Source of the DNA: Oscillospiraceae bacterium
GTDB taxonomy: Bacteria > Bacillota > Clostridia > Oscillospirales > Acutalibacteraceae
Length of the DNA stretch: 39,814 nt
Direction of reading: 5' to 3'
NCBI GenBank assembly: GCA_902786285.1
Contig: CADABX010000012.1
Location: 31,308-71,121 of the forward strand
This document shows, one piece after another, positions 1 to 39,814 of this stretch; the first letter of the stretch is position 1, and each line of letters starts with the position of its first letter. Position numbers and translations under genes: made by a program. A model generated the notes under the pieces. It did not search any database. It was not told the origin of the DNA and worked only from the letters and a program-made list of their open reading frames with translations.

Positions 1-24
1 GATAGCAAGATAGCAAGATAGCAA
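1..24. repeat. 8-bp tandem repeat at the window edge
   Basis: Three exact head-to-tail copies of GATAGCAA, followed by a degenerate GAAACAAG. The array starts at the window boundary and may extend outside it. No function can be assigned. Confidence 0.8.
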
Positions 25-38
25 GAAACAAGAAAAGA

Positions 39-65
39 CCTGTGCAAACGCTTGCACAGGCCTTT
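39..65 (-). terminator. Rho-independent terminator of the 78-4210 operon, probably bidirectional
   Basis: A perfect 9-bp stem, CCTGTGCAA / TTGCACAGG, with a 4-nt loop lies just after the stop codon of the minus-strand operon. Read on minus it is followed by TCTTTTCTTG. Read on plus it is followed by CCTTTTTG, so it could also stop transcripts arriving from the left. Confidence 0.85.
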
Positions 66-77
66 TTGTATGTTCAT

Positions 78-2150
78 TCAGATTTTCAGCGCTTTGTTGA
101 ACGCGTCGTGGACGGCGTGGCCGATCGTGCCGCCTTTGTCGGCGTCGCCCACGGCGACCGCTTCGATGCCTTTTTCTTTCAGTTCGGCAACGAGATTGTT
201 GCACGGGCGCACGCCCATGGCGAGCACAACGGCGTCCGCCGGCAAAAAGGCGCGGCGTTTCGTCTTTTGATCCTGCACGGTGATATGATCTTCCGCGATC
301 GCGCAAAGCGCGGTGTTCAGCAAAAACCGCGTGCCATAGGGCTTGATGCGTGCCATGGAGTCGTCGACAAACTGGAACCACGCGCCGGGCGCAACGGTCT
401 TTGCCATCTCAACAACGGTCACGTCGTTGCCGCTTTCGTTGAGCGCTTCGGTGGTTTCCAATCCTGTCAGACCGCTGCCGATGACGGCGACGGTTTTGTT
501 TTCGAGTTTCACTTCGCCCTTCAGAATCTGCGGCGCGGTGTAGACGTTTTCCAACGCGATGCCGGGGATGCTGCGCGGGCGTACCGGTGTGCCGCCGGCG
601 GCAACGATGACAACGTCCGGTTTGTGCGAAGCGATGCCGTCTGCCGTTGCGTCGATGCCGTATTCGAAGATGACGCCGAGCGATTGCGCTTCGCGCGTCA
701 GATCCTCCACGCACCAGTGGAGTTTCGCCTTGTGCGGGCCTGCGGCGGCAATGTTGACCTGGCCGCCGGGCACGTCAGCTTTTTCGATGACAACGACCTT
801 GAAGCCGCGTCTTGCAAGCGTGATGGCGGCGGACAGTCCCGCCGGGCCTGCGCCGATCACGGCAGCCGTTTTGCCTTCGCCGTCCTTTGGCAGGGCGGCA
901 TATTCCTTTTCGATGCCGACCGCCACGTTCAGCGCGCATTCGCCGGTTTTGCCGACGGTGGCATTTTCAATAAACGACTTGATGCAGTGCAGGCAGCCGA
1001 TGCAGCGGCGAATCTGTTCGGGGTGTCCCTCCTGCGCTTTCTTTGCCCAGTCGGGGTCGCAGATAAAGTTGCGCGCGGAGCCGACGAAATCCTGATAGCC
1101 CTCTTCGATCTGGCGCTCCGCCGGTTCGGGCGAGCGGATAAAGTTGGCGGCGATGACGGGGATGCTGACGGTCTCTTTGATCGCTTTAGCAAGATAGGCG
1201 CGCCAGCCGGGCTCAAACGAGGTCGGCTCCAGCCAGTAGTTGTAGGTGTCGTAGCAGGCAGAGCTGACGTCGATCGCGTCCACGCCGAGCTCCTCCAGCC
1301 GTTTGGCGATCTTTTTGCCGGTCTCGAGTCCGTAGCCCTTGCCGGGCTGGCCGATCCGGTCATACATCTCATCGGCGCAAAGGCGCACGATCAGCGGATA
1401 GTCCTTGCCGCACTGCGTTTTGATGCCTTCGACGATTTCGGCGAGAAAGCGCAGCCGGTTTTCAAACGAGCCGCCGTATTCGTCGGTGCGCATGTTGGTG
1501 TTGGGGCTGAGGAACTGTTGGATGATATAGCCGTGGGTCGCGTGCAGCTCCACCGCGTCCACACCGGCCTTTTTGCAGCGCACGGCGGCGGCGATGAAAT
1601 CGTCGCGCAGCTTTTGGACGCTGCGGTGGCTCATGGCGTGGATGCGCGTGGCGCCGTGGGCGCTCAGTTCACAATCGGAGGGCGCCTCCTGCGACATACA
1701 GATTTTCTTTTGCTCAAGGCCCATCAGAAGCGGCGTCGCCTTGAACATCAGGTCCATCACGCCCGGGAATTTGCGCTGCACGGGAATGACCAGAGGCAGC
1801 GAATTGATCGCGCTGGCGTAGCCCTGGCGACCCGGGTGGTGCAGCTGAATGCAAAGCTTTGCGCCCGCGTCGTGGATGCGCTGTACCATTTTTTTCATCG
1901 GCTCGATCTGCCAGTCGTTCGCCATGGAAAGCTGGGTAAACGTCGACGTTGCCGCCATATCGTTGACACGGCAGATGCCGGGGATGATGAGTCCCACGCC
2001 GCCTTTGGCGCGCGCTTCATAGTAGCAGATCATCTTTTCCGTCGGGGTGCCGTCGGTCTGGCCGAGAGAGAATTCCGCGGCGTTCATCACCACGCGGTTT
2101 TTCACCGTCATGGTGCCGATGTTCATTGGAGAAAACATCATATCAAACAT
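78..2150 (-). CDS. FAD/FMN-dependent ene-reductase, 2,4-dienoyl-CoA reductase / BaiCD-like family
   Basis: A 690-aa flavoenzyme with the three-part layout of bacterial 2,4-dienoyl-CoA reductase. An Old Yellow Enzyme TIM barrel (about 1-365) carries QLHHPGRQ and the HATHGY active-site stretch at 203-208. A [4Fe-4S] segment has Cys383, 386, 389 and 405. An FAD/NAD(P) module has GAGPAG at 433-438 and GSGLTG at 558-563. The family passes hydride from NAD(P)H through FAD and the cluster to FMN and reduces activated C=C bonds of fatty acyl-CoAs, bile-acid intermediates or other enones. The substrate cannot be read from sequence. It is the last gene of a three-gene operon, 10 bp after the SDR, with a terminator at 39-65. 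The Cys spacing CX2CX2C is tighter than the CX2CX3C I expect for E. coli FadH. The protein is full length, cytoplasmic and has no signal peptide. Confidence 0.9.
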   Translation of the reverse strand: MFDMMFSPMNIGTMTVKNRVVMNAAEFSLGQTDGTPTEKMICYYEARAKGGVGLIIPGICRVNDMAATSTFTQLSMANDWQIEPMKKMVQRIHDAGAKLCIQLHHPGRQGYASAINSLPLVIPVQRKFPGVMDLMFKATPLLMGLEQKKICMSQEAPSDCELSAHGATRIHAMSHRSVQKLRDDFIAAAVRCKKAGVDAVELHATHGYIIQQFLSPNTNMRTDEYGGSFENRLRFLAEIVEGIKTQCGKDYPLIVRLCADEMYDRIGQPGKGYGLETGKKIAKRLEELGVDAIDVSSACYDTYNYWLEPTSFEPGWRAYLAKAIKETVSIPVIAANFIRSPEPAERQIEEGYQDFVGSARNFICDPDWAKKAQEGHPEQIRRCIGCLHCIKSFIENATVGKTGECALNVAVGIEKEYAALPKDGEGKTAAVIGAGPAGLSAAITLARRGFKVVVIEKADVPGGQVNIAAAGPHKAKLHWCVEDLTREAQSLGVIFEYGIDATADGIASHKPDVVIVAAGGTPVRPRSIPGIALENVYTAPQILKGEVKLENKTVAVIGSGLTGLETTEALNESGNDVTVVEMAKTVAPGAWFQFVDDSMARIKPYGTRFLLNTALCAIAEDHITVQDQKTKRRAFLPADAVVLAMGVRPCNNLVAELKEKGIEAVAVGDADKGGTIGHAVHDAFNKALKI

Positions 2151-2160
2151 CTCGTTGCCC

Positions 2161-3036
2161 TCACTTGTTCAAAACCGCCTGCACGGCGTCCTTGCCTTTT
2201 TTAATCAGATCCGCGCCCTTGTCGGCTGTGGCTGCGGCCGCGTCGGCACCGAGCGTTTTCAGCTTCTCTTTGAACCGGTTGAGCTTTGCGGTTTCAAGTC
2301 CCCAATACACCGTGCGCACCGGCGGGCAGACGCCCATCAGCACCTTGGACACGGCAAACAGCGGGTTGGGCGAGACGAACTTTTTGCCGCTTTCGATCCC
2401 GGCAACCATCTTGCGCGCCACCACGTCGGGCTGCTGAACCGGGAATGGCTTTTCAAACGGTACGGGGTTTGCCACACGGAAGAAGTTGGTGTCGGTGGCA
2501 ACGGGGTACAGACAGGTGATCTGCATATTTTTCGGCGCTTCGAGCCGGATCGCCTGCTGGAAGCCCTGCAGACCGAACTTCGACGCGCTGTAGATCGCGT
2601 AGCCCGGCATCGCCATCTGGCCGATGGCGCTCACCGTGATGGCAAGGATGCCGTCGCGGCCGTCGAGATGGTGGAGATATTTCGCGTATGTATAAATGGG
2701 GGAGAGGGTATTGGTGTCAAACATCACCTTGACGCGATCCCAGTCTTCATAGTTGAATTCCTCGTAATACGGAAAGCCGGCGTTGGCGTAGAAGATGTCG
2801 ATCTTCCGCCCTTCAAAGACTTCGTTCGCCTTTTCAAACACAGCGTCCACACCCTCCTTGGTGCTGATGTCCATATTGAACGGGATCACGTTTTCCGCAA
2901 AGGTGGAAAGCAGCTGCTCCGCGTGGCGCGACACGGCAAGGATCTTGTTGCCGCTGCCCTTGACAAGCAGACGCAGCACCTCAAAGCCGATGCCGCTGGA
3001 CGCGCCGGTCAGAACGATGGTTTTGTTGTTGATCAT
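2161..3036 (-). CDS. Short-chain dehydrogenase/reductase (SDR family)
   Basis: A 291-aa classical SDR. The Rossmann cofactor motif TGASSGIG is at 10-17, the NAG structural motif at 85-87, and the catalytic triad is Ser136, Tyr149 and Lys153 (YSASK). Such enzymes oxidise hydroxyls or reduce ketones with NAD(P). It is the middle gene of the operon, between the tocopherol-cyclase-like gene and the ene-reductase, so an alcohol/ketone step on the same substrate is a reasonable inference. The C-terminal stretch after about 190 is longer than in minimal SDRs. It contains a hydrophobic segment and an Ala/Lys-rich tail (about 260-291), which could allow peripheral membrane association. The substrate is unknown. 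Confidence 0.88.
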   Translation of the reverse strand: MINNKTIVLTGASSGIGFEVLRLLVKGSGNKILAVSRHAEQLLSTFAENVIPFNMDISTKEGVDAVFEKANEVFEGRKIDIFYANAGFPYYEEFNYEDWDRVKVMFDTNTLSPIYTYAKYLHHLDGRDGILAITVSAIGQMAMPGYAIYSASKFGLQGFQQAIRLEAPKNMQITCLYPVATDTNFFRVANPVPFEKPFPVQQPDVVARKMVAGIESGKKFVSPNPLFAVSKVLMGVCPPVRTVYWGLETAKLNRFKEKLKTLGADAAAATADKGADLIKKGKDAVQAVLNK

Positions 3037-3073
3037 ATGGATACACCCTTTCTTTCATTTCTGCGTTATCGCT

Positions 3074-4210
3074 TTATCTGTCATACTCGCCGAATTCGCA
3101 GCCGATGCCTTCCGCTTTCACCTCATCCACGAGCGTCCAGCTTGTGCCGGTGCGTTGATAGAGCTTGATGATACCCGTGCCCGTGCCGCCGTTCCAAAGG
3201 CGGTTGTGGCGCTTGGTACCGTTGGGCGCCTCGTAGTTGATATTGAGCATCTCCTCTTTTTTGCAGGTGATCACAGTGTCCATCTTGGCTTTGAACGTGG
3301 TCTGTACCACATGCCAATGGATTTCGTCCTCCGTTTCCTCGCAGTCGAACTTTGTGCGGGAGCCGGTCCAGAATTTGGAAAAATTGAATTCGTAGTCCTT
3401 GCCCTCGTAATAGAACGTGCCCAGCAGCTTGCGCTCGAGCGCATAGAAATAGATTTTCGGGCGGCCGCCGCCGATTTCGAACACGCTGTTTTCAAGCTTT
3501 TTGCCGGTTTTGAGCGACGTTAAGTTGTTGCTTGAAAGCCAGACCCACGGGCTTGTGAAATCGCCGCCCCAGTTCTTGTCGGCATATCCGTTGCAGGTCT
3601 CGGGCCGGACGATATATTTTTCGCCGTTGAGCACAATCTCGCCCGTAAATGCGGTCTTGATGCCCTCGGCATGCCAGAACATTTCGAACGCGTTGATGCG
3701 GCGGAAAAACTTCGATGCGCCGTAGCCGACGTTGAACGCGATCTTTTTGTCGATTTTGAGATCCCACGTCATTGTGCCGGCGTCGCACATCCACTCCGGG
3801 TGCGCTTTCGCGTCTTCTTCTGAAATAGACACGCTGCCATAGGTGCGCGTCTCGTCGCAATAGCAGTCGTCCGCTTTCACGGAAAACGGCGGGTCGGCGT
3901 GGATATCCACATGGCGCAGCGAGAAAAAGCGGTGCAGCTGACCGTGATCCTTGCCCCAATAGCCGACGTTGACCATCAGATACGACGGGCGTTTGCCGGC
4001 GTTGCGGGCGAGCGGATCGTTCCAGACGATGACGGGCTCGTCCTCGGCGTAGTCGGGATTGCAGGTGAAAAATTCCACATAGAACGGCTTCTTTTCGCCG
4101 GTCGCTGCGTTTTCTGCGGTCAGTGAATGCCACCACCAGTCGTAGCCCTTTTTGCGCAGCGGACCGCGCAGCATCCATTCATTGCGTGAAATTGCGCTTA
4201 CATTTGCCAT
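3074..4210 (-). CDS. Tocopherol cyclase-like (lipocalin-type) protein
   Basis: A 378-aa protein rich in beta strands and aromatics, containing DKNWGGDF followed by PWVWLSSNNL. This resembles the conserved NWG...W.W signature of the tocopherol cyclase family; I recognise the family from this motif and the fold-like pattern only. Plant tocopherol cyclases close the chromanol ring, but bacterial relatives are mostly uncharacterised and may bind or modify other lipids. The start at 4210 is supported by AGGAGG eight bases upstream and by a promoter at 4274-4302. An upstream in-frame ATG at 4315 lies before that promoter and is rejected. It is the first gene of the operon with an SDR and an ene-reductase. 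No signal peptide is visible. Alternative: another carotenoid/lipid-binding lipocalin-like family. Confidence 0.65.
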   Translation of the reverse strand: MANVSAISRNEWMLRGPLRKKGYDWWWHSLTAENAATGEKKPFYVEFFTCNPDYAEDEPVIVWNDPLARNAGKRPSYLMVNVGYWGKDHGQLHRFFSLRHVDIHADPPFSVKADDCYCDETRTYGSVSISEEDAKAHPEWMCDAGTMTWDLKIDKKIAFNVGYGASKFFRRINAFEMFWHAEGIKTAFTGEIVLNGEKYIVRPETCNGYADKNWGGDFTSPWVWLSSNNLTSLKTGKKLENSVFEIGGGRPKIYFYALERKLLGTFYYEGKDYEFNFSKFWTGSRTKFDCEETEDEIHWHVVQTTFKAKMDTVITCKKEEMLNINYEAPNGTKRHNRLWNGGTGTGIIKLYQRTGTSWTLVDEVKAEGIGCEFGEYDR

Positions 4211-4238
4211 AAAACCAACCTCCTGATTATGTTTTGCT

Positions 4239-4250
4239 GCGGCGCGCCGC
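4239..4250. other. GC palindrome in the 5' leader of the tocopherol-cyclase-like operon
   Basis: GCGGCGCGCCGC is a perfect 12-bp palindrome between the promoter (4274-4302) and the ribosome-binding site near 4219. It could form a leader hairpin or an operator. Nothing in the sequence decides between these. Confidence 0.4.
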
Positions 4251-4273
4251 TGTGGGCACGCCCGTTCCTGTTC

Positions 4274-4302
4274 ATTATAGCAAAAATACAAAACCGAGAC
4301 AA
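4274..4302 (-). promoter_or_regulatory. Sigma-A promoter of the minus-strand 78-4210 operon
   Basis: Read on minus: -35 TTGTCT, a 17-nt spacer, then -10 TATAAT preceded by TGC (extended -10). Transcription should start near 4267, leaving a leader of about 55 nt before the ATG at 4210. Confidence 0.85.
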
Positions 4303-4349
4303 GTAATTTTGACAAATTTATAAAAATTTATTATAAATATTTCAAGATT

Positions 4350-7181
4350 TCATTCATTTTCCACAACGATCTCCGGCTGCGTGGCTGCAGGCGGCGCAAA
4401 CACTTCGCGCGTGAGCTTCGGCGGCTGCGGCTGTTTCGGCTGCGGCGCCGGGTACAGCAGACCTTCAAACACCCTGCGGTTGCGGCAAACGAACGCGGGC
4501 AGAAGCGGATGCTTGCCCTTGCGTTTTCGAAGCAGGAAAAACAGCGCCAGCACCAGCAGCACAAACAGCGTAAACAGCGAAATGATCAAACTGCCGATCC
4601 CGCCGGGCACTTCGTAGTGCATCTCGATGGTGTGCTCACCCTTGGAAACGCGGATTGCCAAAAGCGCGTCGCCGAGCGAGAGCCGGTCGCTGTCCTTGAG
4701 CTTTTTGCCGTCGAGTGTGATGATCCAGCCGCTGTCCGCGGGGATGCTGGTATAGAGTATGCTGTTTTTCTTTGCGGTAAACGTGCCGGACAGCCGGCTT
4801 TCTTCAAAGCTTTCCAGCGTCATGGCGCCGGACTGCAGTTTGCTGTAGCCGCGTTCGAACAAATCGTGATCCATTGTGCAAACCTCAAACGTCACAAAGC
4901 CGCTTTCCTGCTCGAACGGAATCGTCACATTGACCGTTTCGCCCTTTTCGTGGTAGCCGAGGTCGAGAATGCACGGGTGCGACGTGCTGTGCTCGTGGGT
5001 GCCGAGATAGCTTGACATGGTGATATTCTTACTACTGCCGCCGTCGACCTGGAAATAGAGATACAGGTTCGCGTTTTCCGTTGCCGTCAGCGTAAACGTG
5101 GCGCTGGCGTCGGAATCGGCCTTGCGATCGCTCTTGTGGAAATAGAAGCGGTTGCCGGAAAGATCTTCGGTAAACGGATCGACGTTGGCGTAGTTGACGA
5201 ACGCGACCGGCACCTGCCGGAACAAAGTGCCCTCGAGACCCGTGGCGCGCAGGAAAAAGTCCTCCTGCACGGTAAACGGATCGGTGTCGTCCGTGTTCCA
5301 GTACTCCGTGCTTTTGTCCACAACAAAGCCGAGCGGCAGATAGTAGTTGTTGGAAAACGCCTCGTATTTCCCGATCGTGGTCACAGCGGCGTAGTTCGGC
5401 GCGCCCAGCACGTTCGGCTCGGTGTTGTTCACCACATATTTCAGCGCGTGCATCATGTTATATACGGGCGTCTGCGGATTGTAGGTGTAGGAATTGATCT
5501 TGTTGCTCATCATGCCGAGCCGGCTTTCGAGCTTTGCCAGATTCTCATACGCCATGGACGAAAACATGGACACGCCGTTGTAGCCGAACCAGCTGTTGTC
5601 CATGCGCGTGCGCAGATAGGTCAGCTCCATGCGCCAGAACGGATCGTTTTCCTCTTTGTCGTCCAGCTCCTCCTTGAGCAGCCGGAAATCGTCGTAGTCG
5701 TCTTCATAGGACGCACGCGTCACGGTGTTGGGAAACGCCTGGGTGTCGCAGGCGATCACTTCGCAGCAGATGGCGACCACCATCAGCAGCGCCACCGACG
5801 CCGATTGAAAGCGTCTGTCCTTGAACAGCGTTAAAAGCAGCGTGAACACGACCAGCAGCGCCAGCGTGAAATAGACCGACGTGTCGGTGACGTTTTTCGA
5901 TTTGACGTTCTGCACGATCACAACGAACGCGCCGATCAAAAGTGCGCAAAGCCCGATCTGCCGCGCAGAAAACTCGCTGAGGCGCAGCAGCGTTTTATAC
6001 GCCATAACGAGCAGAATGAACGAATACATGAACGAAAAGCGGTAGGGCAGATCGTTCGGGAAATGCAGCCCGTGCCAGATATAGTTGAGGAAATTGAGGT
6101 TAAACGACGCATACAGCACCGCCAGCAAAATCAGCGTGGCGGCCTTTTCTTTTTTGGAGATGGAGTGCGTAAAGAAATACAGCGGCAAAAGGAGCAGCGT
6201 GAGCACGCCGCAATAGACGTTGGGCAGCACATCGTCGCCGCTGCTGCGGATCGTGGTGGTCAGCGCCGTAAAATGGTTGGCGAAAAAGTCAAAGATCGTA
6301 AAGTAGCTTTTGACCTCCTGCGGAAACGAGCCGTTGGTGGCGGAGCAGTTTTGCAAAATCCGGTAGGTCGGCACGAGCACGACCGCCATCAGTCCCGCGG
6401 CGGCCACCGACCACAGCGCAAACAGCACGCCCGCGCGCAGAAAGCGGTTGTTTTTGCATTTGGCAAAAAACGAGGCGTGCGCCCTCCCGTAGCGGCGGCT
6501 GACACTCGATGTGACAGGGTAGTGCGCGAAAAAGTAATACAGGAAATAGAGCACCGAAAAGATGCAGAGCATGAAGCTCATATAATAGTTCGAAAACATC
6601 GACAGCGCCAGCGCACCGAAATAAAGTGCGCCCCTGCCCTCGTTGATGATCCGCTCGATCCCGAAAAGGATCACGGGCAGCAGCACCATCGCGTCGAGCC
6701 ACATCACGTTCCAGTAGTAGGCGAGCATATAGGCGCAAAACGCATACAGCAGCCCGAACGCGGCGGACAGCATCGAGTGGGAGTGCAGCGCGCGCTTGAG
6801 ATACCAAGTGAAGGTACCGGCGGACAGCGCGGCTTTGATGAGGATCATCGCGGCGATCGCTTCGGGGACGTGCTTGTGGCCGAAAAAGACGACGATCGCG
6901 CCGATGGGGCTGGACATATAGTTGAAGTAGTTGCCCAAAAAACAGCTGCCGAGGCCGCTCGTCCACGAATAGGTCATGGAGCCGTGGGAAAAGATCCGGT
7001 CATACAATTCGCCGAACAGCGGTCCGTACTGGTGATACAGGTCCATGCGCAAAATGGTGTTGTCGCCGACCGGGAACATCCGGGTGCAAAAATAAACGAT
7101 CAGCATGGCGGCACCGGCCATGGCGGCGGCGAGCAGGACGAAGCGGTTTTGCCGCAGCAGACCCGAGCGTTTTTGATTCAT
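4350..7181 (-). CDS. YfhO-family polytopic membrane protein
   Basis: A 943-aa membrane protein of the YfhO family. The N-terminal half (about 15-480) has roughly a dozen membrane helices, with a first loop carrying RMDLYHQYGP and an SGLG element, typical of GT-C-like YfhO proteins. A large extracytoplasmic domain follows (about 490-860), then a last helix near 865-890 and a basic, Pro-rich cytoplasmic tail. In Bacillus, YfhO-type proteins take part in glycosyl decoration of teichoic acids from lipid-linked sugars. Here that role is by family only. It is a single gene with its own promoter (7235-7263), divergent from spoIIIA. The 139 bp downstream are AT-rich and show no clear terminator. The start at 7181 is preceded by GAAAGAAGGG. 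Confidence 0.88.
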   Translation of the reverse strand: MNQKRSGLLRQNRFVLLAAAMAGAAMLIVYFCTRMFPVGDNTILRMDLYHQYGPLFGELYDRIFSHGSMTYSWTSGLGSCFLGNYFNYMSSPIGAIVVFFGHKHVPEAIAAMILIKAALSAGTFTWYLKRALHSHSMLSAAFGLLYAFCAYMLAYYWNVMWLDAMVLLPVILFGIERIINEGRGALYFGALALSMFSNYYMSFMLCIFSVLYFLYYFFAHYPVTSSVSRRYGRAHASFFAKCKNNRFLRAGVLFALWSVAAAGLMAVVLVPTYRILQNCSATNGSFPQEVKSYFTIFDFFANHFTALTTTIRSSGDDVLPNVYCGVLTLLLLPLYFFTHSISKKEKAATLILLAVLYASFNLNFLNYIWHGLHFPNDLPYRFSFMYSFILLVMAYKTLLRLSEFSARQIGLCALLIGAFVVIVQNVKSKNVTDTSVYFTLALLVVFTLLLTLFKDRRFQSASVALLMVVAICCEVIACDTQAFPNTVTRASYEDDYDDFRLLKEELDDKEENDPFWRMELTYLRTRMDNSWFGYNGVSMFSSMAYENLAKLESRLGMMSNKINSYTYNPQTPVYNMMHALKYVVNNTEPNVLGAPNYAAVTTIGKYEAFSNNYYLPLGFVVDKSTEYWNTDDTDPFTVQEDFFLRATGLEGTLFRQVPVAFVNYANVDPFTEDLSGNRFYFHKSDRKADSDASATFTLTATENANLYLYFQVDGGSSKNITMSSYLGTHEHSTSHPCILDLGYHEKGETVNVTIPFEQESGFVTFEVCTMDHDLFERGYSKLQSGAMTLESFEESRLSGTFTAKKNSILYTSIPADSGWIITLDGKKLKDSDRLSLGDALLAIRVSKGEHTIEMHYEVPGGIGSLIISLFTLFVLLVLALFFLLRKRKGKHPLLPAFVCRNRRVFEGLLYPAPQPKQPQPPKLTREVFAPPAATQPEIVVENE

Positions 7182-7234
7182 AAAAGCCCTTCTTTCCGAA
7201 AGAGGTGATATTCTAATCTATAGATACTCTATTT

Positions 7235-7263
7235 ATCATACATGATTTGCGGCGATGATTCAA
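7235..7263 (-). promoter_or_regulatory. Sigma-A promoter of the YfhO-family gene
   Basis: Read on minus: -35 TTGAAT, a 17-nt spacer and -10 TATGAT. It lies 53 bp upstream of the ATG at 7181, in the divergent region shared with spoIIIAA. Confidence 0.75.
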
Positions 7264-7316
7264 GCGTTTTCACAGTTTTGAAACAGAAATTTCAATTTGT
7301 GCCCTGCGTTCTAACC

Positions 7317-7328
7317 GCCGGCGCCGGC
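7317..7328. other. GC palindrome just upstream of the spoIIIAA ribosome-binding site
   Basis: GCCGGCGCCGGC is a perfect 12-bp palindrome ending 15 bp before the AAAGGAG ribosome-binding site at 7344-7350. It could form a hairpin in the spoIIIA leader. The role is unknown. Confidence 0.4.
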
Positions 7329-7357
7329 GCATAGGGTATAGCGAAAGGAGGATGCGT

Positions 7358-8347
7358 ATGGACGCTTGCTTTGAAAAGGCGGTCTCTTTCCTGTCGCCGG
7401 GCATCCGCAGCGTGCTGCTGCAGCTGGACGAGCCGGTACAAGGGGAGACGTATGAAATCCGGCTGCGCGCCGAGCAGCCGGTGGTGCTGTTCGGCAAAGC
7501 GGGCAGCGCGCTGCTGCAGTGCGACGGCACACTGTCGAAGGACCGGATCGACACAGCGCTGTACTGCTCCGCGGAGCAGCTTTCCGACACATTTCACCGC
7601 CTGTGCAACTATTCGGTCCACACCCATATCCGCGCCATGACGCAGGGCTTTGTTTCCACCGCGGGCGGCGACCGGGTCGGCGTTGCCGGCACGGCGGTCT
7701 GCGATGAAACCGGCAACATCGTTTCGGTGCGCGATATCACATCGCTGAACGTGCGCGTGGCGCGCGACATCAAGGGCTGCGCGGACGGTCTGAGAAAGCT
7801 GTTCCGACCGGATCAGCCGCCGCAAAGTGTGCTGATCGCCGGCGCGCCCTCGTCGGGCAAAACAACGCTTTTGCGCGATCTTGCAAGATCGCTTTCGTCG
7901 TTTGGGTCCGGCTGCAGCTATAAAACCGTGGTGCTCGATCCGCGGTGCGAGCTGTTTCCCAAAAACAGCCGTCCGGGCGTCAATTGCGATGTGTTCAGCG
8001 CCTATCCGAACCGGCTGGCCGTGCCGATGGCGGTGCGCACGTTTTCGCCGCAGCTGGTCGTCTGCGACGAGGTGGCAACAAAAGAGGAGGCGGCGGCGAT
8101 TGAAACCGGGGTCAACACGGGCGTGCGGTTTTTGGCGAGTATCCACGCCGGCAGCAAAAAAGAGCTGCTGGACCGTCCGCTGTTCCGGTTTTTGCTGGAA
8201 CAATGCGGCTTTGAAACGGTGGTGCTGCTGCGCGGCGCCGAAGTGCCGGGCGAAATTGCCGGCGTATTTTCGCGAAAGGAGCTGCTTTGTGAACTGGACG
8301 GCGGCAACGGCGGCGTTTGCAGTCAGCGCGGCGGCGGGCTTCTTTGA
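7358..8347 (+). CDS. spoIIIAA: Stage III sporulation protein AA, ATPase
   Basis: A 329-aa secretion-ATPase-like protein with Walker A GAPSSGKTT (about 162-170) and Walker B LVVCDEV (about 233-239), matching SpoIIIAA, the motor of the SpoIIIA-SpoIIQ channel linking mother cell and forespore. It should act at the cytoplasmic face of the mother-cell membrane. The start at 7358 is preferred over the in-frame ATG at 7352 because AAAGGAG (7344-7350) is 7 nt from the former and 1 nt from the latter. It is the first gene of an eight-gene operon. Its last 59 bp overlap spoIIIAB. Sigma-E control is expected from the family. CATACATG at 7237 resembles a sigma-E -10, but no convincing -35 lies at the right distance. 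Confidence 0.95.
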   Translation: MDACFEKAVSFLSPGIRSVLLQLDEPVQGETYEIRLRAEQPVVLFGKAGSALLQCDGTLSKDRIDTALYCSAEQLSDTFHRLCNYSVHTHIRAMTQGFVSTAGGDRVGVAGTAVCDETGNIVSVRDITSLNVRVARDIKGCADGLRKLFRPDQPPQSVLIAGAPSSGKTTLLRDLARSLSSFGSGCSYKTVVLDPRCELFPKNSRPGVNCDVFSAYPNRLAVPMAVRTFSPQLVVCDEVATKEEAAAIETGVNTGVRFLASIHAGSKKELLDRPLFRFLLEQCGFETVVLLRGAEVPGEIAGVFSRKELLCELDGGNGGVCSQRGGGLL

Positions 8348-8792
8348 AGCGGAAAAACGGCGCCGGCGCGGGCGCACGCTGTTTCTTTTGGTTTTGCTTT
8401 TGCAGCGGATGGAGCTGGAAATCGCCTTTTCTCGCGTGCCGCTGCCGGACATGCTGTCGGCGCTGCTGGAGGAGCCGCCGTTTCGGTCGTTTGGGTTTCT
8501 TGCGGCGCTCGTCCGTGCGATGACAGCCGGCGGCAGCCTGCAAAGCGCGTGGAAAGCGGCGGCAGAAACGGTGCAGGATCTGCTGCAGCCGTGGGAGCAA
8601 ACCCATTTGCTGCAGCTCGGCAGCGTGCTCGGCACCACCGGTCTTGACGGACAAAAAAAGGCGATGGAGGAAACGCTGGCGGTTTTGCGTCCGGCGCTCG
8701 AACGGTTCCGCAGCCAGAGTAAATCCGGCGTCACGCTGTGCCGCATATGCGGGTTGTGCGTCGGGTGCGTCTTGTTTATTATGATCCTTTGA
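8289..8792 (+). CDS. spoIIIAB: Stage III sporulation protein AB
   Basis: A 167-aa protein. An N-terminal membrane anchor of Ala-rich residues is followed by a basic stretch and the SpoIIIAB-typical QRMELEIAFSRVPLP segment, with a C-terminal hydrophobic stretch (CGLCVGCVLFIMIL). SpoIIIAB resembles the GspF-type platform proteins and is needed for channel assembly. The GTG start at 8289 is chosen because AAAGGAG sits 7 nt upstream and because only this start restores the N-terminal anchor and the usual length of about 170 aa. This places the start inside spoIIIAA (59-bp overlap), so translation is probably coupled. Confidence 0.9.
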   Translation: MNWTAATAAFAVSAAAGFFEAEKRRRRGRTLFLLVLLLQRMELEIAFSRVPLPDMLSALLEEPPFRSFGFLAALVRAMTAGGSLQSAWKAAAETVQDLLQPWEQTHLLQLGSVLGTTGLDGQKKAMEETLAVLRPALERFRSQSKSGVTLCRICGLCVGCVLFIMIL

Positions 8793-8804
8793 CGGAGTTT
8801 ATCC

Positions 8805-8999
8805 ATGGAAATTGAACTGATTTTGAAAATTGCGGCGGTCGGCGTGCTCGTGTCGGTGCTCAACCAGATTTTGCAGCGGGCCGACAAGGGTGAGTATACC
8901 ACGCTGACCACGCTGATGGGCGTGATTCTGGTTTTGCTGATGGTGCTGCCGCAGATCTCCGCGCTGTTTGACGCGGTGAAAGATCTGGTGGCGTTTTGA
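8805..8999 (+). CDS. spoIIIAC: Stage III sporulation protein AC
   Basis: A 64-aa, two-helix membrane protein of the expected SpoIIIAC size. It has an N-terminal helix, a short polar loop with QRADKGEYTTL, and a second helix (GVILVLLMVL). It is a membrane component of the SpoIIIA channel in the mother cell. It starts 12 bp after spoIIIAB and its stop overlaps the TTG start of spoIIIAD. Confidence 0.93.
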   Translation: MEIELILKIAAVGVLVSVLNQILQRADKGEYTTLTTLMGVILVLLMVLPQISALFDAVKDLVAF

Positions 9000-9385
9000 G
9001 CGCCGCGGCAAAGCTCGGCGCGCTGGCGGTTACGGCGGCGATCGCGTCGGTGCTATTAAAAAGCCACCGGCCGGAGCTGGTGCTGCCGCTGCAGCTCGGC
9101 GCGGCGGCGCTGGTGCTTTCCGCCGTACTGCCGGCGGTCAAGGATGCTGTGGGACAGCTGCAGCAAGCGTTTGCCGGATTCGAGATGCCGGCTTTGCTGC
9201 TCTCGGTGCTGCTTAAGGGCGCGGCAATCTGCGCGGCAACGAGGTTTTGCGCGTCGGTTTGCAAGGACAGCGGCAACGAATCGCTGGCGTCGGCGGTTTT
9301 GTTCGGCGGAAGGGTCTGTGCGCTGCTGCCGGCGCTGCCGCTGCTGACGCAGGTGATCGGGATCGTTGCGGGGTTTGCGGCATGA
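8996..9385 (+). CDS. spoIIIAD: Stage III sporulation protein AD
   Basis: A 129-aa polytopic membrane protein, close to the usual length of SpoIIIAD, with about four hydrophobic segments and the family-like KDSGNESLASAVLFGGR stretch near 93-109. It starts with TTG at 8996, overlapping the spoIIIAC stop by four bases; no other in-frame start keeps the full first helix. It ends in an ATGA overlap with spoIIIAE. It is a structural partner of SpoIIIAC in the transenvelope channel. Confidence 0.9.
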   Translation: MSAAAKLGALAVTAAIASVLLKSHRPELVLPLQLGAAALVLSAVLPAVKDAVGQLQQAFAGFEMPALLLSVLLKGAAICAATRFCASVCKDSGNESLASAVLFGGRVCALLPALPLLTQVIGIVAGFAA

Positions 9386-10494
9386 AAAAGATCGGATTGC
9401 TTTTCGTGCTGCCGCTGCTGCTTTTATTGTTCGCGATGCCCGTTTTTGCGGCGTCGGACGCGCTGCAGGACGCGGCGGCGCAGACGGGCGAAAGCCTGTT
9501 TTCGCTTGTGGACGACGAAACAAAACAAACGCTCGAAGATTTCGGGCTGACGGACTTTTCCGCCATCAGGGTGTTCGACGTTTCGTGGAACAGCATCCGT
9601 GCGTTCTTTGCCGACACGCTGCGCCAATCGCTGCAAAAGCAAAGCCGCGGCTTTGCGCTGTCGCTGGCGGTGCTGCTGGTGCTCGTCTGTTTAAAAACGC
9701 TGATCCCGAAACCCGGCGGCGCCGGCGCGTTCGATTTGCTCTCGCTGTGCGCGGTCACGGCTTTGACGGCTTCGTCGCTGCACACCTTTGTGTCAGCGGC
9801 GGCGGCGGTGCTCAAAACGGCGGCGGTGTTTATGCAGGGCTTTATCCCGGTCTATGCGGCGCTGCTGGCGTTTTCCGGCCGGCCGGGCGCGGCGCTGAGC
9901 TATCAGACGCTGTGCTTTGCATTGGCGCAGGGGATCTCGCTCTTTGCATCCGGCTGGTGCGTGCCGCTGCTCGGACTGTTTTTCGGCCTCGGCATCTCGT
10001 TTTCGCTGAACGAAACGGTCAACACACCGGCTTTTCTGGCCGGCGTCAACAAGTTGAGCGGCGTGGTGCTGGGGCTTGTGTCCGGTGGGTTTTCGGGCGT
10101 GCTTTCGTTTCGCCAGGTGCTCGCCGGGGCGGCAGATTCCGCGGCGGGCAAAAGCGTGCGCTTTTTGCTCGGGTCGCTTGTGCCGGTGGTCGGTTCGGCG
10201 GTCGGCGACGCATATTCGGCGGTTTTGGGGAGTATAGATCTTATCAGGGGTTCGGCGATTGTGTTTGCGTTTCTGGTGCTGCTGGTGCTGCATCTGCCGG
10301 TTTTGCTGCAGCTTTTGATCGGGCGGATCGGCTGCGGGGTGCTCTCGTCGCTGGCTTCCATGCTCGGCGAAAACCGGCTTTCGGTGCTCTATTCGGTGTT
10401 TGCCTGCGGGGTGCGGCTGCTGCTGCTCTTGGTGTTTTTCGAATGCTTTTTGCTGCTGATTACAACCGGGCTGACGCTTCGGCTGCAAAGGTAG
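9382..10494 (+). CDS. spoIIIAE: Stage III sporulation protein AE
   Basis: A 370-aa membrane protein with a clear N-terminal signal sequence (MKKIGLLFVLPLLLLLF...VFAAS, cut likely after the Ala pair) and seven to eight further hydrophobic helices, as in SpoIIIAE. The ATG at 9382 overlaps the spoIIIAD stop (ATGA). An open frame continues upstream in the same phase but has no start with a ribosome-binding site. It is a core membrane subunit of the feeding-tube apparatus in the engulfing mother cell. Confidence 0.93.
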   Translation: MKKIGLLFVLPLLLLLFAMPVFAASDALQDAAAQTGESLFSLVDDETKQTLEDFGLTDFSAIRVFDVSWNSIRAFFADTLRQSLQKQSRGFALSLAVLLVLVCLKTLIPKPGGAGAFDLLSLCAVTALTASSLHTFVSAAAAVLKTAAVFMQGFIPVYAALLAFSGRPGAALSYQTLCFALAQGISLFASGWCVPLLGLFFGLGISFSLNETVNTPAFLAGVNKLSGVVLGLVSGGFSGVLSFRQVLAGAADSAAGKSVRFLLGSLVPVVGSAVGDAYSAVLGSIDLIRGSAIVFAFLVLLVLHLPVLLQLLIGRIGCGVLSSLASMLGENRLSVLYSVFACGVRLLLLLVFFECFLLLITTGLTLRLQR

Positions 10495-10502
10495 GCGGCG
10501 AT

Positions 10503-10970
10503 ATGGATACACTGCGTACCTGGGTGCTGCTGCTTTGCGGCACGGCGATTGCGTCGGCGCTGCTGGGCGCGCTGCTGCCGGAGGAGGAAAATAAGGGCGC
10601 ATTCCGCGTTTTAACGGCGATCGTGCTTTTATTTGCGCTGGTGCAGCCGCTGCAGCACATACGAAACGCGGACGCATGGCCGGGCAGCGCGCTGACGGTT
10701 TCGCTGCCGGACGAACAGGCGCTGGCGGACAAGGCCGCCGACGCGAAGCTGCTCGCCGCCAACCGGACGATTGAAACCGCGATCACGCAGGTGCTGCGCG
10801 ACGCGGGATACCCGGACGTTTCGGTCCGGGTGGACTGCGCGTTGATTGACGACAAAATCGCGCCGCAGCGCATCACTGTGCGCGGCACAATCCAAGCGGA
10901 CACCCTGCGGGCACTTTTGCGGCCCTATCTGACTGCGCACACTTCCTTGTTGCTTTTGACGGAGGACTGA
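10503..10970 (+). CDS. spoIIIAF: Stage III sporulation protein AF
   Basis: A 155-aa protein with two N-terminal membrane helices (about 5-25 and 35-50) followed by a soluble domain of the ring-building type shared by SpoIIIAF-AH (VTVRVDCALI-like strands). It begins at ATG 10503, 8 bp after spoIIIAE, with AAGGTAGG upstream, and ends 1 bp before spoIIIAG. The open frame runs far upstream of 10503 only because the overlapping spoIIIAE sequence lacks stops in this phase. Confidence 0.9.
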   Translation: MDTLRTWVLLLCGTAIASALLGALLPEEENKGAFRVLTAIVLLFALVQPLQHIRNADAWPGSALTVSLPDEQALADKAADAKLLAANRTIETAITQVLRDAGYPDVSVRVDCALIDDKIAPQRITVRGTIQADTLRALLRPYLTAHTSLLLLTED

Positions 10971-10971
10971 G

Positions 10972-11493
10972 ATGGGAAAGGAACGGTGGAAACAAACTGC
11001 CCTGCAGATCAAAGCTGCGCTGCTGCAGGACAAAAAGAAGCTGGCGCTGCTGCTGGGCGCGGCGGCGCTGCTGGGCGCGCTGCTGCTGACAAGCGGCGAA
11101 AAGGCGGCCAAACAGCCGCCGCAGACGGATGAAGTGCAGACGGATCTGCTGCTCAAGCAGCAGGAGCTGTGTGCGCTGCTGGGCGCGATCCGCGGCGTCG
11201 GGCAGGTCCGGCTCATGCTTTCCTTTGAAAGCGACGGTGAAACGGTCTATGCCCGCAACACCGACAGCGCGCAGGACGATTCCGACAGCCGGAAGGAAAA
11301 AAGCAGCGTGGTGATTGTGAAAAACGGCCAGAATGAAACCGGCCTTGTTTTGCGCCGAAAAACGCCGAAGGTATCCGGCGCGGCCGTTGTCTGCGAGGGC
11401 GGCGGCGACCCGGTGGTACGCGCCTTTGTTGTTGAAACGCTCAGCGCACTGCTGGGCATCAAATCCAATCATATCAGCGTCATGCCGATGTAG
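10972..11493 (+). CDS. spoIIIAG: Stage III sporulation protein AG
   Basis: A 173-aa, single-pass membrane protein. A basic N-terminus precedes a helix at about 23-42 (LALLLGAAALLGALLL), then an extracytoplasmic ring-building domain with the SpoIIIAG-typical IRGVGQVRLMLSFES and AAVVCEGGGDPVVR strands. SpoIIIAG forms the large oligomeric ring of the channel in the intermembrane space. It is shorter than the B. subtilis protein (about 229 aa), mainly in the linker. Confidence 0.93.
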   Translation: MGKERWKQTALQIKAALLQDKKKLALLLGAAALLGALLLTSGEKAAKQPPQTDEVQTDLLLKQQELCALLGAIRGVGQVRLMLSFESDGETVYARNTDSAQDDSDSRKEKSSVVIVKNGQNETGLVLRRKTPKVSGAAVVCEGGGDPVVRAFVVETLSALLGIKSNHISVMPM

Positions 11494-11515
11494 CGGCGAC
11501 GAAGGAGGACTTATT

Positions 11516-12106
11516 ATGGCACACAAAAAACGACAGATTCTGGCGGCGTCGCTGGCCGTTGCGCTGGCGATGGCGGTGGCGGTCAACTGGTATTACACCA
11601 AAGCAAAGCCCGACGCGGGCACACCCGACGGCGAAAGTCAGCTTGAGGTGCAGGGCGATCTGGGCGATTCCATGCTCGTTGCCGGCACCACCGACGGGGA
11701 AACGGAAAACGCGGACGCCATTGAGACGGCGGCAAAGGCGAAGCAGTATTTTTCCGACGCCAAGCTGCGCCAGTCGCAATATCGCGACGAAGTGAAGGAC
11801 GAGATCGAAGCGCTGATGGAAAGCGACAAGATGGACGACGCGGGCAAGCAGAAGCTGTTGTCCATGCTCTCCGATTTCGACACACGCCAGAAGCAGCAGA
11901 CCGACTGCGAAGCGCTGATCAAGGCGAAGCTCGGCGGCGAATGTGTGGTTGTCATCAGCGAGGGTACGGCGCAGGTCGTGGTGGAGCCTGGCGCGGTCAA
12001 CGAAAACACGTCGCTGCAGATTGCGGAGATCGTTGCCAAAGCCGCAAAGATTACGGCGGACAATCTGACGATCATCGAGGCGAAAGAAAGTAACGCGCAA
12101 AGATGA
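11516..12106 (+). CDS. spoIIIAH: Stage III sporulation protein AH
   Basis: A 196-aa, single-pass protein with an N-terminal helix at about 8-25, a charged coiled-coil linker rich in Lys/Asp/Glu (about 75-125) and a C-terminal YscJ/FliF-like ring domain (ECVVVISEGTAQVVVE, then IVAKAAKITADNLTII). SpoIIIAH faces the intermembrane space and partners forespore SpoIIQ. The ATG at 11516 has GAAGGAGG 7 nt upstream. It is the last gene of the operon; no strong terminator follows. The accB-accC genes often found after it are absent here. Confidence 0.93.
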   Translation: MAHKKRQILAASLAVALAMAVAVNWYYTKAKPDAGTPDGESQLEVQGDLGDSMLVAGTTDGETENADAIETAAKAKQYFSDAKLRQSQYRDEVKDEIEALMESDKMDDAGKQKLLSMLSDFDTRQKQQTDCEALIKAKLGGECVVVISEGTAQVVVEPGAVNENTSLQIAEIVAKAAKITADNLTIIEAKESNAQR

Positions 12107-12125
12107 AAAATAAAAGCAAAAAGAG

Positions 12126-12154
12126 TTGTTATTATGCAAAAAATGTGTTATAAT
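12126..12154 (+). promoter_or_regulatory. Sigma-A promoter of the nusB operon
   Basis: -35 TTGTTA (12126-12131), a 17-nt spacer and -10 TATAAT (12149-12154). The predicted start near 12161 leaves a leader of about 43 nt before nusB. It uncouples the housekeeping genes from the sporulation operon upstream. Confidence 0.85.
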
Positions 12155-12203
12155 ACTAAAGCTTATGTAAAAAAATGCAACGCGAAGGAAAGGGCAGGAT
12201 CGT

Positions 12204-12602
12204 ATGAAACGACACGAAGCGAGAGAGGTCGCCTTCATCATCATCTTTGAAAAGAGCTTTCAGGACGAAACGCCGCTCGACGAAATCATTGACAGCGCGG
12301 CGGAATCCGAGTTTTTTGAGGTCAACCGTTTTGTGACACGTACCGTCCGGGACGTGTTTGACAATCTGCCGAAGATCGACGAGACGATCGAACAATATCT
12401 CGTCGGCTGGTCCCACGCGCGCATTTCGCGTGTGGCGCGGGCGATCTTGCGGCTGGGCGTGTATGAGATCCTTTATTCCGATGTGCCCGACGGCGTGGCG
12501 ATCAACGAGGCGGTGGAAATCACCAAGAAGTATTCCGAGCAAAAGGAAGCGTCCTATATCAACGGCGTGCTCGGCTCCGTGGCGCGTGCCAAGGAAGCAT
12601 GA
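12204..12602 (+). CDS. nusB: Transcription antitermination protein NusB
   Basis: A 132-aa all-alpha protein, full length for NusB. It opens with KRHEAREVAFIIIFEKSF and contains ISRVARAILRLGVYEI and PDGVAINEAVEITKKYS, the most conserved parts of the family. NusB binds boxA RNA with NusE (S10) and prevents premature termination in rRNA operons. It is the first gene after the promoter at 12126-12154 and ends in an ATGA overlap with the TsaD-like gene. Its position between spoIIIA and xseA is the usual Firmicutes order. Confidence 0.95.
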   Translation: MKRHEAREVAFIIIFEKSFQDETPLDEIIDSAAESEFFEVNRFVTRTVRDVFDNLPKIDETIEQYLVGWSHARISRVARAILRLGVYEILYSDVPDGVAINEAVEITKKYSEQKEASYINGVLGSVARAKEA

Positions 12603-13531
12603 GCATGTTCCTCGGTTTTGACACCAGCAACTACACGACATCGGCGGCGCTGTTTGATCCGGACACGATGACAGTCCGGCAGCAAAAAAAGCTGCTGCCC
12701 GTCCCGGCGGGCGCTCGGGGTATGCGGCAAAGCGAATGTGTGTTTCACCACACGGTGCAGCTGCCGCCGCTTGCGGATACGCTGCTTTGCAACAAGACGG
12801 CGATCGCAGCCGTTTGTGCGTCCGACCGGCCGCGCATGCAGGAGGGCTCCTATATGCCGTGCTTTCTGGTCGGCGCGGGAACAGGGCAGATCACTGCCAA
12901 AGCGCTCGGCGTGCCGTTTTACCGCACGTCGCACCAGCACGGCCACATCGCCGCGGCGGCGTTCGGCGCGGGAAAGCTCGATCTGCTGGGCGCACCGTTC
13001 TATGCGTTCCACGTCTCCGGCGGTACCACGGAAGCTGTTTTGGTGCAGCCGGACAGGGATGAGATCTTTTCCTGCACGCTGGTGGCGCAATCGCTCGACC
13101 TCAAAGCGGGGCAGGCGATCGACCGCACGGGCGTGATGCTCGGCCTGCAGTTTCCCTGCGGCGCACGGCTGGAACAGCTGGCGGCAAAGAGCGAGCGCAC
13201 CTTCCGTATCCGTCCCACGCTCAAAGACGGCAGCCCGAGCCTTTCCGGGATCGAAAACCGGTGCAAAAAAATGCTCGATCAGGGTGAGCCGCCCGAAGAT
13301 ATTGCAAAGTTCTGCCTCGAATCCGTGGCGATTTCGCTCGAAAAAATGACCGAAGCGCTGCTTGAAAATAAAAAACTGCCGCTGCTTTATGCCGGCGGCG
13401 TGATGTCCAATACCATGATCCGCGAACGCTTTACCGAGCGTTTCGGCGCCCTCTTTGCGCCGCCCGCGCTGTCGAGTGACAACGCCGCGGGCACGGCGAT
13501 CATCGGATTTTTAAAACACGAACGGGAGTGA
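12599..13531 (+). CDS. TsaD/Kae1-like paralogue (peptidase M22 family)
   Basis: A 310-aa ASKHA-fold protein of the TsaD (YgjD/Kae1) superfamily. It keeps the metal-ligand pair His112-X3-His116 (SHQHGH), the HVSGGTTE nucleotide loop (138-145), an AGGVMSN motif and Asp294 in SSDNAAG. It is shorter and more divergent than true TsaD, and its N-terminus GFDTSNYTTSAAL replaces the usual GIETSCDETS. True TsaD makes t6A37 in tRNA with TsaB/E; a second, divergent copy in clostridia is commonly annotated as an O-sialoglycoprotein endopeptidase without a proven role. Here it overlaps nusB (ATGA) and precedes xseA by 4 bp, near the place often held by folD. The function is unknown. It could be the only TsaD if none lies elsewhere, but that looks less likely. 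Confidence 0.8.
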   Translation: MSMFLGFDTSNYTTSAALFDPDTMTVRQQKKLLPVPAGARGMRQSECVFHHTVQLPPLADTLLCNKTAIAAVCASDRPRMQEGSYMPCFLVGAGTGQITAKALGVPFYRTSHQHGHIAAAAFGAGKLDLLGAPFYAFHVSGGTTEAVLVQPDRDEIFSCTLVAQSLDLKAGQAIDRTGVMLGLQFPCGARLEQLAAKSERTFRIRPTLKDGSPSLSGIENRCKKMLDQGEPPEDIAKFCLESVAISLEKMTEALLENKKLPLLYAGGVMSNTMIRERFTERFGALFAPPALSSDNAAGTAIIGFLKHERE

Positions 13532-13535
13532 ACCC

Positions 13536-14756
13536 ATGTCGTCAGTTTTGACCGTTTCCCAGATCAACACCTACTTAAAAGCCGTGCTGGACGGCGATGA
13601 CAATTTACAGCATATTTTCGTGTGCGGCGAGATTTCCAACTTCACAAATCACTACCGCACCGGACATTTCTATTTTACGCTCAAGGACGAAAAAGCCGCC
13701 ATCAAGGCGGTCATGTTCCGCTCCGCGGCGCAGCGGCTGCGCTTTTTGCCCGAAAACGGGATGCGCGTCATCATCCGCGGCTCCGTTTCCCTGTTTGAAC
13801 GCGACGGCGTGTATCAGCTTTATTGCGACGATATGCAGCCCGACGGCGCGGGCGATCTGAGCGTGGCGTTTGAGCAGCGCAAGAAAAAGCTTGAAGAAAT
13901 GGGACTGTTCGACCCGCTCCACAAAAAGCCGATTCCGTCTTTGCCGTCGCGCATCGGCGTGATCACGTCGCCCACGGGCGCTGCGGTGCACGACATTCTC
14001 AATGTGCTCGAGCGGCGATTTCCGTTTGCGGCAATCGTCTTTTGCGGCGTGCAGGTGCAGGGAGAATCGGCGGCGCCCCAGATCGCCGAAGCGATCGCGC
14101 GGTTCAACGAGCTGCAGGCGGCGGACGTGCTGATCGTCGGCCGCGGCGGCGGCTCGATCGAAGACCTTTGGGCGTTCAACGAAGAGATCGTCGCCCACGC
14201 CATCTATAACAGCCATATCCCCGTGATCTCCGCGGTGGGACACGAAACCGATTTTACCATCGCCGACTTTGTGGCGGACCTGCGCGCGCCGACGCCCTCG
14301 GCCGCGGCGGAGCTGGCGTCGCCCGACACGCGCGAGCTGCTGTTTCAGCTTGACACGATGCTCGACCGGCTGACGGAACGCGTGCTCGATAAACACCAAA
14401 ACAAAGCCCTGCGGCTCGAAGCGATGCTTCACCGGCTGCAGCAGCAAAGCCCCGAAAGACGGCTGCAGTTGTTGGAAACAAAGCTGCAGCAGCAAACGGA
14501 AAAGCTGATCTCCGGCGGACAAGCCATGCTGCGCCCCTATGCGGACGCGCTGGGCACGCTGGCGCAAAAGCTGGAAATGACAAGCCCGCTGCGCACGCTT
14601 GCACGCGGCTATGTGTTGGCGCAGGACGAAAACGGCCTGTTGGTGCGCAATGCCGCCAAGGTGCAGAAAGGGCAGACGCTGGCTTTGCGTTTTGCCGACG
14701 GCAGCGTGCTTTGCCGCGCCGAAGAAGTGACACTCCCTGAAGGAAAGGATGCATAA
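13536..14756 (+). CDS. xseA: Exodeoxyribonuclease VII large subunit
   Basis: A 406-aa protein. The N-terminal OB-fold (about 5-100) contains CGEISNFTNHYRTGHFYF. The catalytic domain contains RIGVITSPTGAAVHDIL, GRGGGSIEDLWAFNEE and GHETDFTIADFVADLRAPTP, all signature blocks of XseA. A long coiled-coil region (about 265-345) follows, where small subunits bind, and then a short beta C-terminus. With XseB it degrades single-stranded DNA in both directions. It is slightly short of the E. coli enzyme (456 aa), as usual in Firmicutes. The gene lies 4 bp from both neighbours in the nusB-tlyA operon. Confidence 0.96.
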   Translation: MSSVLTVSQINTYLKAVLDGDDNLQHIFVCGEISNFTNHYRTGHFYFTLKDEKAAIKAVMFRSAAQRLRFLPENGMRVIIRGSVSLFERDGVYQLYCDDMQPDGAGDLSVAFEQRKKKLEEMGLFDPLHKKPIPSLPSRIGVITSPTGAAVHDILNVLERRFPFAAIVFCGVQVQGESAAPQIAEAIARFNELQAADVLIVGRGGGSIEDLWAFNEEIVAHAIYNSHIPVISAVGHETDFTIADFVADLRAPTPSAAAELASPDTRELLFQLDTMLDRLTERVLDKHQNKALRLEAMLHRLQQQSPERRLQLLETKLQQQTEKLISGGQAMLRPYADALGTLAQKLEMTSPLRTLARGYVLAQDENGLLVRNAAKVQKGQTLALRFADGSVLCRAEEVTLPEGKDA

Positions 14757-14760
14757 CATC

Positions 14761-14976
14761 ATGGAACAATATACCCTTGACACCGCCATGCTGCGGCTGC
14801 AGGAGATTACCGAAACGCTGGAAAAAAACGAGTGCGACCTCGAAATGTCGATGAAGCTGTATGAGGAGGGCGTGCACCTCGTTTCGTTTTGCAGCAAGGC
14901 GCTGAATGATTGCAAGCAGCGCATCATCGAGCTGGGCGAGCTCGGCGCCGGAGATGAAGGCCATGACACGTTTTGA
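14761..14976 (+). CDS. xseB: Exodeoxyribonuclease VII small subunit
   Basis: A 71-aa helical protein with the XseB pattern: LRLQEITETLEKNECDLE, then a second helix MKLYEEGVHLVSFCSKAL and a polar C-terminal helix. It binds the coiled coil of XseA. Two in-frame starts are possible: 14749 (75 aa, overlapping the end of xseA) and 14761. The second fits the usual N-terminus better, the first has the closer AAGGA. The gene overlaps ispA by 14 bp. Confidence 0.92.
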   Translation: MEQYTLDTAMLRLQEITETLEKNECDLEMSMKLYEEGVHLVSFCSKALNDCKQRIIELGELGAGDEGHDTF

Positions 14977-15841
14977 CGCCTATCTCAGTCAGATCAACGC
15001 CCGGCTGGCGGCGCTTTTGCCCGTGTGCGATTACGATGCGCCGCAGGTGTGCGACGCGATGCGCTACAGCGTAGAGGGCGGCGGCAAACGGATCCGTCCG
15101 GTGCTGATGCTGGAAAGCTGCCGGCTGTGCGGCGGCGATCCGGCGGACGCGCTCGATTTTGCCTGTGCGCTCGAAATGATCCACACCTATTCTCTTATCC
15201 ACGACGATCTGCCGTGTATGGACGACGACGACATGCGCCGGGGCAAACCGGCGTGCCATATCGCGTTTGGAGAGGCGACGGCGGTGCTTGCCGGTGACGC
15301 GCTTTTGACCGAGGCGTTTCACGCGGCGGCGGCGTCTGCGTTCGCAAAAAAGCACCCCGACCGTGCAGTGGAAGCGATCGCGCTTCTGGCGTCGCTGGCG
15401 GGAGCAAACGGCATGGTCGGCGGACAGGCGATCGATCTGCAAAGCGAAGACAAAACAATCTCTCTGTCGCGGCTGCGGCTGATGGACAAGCTGAAAACCG
15501 GCGCGCTGATGAAGGCCGCGTGCAAAGTCGGCGCCGTTCTGGCCGGCGCAACCAAGGCGCAACTAGACGCGCTCGAACGCTATGCCGACAATCTCGGTCA
15601 GGCGTTTCAGATCACGGACGACATTTTAGATGTGACGAGCGACAGCGAAACGCTGGGCAAGCCCGTGGGCTCCGACGCCGAACAGAACAAATCGACCTAT
15701 GTGTCGCTGCTCGGGCTCGAGGCAGCAAAAGAAAAAGCGACCGAATGCACCGCGCAGGCGCTTTGGGCGCTGGCGGTTTTTGGCGATGACGCGGCCTTTT
15801 TGCGCCAGATTGCCGAACGGCTGCTGACAAGAACTACATAA
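14963..15841 (+). CDS. ispA: Farnesyl/geranylgeranyl diphosphate synthase (polyprenyl synthetase)
   Basis: A 292-aa trans-prenyltransferase. The first Asp-rich motif is DDLPCMDDDDMRRGKP and the second is DDILDVTSD. GGKRIRP and GGQAIDL are also present. It condenses IPP with DMAPP/GPP to give C15 (possibly C20) diphosphates for undecaprenyl and quinone precursors. The first motif has the DDXXXXD spacing with two extra residues typical of bacterial FPP synthases. The start at 14963 lies within the end of xseB; an in-frame ATG at 14954 would add three residues but has no properly spaced ribosome-binding site. It is followed by dxs, linking precursor and chain-length steps of the MEP pathway. Confidence 0.93.
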   Translation: MTRFDAYLSQINARLAALLPVCDYDAPQVCDAMRYSVEGGGKRIRPVLMLESCRLCGGDPADALDFACALEMIHTYSLIHDDLPCMDDDDMRRGKPACHIAFGEATAVLAGDALLTEAFHAAAASAFAKKHPDRAVEAIALLASLAGANGMVGGQAIDLQSEDKTISLSRLRLMDKLKTGALMKAACKVGAVLAGATKAQLDALERYADNLGQAFQITDDILDVTSDSETLGKPVGSDAEQNKSTYVSLLGLEAAKEKATECTAQALWALAVFGDDAAFLRQIAERLLTRTT

Positions 15842-15857
15842 ATCGGATGGATGCTAC

Positions 15858-17729
15858 ATGAACAATCCAATATTACCGCGCATCCGCACGCCGCAGGACG
15901 TCAAAGCGCTGAATGAAGACGAACTGCAAACGCTGTGCGGCGAAGTGCGGCAGACGCTGATTGCGGTTACGGCGAAAAACGGCGGCCACCTCGCGTCGAA
16001 TCTCGGCGCGGTGGAGCTGACCGTGGCGCTGCACTATGTGTTTCAGTCGCCGGACGATCAGATCGTCTTTGACGTCGGCCATCAGTGCTATACCCATAAG
16101 CTGCTCACCGGACGTTACGACCGGTTCGGTTCGCTGCGCACCGAAGGCGGCCTTTCGGGCTTTTGCCGCCCGAGCGAAAGCGAACACGATATCTTCTATT
16201 CCGGCCACAGCGGCACGTCGGTGTCGGCCGGCCTCGGCCTTGCAACGGCCAAAAAGCTGCAAAACGATCCGCATTTTGTCGTCTCCGTGATCGGCGACGG
16301 CTCGTTTACGGGCGGGCTTGTGTATGAAGCGCTCAACAACGGCGGACGCAGCGGCACCCGGCATATCCTGGTGCTCAACGACAACAATATGTCCATTTCG
16401 GAAAACGTCGGCTCGCTGGCAAAATATCTTGCCGTCATCCGCTCCACGCCGCAGTATTACACGTTCAAGGCGTCCACGGAGCGCACGCTGTCGAAGATCC
16501 CGTCCATCGGCAAACCGCTGGTGCAAAAGCTGTATGACCTCAAAACGGCGGTCAAAAACCGGCTGTATGCCGAAAGCACGTTTTTCGAAGACCTCGGCTA
16601 CCGCTATATGGGTCCCGTGGACGGCCACAATATCTCTGTGCTGATCGACGCGCTGGAGGCCGCCAAACGCGTGAACGGCCCGGTGCTGCTGCATGTGAAC
16701 ACGCAAAAGGGCAAAGGCTACCGCTTTGCCGAAGAAAACCCGCGCGCGTTCCACGGCGTTGCCGGATTCGATCCGCTGACCGGCGAGCAGCCAAAGGCGG
16801 GCGAAAGCTTTTCGTCCCGGTTCGGCAGTCTGCTCAAAGCGCAGGCCGAAAAGCAGCCGGAAATCTGCGCCATCACGGCGGCCATGGGCTTTTCAACGGG
16901 ACTCGAACCGTTCAAAGACGCCTTCCCCGACCGCTTTTTCGACGTCGGAATCGCGGAGGAACACGCCGTGACCTTTGCGGCGGGCCTTGCCAAAGACGGG
17001 ATGCTGCCGGTGTTCGCGGTCTATTCCACCTTTTTGCAGCGGTGCTATGACGAGCTGGTGCACGACGTGGCGCTGCAAAACGTGAAGGTGATCTTTGCGA
17101 TCGACCGCGCCGGCTTTGTCGGCGAAGACGGCGAAACCCATCAGGGCCTCATGGACGTGGCGTTTTTGTCGTCGATTCCCAATTTTAAAATCTACGCGCC
17201 CTGCTCGTTCCGCACCTTGCAGGCCGATCTCAACCAGGCGATCCACGCCGATCATGGCCCCGTCGCGGTGCGCTATCCGCGCGGCGGCGAACCGCAAGAG
17301 AGCGAAAAGCTCCGGTTTGACTGCGTGGAATACGCAACCTACGGCGACGAAAGCGCCGACACGGCGATTTGTACCTACGGACGGCTGAGCGCCGAGGCGG
17401 TCAAGGCCTGCGACGCGCTGGAAAAGAAAGGCGTCCCGGCGCATGTGGTCGCGCTCAATCAGATCCATCCGCTGCCCGGCGGCGCGCTGGAGATTCTGAA
17501 ACAAAAACGAAACATCTGCTTTTTCGAAGAAGGGCTGCAGACCGGCGGCGCCGGGGAACAGACCGCGCTGCGGCTGCTGGAAAGCGGCTATGGCGGCACA
17601 TTCCGCCTGACGGCGGTGCCCGACTGCTTTGTTGCGCAAGCGAGCGTCAAAGAGCAGCTTCGAAAATACGGACTTGACTCTGACAGTATGATAAAAACGA
17701 TGACAGACATCACGGAGACACAGGCATGA
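15858..17729 (+). CDS. dxs: 1-deoxy-D-xylulose-5-phosphate synthase
   Basis: A 623-aa, thiamine-diphosphate-dependent transketolase-fold enzyme, full length. The TPP-binding region is GDGSFTGGLVYEALNNGG...NDNNMSIS; the central catalytic block includes GIAEEHAVTFAAGLA, and DRAGFVGEDGETHQG follows. It condenses pyruvate with glyceraldehyde-3-phosphate to DXP, the first step of the MEP isoprenoid pathway and a precursor for thiamine and pyridoxal. It lies 16 bp after ispA. The last four bases overlap tlyA (ATGA). Confidence 0.97.
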   Translation: MNNPILPRIRTPQDVKALNEDELQTLCGEVRQTLIAVTAKNGGHLASNLGAVELTVALHYVFQSPDDQIVFDVGHQCYTHKLLTGRYDRFGSLRTEGGLSGFCRPSESEHDIFYSGHSGTSVSAGLGLATAKKLQNDPHFVVSVIGDGSFTGGLVYEALNNGGRSGTRHILVLNDNNMSISENVGSLAKYLAVIRSTPQYYTFKASTERTLSKIPSIGKPLVQKLYDLKTAVKNRLYAESTFFEDLGYRYMGPVDGHNISVLIDALEAAKRVNGPVLLHVNTQKGKGYRFAEENPRAFHGVAGFDPLTGEQPKAGESFSSRFGSLLKAQAEKQPEICAITAAMGFSTGLEPFKDAFPDRFFDVGIAEEHAVTFAAGLAKDGMLPVFAVYSTFLQRCYDELVHDVALQNVKVIFAIDRAGFVGEDGETHQGLMDVAFLSSIPNFKIYAPCSFRTLQADLNQAIHADHGPVAVRYPRGGEPQESEKLRFDCVEYATYGDESADTAICTYGRLSAEAVKACDALEKKGVPAHVVALNQIHPLPGGALEILKQKRNICFFEEGLQTGGAGEQTALRLLESGYGGTFRLTAVPDCFVAQASVKEQLRKYGLDSDSMIKTMTDITETQA

Positions 17730-18535
17730 CGGAAAAGAAACGGCTCGACGTGGCGCTGTTTGAACGCGGGTTTGCCGAAAGCCGCGAAAAGGCGAAGGCG
17801 CTGATTATGGCCGGACAGGTCTATGTGAACAACCAAAAAGCGCTCAAAAGCGGCGACACCGTAAAGGAAGGCGACTGCCTTGAGGTACGCGGCGACAAGC
17901 TGCCGTTTGTTTCACGCGGCGGTCTCAAGCTGCAAAAGGCGGTGGACGTGTTCGGCGTAACGCTCGAAAACTGCATCTGTATGGATATCGGCGCGTCCAC
18001 GGGCGGCTTTTCCGACTGTATGCTGCAGCACGGCGCAAAAAAGGTCTATGCGATCGACGTCGGCTATGGCCAGCTCGCGTGGAAGCTGCGCGAAGACAAC
18101 CGCGTGGTCAACATGGAGCGTACCAATTTCCGCTATGTCACCCATGAACAGATCCCGGAGACCATCGACTTTGCGTCGGTGGACGTGTCGTTTATTTCGC
18201 TGCGGCTGATCGTGCCGGTGATGCGAGAGCTTCTCAAAGACGGCGGACGGGCCGTGTGCCTCATTAAACCGCAGTTTGAAGCCGGGCGCGAAAACGTGGG
18301 CAAAAAAGGCGTGGTGCGCGACCAGAGCGTCCATGTGCAGGTTGTGTCCGACATTGTACAGTTTTTGCTCGACACGGGCTTTTCGGTCCTTTCGCTCGAT
18401 TATTCCCCGGTCAAGGGACCGCAGGGCAATATTGAATATCTGGTGCTTGTGGAAAAGACGGACGACGCACAGTCGTTTTTGACCGTCACGCCGTCCGAGA
18501 TCGTTGCCTTGTCGCACGAGGCGCTCGATCAATAA
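17726..18535 (+). CDS. tlyA: TlyA family RNA methyltransferase (S4 domain plus FtsJ-like domain)
   Basis: A 269-aa protein. The N-terminal S4 RNA-binding domain (about 5-65) contains RLDVALFERGFAESREKAK, and a Rossmann methyltransferase domain follows. SAM motif I is MDIGASTGGFSDC (about 89-101). Catalytic-region blocks VDVSFISLRL and LIKPQFEAGRENVGKKGVV match TlyA/YqxC. In mycobacteria TlyA 2'-O-methylates rRNA at C1409/C1920, which sensitises to capreomycin; in Firmicutes the role is inferred. It is the last gene before a 387-bp repeat-rich gap that separates it from nadK, its usual neighbour. Confidence 0.93.
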   Translation: MTEKKRLDVALFERGFAESREKAKALIMAGQVYVNNQKALKSGDTVKEGDCLEVRGDKLPFVSRGGLKLQKAVDVFGVTLENCICMDIGASTGGFSDCMLQHGAKKVYAIDVGYGQLAWKLREDNRVVNMERTNFRYVTHEQIPETIDFASVDVSFISLRLIVPVMRELLKDGGRAVCLIKPQFEAGRENVGKKGVVRDQSVHVQVVSDIVQFLLDTGFSVLSLDYSPVKGPQGNIEYLVLVEKTDDAQSFLTVTPSEIVALSHEALDQ

Positions 18536-18599
18536 CAGGCAACAGTCGACAGTCGTTAGTCGTTAGTAGAAACGGACGCAAAGAAGCAACGAAACGAGT

Positions 18600-18785
18600 G
18601 TTGGTAACAGCCTAGTAACCGGTTTGGTAACTGTTTGGTAACCACGGAAAAGCCCACCGTTGGGGCAATTGTTCGTAATTAGTTACCAAGTTACCAATAT
18701 TCCAAGTAAAAAGTCAGAAATATAGAAATAGAGAGAAAACAGGAAAAGTTGGAAAACGTTGGTTTCCGGTTTCCGGTAACTCTCT
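18600..18785 (+). repeat. Iteron-hairpin element A (11-bp GGTAAC repeats)
   Basis: Four GGTAAC-type units spaced 11, 12 and 11 bp apart (18600-18644; best units TTTGGTAACTG and TTTGGTAACCA) are followed by the hairpin AAAGCCC...GGGGC (18649-18666). Two inverted units, GTTACCAA at 18682-18689 and 18690-18697, come next. Then come CCAAGTAAAAAGTC (18702-18715), the A-rich core ending CAGGAAAAGTTGGAAAAC (18740-18757) and a tail with GGTTTCC repeats. Elements B (34439) and C (39657) share the same order and core but have different 11-bp words. Confidence 0.75.
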
Positions 18786-18822
18786 GAGATAAATATATAT
18801 CCGGCGTGACCGGCTAACGAAT

Positions 18823-18841
18823 CGCCGATCCCTGATCGGCG
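18823..18841. repeat. 8-bp stem, 3-nt loop hairpin
   Basis: CGCCGATC-CCT-GATCGGCG is a perfect 8-bp stem with a 3-nt loop, with no T-tract. The geometry matches the short hairpins of the two other repeat regions. Confidence 0.7.
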
Positions 18842-18922
18842 CTGCTCAAACTGACGACTGACGACTGTTGACTTACAATGATCGCAGATCAGCAAGAAAT
18901 GATTTTGAAAGAAGGTGCCGCT

Positions 18923-19786
18923 ATGTCTATGAAAATCGCCGTCCGGGTCAATTTGACCCGTGCGCACGCGTTCGACGTGACTGCCAAGGTGATCGAAGAA
19001 CTCCACCGCCTCGGTGCGACGGTGCTGATGGAAAAAGAGATGCAGCCTGTGTTCGGCGCCTTTCCCGTCCGCTTTTTGCCGGGCGACACGGTGTGGGCAC
19101 AGTGTGATCTGTTTATCGCGGTCGGCGGCGACGGCACGTTTATCCACACGGCGCATGTCGCGTCCGGATATGACAAGGAGATCCTCGGCATCAACGCCGG
19201 CAACCTCGGCTTTTTGGCCGGATTGGAAAAAACGGAGCTGCCGCTTTTAAGCCATCTGATCGACGGCAGCTACACGATCGACAAACGCATGATGCTGTGC
19301 GTGGAGCATTACCAAAACGACACGCTGCGGGAAAAGTTCTATTGCCTCAACGACGCCGTGTTTGCGCGCGGCGTGTCGCTGCGCATGTGCGACATCACCG
19401 TTTTTTGCGACGGGCAAAAGGTCAACGACTATTTTGCCGACGGCCTGATCTTTGCAACGCCCACCGGCTCGACGGCCTATTCGCTGTCCGCCGGCGGCCC
19501 TGTGGTGGATCCCGCGATCGAAACGCTTTTGCTCACACCGATCTGCACCCATTCGCTGTTTGCGCGCTCGATGATGTTCCGGCCGGAAAAAACGCTGACG
19601 GTGGAGATCCGCAACCCGGAGCTGTGTCTGCCGCTGCTGTCGTGCGACGGCGAAGAGAGCGTCCATATCTCAAAGGGCAGCACCTTTTTGATCCGGCGTG
19701 CCAGCCGCAATTGCAAGATCATCCGGATCAAAGCCGAGAGCTTTACCGATATACTATCCAGAAAAATGGTGGAACGCCGCGTGTGA
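18923..19786 (+). CDS. nadK: NAD kinase
   Basis: A 287-aa ATP-NAD kinase. It has the GGDGTFIHTAH active-site loop, GINAGNLGFLA, LNDAVFARG and the TPTGSTAYSLSAGGPVV block, all diagnostic. It phosphorylates NAD to NADP. The start at 18923 is chosen over the in-frame ATG at 18878 because AGAAGG lies 7 nt upstream and the extra 15 residues (MIADQQEM...) are unlike the family and abut the inverted repeat at 18851-18869. It heads nadK-argR-recN. It probably has its own promoter in the repeat-rich gap, but I could not find a convincing one. Confidence 0.94.
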   Translation: MSMKIAVRVNLTRAHAFDVTAKVIEELHRLGATVLMEKEMQPVFGAFPVRFLPGDTVWAQCDLFIAVGGDGTFIHTAHVASGYDKEILGINAGNLGFLAGLEKTELPLLSHLIDGSYTIDKRMMLCVEHYQNDTLREKFYCLNDAVFARGVSLRMCDITVFCDGQKVNDYFADGLIFATPTGSTAYSLSAGGPVVDPAIETLLLTPICTHSLFARSMMFRPEKTLTVEIRNPELCLPLLSCDGEESVHISKGSTFLIRRASRNCKIIRIKAESFTDILSRKMVERRV

Positions 19787-19807
19787 CGGCAGGGGAAGGA
19801 GAACAGT

Positions 19808-20272
19808 ATGAAGAAGAACAGCAGACAGGAAGCGATCCTTCAGCTTATCGAACAGGAGAATATCGGCACGCAGGACGAGCTGATGCAAAAACTCGGCGCG
19901 CTGGGCTATTCCGTGACCCAGGCGACCGTGTCGCGCGATATCAAAGCGCTCAAATTAGTCAAATCTCCCGTGGCGGACGGTCAGTACCGCTACGCCGCGG
20001 TGCGCCGCGAGATGCAGGACGTCTCCGGCAAATATTATTCCATTCTGACCCAGTCGATCCTGCACGCGGATTATGCCGGCAACATGGTCGCCATCAAGTG
20101 CTATTCCGGTATGGCAAACGCCGCGTGCGCCGCGGTGGATCACATGGATTCCGACAAGATCCTCGGCACGCTGGCCGGCGACGACACGATCTTTGTGCTT
20201 TGCCGCGACAACCAGGGTGCGCAGGATGTGAGCCGGCTGATGCAAAGCTTTGCCGAACACGGCAGCAACTAA
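19808..20272 (+). CDS. argR: Arginine repressor ArgR/AhrC
   Basis: A 154-aa protein, full length. An N-terminal winged helix (about 1-70) carries the recognition segment QATVSRDIKALKLVK. The C-terminal oligomerisation and arginine-binding domain contains AACAAVDHMDSDKILGTLAGDDTI, whose GTLAGDDTI stretch holds the arginine-contacting Asp residues. It controls arginine biosynthesis and catabolism operons as an arginine-bound hexamer. It lies 21 bp after nadK and 34 bp before recN, the standard Firmicutes order. No arginine genes are in this window. Confidence 0.95.
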   Translation: MKKNSRQEAILQLIEQENIGTQDELMQKLGALGYSVTQATVSRDIKALKLVKSPVADGQYRYAAVRREMQDVSGKYYSILTQSILHADYAGNMVAIKCYSGMANAACAAVDHMDSDKILGTLAGDDTIFVLCRDNQGAQDVSRLMQSFAEHGSN

Positions 20273-20306
20273 ACGAACCACACACCGAACAAAGGAGGCG
20301 AAGCGG

Positions 20307-21962
20307 ATGCTGCGCGAGCTGACAATTGAAAACGTGGCCGTCATCGAACGCGCGTCCCTGCGCTTTGACGAAGGCTTCAACGTGCTGACCGGCGAAACCG
20401 GCGCCGGCAAATCGATCGTGATCGACGCGATCAATGCCGTTCTGGGCGAACGTACCGGCCGCGACGTGGTCCGCTCCGGAGAAGCAACCGCAAAGGTCAC
20501 CGCCTATTTTGACGACCTTTCCCCGGCGGCAAAAGCCGTTTTGGAAAGCTTCGATCTCGACCCGGACGACGAGCTGCTGATTGCGCGGACAATCTCCGCC
20601 GACGGCAAAAGCAGCTGCAAAATCGGCGGCAAAACCGTGACGGCGTCCATGCTGCGTCAGCTCGGCCATGAGCTTGTAACGATCTGCGGCCAGCACGACA
20701 GCCAGCATCTTTTGCAAAAAGAAAAACACCTCGATTACATAGATCTGCTCGCCCAGAGCGGCGAACTGAAAGCGCAGTACCAAGCGCAGTACCACGCGCT
20801 GCGGGATGTGAAAAAACAGCTTCACCGGCTTCGGAAAGCCGACGCCGACAAGGGCGCAAGGCTCGATTATCTTTCGTTCCAGATCAGGGAGCTCGAGGAC
20901 GCGCATATCACAATCGGCGAAACCGACGCGCTGCAGCAGCAGAAAAAACGGCTGCAAAACAAAGAAAAACGGCTGCAGTCGCTGCAGGCCGTGTGCGCCG
21001 CCATCGACGGCGACGAAAACGGCGGACTGCTGCAAAACCTCTATACGCTCTCGAGCGCGCTGGCACAGCTTTCTGACGGCGACGACAGCTTTCGCGCGTT
21101 TGAAGACACGGTCGCAAACGTGCGCTATGACCTGGAGGACTGCGCCGCGGCCGCCCGGCGGACGCTGGACGCGGAAGAAGCCGACGACACCGACATCGAC
21201 ACAATCGAACAGCGGCTCGATCAGCTTTACCGCCTGGGGCAAAAATACGGTCACAGCGAAGAGGCAATGCTCGCGGCGCTGCAAAAAGCCAAAGAAGAAT
21301 ATGACAATATTGCCTTTTCCGAACAGAAAATCGCCGAACTCGAACAGGCGGAGGACGCCATGAGCGACGAGCTGTTACGCTTGGGCGACCGTTTGACCGA
21401 CTGCCGCAAAGCGGCTGCCCGCGACTTTGAACAAAAGGTGACACGGGAACTGACCTTCCTTGACATGCCGGCGGCACAGTTCAAGGTGGAATTCCGCGAA
21501 CAGAACGCGACCGAAAACGGGATGGACGACGTGGAGTTTTGCTTTTGCGCCAACCCCGGACAAGCCTTGAAGGGCATCGGCAAAATCGCGTCGGGCGGCG
21601 AACTGTCGCGTATCATGCTCGCTATCCGCTGTGTGCTTTCGGAGCACGACGGCGAAACGATGATCTTTGACGAGATTGACACCGGCGTCAGCGGCCGCGC
21701 CGCCAGCCGGATCGCCGACCGCTTGCGCAAGGTTGCAAGCGGCAGACAGGTGCTTTGCGTCACCCATCTTGCCCAGATCGCGGCGGCGGCAAACAGCCAT
21801 CTGCTGGTGGAAAAATCGCTCGACCCCGGCGCGACCTATACCCGGGTGACGCCGCTGGACGACGCCGGCCGCGAAACGGAGATCGCCCGGCTGATCGGCG
21901 GCGATCTGATCACAGACGCCACGCGTGCTTCCGCGCGGGAGCTGCTGGCGTATTACGGATGA
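20307..21962 (+). CDS. recN: DNA repair protein RecN
   Basis: A 551-aa SMC-like ATPase. Walker A is GETGAGKS near residue 30. A Q-loop region, [11 protein letters not shown], and two coiled-coil arms (about 155-235 and 300-360) with an acidic hinge follow. The C-terminal ABC signature is [14 protein letters not shown] and Walker B is [14 protein letters not shown]. RecN gathers double-strand-break ends and stimulates RecA-dependent repair. The start at 20307 has AAAGGAGG upstream; the frame is open further up but lacks a ribosome-binding site. The length is normal. It is the last gene of the nadK-argR-recN group. Confidence 0.96.
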
Positions 21963-22017
21963 ATCCATAAAAAAACAAATTGCAATAGAACCACAAAAAA
22001 AGAAAGGATGTATTCCC

Positions 22018-23241
22018 ATGGAAATATATGAAGAACTGGTTGCGCGCGGCCTGATCGCGCAGGTGACGGACGAACAGGAGATCCGCGATCTTGTCAACAA
22101 CGGCAAGGCGGTGTTTTACATCGGCTTTGACCCCACGGCGGATTCGCTGCATGTGGGTCACTTTATGGCGCTGTGCCTGATGAAGCGTCTGCAGATGGCG
22201 GGCAACAAGCCCATCGCCCTGATCGGAGGAGGAACCGCCATGATCGGCGACCCCTCGGGCCGCACCGATATGCGCCAGATGATGACCAAGGAGACCATTC
22301 AGCACAACTGCGACTGCTTTAAAAAGCAGATGAGCCGCTTTATCGATTTTTCAGACGGCAAAGCGCTGATGGTCAACAACGCCGACTGGCTGCTCGATCT
22401 CAACTATGTGGAGCTGCTGCGCGAAGTGGGCGCTTGCTTTTCAGTCAACAACATGCTGCGTGCGGAATGCTATAAGCAGCGGATGGAAAAGGGCTTGTCG
22501 TTCCTCGAATTCAACTACATGATCATGCAAAGCTACGACTTTTATTCCCTGTTCCAGAAATACGGCTGCAACATGCAGTTCGGCGGCGACGACCAGTGGA
22601 GCAACATGCTCGGCGGCACGGAGCTGATCCGCAAAAAGCTGGGCAAGGACGCCTATGCCATGACGATTACGCTGCTGCTCAACTCCGAGGGCAAAAAGAT
22701 GGGCAAAACCCAGAAGGGCGCCGTGTGGCTCGACCCGGAAAAGACCAGCCCGTATGAATTCTATCAGTACTGGCGCAATGTGGACGACGCCGACGTGCTC
22801 AAGTGTATCCGCATGCTGACCTTCCTGCCGCTCGACGAGATCGAAAAAATGGAAAGCTGGCAGGGGAGCGAGCTCAACCGCGCCAAAGAGATCCTCGCCT
22901 TCGAGCTGACAAAGCTCGTCCACGGCGAGGCGGAAGCCGAAAAAGCCCAGGCCACCGCCAAGGCGCTGTTCACGGGCGCCGCGGACGCGGACAATATGCC
23001 GGCCACAACGCTCGCAAAGGCCGACTTTGACGCCGGCGTGCAGCTGCTGGACGTGATGGTGCAGGCAGGTCTTGTCAAATCCAAGGGCGAAGGCCGCCGG
23101 CTGGTGCAGCAGGGCGGTGTGTCGCTCAACGACGAAAAGGTGACCGACCCGATGTTGGTTTTGTCCGCCGCCGATTTTGAAAAAGGCTATGCCGTGATCA
23201 AAAAAGGCAAAAAAGTCTTCCATAAGATCACGGTGGCATAA
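22018..23241 (+). CDS. tyrS: Tyrosine-tRNA ligase
   Basis: A 407-aa class I synthetase of the bacterial TyrRS type. The HIGH-equivalent is HVGHF in [12 protein letters not shown]; the tyrosine-binding stretch includes [14 protein letters not shown] and GGDDQWSNM. The KMSKS-equivalent is KKMGKTQKG, and a C-terminal S4 domain (about 340-407) contains [15 protein letters not shown]. It charges tRNA-Tyr. The start at 22018 follows AGAAAGGA. Only 55 bp separate it from recN, too short for a T-box leader, so control by uncharged tRNA is not apparent. Confidence 0.97.
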
Positions 23242-23242
23242 G

Positions 23243-23971
23243 ATGTATTTTCTCGGCATCGGCACCGTCGTCAACTGCGGCGCGGTGGTGCTCGGCGGCG
23301 TTCTCGGTCTGCTGCTGCGGCGCGTACTCAATACGAGGATCTGCGACACCGTGACGCAGGCCATGGGACTTGCGGTGGTGTTTATCGGCGCGGCCGGCGC
23401 ACTGGCAAGATTTCAGGATCTGCGGAATACGCCGCATGAAACGACGCATATTCTTTTGATGGTGCTCTCGCTCGCGCTCGGCGCCGCTGTGGGCGAAGCG
23501 ATCAATATCCAAAATCTGACCGAGCGCTTTGGCGCGTTTTTGCGCCGCAAGGTCAAAAGCGAAAAGGATCCGCAGTTTTTAGAAGGCTTCGTTTCCGCCT
23601 CGCTGACGATCTGCGTGGGCGCCATGGCGGTGATGGGACCGCTGCTCGACGCGCTGCAAAAGGATCCGTCCACACTGTATACCAAAGCGGTGCTCGACCT
23701 TGTCATCATATTGGTGATGGCGGCGGCAATGGGCAAGGGCGTGGTGTTTTCCGCGCTGCCGCTGGTGGCGCTGCAAGGCTCGCTGACGCTTTTGGCGCAT
23801 TGGATCGAGCCGCTTCTGACCGAGCTTGCGGTCACGAATATCAGCTTTGTAGGCTCCATGCTGATCTTCTGTGTGGGTCTTAATCTGATGGTGAAAACCA
23901 AAATCCGTGTTGCGAATCTGCTGCCTGCGCTGCTCTTTACGGCGGCCAGCAGCTTTATCCCGTTATCATAA
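23243..23971 (+). CDS. DUF554 family membrane protein
   Basis: A 242-aa integral membrane protein with about seven helices and a central cytoplasmic loop (RRKVKSEKDPQFLEGFVSAS). The opening GIGTVVNCGAVVLGGVLG and the CVGAMAVMGPLLDALQKDPS block are typical of DUF554 (YdfK-like). The family is probably a transporter or channel, but no substrate is known. It starts 1 bp after tyrS and ends 21 bp before the first GH38 gene, so it is probably co-transcribed with both. Confidence 0.88.
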   Translation: MYFLGIGTVVNCGAVVLGGVLGLLLRRVLNTRICDTVTQAMGLAVVFIGAAGALARFQDLRNTPHETTHILLMVLSLALGAAVGEAINIQNLTERFGAFLRRKVKSEKDPQFLEGFVSASLTICVGAMAVMGPLLDALQKDPSTLYTKAVLDLVIILVMAAAMGKGVVFSALPLVALQGSLTLLAHWIEPLLTELAVTNISFVGSMLIFCVGLNLMVKTKIRVANLLPALLFTAASSFIPLS

Positions 23972-23992
23972 ACAATACAAAGGAGAAGGACG

Positions 23993-26900
23993 ATGAGCGA
24001 AAAGACGATCTATACGGTTGCAACAGCCCATCTGGACACGATCTGGAACTGGAGCTTTGAAACGACCGTGCAGGACTATCTGCCAAAAACGCTGGAAAAA
24101 AACTTTGAGCTGTTCCGCAAATACCCGGACTACCGCTTCAATTTTGAGGGCGCCTACCGCTATCAGTTGATGGAGGAATACTATCCCGAACAGTTCCGGA
24201 CACTCAAACAGGCGGTGGCCGACGGCCGCTGGAACGTGACCGGATCCGCGTGGGAAAACGGCGATTGCAACATCCCGTCGCCGGAAGCGCTGTTTCGCAA
24301 TTTCCTGTACGGCAACGGCTATTTTCAAAAGACCTTCGGCAAAACGAGCAAGGACGTCTTTTTGCCCGACTGCTTCGGCTTCGGCTATGCGCTGCCGTCC
24401 ATTGCCGCCCACAGCAATCTGCTGGGCTTCACCACGCAGAAACTCTCTTGGGGCAGCGCCTACGGGATCCCGTTCGACATCGGCAAATGGTACGGCGTCA
24501 ACGGCAAACCGATCTATGCGTGTCTCAATATGGGCAACTATGTCCATGTGTTTTCCAAGATTCGCGGCTACGACTTTGTGCAAAAGAAGCTGAAGGCCAA
24601 CGAGGCGTTCGGTCTTTCCGCGACCGCCGTCTATCACGGCGTGGGCGACCGCGGCGGGGCACCGCTCGAATTATCGGTCAAAACGCTGCAAAAAGAGATG
24701 GACGAAAACAAAGTCAGTCCGGTCGAAGTCCGCTCTGCGGCGTCGGATGAGATCTACCGCGACTTGGAGCAGGACAAAAAGACCGCAGCCAAGCTGCCGC
24801 AGTGGCACAACGAGCTGCTGATGACCAACCACGGCGCCGGCTGCTACACCTCGCGCGCCATCTCAAAACGCTGGAACGCGAGAAACGAAGTGCTCGCCAA
24901 TATGGCGGAGCGTGCCGCCGTCGGCGCAAGACTGCTCGGCGCGCTGCCGTATCCGCAAAACACGCTCGACACCGCGTGGAAACGCGTGATCGCGCACCAG
25001 TTCCACGACGATCTGACCGGCACGGCGCTGCAGGCGGAATATCGCCGTTCGTGGAACGACTATGTGCAGTCGATGAACCAGTTTTCCGACGTGTTTGCGT
25101 CCTCGGCCGAAGCCGTGCTCAAAAATATGGACACCTCGTTTTGCAAAGGCACGCCCGTTGCCGTTTGGAACAGTCAGGACTTTGCCGTCCAGCGCGTGGT
25201 CACGTTCCCGTGTGACAAAGCCTGCATCCGTGTGTTCGACGATCAGGGCGTGGAGGTGCCGTCGCAAAGCTTTATAAACGAAACCGGCGAACAAACCGCC
25301 GCCATTTATGCCAAAGTGCCGCCCTGCGGCTGCCGCGTGTTCGACGTGCGCGCGGGCAAAACGCCCTACAGCGACGACGAACCGGTCATGTTCGCCGCCG
25401 ACGACAAGCTCGAAAACGAGCGCGTGATCGTCCGGCTCGACAAAAACGGCGACGTGTGCTCGATCTATGACAAAACCGTGGGCCAGCAGCTGTTGCGCCG
25501 GCCGGTCACGTTCGACCTGCTGCGCGACGACGGCGTGCGCAGCTATCCCGCGTGGGAAGTGACCTACGACGATGTGATGGCGCCTGTGATGGCCCGTCCG
25601 CAAAAGGTCAGTGCCGCGCTGGTATACAGCGGCCCGTGCATCGCCGCGCTGCGGCTCAAAAAGCGCTTCGGCCAATCGACCTTTGATACCATTGTCACCG
25701 TCATGCGCGGTACCAAGGTCGTCTCGTTCCAGAACGAGATCGACTGGCACGAACACAGCACCATGTGCAAGGTGTGTTTCCCGCTCGGCGTGGAAAACGA
25801 CACGGCGCGCTACGACCTCGGCCTCGGCGCGATCGACCGCGCCACCAACACGCGTCAGCTCTTTGAGGTGCCGGCGCAGCAGTGGGCCGCCATCCGCGAC
25901 CGTTCGGGCGCCTTCGGCGTCGGCATTCTTTCCGACAGCAAGCGTGGCTGGGACAAGCCCGACGCGTTCACCTTGCGTCTGACGGCGCTGCATACCCCGA
26001 AATATTCCTTCCGTCCCGACAGTATGCAAAACCAGCTCGACCAGGGTCTCAACCGGTTCGGCTTTGCCATCTGCTCGTTTGCGGAGGATAACTATACCTC
26101 GCTCGACAAACGCGCCCGCCAGTTCTGCACGCCGCTTGCCGCGTTCTCTCTCGGACGCCATAAGGGCGCGCTCGGCACACGGTTCAGTCTGCTTTCCTGC
26201 TCCAATGACAGCGTGGTTGTCCGCGCGGTAAAACAGGCGCAGGACTCCGATGAGATCGTCGTGCGCGTCAATGAGATTGCCGGCAAACAGCAGGAACGCG
26301 TCACGCTGCGGTTCTTCCAGCCGGTTGTTTCCGTGCGCGAAATCTATGCGAGCGAAGAGACGATCGGCATGTACCCTGTGGAGGACGGCGCGATCACGTT
26401 TGATCTCGACCCGTTCGACGTGCGCTCGTTTGCACTTTCCTTCCCGGAAAAGCCGGTACACCCGGTCAAGAGCAAGCCGGCTGTTTTGCCGCTCAACACC
26501 TTTGTGCTCACAACGAACGACAAGCGATCCGACGCGTTTTTGCCGATGCTCGATTTTTCGCTTCCCGGGGAGCTGATGCCCGGCGAGGTGCTTTCGGGCG
26601 GCTTGCGGTTTGAACTGAACAACGCCTGCAATACACCCAACGCGCTGCTTTGCAACGGCCAGACGCTGGACGTACCGGCGGGCGCCAAAGCGTTTTGCTT
26701 CATCGGCTGTGCGCTGGGCGCAGACAAAACCTATACCTTCAAAGCCGACGAGACGGAAATCGCCTGCAAGGTGCAAAACCTGCTGGAGCCGATCGGCAAA
26801 TGGGATCTGACCGATCTTGAAGAATCCGCCGCGATCAAGCGCGATCCGCTGGCGTTTTCGCTGACCCATACCCACGGCAAAGACGGCGACAATATCGGGC

Positions 26901-27142
26901 AGCAGACCTTCTTCTTCCGCTGCGAAGTGCCGCTCGGCAAAGCAAAAACGCTCACGATGCCGGTGCACTCCGATCTGCTGTTGCTTTCGGCTGTATTCAA
27001 AACGGAAGCGCAGCGCGCCGAGCTTTTGACAACGCTGTATGACAAAGCACAGCCGCGCGAGATCGACAAGGAGGCCTACAGCGGCGAAGCCGTTGCCTAC
27101 CGCGCCGAAAAGCTGCGTTCGCTCTGGCGCCGGTTCTTCTGA
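23993..27142 (+). CDS. GH38 family alpha-mannosidase (first copy)
   Basis: A 1049-aa glycoside hydrolase of family 38. The N-terminal catalytic (beta/alpha)7 barrel has the metal ligands of HLDTIWNW (His13, Asp15). The nucleophile is Asp126 in FLPDCFGFG. ELLMTNHGAG lies near 274-283 and HQFHDDLTGTA at 335-345. The C-terminal beta-sandwich domains (about 450-1049) match the full-length family. These zinc enzymes remove alpha-linked mannose by a retaining mechanism. No signal peptide is present, so it should act on imported glycans or on host N-glycan/oligomannose fragments in the cytoplasm. It is a paralogue of the gene at 27705-30872, from which it is separated by a small membrane protein. 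The linkage specificity cannot be read from sequence. Confidence 0.92.
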   Translation: MSEKTIYTVATAHLDTIWNWSFETTVQDYLPKTLEKNFELFRKYPDYRFNFEGAYRYQLMEEYYPEQFRTLKQAVADGRWNVTGSAWENGDCNIPSPEALFRNFLYGNGYFQKTFGKTSKDVFLPDCFGFGYALPSIAAHSNLLGFTTQKLSWGSAYGIPFDIGKWYGVNGKPIYACLNMGNYVHVFSKIRGYDFVQKKLKANEAFGLSATAVYHGVGDRGGAPLELSVKTLQKEMDENKVSPVEVRSAASDEIYRDLEQDKKTAAKLPQWHNELLMTNHGAGCYTSRAISKRWNARNEVLANMAERAAVGARLLGALPYPQNTLDTAWKRVIAHQFHDDLTGTALQAEYRRSWNDYVQSMNQFSDVFASSAEAVLKNMDTSFCKGTPVAVWNSQDFAVQRVVTFPCDKACIRVFDDQGVEVPSQSFINETGEQTAAIYAKVPPCGCRVFDVRAGKTPYSDDEPVMFAADDKLENERVIVRLDKNGDVCSIYDKTVGQQLLRRPVTFDLLRDDGVRSYPAWEVTYDDVMAPVMARPQKVSAALVYSGPCIAALRLKKRFGQSTFDTIVTVMRGTKVVSFQNEIDWHEHSTMCKVCFPLGVENDTARYDLGLGAIDRATNTRQLFEVPAQQWAAIRDRSGAFGVGILSDSKRGWDKPDAFTLRLTALHTPKYSFRPDSMQNQLDQGLNRFGFAICSFAEDNYTSLDKRARQFCTPLAAFSLGRHKGALGTRFSLLSCSNDSVVVRAVKQAQDSDEIVVRVNEIAGKQQERVTLRFFQPVVSVREIYASEETIGMYPVEDGAITFDLDPFDVRSFALSFPEKPVHPVKSKPAVLPLNTFVLTTNDKRSDAFLPMLDFSLPGELMPGEVLSGGLRFELNNACNTPNALLCNGQTLDVPAGAKAFCFIGCALGADKTYTFKADETEIACKVQNLLEPIGKWDLTDLEESAAIKRDPLAFSLTHTHGKDGDNIGQQTFFFRCEVPLGKAKTLTMPVHSDLLLLSAVFKTEAQRAELLTTLYDKAQPREIDKEAYSGEAVAYRAEKLRSLWRRFF

Positions 27143-27172
27143 TGAAAGTTTCACTTTTTGCGGCCGTGCCGC

Positions 27173-27201
27173 TTGTCAAACAACCGGCCGTGTGCTACAA
27201 T
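27173..27201 (+). promoter_or_regulatory. Sigma-A promoter before the small membrane protein and second GH38 gene
   Basis: -35 TTGTCA (27173-27178), a 17-nt spacer and -10 TACAAT (27196-27201), with TGC just before the -10. It gives the second mannosidase separate expression from the tyrS/DUF554/GH38 group. Confidence 0.8.
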
Positions 27202-27233
27202 AAATCCATAAACACGTGCAGGGAGGCTATTTT

Positions 27234-27683
27234 ATGAAACCCGCAAACAAAAACCAAACGCTTTTTGTACTGCTCAGCTGCGGCTTCGGCGTTGCTGCGG
27301 CGGTGCTGCACTGGCTGATTCCGACCAGATTTCTGTTGGGCAACGTGATCGAATATATCTGTGCCGCCGTGGCGGCAGTGCTGTCGCTTGCGGCGCTGGG
27401 GCTGTTCGTCTTCGGCTTTGTGGTGCCGCTTTTGCAACAGAAAAAGGGCCTTTGCGGCGGCAGCGTATTCTATATGCCGGCGCTTTGCTGGTCGGTGCTC
27501 GGGCTGCTGTTCGGCGCCGCGGCAACAACGGCAAAGCTGATCCGTGCGCTGCTATACGGCTTTGTGCCCGTCCAGACGGAAGGGATCCAATGGAGCTTTT
27601 CCGTGCTCACACTTGTCAATGTTCCCGTGCTGGTGTGCTTTGCCGTGCTGTTTTTGCGCGAGCAAAAGGCACAGCGCGATTAA
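27234..27683 (+). CDS. Small four-helix membrane protein of unknown function
   Basis: A 149-aa protein with about four hydrophobic segments (roughly 8-28, 36-66, 78-98 and 120-143), short charged ends and no recognisable motif. I do not recognise the family. The start at 27234 follows GGGAGG with a 7-nt gap; an in-frame ATG at 27216 lacks a ribosome-binding site. It has its own promoter (27173-27201) and precedes the second GH38 gene by 21 bp. It may work with that enzyme, for instance in membrane placement or glycan uptake, but this is only from context. Confidence 0.8.
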   Translation: MKPANKNQTLFVLLSCGFGVAAAVLHWLIPTRFLLGNVIEYICAAVAAVLSLAALGLFVFGFVVPLLQQKKGLCGGSVFYMPALCWSVLGLLFGAAATTAKLIRALLYGFVPVQTEGIQWSFSVLTLVNVPVLVCFAVLFLREQKAQRD

Positions 27684-27704
27684 GCGAAAAAGGGGTTCAA
27701 GGTT

Positions 27705-30700
27705 ATGGAAAAAGAAAAACGCATATATACCATCGCGACGGCGCATCTCGACACGGTATGGAACTGGGATTTCGAGCATGTTTTGAACGTCTGTCTGCCC
27801 AACACGCTGCACGACAACTTCCGTCTGTTCAGCCAGTACCCCGACTACCGCTTCAATTTCGAGGGCGCGTACCGGTATGAGCTGTTCCGCGAATACTATC
27901 CCGAGGAGTATGAAACGCTGAAAGGCTATATCGCCGACGGCCGCTGGAACGTGACCGGCTCGGCGTGGGAAAACGGCGACGTCAATGTGCCGTCTCCGGA
28001 GCAGATGTTCCGCAACATTTTGTACGGCAACCGCTATTTCCGGCAGGAATTCGGCAAACAGAGCAACGACATCTATCTGCCCGACTGCTTCGGCTTCGGC
28101 TGGGCGCTGCCGAGCATTGCCGCGAATGCCGGCCTCAAGGGCTTTTCCACCCAGAAGCTGAGCTGGGGCAGCGCCTACGGGATCCCGTTTGATATCGGCC
28201 GCTGGGAAGGCCCCGACGGCAAAAAGATCTTTGTCTCGCTCGACCCGAAAAGCTATTGCACCACCTTCCGGAAGATCCGCGACAGCAAAGAGCTGCTGCC
28301 GAAGCTGAAAAAGAACGAAAAGAAATACGACCTGCCGTGGACGATGGGCTACCACGGCGTGGGCGACGTTGGCGGCGCGCCGAAGGAGGAGTCGGTGAAA
28401 ACGCTGGAAGCCGAGATGGCGCAAAACAGCGAAAGCGACGTCAAGGTGCTCTCTTCCTCGCCCACGGAATTCTTTGACGACCTTGCCGCGCTGCCGCAGG
28501 AAGAACAGGACAAGCTGCCCGGCTGGAACAGCGAACTGCTGATGACCAACCACGGCGTCGGCTCCTACACCTCGCGTGCGTTTTCCAAACGGATGAACCG
28601 CAAAAACGAGGAGCTCGGCGACATGGCCGAAAAGGCGGGCGTGATCGCGTCGGCTGTGTGCGGCGCAAAATACCCGAAGGCGGCGTTCGACGACGCGTGG
28701 AAAAAGACGATTGCCCACACCTTCCACGACGACATCACCGGTACCAGCGTGGAGCGTGTGTATAAGCGTTCGTGGAATGATCTTGTGATCGCGGCCAACC
28801 GCTTTGCCGGCGCGTTTGAAGGCGCCGGCGCCGAGATCGCCAAAAACATGGACACCTCGTGGACAAAGGGCATCGCCGTGGTCGTTGCAAACTCGCTCGA
28901 GCAGCCGCGCATGGAGCCGGTGGATCTGACAATCCCCGCCAAGGGCTACCGCTGTGTGCGCGTCTATGACAACCAGGGCAAAGAGGTGCCCTCGCAGGTC
29001 AACTACGCCGACGAATCCGTGATCAAGCTGTGCTTTTGCGCCACAGTGGACGCGCTGGGCTACAAGGTCTACGACGTGCTCTATTCCTTTGAGCCCTGCC
29101 GGCTCAACACCGGCGTGCGCTGCGGCGGCAATATCATCGAAAACTACAAGTATATCGTCTCGGTCAATCAAAAGGGCGATATCTGCTCCGTGATCGACAA
29201 AACGCTCGGCGGCCGCGAGCTGCTGGAAAAGCCGATCCGGTTTGAAATCAACAAATACGACGGCAACAAGGCCTACCCCGCGTGGGAGCTGACCAAAGAC
29301 GAAGCCACGGGCTACCCGTGGGAATACGCCGAAAAGGGCGAGGTCGAAGTGGAGGAACAGGGTCCCGTGCGTGTGACGCTGCGGGTGAAGCAAACAGCCG
29401 GCAATTCCACGTTTACCTACCGGGTGTCGCTGTTTGCCGGCGGCCAGTGGGTCAGCGTCCAAAACGAGGTGGAATGGCGCTCGTTCCGCCGCCTTTTGCA
29501 AAACGGCTTCCACTTGAACGCCAAAGCGCCGCAGGCCACGTTTGACCTCGGCCTCGGCGTCATCCGCCGCCGTCCGGCAACGAAAAAGCTCTATGCCGTG
29601 CCGGCGCAAAAATGGGCGGATCTGACCGACCAGCGAAACAATTTCGGCGTCAGCATCTTCTCCGATTCCAAATACGGCTGGGTGTTCAAAGATCAGCATT
29701 CGCTGCTTTTGACCGTGCTGCACACGCCGAAATACTACTACCGCGCCGACTCCGTGCAGGGCATGATGGACATGGGTCTCAACCGCTACGGCTACGCGCT
29801 CTATGCGCACAAAGGCGATTTTACCAACGGCACGCAGTTCTATGCGCGGGCGTTCCACCAGCCGCTGACGGCGTTTGTCACCAGCCGCCACCCGGGTTCG
29901 CTGGAAAGTGCGTTTGGCTTTGCCCAGCTCAACAACCCCGGCGTGATTTTGCGCGCGATGAAAAAGGCCGAAGACTCCGACGAAGTGATCGTGCGGTTTA
30001 ACGAAGGCGCCGGCATGCACGCGGGCAACACCTACTTTACCCTCGGCACCGGCATCCTTGCGGCGCGCGAAGTGAACACCACCGAAGACCCGGTCGGCCC
30101 GGCGCAGGTCGTGGACGGCAATCTGGTGTTTGACCTCGAGCCGTTCGAAGTCAAGACCTTTGCGCTGACGCTGGCCCCGTGCAAACGCGCCGGCATCGGC
30201 AGCCAGCAGCCGCTCAGACTGCCGTATAACCTCGACATGATCACGTTCAACAAAAACCGCGGCGACACCTATATCCCGACGCTGAACGTCTCGGTGCCGG
30301 GCGAGTTGTTCCCGCAATCGATCGACTGCGCCGGCGTCCATTTTGAAACCGGCATGGCGTGGGCGGACAACAACGCGCTGATTGCCGCCGGTCAGACGCT
30401 CGACGTCAGCGGCACGCGGCTTTGCTTCATCGGCGCGAGCCTGTACGGCGACAAAACCTACACCTTCCGCGTGGATGACAAGCCGGTGGAGCTCAAGGTG
30501 CAATCGGTCAAGGAGCGCGTCGGCGGCTGGGATCTTTACAATCTTGCCGAAACGGCGTTCATCAAGGGCGACCGCGTGGCGTGGGTCTGCACCCATACGC
30601 ACGAAAACGACAAGGACAACCGCGGCGACGAGCTGTACTTCTTTATGTATGCCCTCGATATCCGCGGCGCGTCGACGGTCACACTGCCCGAAGACAACGG

Positions 30701-30872
30701 TCTGATGCTGCTTGCGGCAACCGTTGTCACCGACGAGCGCGACGCGGCGCTGAACCGGCCGCTGCTGCCCGCGATGGAAAAGCGTCCCTTCGATTTCACG
30801 ATGAGCCCGAAGGAAAAACGCCGCCACAACAAGCAGATGAAAAAGACGCGCAAGCCGCTCAACCAGTCATAA
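27705..30872 (+). CDS. GH38 family alpha-mannosidase (second copy)
   Basis: A 1055-aa paralogue of the protein at 23993-27142, colinear over its whole length. Zinc and catalytic residues are kept: HLDTVWNW (His14, Asp16), nucleophile Asp127 in YLPDCFGFG, ELLMTNHGVG, and HTFHDDITGTS. It differs by a highly basic C-terminal tail (about 1036-1055, KEKRRHNKQMKKTRK) absent from the first copy. No signal peptide is present, so cytoplasmic action on mannose-containing oligosaccharides is expected. It ends just before the terminator at 30880-30906. The paralogues have diverged enough to suggest different linkages or aglycones rather than a recent duplication. Confidence 0.92.
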   Translation: MEKEKRIYTIATAHLDTVWNWDFEHVLNVCLPNTLHDNFRLFSQYPDYRFNFEGAYRYELFREYYPEEYETLKGYIADGRWNVTGSAWENGDVNVPSPEQMFRNILYGNRYFRQEFGKQSNDIYLPDCFGFGWALPSIAANAGLKGFSTQKLSWGSAYGIPFDIGRWEGPDGKKIFVSLDPKSYCTTFRKIRDSKELLPKLKKNEKKYDLPWTMGYHGVGDVGGAPKEESVKTLEAEMAQNSESDVKVLSSSPTEFFDDLAALPQEEQDKLPGWNSELLMTNHGVGSYTSRAFSKRMNRKNEELGDMAEKAGVIASAVCGAKYPKAAFDDAWKKTIAHTFHDDITGTSVERVYKRSWNDLVIAANRFAGAFEGAGAEIAKNMDTSWTKGIAVVVANSLEQPRMEPVDLTIPAKGYRCVRVYDNQGKEVPSQVNYADESVIKLCFCATVDALGYKVYDVLYSFEPCRLNTGVRCGGNIIENYKYIVSVNQKGDICSVIDKTLGGRELLEKPIRFEINKYDGNKAYPAWELTKDEATGYPWEYAEKGEVEVEEQGPVRVTLRVKQTAGNSTFTYRVSLFAGGQWVSVQNEVEWRSFRRLLQNGFHLNAKAPQATFDLGLGVIRRRPATKKLYAVPAQKWADLTDQRNNFGVSIFSDSKYGWVFKDQHSLLLTVLHTPKYYYRADSVQGMMDMGLNRYGYALYAHKGDFTNGTQFYARAFHQPLTAFVTSRHPGSLESAFGFAQLNNPGVILRAMKKAEDSDEVIVRFNEGAGMHAGNTYFTLGTGILAAREVNTTEDPVGPAQVVDGNLVFDLEPFEVKTFALTLAPCKRAGIGSQQPLRLPYNLDMITFNKNRGDTYIPTLNVSVPGELFPQSIDCAGVHFETGMAWADNNALIAAGQTLDVSGTRLCFIGASLYGDKTYTFRVDDKPVELKVQSVKERVGGWDLYNLAETAFIKGDRVAWVCTHTHENDKDNRGDELYFFMYALDIRGASTVTLPEDNGLMLLAATVVTDERDAALNRPLLPAMEKRPFDFTMSPKEKRRHNKQMKKTRKPLNQS

Positions 30873-30879
30873 AAAAGAG

Positions 30880-30906
30880 AGGTACGGCCAGTCCGTACCT
30901 TTTTTG
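30880..30906 (+). terminator. Rho-independent terminator after the second GH38 gene
   Basis: Stem AGGTACGG / CCGTACCT with a 5-nt loop, preceded by an A-run and followed by six T. It starts 8 bp after the stop codon. Confidence 0.92.
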
Positions 30907-30920
30907 AAGGAGCATCTTTT

Positions 30921-31754
30921 ATGGTTCATTCCAACTGCCACACCCACACCGTGTTTTGCGACGGGAAAAACACGCCCGAGGAGATGGTGCGTGCCGCCGC
31001 GGAAAAGGGCTTTGCCTGCCTCGGCTTTTCGTTCCATTGCCCGATGACGCCCGACGCCGTCTGGACGATCCGGCCGAAAAAAATCGGCGATTACACCGCG
31101 GAGATCCGCCGTTTGCAGCAGGTGTATGCGGACAGGATTGAAATTCTCCACGGCGTGGAACTCGACCGCGACTATTGCGGTGTGGATCCCGATTCGTTCG
31201 ATTATACGATCGCCTCCGTCCATCAGCTCACCAAAGGCGACGAACACTTCGACGTGGACGACACCGCCGAAACCTTGCGGACGTGCTGCGAACGGTTTTA
31301 CGGCGGCGACTGGTGCGCCCTCGCGGCGGACTACTACGACCGGCTGTCGCGCTTTGTGATCGACGTGCAGCCGACCGTTGTGGGACACTATGACCTGATT
31401 GAAAAATTCAACGAACACGGCGCGCTGTTTGATTCTCTCGATCCGCGCTATCTGACCGTTGCAAAGGCGCACATCGACCGCATTCTGGCGCACTGCCCGG
31501 ACGTTTTGTTTGAAGTGAACACCGGCGCGATGTACCGCTGCGGCAAAGCGCAGCCCTATCCGGCGGCGCCGCTGCTGCGGTATCTTCGGGAAGCAGGCGC
31601 AAAGGTGATTGTGACGAGCGATTCCCACAATACCGATTCTCTGGACTTTGCGTTTGCCACCGCGCTGGCGGCAATCCGCGCCGCAGGCTTTACCGAGGTA
31701 TATGAGCTGCGGCGGCAAAACGGAAAAGCCGTTGCCCGGCCAACAGCGGTGTGA
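30921..31754 (+). CDS. PHP-domain histidinol-phosphatase family protein
   Basis: A 277-aa PHP-superfamily phosphoesterase. The metal-binding motifs are NCHTHTVFCDG (about 5-15), FSFHCP, HGVELDRDY, SVHQL, GHYDLIEKF and SDSHN, the arrangement of HisK/HisJ-type histidinol-phosphatases. By family it dephosphorylates L-histidinol phosphate in histidine synthesis, but PHP enzymes of this size also hydrolyse other phosphate esters and no his genes are adjacent. GAAGGAG is 8 nt before the ATG. It is the first gene after a strong terminator, so it should have its own promoter; none is obvious in the short gap. The GNAT gene follows after 14 bp. Confidence 0.85.
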   Translation: MVHSNCHTHTVFCDGKNTPEEMVRAAAEKGFACLGFSFHCPMTPDAVWTIRPKKIGDYTAEIRRLQQVYADRIEILHGVELDRDYCGVDPDSFDYTIASVHQLTKGDEHFDVDDTAETLRTCCERFYGGDWCALAADYYDRLSRFVIDVQPTVVGHYDLIEKFNEHGALFDSLDPRYLTVAKAHIDRILAHCPDVLFEVNTGAMYRCGKAQPYPAAPLLRYLREAGAKVIVTSDSHNTDSLDFAFATALAAIRAAGFTEVYELRRQNGKAVARPTAV

Positions 31755-31768
31755 CGGAGGACAAAGCG

Positions 31769-32296
31769 ATGACACTGGAACTGCAAAGACCGACGGCCGC
31801 CTATGCCGAACAGGTGATGGCGTTCCGGGCGGAACTGCTTCGGAATCACGACGCCTTTGACGGATGCGCCGGGCTGGAAACGTGCGATACGTTTGCCGCG
31901 TGGGTCGATTTTGAAAACCGCTTAAAGCAAAAATACAGGGAGAACTACGTGCCCTCCGAAGTGTTTCTGGCTGTGCGGCGCAGCGATGACAAGGTTGTGG
32001 GAATCATCGATTTTCGCCATCCGCTGTCACCGTTTTTGCTGCAATACGGCGGGAGCATCGGCTACAGTGTTGCGCCGTCGCAGCGGCGAAAGGGCTATGC
32101 CGGGGAGATGCTGCGATTGATGCTGAACATTTGCCGGTCCTGCGGAGAAGAAAAGGTGCTGCTTTGCTGCGACAAAAACAACATCGCCTCCAAACGGACA
32201 ATCCTGAAAAACGGCGGCGTGCTGGAAAACGAAGTCAAAGATGATGTCAGCCTCACGGAAAGCGGCGTCATCCGGCGCTATTGGATTACCCTTTAA
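31769..32296 (+). CDS. GNAT family N-acetyltransferase
   Basis: A 175-aa GNAT-fold protein. The acetyl-CoA pyrophosphate loop is SQRRKGYAGEML (motif A), preceded by the strand IGYSVAP and followed by VLLCCDKNNIASKRTILKNGG (about 130-150), as in YjcF/RimJ-like acetyltransferases of small substrates. The acceptor is unknown. The start at 31769 has GGAGG 8 nt upstream; a GTG at 31751 would put the ribosome-binding site inside the gene. It is co-transcribed with the PHP gene and ends before the terminator at 32309-32342. Confidence 0.85.
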   Translation: MTLELQRPTAAYAEQVMAFRAELLRNHDAFDGCAGLETCDTFAAWVDFENRLKQKYRENYVPSEVFLAVRRSDDKVVGIIDFRHPLSPFLLQYGGSIGYSVAPSQRRKGYAGEMLRLMLNICRSCGEEKVLLCCDKNNIASKRTILKNGGVLENEVKDDVSLTESGVIRRYWITL

Positions 32297-32308
32297 ACAA
32301 CAATACAT

Positions 32309-32342
32309 AACGCCCGCAGAAAAGCCGCGGGCGTTCGTTTTT
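32309..32342 (+). terminator. Rho-independent terminator between convergent GNAT and ABC-F genes
   Basis: A 9-bp perfect stem, AACGCCCGC / GCGGGCGTT, with a 9-nt loop, followed by CGTTTTT on plus. The minus side lacks a good T-tract, so it mainly serves the GNAT gene. Confidence 0.88.
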
Positions 32343-34262
32343 CTATTCGGTTTCCGCTTCCAGCGTTTCCAGCTCCGTTGAAAGACTTTGCCACTGCTCC
32401 ATCAGATCTTCCTGCTGCTTCGTGGTTTCCTCCATCTGCTGCGTGAGGGAGAGGATGCTTTCATAATCCGCGCTCGTTGCCGGGTCGCTGAGCTTTTGCT
32501 GCAGCGTTTCGGCGGTTTGGTCAAGCTTGTCGATCTCCGCTTCGAGCCGGGAGATCTGACCCTTGAGACGCCTGAGCCGGCTTTCTCGCTCCTTGCGGCG
32601 CTGATAGTCGTTTTGCTTCGGCTCCTTTTTTTGCGGCTTTTCTTTTTCTTTGCGCCGCTGCATCTGCTCGTAAAAATCGTCGTAGTTGCCGATGAACGAT
32701 TCGAGCCCGTTTTCGTCCAAATGCAGCACCCTGGTCGCCAGCCGGTTGATGAAATAGCGGTCGTGCGACACAACGAGCATCGTGCCGTCAAAGGTGTCAA
32801 ACGCCTGTTCGAGCGCTTCGCGCGAGTGGATATCGAGGTGGTTGGTCGGCTCGTCGAGGATCAGCAGATTCGCACCCGAAAGCATCAGCTTGAGCAGCGC
32901 AACGCGCGCCTTTTCGCCGCCGGACAGGGCGGCCATATCCTTGAACACGTCTTCGCCCTTGAACAAAAACGCCGCCAGCGCGCGCCGCACGTCCACTTCG
33001 TTCATCCGCCGGTAGCTGTCCCACACCTCGTCGAGCACCGTTTTGTCGGAGCTCAGCTCCGCCAGCGTCTGGTCGAAATACCCGATCTTGACGCCCACGC
33101 CGAGGGTGATTTTGCCGCTGTCGCGCGGCAGCTTGCCGAGGATCATCTTTAAAAGCGTCGATTTGCCGCAGCCGTTTTCGCCGGTGAGAAACACGCGTTC
33201 GCCGCGCTGTAAGAATAAATCGGCACCCTCAAACAGCTTCTTTTCGCCGAAGGACTTGGAAAGCCCGGTACACATCAAAACGTCGTTGCCGCTTTGCAGC
33301 TCGGTTTTGAACGAAAAGCGGATGGACTGCAGCTCCTTGTCGGGCGCCACCAGATCCTGTTCCAGCCGGTCGATGCTCTTTTGCTTGGACGCAATCGTCT
33401 TATAGTTGCGCTCGCGGTTGAAGCGCTTTTGCTGTTCAATGATCCCTTCGATGCGATGGATCTCCTTCATCTTTGCGGTGTAAACACGCTCCTCCGCCTT
33501 TTTGCGCTCAGCCTTGAGCGCCATATAGCGCGTGTAGTTGCCGTTTGCGGTATAGAGCTTGCCGTTTTCCAACTCAAACGTGCGCGTGGTGACTTTGTCC
33601 AGAAAGTAGCGGTCGTGGGAGATCACGATTACCGCGCCCGGGAACGTTTCAATGAACCCTTCGAGCCAGCCGATGGACGCGATGTCGAGGTGATTGGTCG
33701 GCTCGTCGAGCAATAAGAGATTCGCGCCGGACAGCAAAAGCTTTGCAAGGCTCAGCTTGGACCGCTGGCCGCCCGAAAGCAGCGGGCAAGGGAGGGCAAA
33801 ATCGCTTTCCAAAAAGCCGAGCCCCAACAGCGCAGACCGGGCGCGGCTGCGGTAGGTGGTGCCGTCGCGCCGGGCATAAAGATCGAGCAATGTCTGCTGC
33901 CGGGCGAGCAGTGCGTCGTGGTCGGCGGCGGGCGTTTCGAGTTGTTTCGCAATCTGTTCCAGCTCTTTTTCCGCGGCCATCACATCTGCGTAGACCGTGA
34001 GCATTTCGTCATAGAGCGTTTTGCGGCTTTGGGCGCAGGCGTGCTGCTCCATATAGCCGACGACGGTTTCTTTGTCAAAAAACAGCGCGCCCTGCGTCGG
34101 ACTTTCCTGCTTGGTTAACAGGCGGAACAGCGTGGTTTTGCCGGCGCCGTTGACGCCGATCAGACCGATCTTATCCTTGGGACCCACGTCGAACGACGCG
34201 CCGGAAAAGATGGTGGTATCGCCGAACTGAACGGCCAGATTGCTTGCGGTGAGGGTAGACAT
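32343..34262 (-). CDS. ABC-F family ATP-binding protein (YdiF/Uup-like)
   Basis: A 639-aa protein with two ATP-binding cassettes and no membrane helices. NBD1 has GVNGAGKTT, signature LLSGGQRSKLSLAK and LLLLDEPTNHLD. NBD2 has GENGCGKST, LSGGEKARVALLK and LLILDEPTNHLD. A charged inter-domain linker (about 240-310) and a C-terminal coiled coil (about 545-635) place it in the YdiF/Uup-like ABC-F group, which binds the ribosome E-site region and resolves stalled translation. It does not look like a dedicated antibiotic-resistance subfamily, though this cannot be excluded. GGAGGTG precedes the ATG. The leader contains the multi-hairpin repeat at 34288-34356, starting 26 bp upstream. Confidence 0.93.
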   Translation of the reverse strand: MSTLTASNLAVQFGDTTIFSGASFDVGPKDKIGLIGVNGAGKTTLFRLLTKQESPTQGALFFDKETVVGYMEQHACAQSRKTLYDEMLTVYADVMAAEKELEQIAKQLETPAADHDALLARQQTLLDLYARRDGTTYRSRARSALLGLGFLESDFALPCPLLSGGQRSKLSLAKLLLSGANLLLLDEPTNHLDIASIGWLEGFIETFPGAVIVISHDRYFLDKVTTRTFELENGKLYTANGNYTRYMALKAERKKAEERVYTAKMKEIHRIEGIIEQQKRFNRERNYKTIASKQKSIDRLEQDLVAPDKELQSIRFSFKTELQSGNDVLMCTGLSKSFGEKKLFEGADLFLQRGERVFLTGENGCGKSTLLKMILGKLPRDSGKITLGVGVKIGYFDQTLAELSSDKTVLDEVWDSYRRMNEVDVRRALAAFLFKGEDVFKDMAALSGGEKARVALLKLMLSGANLLILDEPTNHLDIHSREALEQAFDTFDGTMLVVSHDRYFINRLATRVLHLDENGLESFIGNYDDFYEQMQRRKEKEKPQKKEPKQNDYQRRKERESRLRRLKGQISRLEAEIDKLDQTAETLQQKLSDPATSADYESILSLTQQMEETTKQQEDLMEQWQSLSTELETLEAETE

Positions 34263-34287
34263 GGAGCACCTCCGGTGCAGGGCCTAG

Positions 34288-34356
34288 GGTTGCGGGTCGC
34301 CGGTGGCGACCTCTCAGCCGCAGGCTGAGAAGCAACGACCGAGCCGGCAGGCGAGA
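34288..34356. repeat. 69-bp multi-hairpin repeat, copy 1
   Basis: Outer pairing GTTGC / GCAAC encloses two 3-nt-loop hairpins: GGTCGCC-GGT-GGCGACC and TCTCAGCC-GCA-GGCTGAGA. Compared with copy 2 (34780-34846), the first 24 and last 26 bases are identical and only the second hairpin differs. It starts 26 bp upstream of the ABC-F start codon. Confidence 0.85.
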
Positions 34357-34438
34357 CTCCGAGGGCCGAGGGAATGGATAATTGAAAATTGATTGGTCGG
34401 CAGTGGTTCTTTTTGTGGGGAAAGAGTGAAAGAGAAAT

Positions 34439-34615
34439 GTCATTCACTCGTCATTCACTTGTCATTCACTCGTCATTCACTCCCAAAAATGCCCGAATGG
34501 TGGGCTTTGTCGGGGCTTTCGTGAATGAGATTTCTGTTTTTAGCATAAAAAAAGTATATAAAAGAAGGAGCAGGAAAAAGTTGGGAAATGTCATTCACTT
34601 ATGTTTCGTTCACTC
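34439..34615 (+). repeat. Iteron-hairpin element B (11-bp GTCATTCACTC repeats)
   Basis: Four contiguous 11-bp units of GTCATTCACT(C/T) at 34439-34482 are followed by a GC hairpin region (TGCCC...GGGC, then GGGGCTTTC). An inverted unit, GTGAATGAG, is at 34521-34529. The A-rich core ends CAGGAAAAAGTTGGGAAAT (34571-34589), and one more direct unit (34590-34600) plus a partial one (34608-34615) follow. The order and core match elements A and C; the repeat word is specific to this locus. Confidence 0.85.
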
Positions 34616-34630
34616 TTGAAAGTCAAAACG

Positions 34631-34686
34631 CAGCGCCTGTAGCGGTCGGCCCGAGGCCGACTGATTTATAATCATTCAGTTTCATA
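34631..34686 (+). repeat. REP-like hairpin with conserved 3' tail
   Basis: GTAG at 34639-34642, 2 nt, then GTCGGCC-CGA-GGCCGAC (34645-34661; 7-bp stem, 3-nt loop). The tail TGATTTATAATCATTCAG and TTTCATA recurs on minus at 39354-39403 with two substitutions, while the stem there is GTCGCCG/CGGCGAC. Confidence 0.8.
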
Positions 34687-34761
34687 GCGGCCCGCCTTCG
34701 GGGAAGCCAAGAGGACTTCGAATTCTATAGTTCCTTTTCTTTTAAAGCAAAACACCCTTGC

Positions 34762-34781
34762 CCTCTCCAAAGGTGGAGAGG
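34762..34781. repeat. CCTCTCC/AAGG hairpin module
   Basis: CCTCTCCA-AAGG-TGGAGAGG, an 8-bp stem with an AAGG loop, preceded by CCCTTGC. The same module at 39415-39436 has G:C instead of A:T as the loop-closing pair. Confidence 0.8.
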
Positions 34782-34846
34782 TTGCGGGTCGCCGGTGGCG
34801 ACCTCTGCGCGAAGCGCAGAAGCAACGACCGAGCCGGCAGGCGAGA
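34780..34846. repeat. 67-bp multi-hairpin repeat, copy 2
   Basis: Flanks of 24 and 26 bases are identical to copy 1 (34288-34356). The second hairpin is TCTGCGC-GAA-GCGCAGA instead of TCTCAGCC-GCA-GGCTGAGA. Its centre GCGAAGC is known as an unusually stable DNA mini-hairpin. Confidence 0.85.
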
Positions 34847-34926
34847 ATGGCAGCCCGCAGGGCGAGACGGGTGAGGTTTGAACCTCGCCGCCAAGTATCG
34901 GTAAATTCCGCGTTCAAACCCCTTCA

Positions 34927-34978
34927 GTCACGCGCATTGTATGCTTCGGCTTTACCACAGCGCTGGTTGGCGCGTGAC
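34927..34978. repeat. 9-bp inverted repeat enclosing 34 bp
   Basis: GTCACGCGC (34927-34935) and GCGCGTGAC (34970-34978) are perfectly complementary. They could fold as a long-armed stem over a 34-nt loop. Confidence 0.65.
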
Positions 34979-34979
34979 A

Positions 34980-35001
34980 GCTTCCCCGCAAGCGGGGAAG
35001 C
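34980..35001. repeat. 10-bp stem hairpin
   Basis: GCTTCCCCGC and GCGGGGAAGC, separated by AA. Only CCTTTG follows, so it is a weak terminator candidate at best. A REP-like hairpin begins 4 bp downstream. Confidence 0.65.
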
Positions 35002-35005
35002 CTTT

Positions 35006-35027
35006 GTAGCGTCGGCGTTTCGCCGAC
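35006..35027 (+). repeat. REP-like hairpin
   Basis: GTAG (35006-35009), one base, then GTCGGCG-TTT-CGCCGAC (7-bp stem, 3-nt loop). Confidence 0.75.
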
Positions 35028-35054
35028 CCGGGGTGCGAACGTTAAACGACCACA

Positions 35055-35092
35055 CAGCGCCCGTAGTGTCGATCAGCGATCGACTGGGCGCG
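35055..35092 (+). repeat. REP-like 38-bp unit, first of a tandem pair
   Basis: CAGCGCCCGTAG, T, then GTCGATC-AGC-GATCGAC (35068-35084), then TGGGCGCG. CGCCC and GGGCG form an outer stem around the GTAG. It repeats 54 bp downstream. Confidence 0.85.
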
Positions 35093-35108
35093 GAAGGCGA
35101 ACGAAACC

Positions 35109-35146
35109 CAGCGCCCGTAGTGTCGATCAGCGATCGACTGGGCGCG
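35109..35146 (+). repeat. REP-like 38-bp unit, second of a tandem pair
   Basis: Identical to the unit at 35055-35092, with GTAG at 35117-35120 and the hairpin at 35122-35138. The spacing of 54 bp between unit starts equals that of the pair at 39522/39576. Confidence 0.85.
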
Positions 35147-35163
35147 AACGGCGTGGTACAATA

Positions 35164-35180
35164 GCCGCCGAAACGGCGGC
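35164..35180. repeat. 7-bp stem, 3-nt loop hairpin without GTAG
   Basis: GCCGCCG-AAA-CGGCGGC, perfect, 17 bp after the second REP-like unit. It has the same geometry as the REP-like hairpins. Confidence 0.7.
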
Positions 35181-35291
35181 GCTGCTGTCGACCGTGCCGA
35201 TCGTCGGTCGGCGCTTCGTCTATTCTACCGTATCTTGCGGTTTCTTGCAAGTCTTTGGGCGTGAAAAAGAAAAATTGTTTTTGATTTACTA

Positions 35292-35320
35292 TTGTAAAAA
35301 CGGAAAGATGATGTTATAAT
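35292..35320 (+). promoter_or_regulatory. Sigma-A promoter of the zinc-ribbon/DUF1858 operon
   Basis: -35 TTGTAA (35292-35297), a 17-nt spacer and -10 TATAAT (35315-35320). The -10 covers an in-frame ATG at 35319, which rules that codon out as the gene start. Confidence 0.85.
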
Positions 35321-35354
35321 GCTAAAGAATGAGATGAAATGTGAGGAATGTGCT

Positions 35355-35744
35355 ATGATTTGCAAATTCTGCGGCAACGAGATCGACGACCATTCGCAAT
35401 TTTGCTTTGTCTGCGGACAAAAGATCGACGCGCCGGCTCCCGAAGCGCAGGCGAAACCCGACGCATTGCCGGCCGAACCCGCGGGCGCCGAAACGCTGCC
35501 GGTATCCGAACCCGCCGCGGCCGAAGACTATGCCGCTGTGGATCCGAAGGATGTGCAGAAGGCAGGTAAATTCACCCGTTTCATCTGCTTCATCTGTCCG
35601 CTGATCGGCGCAATCATCTATATGATCCGCGCAAAGCAGGGCGAAACCGGCAAAAAGCACTCCGTCGCCAACGCCACCATGTCCGGCGTGTGCTTGTATC
35701 TGATCATCGGCATTCTGCTGGTTGTCAAAAAATCCATGTTTTAA
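35355..35744 (+). CDS. Zinc-ribbon domain membrane protein
   Basis: A 129-aa protein. An N-terminal zinc ribbon, CKFCG...CFVCGQK (four Cys within residues 3-22), is followed by a Pro/Ala/Glu-rich linker (about 27-68) and two membrane helices (about 74-92 and 106-125). Such proteins are widespread in Firmicutes, with unknown or regulatory roles. The start at 35355 is set by GAGGA upstream and by the promoter at 35292-35320, which excludes the earlier ATG at 35319. It is co-transcribed with the DUF1858 gene 24 bp downstream. The zinc ribbon should face the cytoplasm. Confidence 0.85.
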   Translation: MICKFCGNEIDDHSQFCFVCGQKIDAPAPEAQAKPDALPAEPAGAETLPVSEPAAAEDYAAVDPKDVQKAGKFTRFICFICPLIGAIIYMIRAKQGETGKKHSVANATMSGVCLYLIIGILLVVKKSMF

Positions 35745-35768
35745 CGTAGATAGAAAGGACTTGATACT

Positions 35769-35972
35769 ATGAAAGAAATCACCAAAGATATGCTCATCGG
35801 CGACATTCTGGACGCGGACAGAGGCACCGCGATGTTCTTCTTCGAAATGGGTATGCACTGCCTGGGCTGTCCCGCGTCGCGTGGTGAAACGGTGGAGGAA
35901 GCGTGCATGGTGCACGGCGTCGATCCCGACACGCTGGTGCAGACGATCAACGAATATCTCGCTTCCAAATAA
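35769..35972 (+). CDS. DUF1858 domain protein
   Basis: A 67-aa, single-domain protein of the DUF1858 family. It contains TKDMLIGDILDADRGT and the signature GMHCLGCPASRGETVEEAC, with Cys36 and Cys39 conserved. The domain also occurs fused to redox and sulfur-transfer proteins, so a thiol or sulfur-carrier role is plausible but unproven. It is the second gene after the promoter at 35292-35320 and ends before the terminator at 35980-36006. Confidence 0.9.
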   Translation: MKEITKDMLIGDILDADRGTAMFFFEMGMHCLGCPASRGETVEEACMVHGVDPDTLVQTINEYLASK

Positions 35973-35979
35973 GAGCGCG

Positions 35980-36006
35980 GCCGCCTTTTTAAGGCGGCAG
36001 TTTTCT
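35980..36006 (+). terminator. Rho-independent terminator after the DUF1858 gene
   Basis: GCCGCCTT / AAGGCGGC, an 8-bp stem with a TTT loop, followed by AGTTTTCTT. Confidence 0.88.
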
Positions 36007-36022
36007 TCCAAAGGAGAATCCT

Positions 36023-36709
36023 ATGTCCAACCAACTTGACGTGCGGCTGCGGCTGGTTGCGTCGTTTGTGCGGCCGGGCAGCGTGGTGGCCGATATCGGC
36101 ACCGACCACGCCTATCTGCCGGTGCAGCTGGTGTCCGCCGGCATTTGTCCCGGGGCGTATGCCTGCGATCTCCGGGAAGGCCCGCTGCAAAACGCAACGC
36201 AGACCGTGCGGGCCGCCGGGCTTTCCGATAAAATACAGACCGTTTTGTCCGACGGACTGGACGCGCTGCCGCCGGGCTGCGCCGACGACGTGATCTTTGC
36301 CGGCATGGGCGGCATCTTGATTGCCGAACTGCTCTCGCGTGCCGCGTGGCTGGAAAACCCGGACGTGCGCGTGATCGCCCAACCGATGAGCCACGCCGAG
36401 GACGTGCGGCTGTGGCTGTTTCAAAACGGCTTTACCATTGACGACGAAGCCGCCGTCTTTGACCGGCACCACGGCTATGTCGTGCTCGCGGCGCATTACA
36501 CGGGCGAAAACACCGCCGTTACACCCGCCATGCCCTACGGCGGCACATTGTTCGGGAAGTCCGACCCGGCGGCAAAGCGGCTGCTTTCGCTGCAGCTGCA
36601 GCGGCTCAAAAAACGCCGCGACGCGCTCCAAAACGCGCAAAGCGACCCGGACGAAACGGCGCGGCTTTGCGCTGTGATCGATGATTTTGAACGGAGGATG
36701 CAAGTATGA
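36023..36709 (+). CDS. trmK: tRNA (adenine(22)-N1)-methyltransferase TrmK
   Basis: A 228-aa class I SAM methyltransferase of the TrmK/YqfN family. Motif I is VADIGTDHAYLPVQL, followed by ACDLREGPLQNA, the catalytic-face block VIFAGMGGILIAELL and VIAQPMSHAEDVRLWLF. The C-terminal coiled coil (about 185-228) is typical. It methylates A22 of bacterial tRNAs. The gene overlaps the Nif3-like gene by four bases, the same pairing as yqfN-yqfO in Bacillus. AAAGGAG precedes the ATG. Confidence 0.94.
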   Translation: MSNQLDVRLRLVASFVRPGSVVADIGTDHAYLPVQLVSAGICPGAYACDLREGPLQNATQTVRAAGLSDKIQTVLSDGLDALPPGCADDVIFAGMGGILIAELLSRAAWLENPDVRVIAQPMSHAEDVRLWLFQNGFTIDDEAAVFDRHHGYVVLAAHYTGENTAVTPAMPYGGTLFGKSDPAAKRLLSLQLQRLKKRRDALQNAQSDPDETARLCAVIDDFERRMQV

Positions 36710-37476
36710 CGACCCTCAAGGCGCTGTCTGATTTTCTCAATACAGTCGCGCCCTACGATACCCAGTGCCCCTGGGACAATTCCGGCCTTCTGGTCGGCGA
36801 CCCGGAAGGTCAGGTGCAATGCGCGGCGTTCGCGCTGGATCTGACAAACGACACCTTAAAGCAGGCGATCGCCTGCGGTGCGGATGTGCTTGTGACGCAC
36901 CATCCGGTGATCTTCAACCCGAAGCGCAATCTGCTTTTCGGCGACCCGGTCTATGCGCTTTGCCGCGCCGGACTTGCCGCAATCAGCGTCCACACGCCGT
37001 GGGACTGTGCGCAGGGCGGCGTCAACGATGTGCTGTGTGACGCGCTCCGGTTGACAAATGTGCAGGGTATCGCGTCGGACGAAACGCCTGTGCCGATGGC
37101 GCGTATCGGCGACATCGAACCGTGCACGCCGCAGGATTTTGCAAAACGCTGCGCCCGCGCCCTCGGTACGACCGTGCAGCTTGTGGAAGGGCGCGAAACG
37201 GTTCGCCGCGTCGCCGTTTGCGGCGGTGCCGGGATGGACTTCTTTTTCGACGCGCTCTCGCTGGGTGCCGACGCGTATCTCACCGGCGAAGCGAAGCACC
37301 ACGAGCTTCTACAGGCGGCGGACTGCGGCAAAACGCTGGTCGTTGGCGGCCATTTTGAAACGGAAGTGCTGTCGATGGCGGCGCTGCAAACCCGCGTGCA
37401 AACGGCATTTCCGGCGCTCAGAACGGTGCTGCTTCGGCAGCGGACGCCGGTTTGTTTTATCAGTGAAGAAGGATGA
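36706..37476 (+). CDS. Nif3-like dinuclear metal-centre hexameric protein
   Basis: A 256-aa NIF3/DUF34 family protein of the short form, lacking the inserted PII-like domain of B. subtilis YqfO. Metal ligands are visible in VTHHPVIF, SVHTPWD and GGHFETEV, with NSGLLVGDP near the N-terminus. The family forms a toroidal hexamer with two metal ions per subunit; the biochemical role is unsettled (proposed hydrolase or metal chaperone). It is coupled to trmK by an ATGA overlap and followed by rqcH after 3 bp. Confidence 0.92.
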   Translation: MTTLKALSDFLNTVAPYDTQCPWDNSGLLVGDPEGQVQCAAFALDLTNDTLKQAIACGADVLVTHHPVIFNPKRNLLFGDPVYALCRAGLAAISVHTPWDCAQGGVNDVLCDALRLTNVQGIASDETPVPMARIGDIEPCTPQDFAKRCARALGTTVQLVEGRETVRRVAVCGGAGMDFFFDALSLGADAYLTGEAKHHELLQAADCGKTLVVGGHFETEVLSMAALQTRVQTAFPALRTVLLRQRTPVCFISEEG

Positions 37477-37479
37477 TCC

Positions 37480-39228
37480 ATGGCACTTGACGGATACTTT
37501 TTATCAAAGCTCAAAGACGAGCTGCTGATTCGCGCCGTCGGCACAAAGATCGACAAAGTCCAGCAGCCGTCCAAGGACGAAATACTCTTGACCTTGCGGC
37601 ACCGCACCGGCAGCGAAAAGCTGCTGATCTGCGTGCGGGCGGACGCGCCGCGGGTGCATTTCACCGCCCAAAGCGCCCAAAATCCGACCCAGCCGCCGAT
37701 GTTTTGTATGCTGCTGCGCAAGTACCTCACAGGCGCAAAGATCACAGACGTGCGGCAAATCGGGCTCGACCGGCTGTTGTTTTTCGATCTGGATGCCACA
37801 ACCGAAATCGGCGACAAAACGACGCTGCAGCTTTGCGTCGAAACGATGGGCACGTATTCGAATCTGATCCTGATCGCCGCGGACGGCAAGATCATCGACG
37901 CCGCCAAACGGATCGACTTTGCCGCGTCGAGCGTGCGGCAGATTTTGCCCGGGCTGCCCTATGAGCTGCCGCAGCAGCAGGGAAAGCTGAATCTGGAAAC
38001 CGAGACGGCCGACGCGGTGGCACAGGCGATTTTTGCAAAGGGCAACAAGCTGCTGAGTTCGGCGGCGCTGCAGACCGTGCAGGGCATTTCGCCGCTGATT
38101 GCGCGCGAAATCGCGTACCGCTGTACCGGGTCGGACGAAACCGTTGCGGCGCTGACCGACGCCCAAAGGGGCAATCTGCTGGCGGTTTTGCAGCAGATGA
38201 AGCAGGCGCTGCACCGCGATCCGGCGTGCTATATGGTGCTCGACGACACCGGCGCGCCCAAGGAGATCGCGTCGATGCATATCTATCAGTACGACGGTGT
38301 GTTCAAAGGCAAAGATTATGCCGGCGCGTCGGCGCTGCTCGACGACTTCTATCGCGAGCGCGACCGCGCCACACGGCTCAGCCAGCGCGGCCACGAGCTG
38401 TTTAAAACGCTCCATACCCTCACGGAGCGCACATCGCGCCGTTTGACCGTGCAAAAGGAAGAGCTGCGAAAGAGCGCCGACCGCGACAAATATAAGCTTT
38501 GGGGCGAACTGATCACGGCGAATCTGCATACGTTGCAAAAAGGCAGCAGCACCTATACCGTGGAAAACTACTATGATAACATGGCGCCGCTGACGATCCG
38601 TGTGGATCCGGCGCTCGACCCGCTGCAAAACGCCAACCGCTTTTACAAGGAATACCGCAAGGCGAAGACCGCCGAAGAGGTGCTCACCGAACGGATTGCC
38701 CGGGGCGAAACGGAGCTGCAATATTTCGACACCGTGCTCGACGCGCTCAGCCGCGCCGACACCGAACAGGAGCTGTTTGCGATCCGGCTGGAACTGAGCG
38801 AGGGCGGCTATCTGCGCAAAAAGAGCGGCAAAAAGCAGCCGCGGCAAAAACCCTTGCCGCCCATCGAATGCCGGTCGGGCGACGGCTACCGGATCCTTGT
38901 CGGCCGCAACAACGCCCAAAACGATCTTCTTTCGCTCAAAACCGCAAACAAGCGCGACTGGTGGTTCCACACCCAGCAGTCGCCGGGTTCCCATGTGATA
39001 CTCGAAACCGTGGACGGCGAAGCGAGCGATCAGGCGATGGAGGAGGCGGCGATGCTGGCGGCGTATTACAGCAAAGCGAAGGACTCTTCGCTGGTGCCGG
39101 TGGACTACACCCGCGTGAAACAGCTCAAAAAGCCCGTCGGCGCAAAGCCGGGCAAGGTGATCTACCACGAATATTACACGATGATCGTGACGCCCGACAA
39201 GGAGAAGTGCGAAGCGATGCGGGTGTAG
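37480..39228 (+). CDS. rqcH: Ribosome-associated quality control protein RqcH (NFACT family)
   Basis: A 582-aa NFACT protein. The NFACT-N domain (about 1-175) includes the Asp97-Arg98 pair needed for tRNA-Ala use in B. subtilis RqcH. Helix-hairpin-helix segments near 190-225 and a long coiled coil (about 270-430) follow. The C-terminal NFACT-R (DUF814) domain contains GRNNAQNDLL and DWWFHTQQSPGSHVI. RqcH binds stalled 50S-peptidyl-tRNA and adds alanine tails that mark nascent chains for degradation. The older annotation is fibronectin-binding protein. No cell-wall anchor or signal peptide is present. Confidence 0.95.
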   Translation: MALDGYFLSKLKDELLIRAVGTKIDKVQQPSKDEILLTLRHRTGSEKLLICVRADAPRVHFTAQSAQNPTQPPMFCMLLRKYLTGAKITDVRQIGLDRLLFFDLDATTEIGDKTTLQLCVETMGTYSNLILIAADGKIIDAAKRIDFAASSVRQILPGLPYELPQQQGKLNLETETADAVAQAIFAKGNKLLSSAALQTVQGISPLIAREIAYRCTGSDETVAALTDAQRGNLLAVLQQMKQALHRDPACYMVLDDTGAPKEIASMHIYQYDGVFKGKDYAGASALLDDFYRERDRATRLSQRGHELFKTLHTLTERTSRRLTVQKEELRKSADRDKYKLWGELITANLHTLQKGSSTYTVENYYDNMAPLTIRVDPALDPLQNANRFYKEYRKAKTAEEVLTERIARGETELQYFDTVLDALSRADTEQELFAIRLELSEGGYLRKKSGKKQPRQKPLPPIECRSGDGYRILVGRNNAQNDLLSLKTANKRDWWFHTQQSPGSHVILETVDGEASDQAMEEAAMLAAYYSKAKDSSLVPVDYTRVKQLKKPVGAKPGKVIYHEYYTMIVTPDKEKCEAMRV

Positions 39229-39291
39229 CGCAGCTGAAAGCGGCGCAGTCGACAGTCGACAATCAACAGCGGTCAGTAGTCAGCAGGAACA

Positions 39292-39329
39292 CAGCGCCCG
39301 TAGCGTCGATCAGTGATCGACTGGGCGCG
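39292..39329 (+). repeat. REP-like 38-bp unit
   Basis: CAGCGCCCGTAG, C, then GTCGATC-AGT-GATCGAC (39305-39321), then TGGGCGCG. It matches the units at 35055 and 35109 apart from the base after GTAG and one loop base. Confidence 0.85.
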
Positions 39330-39353
39330 GAAGGTGGGGGTGTGCTGTGTCGT

Positions 39354-39403
39354 TATGAAACTGAACGGTTATAAATCAGTCGCCGACGCGGCGACCGCTA
39401 CAG
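39354..39403 (-). repeat. REP-like hairpin with conserved 3' tail
   Basis: On minus: CTGTAG, CG, then GTCGCCG-CGT-CGGCGAC (39379-39395), then TGATTTATAACCGTTCAG and TTTCATA. It is the partner of 34631-34686: the flanks differ at two positions, while three consecutive stem pairs differ with pairing kept. Confidence 0.8.
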
Positions 39404-39414
39404 ATTATCCCTTG

Positions 39415-39436
39415 CCCTCTCCGAAGGCGGAGAGGG
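39415..39436. repeat. CCCTCTCC/AAGG hairpin module
   Basis: CCCTCTCCG-AAGG-CGGAGAGGG, a 9-bp stem preceded by CCTTG. Compared with 34762-34781 the loop is identical and the closing pair is exchanged. Confidence 0.8.
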
Positions 39437-39440
39437 TGGC

Positions 39441-39459
39441 ATCGTGCCGCAGGCGCGAT
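39441..39459. repeat. 8-bp stem, 3-nt loop hairpin
   Basis: ATCGTGCC-GCA-GGCGCGAT, with one T-G wobble. It is followed by GACGGGTGAGGTTTGAACC, which also follows a different GCA-loop hairpin near 34850-34885. Confidence 0.7.
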
Positions 39460-39521
39460 GACGGGTGAGGTTTGAACCCCACCGCAGCGCACCGTTGGCG
39501 GCAAAGCACAACAACGCCTTC

Positions 39522-39559
39522 CGCGCCCGGTCGCGCGGAGCGCAACGCTACGGGCGCTG
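39522..39559 (-). repeat. REP-like 38-bp unit with exchanged stem
   Basis: On minus: CAGCGCCCGTAGC, then GTTGCGC-TCC-GCGCGAC, then CGGGCGCG. The flanks match the other 38-bp units, but the inner stem is different and still pairs over 7 bp (one G-T wobble). It is in tandem with the unit at 39576, 54 bp away. Confidence 0.8.
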
Positions 39560-39575
39560 GGTTTTGTTTAACGTC

Positions 39576-39613
39576 CGCGCCCAGTCGATCGCTGATCGAC
39601 GCTACGGGCGCTG
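39576..39613 (-). repeat. REP-like 38-bp unit
   Basis: On minus: CAGCGCCCGTAGC, then GTCGATC-AGC-GATCGAC (39584-39600), then TGGGCGCG. Apart from the base after GTAG it is identical to the units at 35055 and 35109. Confidence 0.85.
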
Positions 39614-39656
39614 GGTTTTTGCTTTCAAGTGTAAACAAAACACAAGTAACCAGCGT

Positions 39657-39814
39657 ATCCCAACATTTCCCGTTTTTTCCTGTTTTCTGTTTTTCAGACT
39701 TTTTACTTGGAAAACAAGAAAAGTCAGTTGCAAAAGTGCCGAAAAGCCCCTAACGGTGGGCTTTGTTGGTGCTGCCAGCTTGCAGCTAACTTGCAGCTAG
39801 CTTGCAGCTGACGT
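39657..39814 (-). repeat. Iteron-hairpin element C (11-bp AGCTTGCAGCT repeats)
   Basis: In plus coordinates: three contiguous 11-bp units of A(G/A)CTTGCAGCT at 39777-39809, a hairpin around AAAGCCC...GGGCTTT (39743-39764), an inverted near-unit AGTTGCAA at 39726-39733, GACTTTTTACTTGG at 39697-39710, and the core (TTTCCCGTTTTTTCCTGTTTTC, of which TTCCTGTTTTC is best conserved) at about 39666-39688. Read on minus this has the same order as elements A and B. The repeat array may continue beyond the window. Confidence 0.8.

Follow-up and report, generated by a model that had tools for sequence, protein, structure and literature searches.

The window, a 39,814-nucleotide stretch of contig CADABX010000012.1 from an Oscillospiraceae bacterium (genome G000), carries three short repeat-bearing elements, A, B and C, which we regard as candidate orphan iteron origins. 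Element A (18600..18785, + strand, word GGTAAC) lies between two genes that we take, from their open reading frames, to be tlyA and an NAD-kinase gene. Its left array (18603..18642, + strand) comprises four direct GTAAC iterons at about 11-bp spacing, with GGTAAC or GTAAC at 18603-18608, 18615-18619, 18626-18631 and 18637-18642, followed by a GCCC..GGGGC hairpin (18652..18666, + strand), an inverted GTTACC pair (18682..18695, - strand; copies at 18682-18687 and 18690-18695), an A-rich core and putative DNA-unwinding region (18702..18757, + strand) that starts with CCAAGTAAAAAGTC (18702-18715), and right-hand direct copies GGTTTCC, GGTTTCC and GGTAAC (18763..18780, + strand; GGTAAC at 18775-18780). 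Element B (34439..34615, + strand, word GTCATTCAC) harbors four exact copies of its word at 11-bp spacing (34439..34480, + strand; starts at 34439, 34450, 34461 and 34472), a hairpin GCCC GAATGGT GGGC (34491..34505, + strand), the inverted copy GTGAATGA (34521..34528, - strand), an A-rich core (34535..34589, + strand) and the right-hand direct copies GTCATTCAC (34590) and TCGTTCAC (34606-34613; together 34590..34613, + strand). The stretch just upstream of B (34391..34429, + strand), which runs up to a stop codon and is common to loci L057 and L068, is probably left over from the 3' end of a rep gene that has been lost. Element C (39624..39814, - strand, word AGCTGCAAG) has its array cut by the contig end; it retains three direct copies of CTTGCAGCT at 11-bp spacing (39779..39809, - strand; 39779, 39790 and 39801), a hairpin (39746..39761, - strand), the inverted copy AGTTGCAAA with 2 mismatches (39726..39734, + strand) and an A-rich core (39670..39712, - strand) with CCAAGTAAAAAGTC at 39697-39710. 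No rep gene was found adjoining A, B or C.

Re-measurement by coordinates bore out the preliminary description in that the three elements have the same order of array, hairpin, inverted copy and A-rich core. The shared core proposed there held for the hairpin and the A-rich stretch, but it is looser than the string CAGGAAAAAGTTGGGAAAT, as a scan of the own genome allowing up to 3 mismatches finds this string in B alone. The extents assigned to the elements also needed widening, with several copies reaching further, starting in the 3' tail of a putative lost gene and carrying further direct copies downstream of the core. Counting the best exact 7-mer gave 5 occurrences in A and 6 in B, and 0 of 1000 first-order Markov sequences reached either number. 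In C alone, the best exact 7-mer is present in 3 copies, a number reached by 125 of 1000 such sequences, and the contig ends inside the array; the case for C rests on the model searches described below and on its 96% identity over 219 bp with a copy on contig C46.

Copies in related genomes and co-variation of the words

A search of the genome and its relatives for further copies, as the preliminary description had proposed, was productive: model searches yielded at least 13 elements in G000 (13 sites, vs. 14 in G009) and at least 27 in three sister genomes. Among 32 weak model matches (loci were given for E up to 0.4 in one search and up to 0.01 in the other), three were read as real elements (L023, L027 and L046), L030 (E 4e-7) was read as the leader described below, and the remainder were read as chance. 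Judged by eye, 40 elements repeat this layout, from the direct array through hairpin, inverted copy and A-rich core to the direct copies, with parts missing in some.

We applied a swap test to 33 elements, including one gene-linked element and at least two ortholog pairs; the direct and inverted units of the same element scored 9.03 vs. 6.14 for swapped partners, and 0 of 20,000 permutations matched the real pairing. The own pairing was best or tied-best in only 15 of the 33, since related elements have words in common. A second swap test, on 99 VapE-linked loci split blindly, gave 10.32 vs. 7.45 (0 of 5,000 permutations). The earlier claim that direct and inverted units change together in a fixed frame, at a spacing of about one helical turn, is thus borne out by the 33-element test. 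The related claim that the word differs per locus and that the inverted copy follows the local word stands on both tests as a general tendency, but with departures: the inverted copy differs from the left word in L058, L059 and L063, and on its right-hand side C carries GGTTAC and GTTTACAC, which do not match its left word. In the swap-test set, the inverted copy was weak in L660 and L665b.

That the inverted copy follows the direct word is also what one would expect if array and inverted word acted in a transcript, the RNA-pairing device suggested in the preliminary description. Two copies folded no better than their shuffles (z -0.94 and +0.44), there was no Rfam match at E up to 1 in the window from 18000 to 39814, and iterons beside rep genes explain the same layout on DNA; we consequently rejected this reading, which we consider very improbable.

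The site of element A

The intergene between tlyA and nadK is at most 71 bp long in 16 of the 20 loci compared, and in the other four it is 340-355 bp long and holds an element. These four show opposite orientations and three words, the oppositely oriented elements belonging to different species. The empty sites contradict, at this site, the idea that a core repeat landed by chance within 11-bp satellites that were already there, since no satellite is present in them. Words on both sides of the core would fit such an insertion, but the conserved unit itself contains the inverted copy, and we find this idea hardly credible.

Between G000 and G009, element A has 1 difference in 186 positions, while the flanking coding parts differ by 9.4% and 6.6%, a contrast that argues against a neutral relic in the case of A. 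The pair L063/L070, in which hairpin and inverted segment are 43% different, argues the opposite way; the G000/G009 pairs compared were seven of those noticed rather than a systematic list.

The distribution of copies raises the possibility that these are non-autonomous mobile units, i.e. short origins replicated and moved in trans by the Reps of related elements or phages, much like miniature transposons. In favor of this view, the four related genomes hold 40 elements, only 3 of them gene-linked; one intergene has been filled in opposite orientations; copies that are 94-96% identical occupy different sites (L007/L009 and C/C46); and, by eye, left ends are ragged inside the rep tail and right ends are alike. 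Inspection by eye, however, revealed neither terminal inverted repeats nor target duplications, nor a transposase or integrase within the units. We see mobility as possible but rather unlikely, and it would compete with the relic reading of the orphans, not with the origin reading.

Probable origins downstream of VapE and P4-type rep genes

In the sister genome G009 (contig C80), the stop codon of a gene for a VapE-like helicase, whose product matches PF05272 (E 1.2e-61), is immediately followed by the same structure, and in this genome a P4-family primase gene (TIGR01613, E 1.4e-50) likewise has it immediately behind its stop codon. The word of the VapE origin is CTATTCAC in G009 and GGTAAC in G011. 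By eye, a standalone vapE gene is followed immediately by a word of its own in five more species of the genus (L075-L078 and L080), and this holds too for L081, which is from the same genus in another context, and for L079, L083, L084 and L086 from the same family; the array is weak in L082 and L085, and L087 has none. Placement of the structure immediately behind a Rep helicase gene is seen at the C80 locus of G009 and at L075-L081 and, statistically, at VapE loci, and is absent at A, B and C. The preliminary description had called for a protein family tracking the elements: such a family exists in that VapE or a P4-type primase lies directly 5' of 3 of the 40 elements, but most copies are without one. 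G000 itself, a metagenome-assembled genome of 90% completeness, gave no VapE match.

Among 195 non-redundant VapE loci, 135 had one word repeated 6 or more times downstream vs. 76 of 585 shuffles; 60 of the 195 lacked a strong array by this word-copy method, a few loci with a broken frame being counted as misses. Within the first 99 of these loci, an 8-mer reached 6 or more copies downstream in 63/99, upstream in 6/89, inside the gene in 2/99 and in shuffles in 33/396. The further 96 loci had 7 or more copies downstream in 62 cases, compared with 5 of 288 shuffles. As most VapE genes examined precede their own word, these loci offer more than 100 natural initiator-iteron pairs from which a recognition code might be read.

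The Rep of the gene-bearing units belongs to the SaPI Rep/VapE family (PF05272), which corresponds to PDB 7pds, annotated 'Similar to D. nodosus vapE'/PriRep1 with dsDNA (E 6.2e-85); Foldseek comparison of VapE with 7pds gave E 1.9e-29 for the best chain and TM 0.63-0.68 over six chains. By eye, ordinary chromosomal genes surround the five standalone vapE genes, with no integrase, repressor or other satellite genes among them, and the orphan copies are gene-less; PICI-wide features (integrase, excisionase, repressor) were likewise not seen at either.

One candidate for a single-residue code, pairing residue X of the C-terminal YGxQRxW motif with iteron base 3, was not confirmed. For loci with at least 6 copies and a word score above 1.5, the first set linked K/R with G in 8/9 vs. 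4/39 (p 1e-5), but the new set gave 2/3 vs. 7/54 (p 0.06), and the other word register showed no association (1/2 vs. 4/37 and 1/2 vs. 8/54).

Discussion

We believe that A, B and C are most likely orphan replication origins of the SaPI/PICI Rep type, with a probability of roughly 0.85. The preliminary description knew of no described family with this pattern, a statement that does not hold: the published origins of PICIs sit right behind rep, with an AT-rich region bracketed by two sets of iterons (PMC6092414), and SaPI Rep recognizes iterons directly downstream of its own gene (PMC7581432). The gene-bearing units resemble these in all such respects, having a VapE/PriRep1 Rep, an origin immediately 3' and iteron sets flanking an AT-rich stretch (PMC6092414, PMC7581432). 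The window elements, in contrast, have no adjoining rep, are solitary in intergenes and come with many words per chromosome. What is new is this dispersed, mostly gene-less and many-worded set of origins, the anatomy itself being already known; within the literature searched (VapE with iteron or origin, VapE satellite replication or primase, miniature non-autonomous phage origins), dispersed orphan origins did not appear.

By analogy with published SaPI and SCC work, the words of about 11 bp would be iterons, bound through its C-terminal domain by a Rep helicase (VapE-like SF3 or, for one subgroup, a P4/D5 primase-helicase). Rep would contact the direct array on the left, the inverted pair and the direct pair on the right, and the A-rich core between the iteron sets would be opened by Rep, which would load itself to start replication. 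Given that one Rep must fit all copies in an origin, direct and inverted units would share the same word; given one Rep per origin, the word would differ between replicons while hairpin and core persist. One-gene vapE-origin units are present in the sister genomes, and we surmise that the elements reached the chromosome together with rep genes, are now mostly solitary and in some cases 5'-truncated, and have exchanged parts among themselves. The orphans would then derive from rep-origin units, mostly without a cognate Rep in the same genome today. If so, origins of the phage type can persist in a chromosome after their replicons are gone and build up there, and the words may record which initiators have passed through.

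Other systems share parts of this arrangement. At the SCCmec Cch2 origin, a helicase of the SF3/D5 type uses its C-terminal domain to bind direct repeats that lie just past its gene (PMC7581432). This parallels the P4-type unit of G009, but the Cch2 iteron is a 5-nt AAGTG repeat in three copies, situated between cch2 and a ccr recombinase gene of a resistance cassette. The RepA origin of Vibrio PLE is also a satellite origin with iterons, with an initiator of the RepA_N rather than the VapE family (PMC7145576).

Chromosomal origins could also serve as decoys in anti-phage defence, titrating phage initiators, with a different phage as the target of each word. Lambda is arrested by ectopic copies of its origin (PMC4488673), one genome carries many words and gave no VapE match, and A is strongly conserved, all of which would suit this role. 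On the other hand, the published decoy was plasmid-borne, copies other than A decay or get replaced, and two word patterns searched in viral contigs returned 3 and 1 contigs only, with no VapE-like gene seen by eye beside the array in the stretches inspected, so that this viral collection lends no support to current phages carrying the same words. Decoys therefore appear improbable to us. A single VapE protein query had no match in the viral contigs; alignments were needed, and the best 80 of at least 600 matches per scan were kept.

As a separate observation, some vapE-origin units carry a leader that is also present on separate modules for the loader and for head/packaging. This one leader lies ahead of vapE, of the DnaD-like loader and of the terminase/portal/capsid modules, at 21 places in 10 of 34 genomes, and its pattern read backwards occurred at 0 places in the 34. 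G009, G011 and G019 have one of each module at separate loci (for G009 and G019 the module types were assigned by eye); contig C9 of G000 holds terS, terL, portal and capsid genes by PHROGs, with the DnaD-like loader at a separate locus. Against Rfam, the leader gave only tRNAs, in 10 of the 21 leader loci, and the G012 leader fragment had one chance-level match to phages.

This common leader on separate loci would fit a GTA-like scheme, in which VapE and the DnaD-like loader fire chromosomal run-off origins and the head/packaging module packages the amplified host DNA. Bartonella couples a phage-derived origin to a GTA, keeping a phage-type origin in its chromosome alongside a phage-derived particle module (PMC2697382); the genus studied here differs in having up to 14 elements per genome and many words, and any particles would be hypothetical. 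Many words are without a matching Rep found in the same genome, G000 has no VapE match and the contigs of these metagenome-assembled genomes are short, and we consider the scheme unlikely. A doubtful further speculation is an undescribed phage-derived system of three co-regulated loci (head/packaging, DnaD-like loader, VapE plus origin) and dispersed origins, in which induction would fire the origins in place, host DNA would be amplified for packaging and words would turn over as Rep alleles come and go. The shared leader makes the genus, whose members include a Ruminococcaceae metagenome-assembled genome, a testable case for a split phage or GTA-like system.

Finally, many copies are followed, by eye, by GTAG-type palindromes, presumably REP sequences, which might form the right end; a simple scan, however, found only one of them in the window.

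Anatomy and copy number of the elements

The three elements reported in the preliminary description were confirmed, with A at 18600..18785 (forward strand), B at 34439..34615 (forward strand) and C at 39624..39814 (reverse strand). They have a common layout, comprising a left array of direct ~11-bp repeats (the repeat unit, or word, being GGTAAC-based in A), then a GC hairpin, the word again in inverted form, a core rich in A and more direct copies; in C, the direct copies beyond the core mismatch its own word. With 3 mismatches allowed, the exact string CAGGAAAAAGTTGGGAAAT was found within the own genome in B only, and CCAAGTAAAAAGTC is present in A, C and one third copy. Searching the own genome (2.39 Mb in 67 contigs) with a model built from sequence alone and spanning hairpin to core yielded 10 copies at E 3.2e-15 or better, and a broader model added those on contigs C22, C18 and C3, resulting in at least 13 elements. 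The broader model also gave at least 14 elements in sister genome G009 (with the one on C2 counted by its stronger match from the earlier model search), at least 9 in G011 and at least 4 in G015, of which 3 of 27 are gene-linked, and no match at E 1e-4 or better in the 30 other genomes of the genus. These counts are lower bounds, since only part of the first-look candidates were scored and the origin following the G019 vapE gene scored weakly (E 0.006).

Direct and inverted words change together

As had been proposed from the window, direct and inverted units co-vary within an element. Among the first 16 elements, the left word scored 8.38 against its own inverted copy and 5.32 against those of others, with 0 of 20,000 permutations as good; near-duplicate, ortholog, gene-linked or wrong-type rows (L060, L062, L064, L065, L066, L067 and L072) were left out of this comparison. 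Seventeen later elements, picked by the core model and not by word, behaved likewise (own 9.53 vs. swapped 6.56; 0/20,000), as did all 33 pooled (9.03 vs. 6.14; 0/20,000). In the pooled set, a single element is linked to a gene (L661), and at least two pairs are orthologous (L027/L659 and L073/L660). When restricted to 11 elements with distinct words, the scores were 9.18 and 6.17 (0/20,000), with the own pairing best or tied in 9. The words seen were GGTAAC, GTCATTCAC, CTATTCAC, CTATCCAC, TATTAAC, CTACAACTC and AGCTGCAAG, and further GTGCAC, CTGCAC, ACTACAC, TTGTCAC, TTGCAAC, GTTGAC and GGTTTAC. Exceptions are the inverted copies of three loci (L058, L059 and L063) and the right arm of C, none of which follows the left word.

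Elements directly after rep genes

Some element copies begin within an open frame. On G009:C80, a VapE-like gene occupies this frame (PF05272, E 1.2e-61; PHROGs DNA helicase, E 1.3e-89), with the array beginning right at the stop codon of the gene; on G009:C184, a frame of 506 codons from stop to stop, matching P4-family primases (TIGR01613, E 1.4e-50), is followed by the common layout with a different word. VapE was found at 14 places in 13 of 98 relatives; as judged by eye, words lie directly 3' of vapE at L074-L081, L083, L084 and L086, weak words follow it at L082 and L085, and no array was seen after the gene at L087.

We next sampled VapE loci from viral and genome contigs among the matches listed; 169 had sufficient DNA downstream, and 99 non-redundant ones of these were used. 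In 63 of the 99, one 8-mer occurred at least 6 times within 300 bp past the stop, as compared with 6/89 upstream, 2/99 inside the gene and 33/396 shuffles. In 96 further, previously unused VapE loci, analyzed with the family word (approximately TGGNAACA) as seed, at least 7 copies were present in 62 vs. 5 of 288 shuffles. A blind split of the region downstream of vapE scored 10.32 for own and 7.45 for swapped halves (0/5,000 permutations), and the within-gene control 7.38 and 7.03 (6/5,000). In the first locus set, residue X of the C-terminal YGxQRxW motif of VapE may correspond to base 3 of the iteron (K/R where this base is G), which the second set failed to confirm.

VapE matched PDB entry 7pds, the molecule in which is named 'Similar to D. 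nodosus vapE', at E 6.2e-85, and its structural model (pLDDT 82) matched the same entry, titled 'PriRep1 with dsDNA' in Foldseek, at E 1.9e-29. In the parts of the literature consulted, the C-terminal domain of SaPI Rep is described as recognizing iterons directly downstream of the rep gene (PMC7581432), and PICI origins as lying immediately 3' of rep, with an AT-rich region between two iteron sets (PMC6092414). Given the PriRep1 match and this published layout, replication origins are the best reading of the hairpin elements. Rep would bind the words of its origin, the A-rich core would then open and the helicase would load there; the word would be concerted within one origin because every copy must fit one Rep. 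The recognition-code half of the original interpretation holds, while its RNA-device and no-known-family halves do not. This origin type is of an already known kind. In the literature of one open library, we found no description of a chromosome with dispersed origins that mostly lack a gene and differ widely in their words.

Gene-less copies and the probable insertion site of element A

The own genome, 90% complete, yielded no VapE match; of the 34 genomes in the genus, 7 gave one. Around five standalone vapE genes (in G008, G011, G017, G019 and G020), we saw by eye ordinary genes and no other phage genes, implying that a single gene and its origin make up the unit. Element A is flanked by what we take to be tlyA and an NAD-kinase gene. 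Matches were obtained in 33 of 34 genomes and 20 loci were compared; in 16 of these the gap is at most 71 bp and the site is therefore empty. G000 (the own genome) and G009 carry element A there, and G011 and G015 harbor opposite-orientation elements with the words GGTTTAC and GTTGAC; we read this gap as one site with recurrent insertion. Between G000 and G009, element A differs at 1 of 186 bases and the flanking coding parts at 9.4% and 6.6%, suggesting constraint or recent exchange.

G000:C2 and G009:C27 agree in flanks and word but differ in hairpin and core (43% over the first 60 bases). G000:C18 (L658) and G009:C184 (L661) have a common core and identical last right copies, with CTACAC vs. 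CTGCAC in the left, inverted and first right copies. We read both pairs as parts swapped between dispersed copies, the latter resembling a snapshot of recombination or concerted change. Comparisons of L058/L065 and L063/L070 show repeats lost or parts replaced. Because of the apparent recurrent insertion, the conservation of A and these losses or replacements, we favor the gene-less copies being derived, recombining orphan origins. The strongest rival is that they are mini-elements mobilised in trans; a decoy defence, the principle of which appears in the part of PMC4488673 consulted, or run-off replication might conceivably account for them.

Degenerate short-period repeats (GTCGACTGACGACTG, ATTCCACATTCCAAATTCC, GAAGTGAAGAGTGAAG), with motifs varying by site, lie beside insertions in intergenes around elements (e.g. 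window 18540-18590 and 18850-18875; flanks of L282). GTAG-type palindromes (CCCGTAGCGTCGATC..GATCGACTGGGCG and GTAGGGGCGACC..GGTCGCCC) often adjoin right ends, as at window 39300-39630, and recur in the right flanks of many elements.

A leader and a possible wider system

Upstream of three vapE genes is a conserved leader made up of a dyad around TTTGTCGCG..CGCGACAAA, seen in some of the copies, and then CCTTATTATGGGAGGACTTTTTT. Of 34 genus genomes, 10 carry its second part, at 21 places in all (e.g. L707, G000:C9 at 6067; L708, G000:C56 at 2810); read backwards, the pattern was found 0 times. By translation, the following genes are vapE (3), terminase-small-subunit-like (8), portal-like (2), DnaD-like loader (5) and others (3); PHROGs confirmed terS, terL, portal and capsid on G000:C9 and the loader on G000:C56 and G011:C20, the remaining types being judged by eye. 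In each of G009, G011 and G019, a single vapE-origin unit with the leader lies apart from a single loader and a single head/packaging module, which are themselves in separate places; the G009 vapE gene spans two contigs with overlapping ends. These modules may represent a split phage, or else a system or regulon of gene-transfer-agent-like type; the portion of PMC2697382 seen gives a precedent in Bartonella, with a phage-type origin coupled to GTA-type particles.

In place of the leader, two other standalone vapE genes, those in G008 and G020, have a AGAACATTTGTTCGAA dyad in their upstream regions (L090 and L091). We take this dyad to be LexA-box-like, which suggests that vapE expression may be damage-inducible in these two genomes.

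Elsewhere in the window, two neighboring ORFs (23993-30872; 1049 and 1055 codons), presumably glycoside-hydrolase-like, start alike (IYTVATAHLDTIWNW / IYTIATAHLDTVWNW) and are apparently a tandem duplicate.
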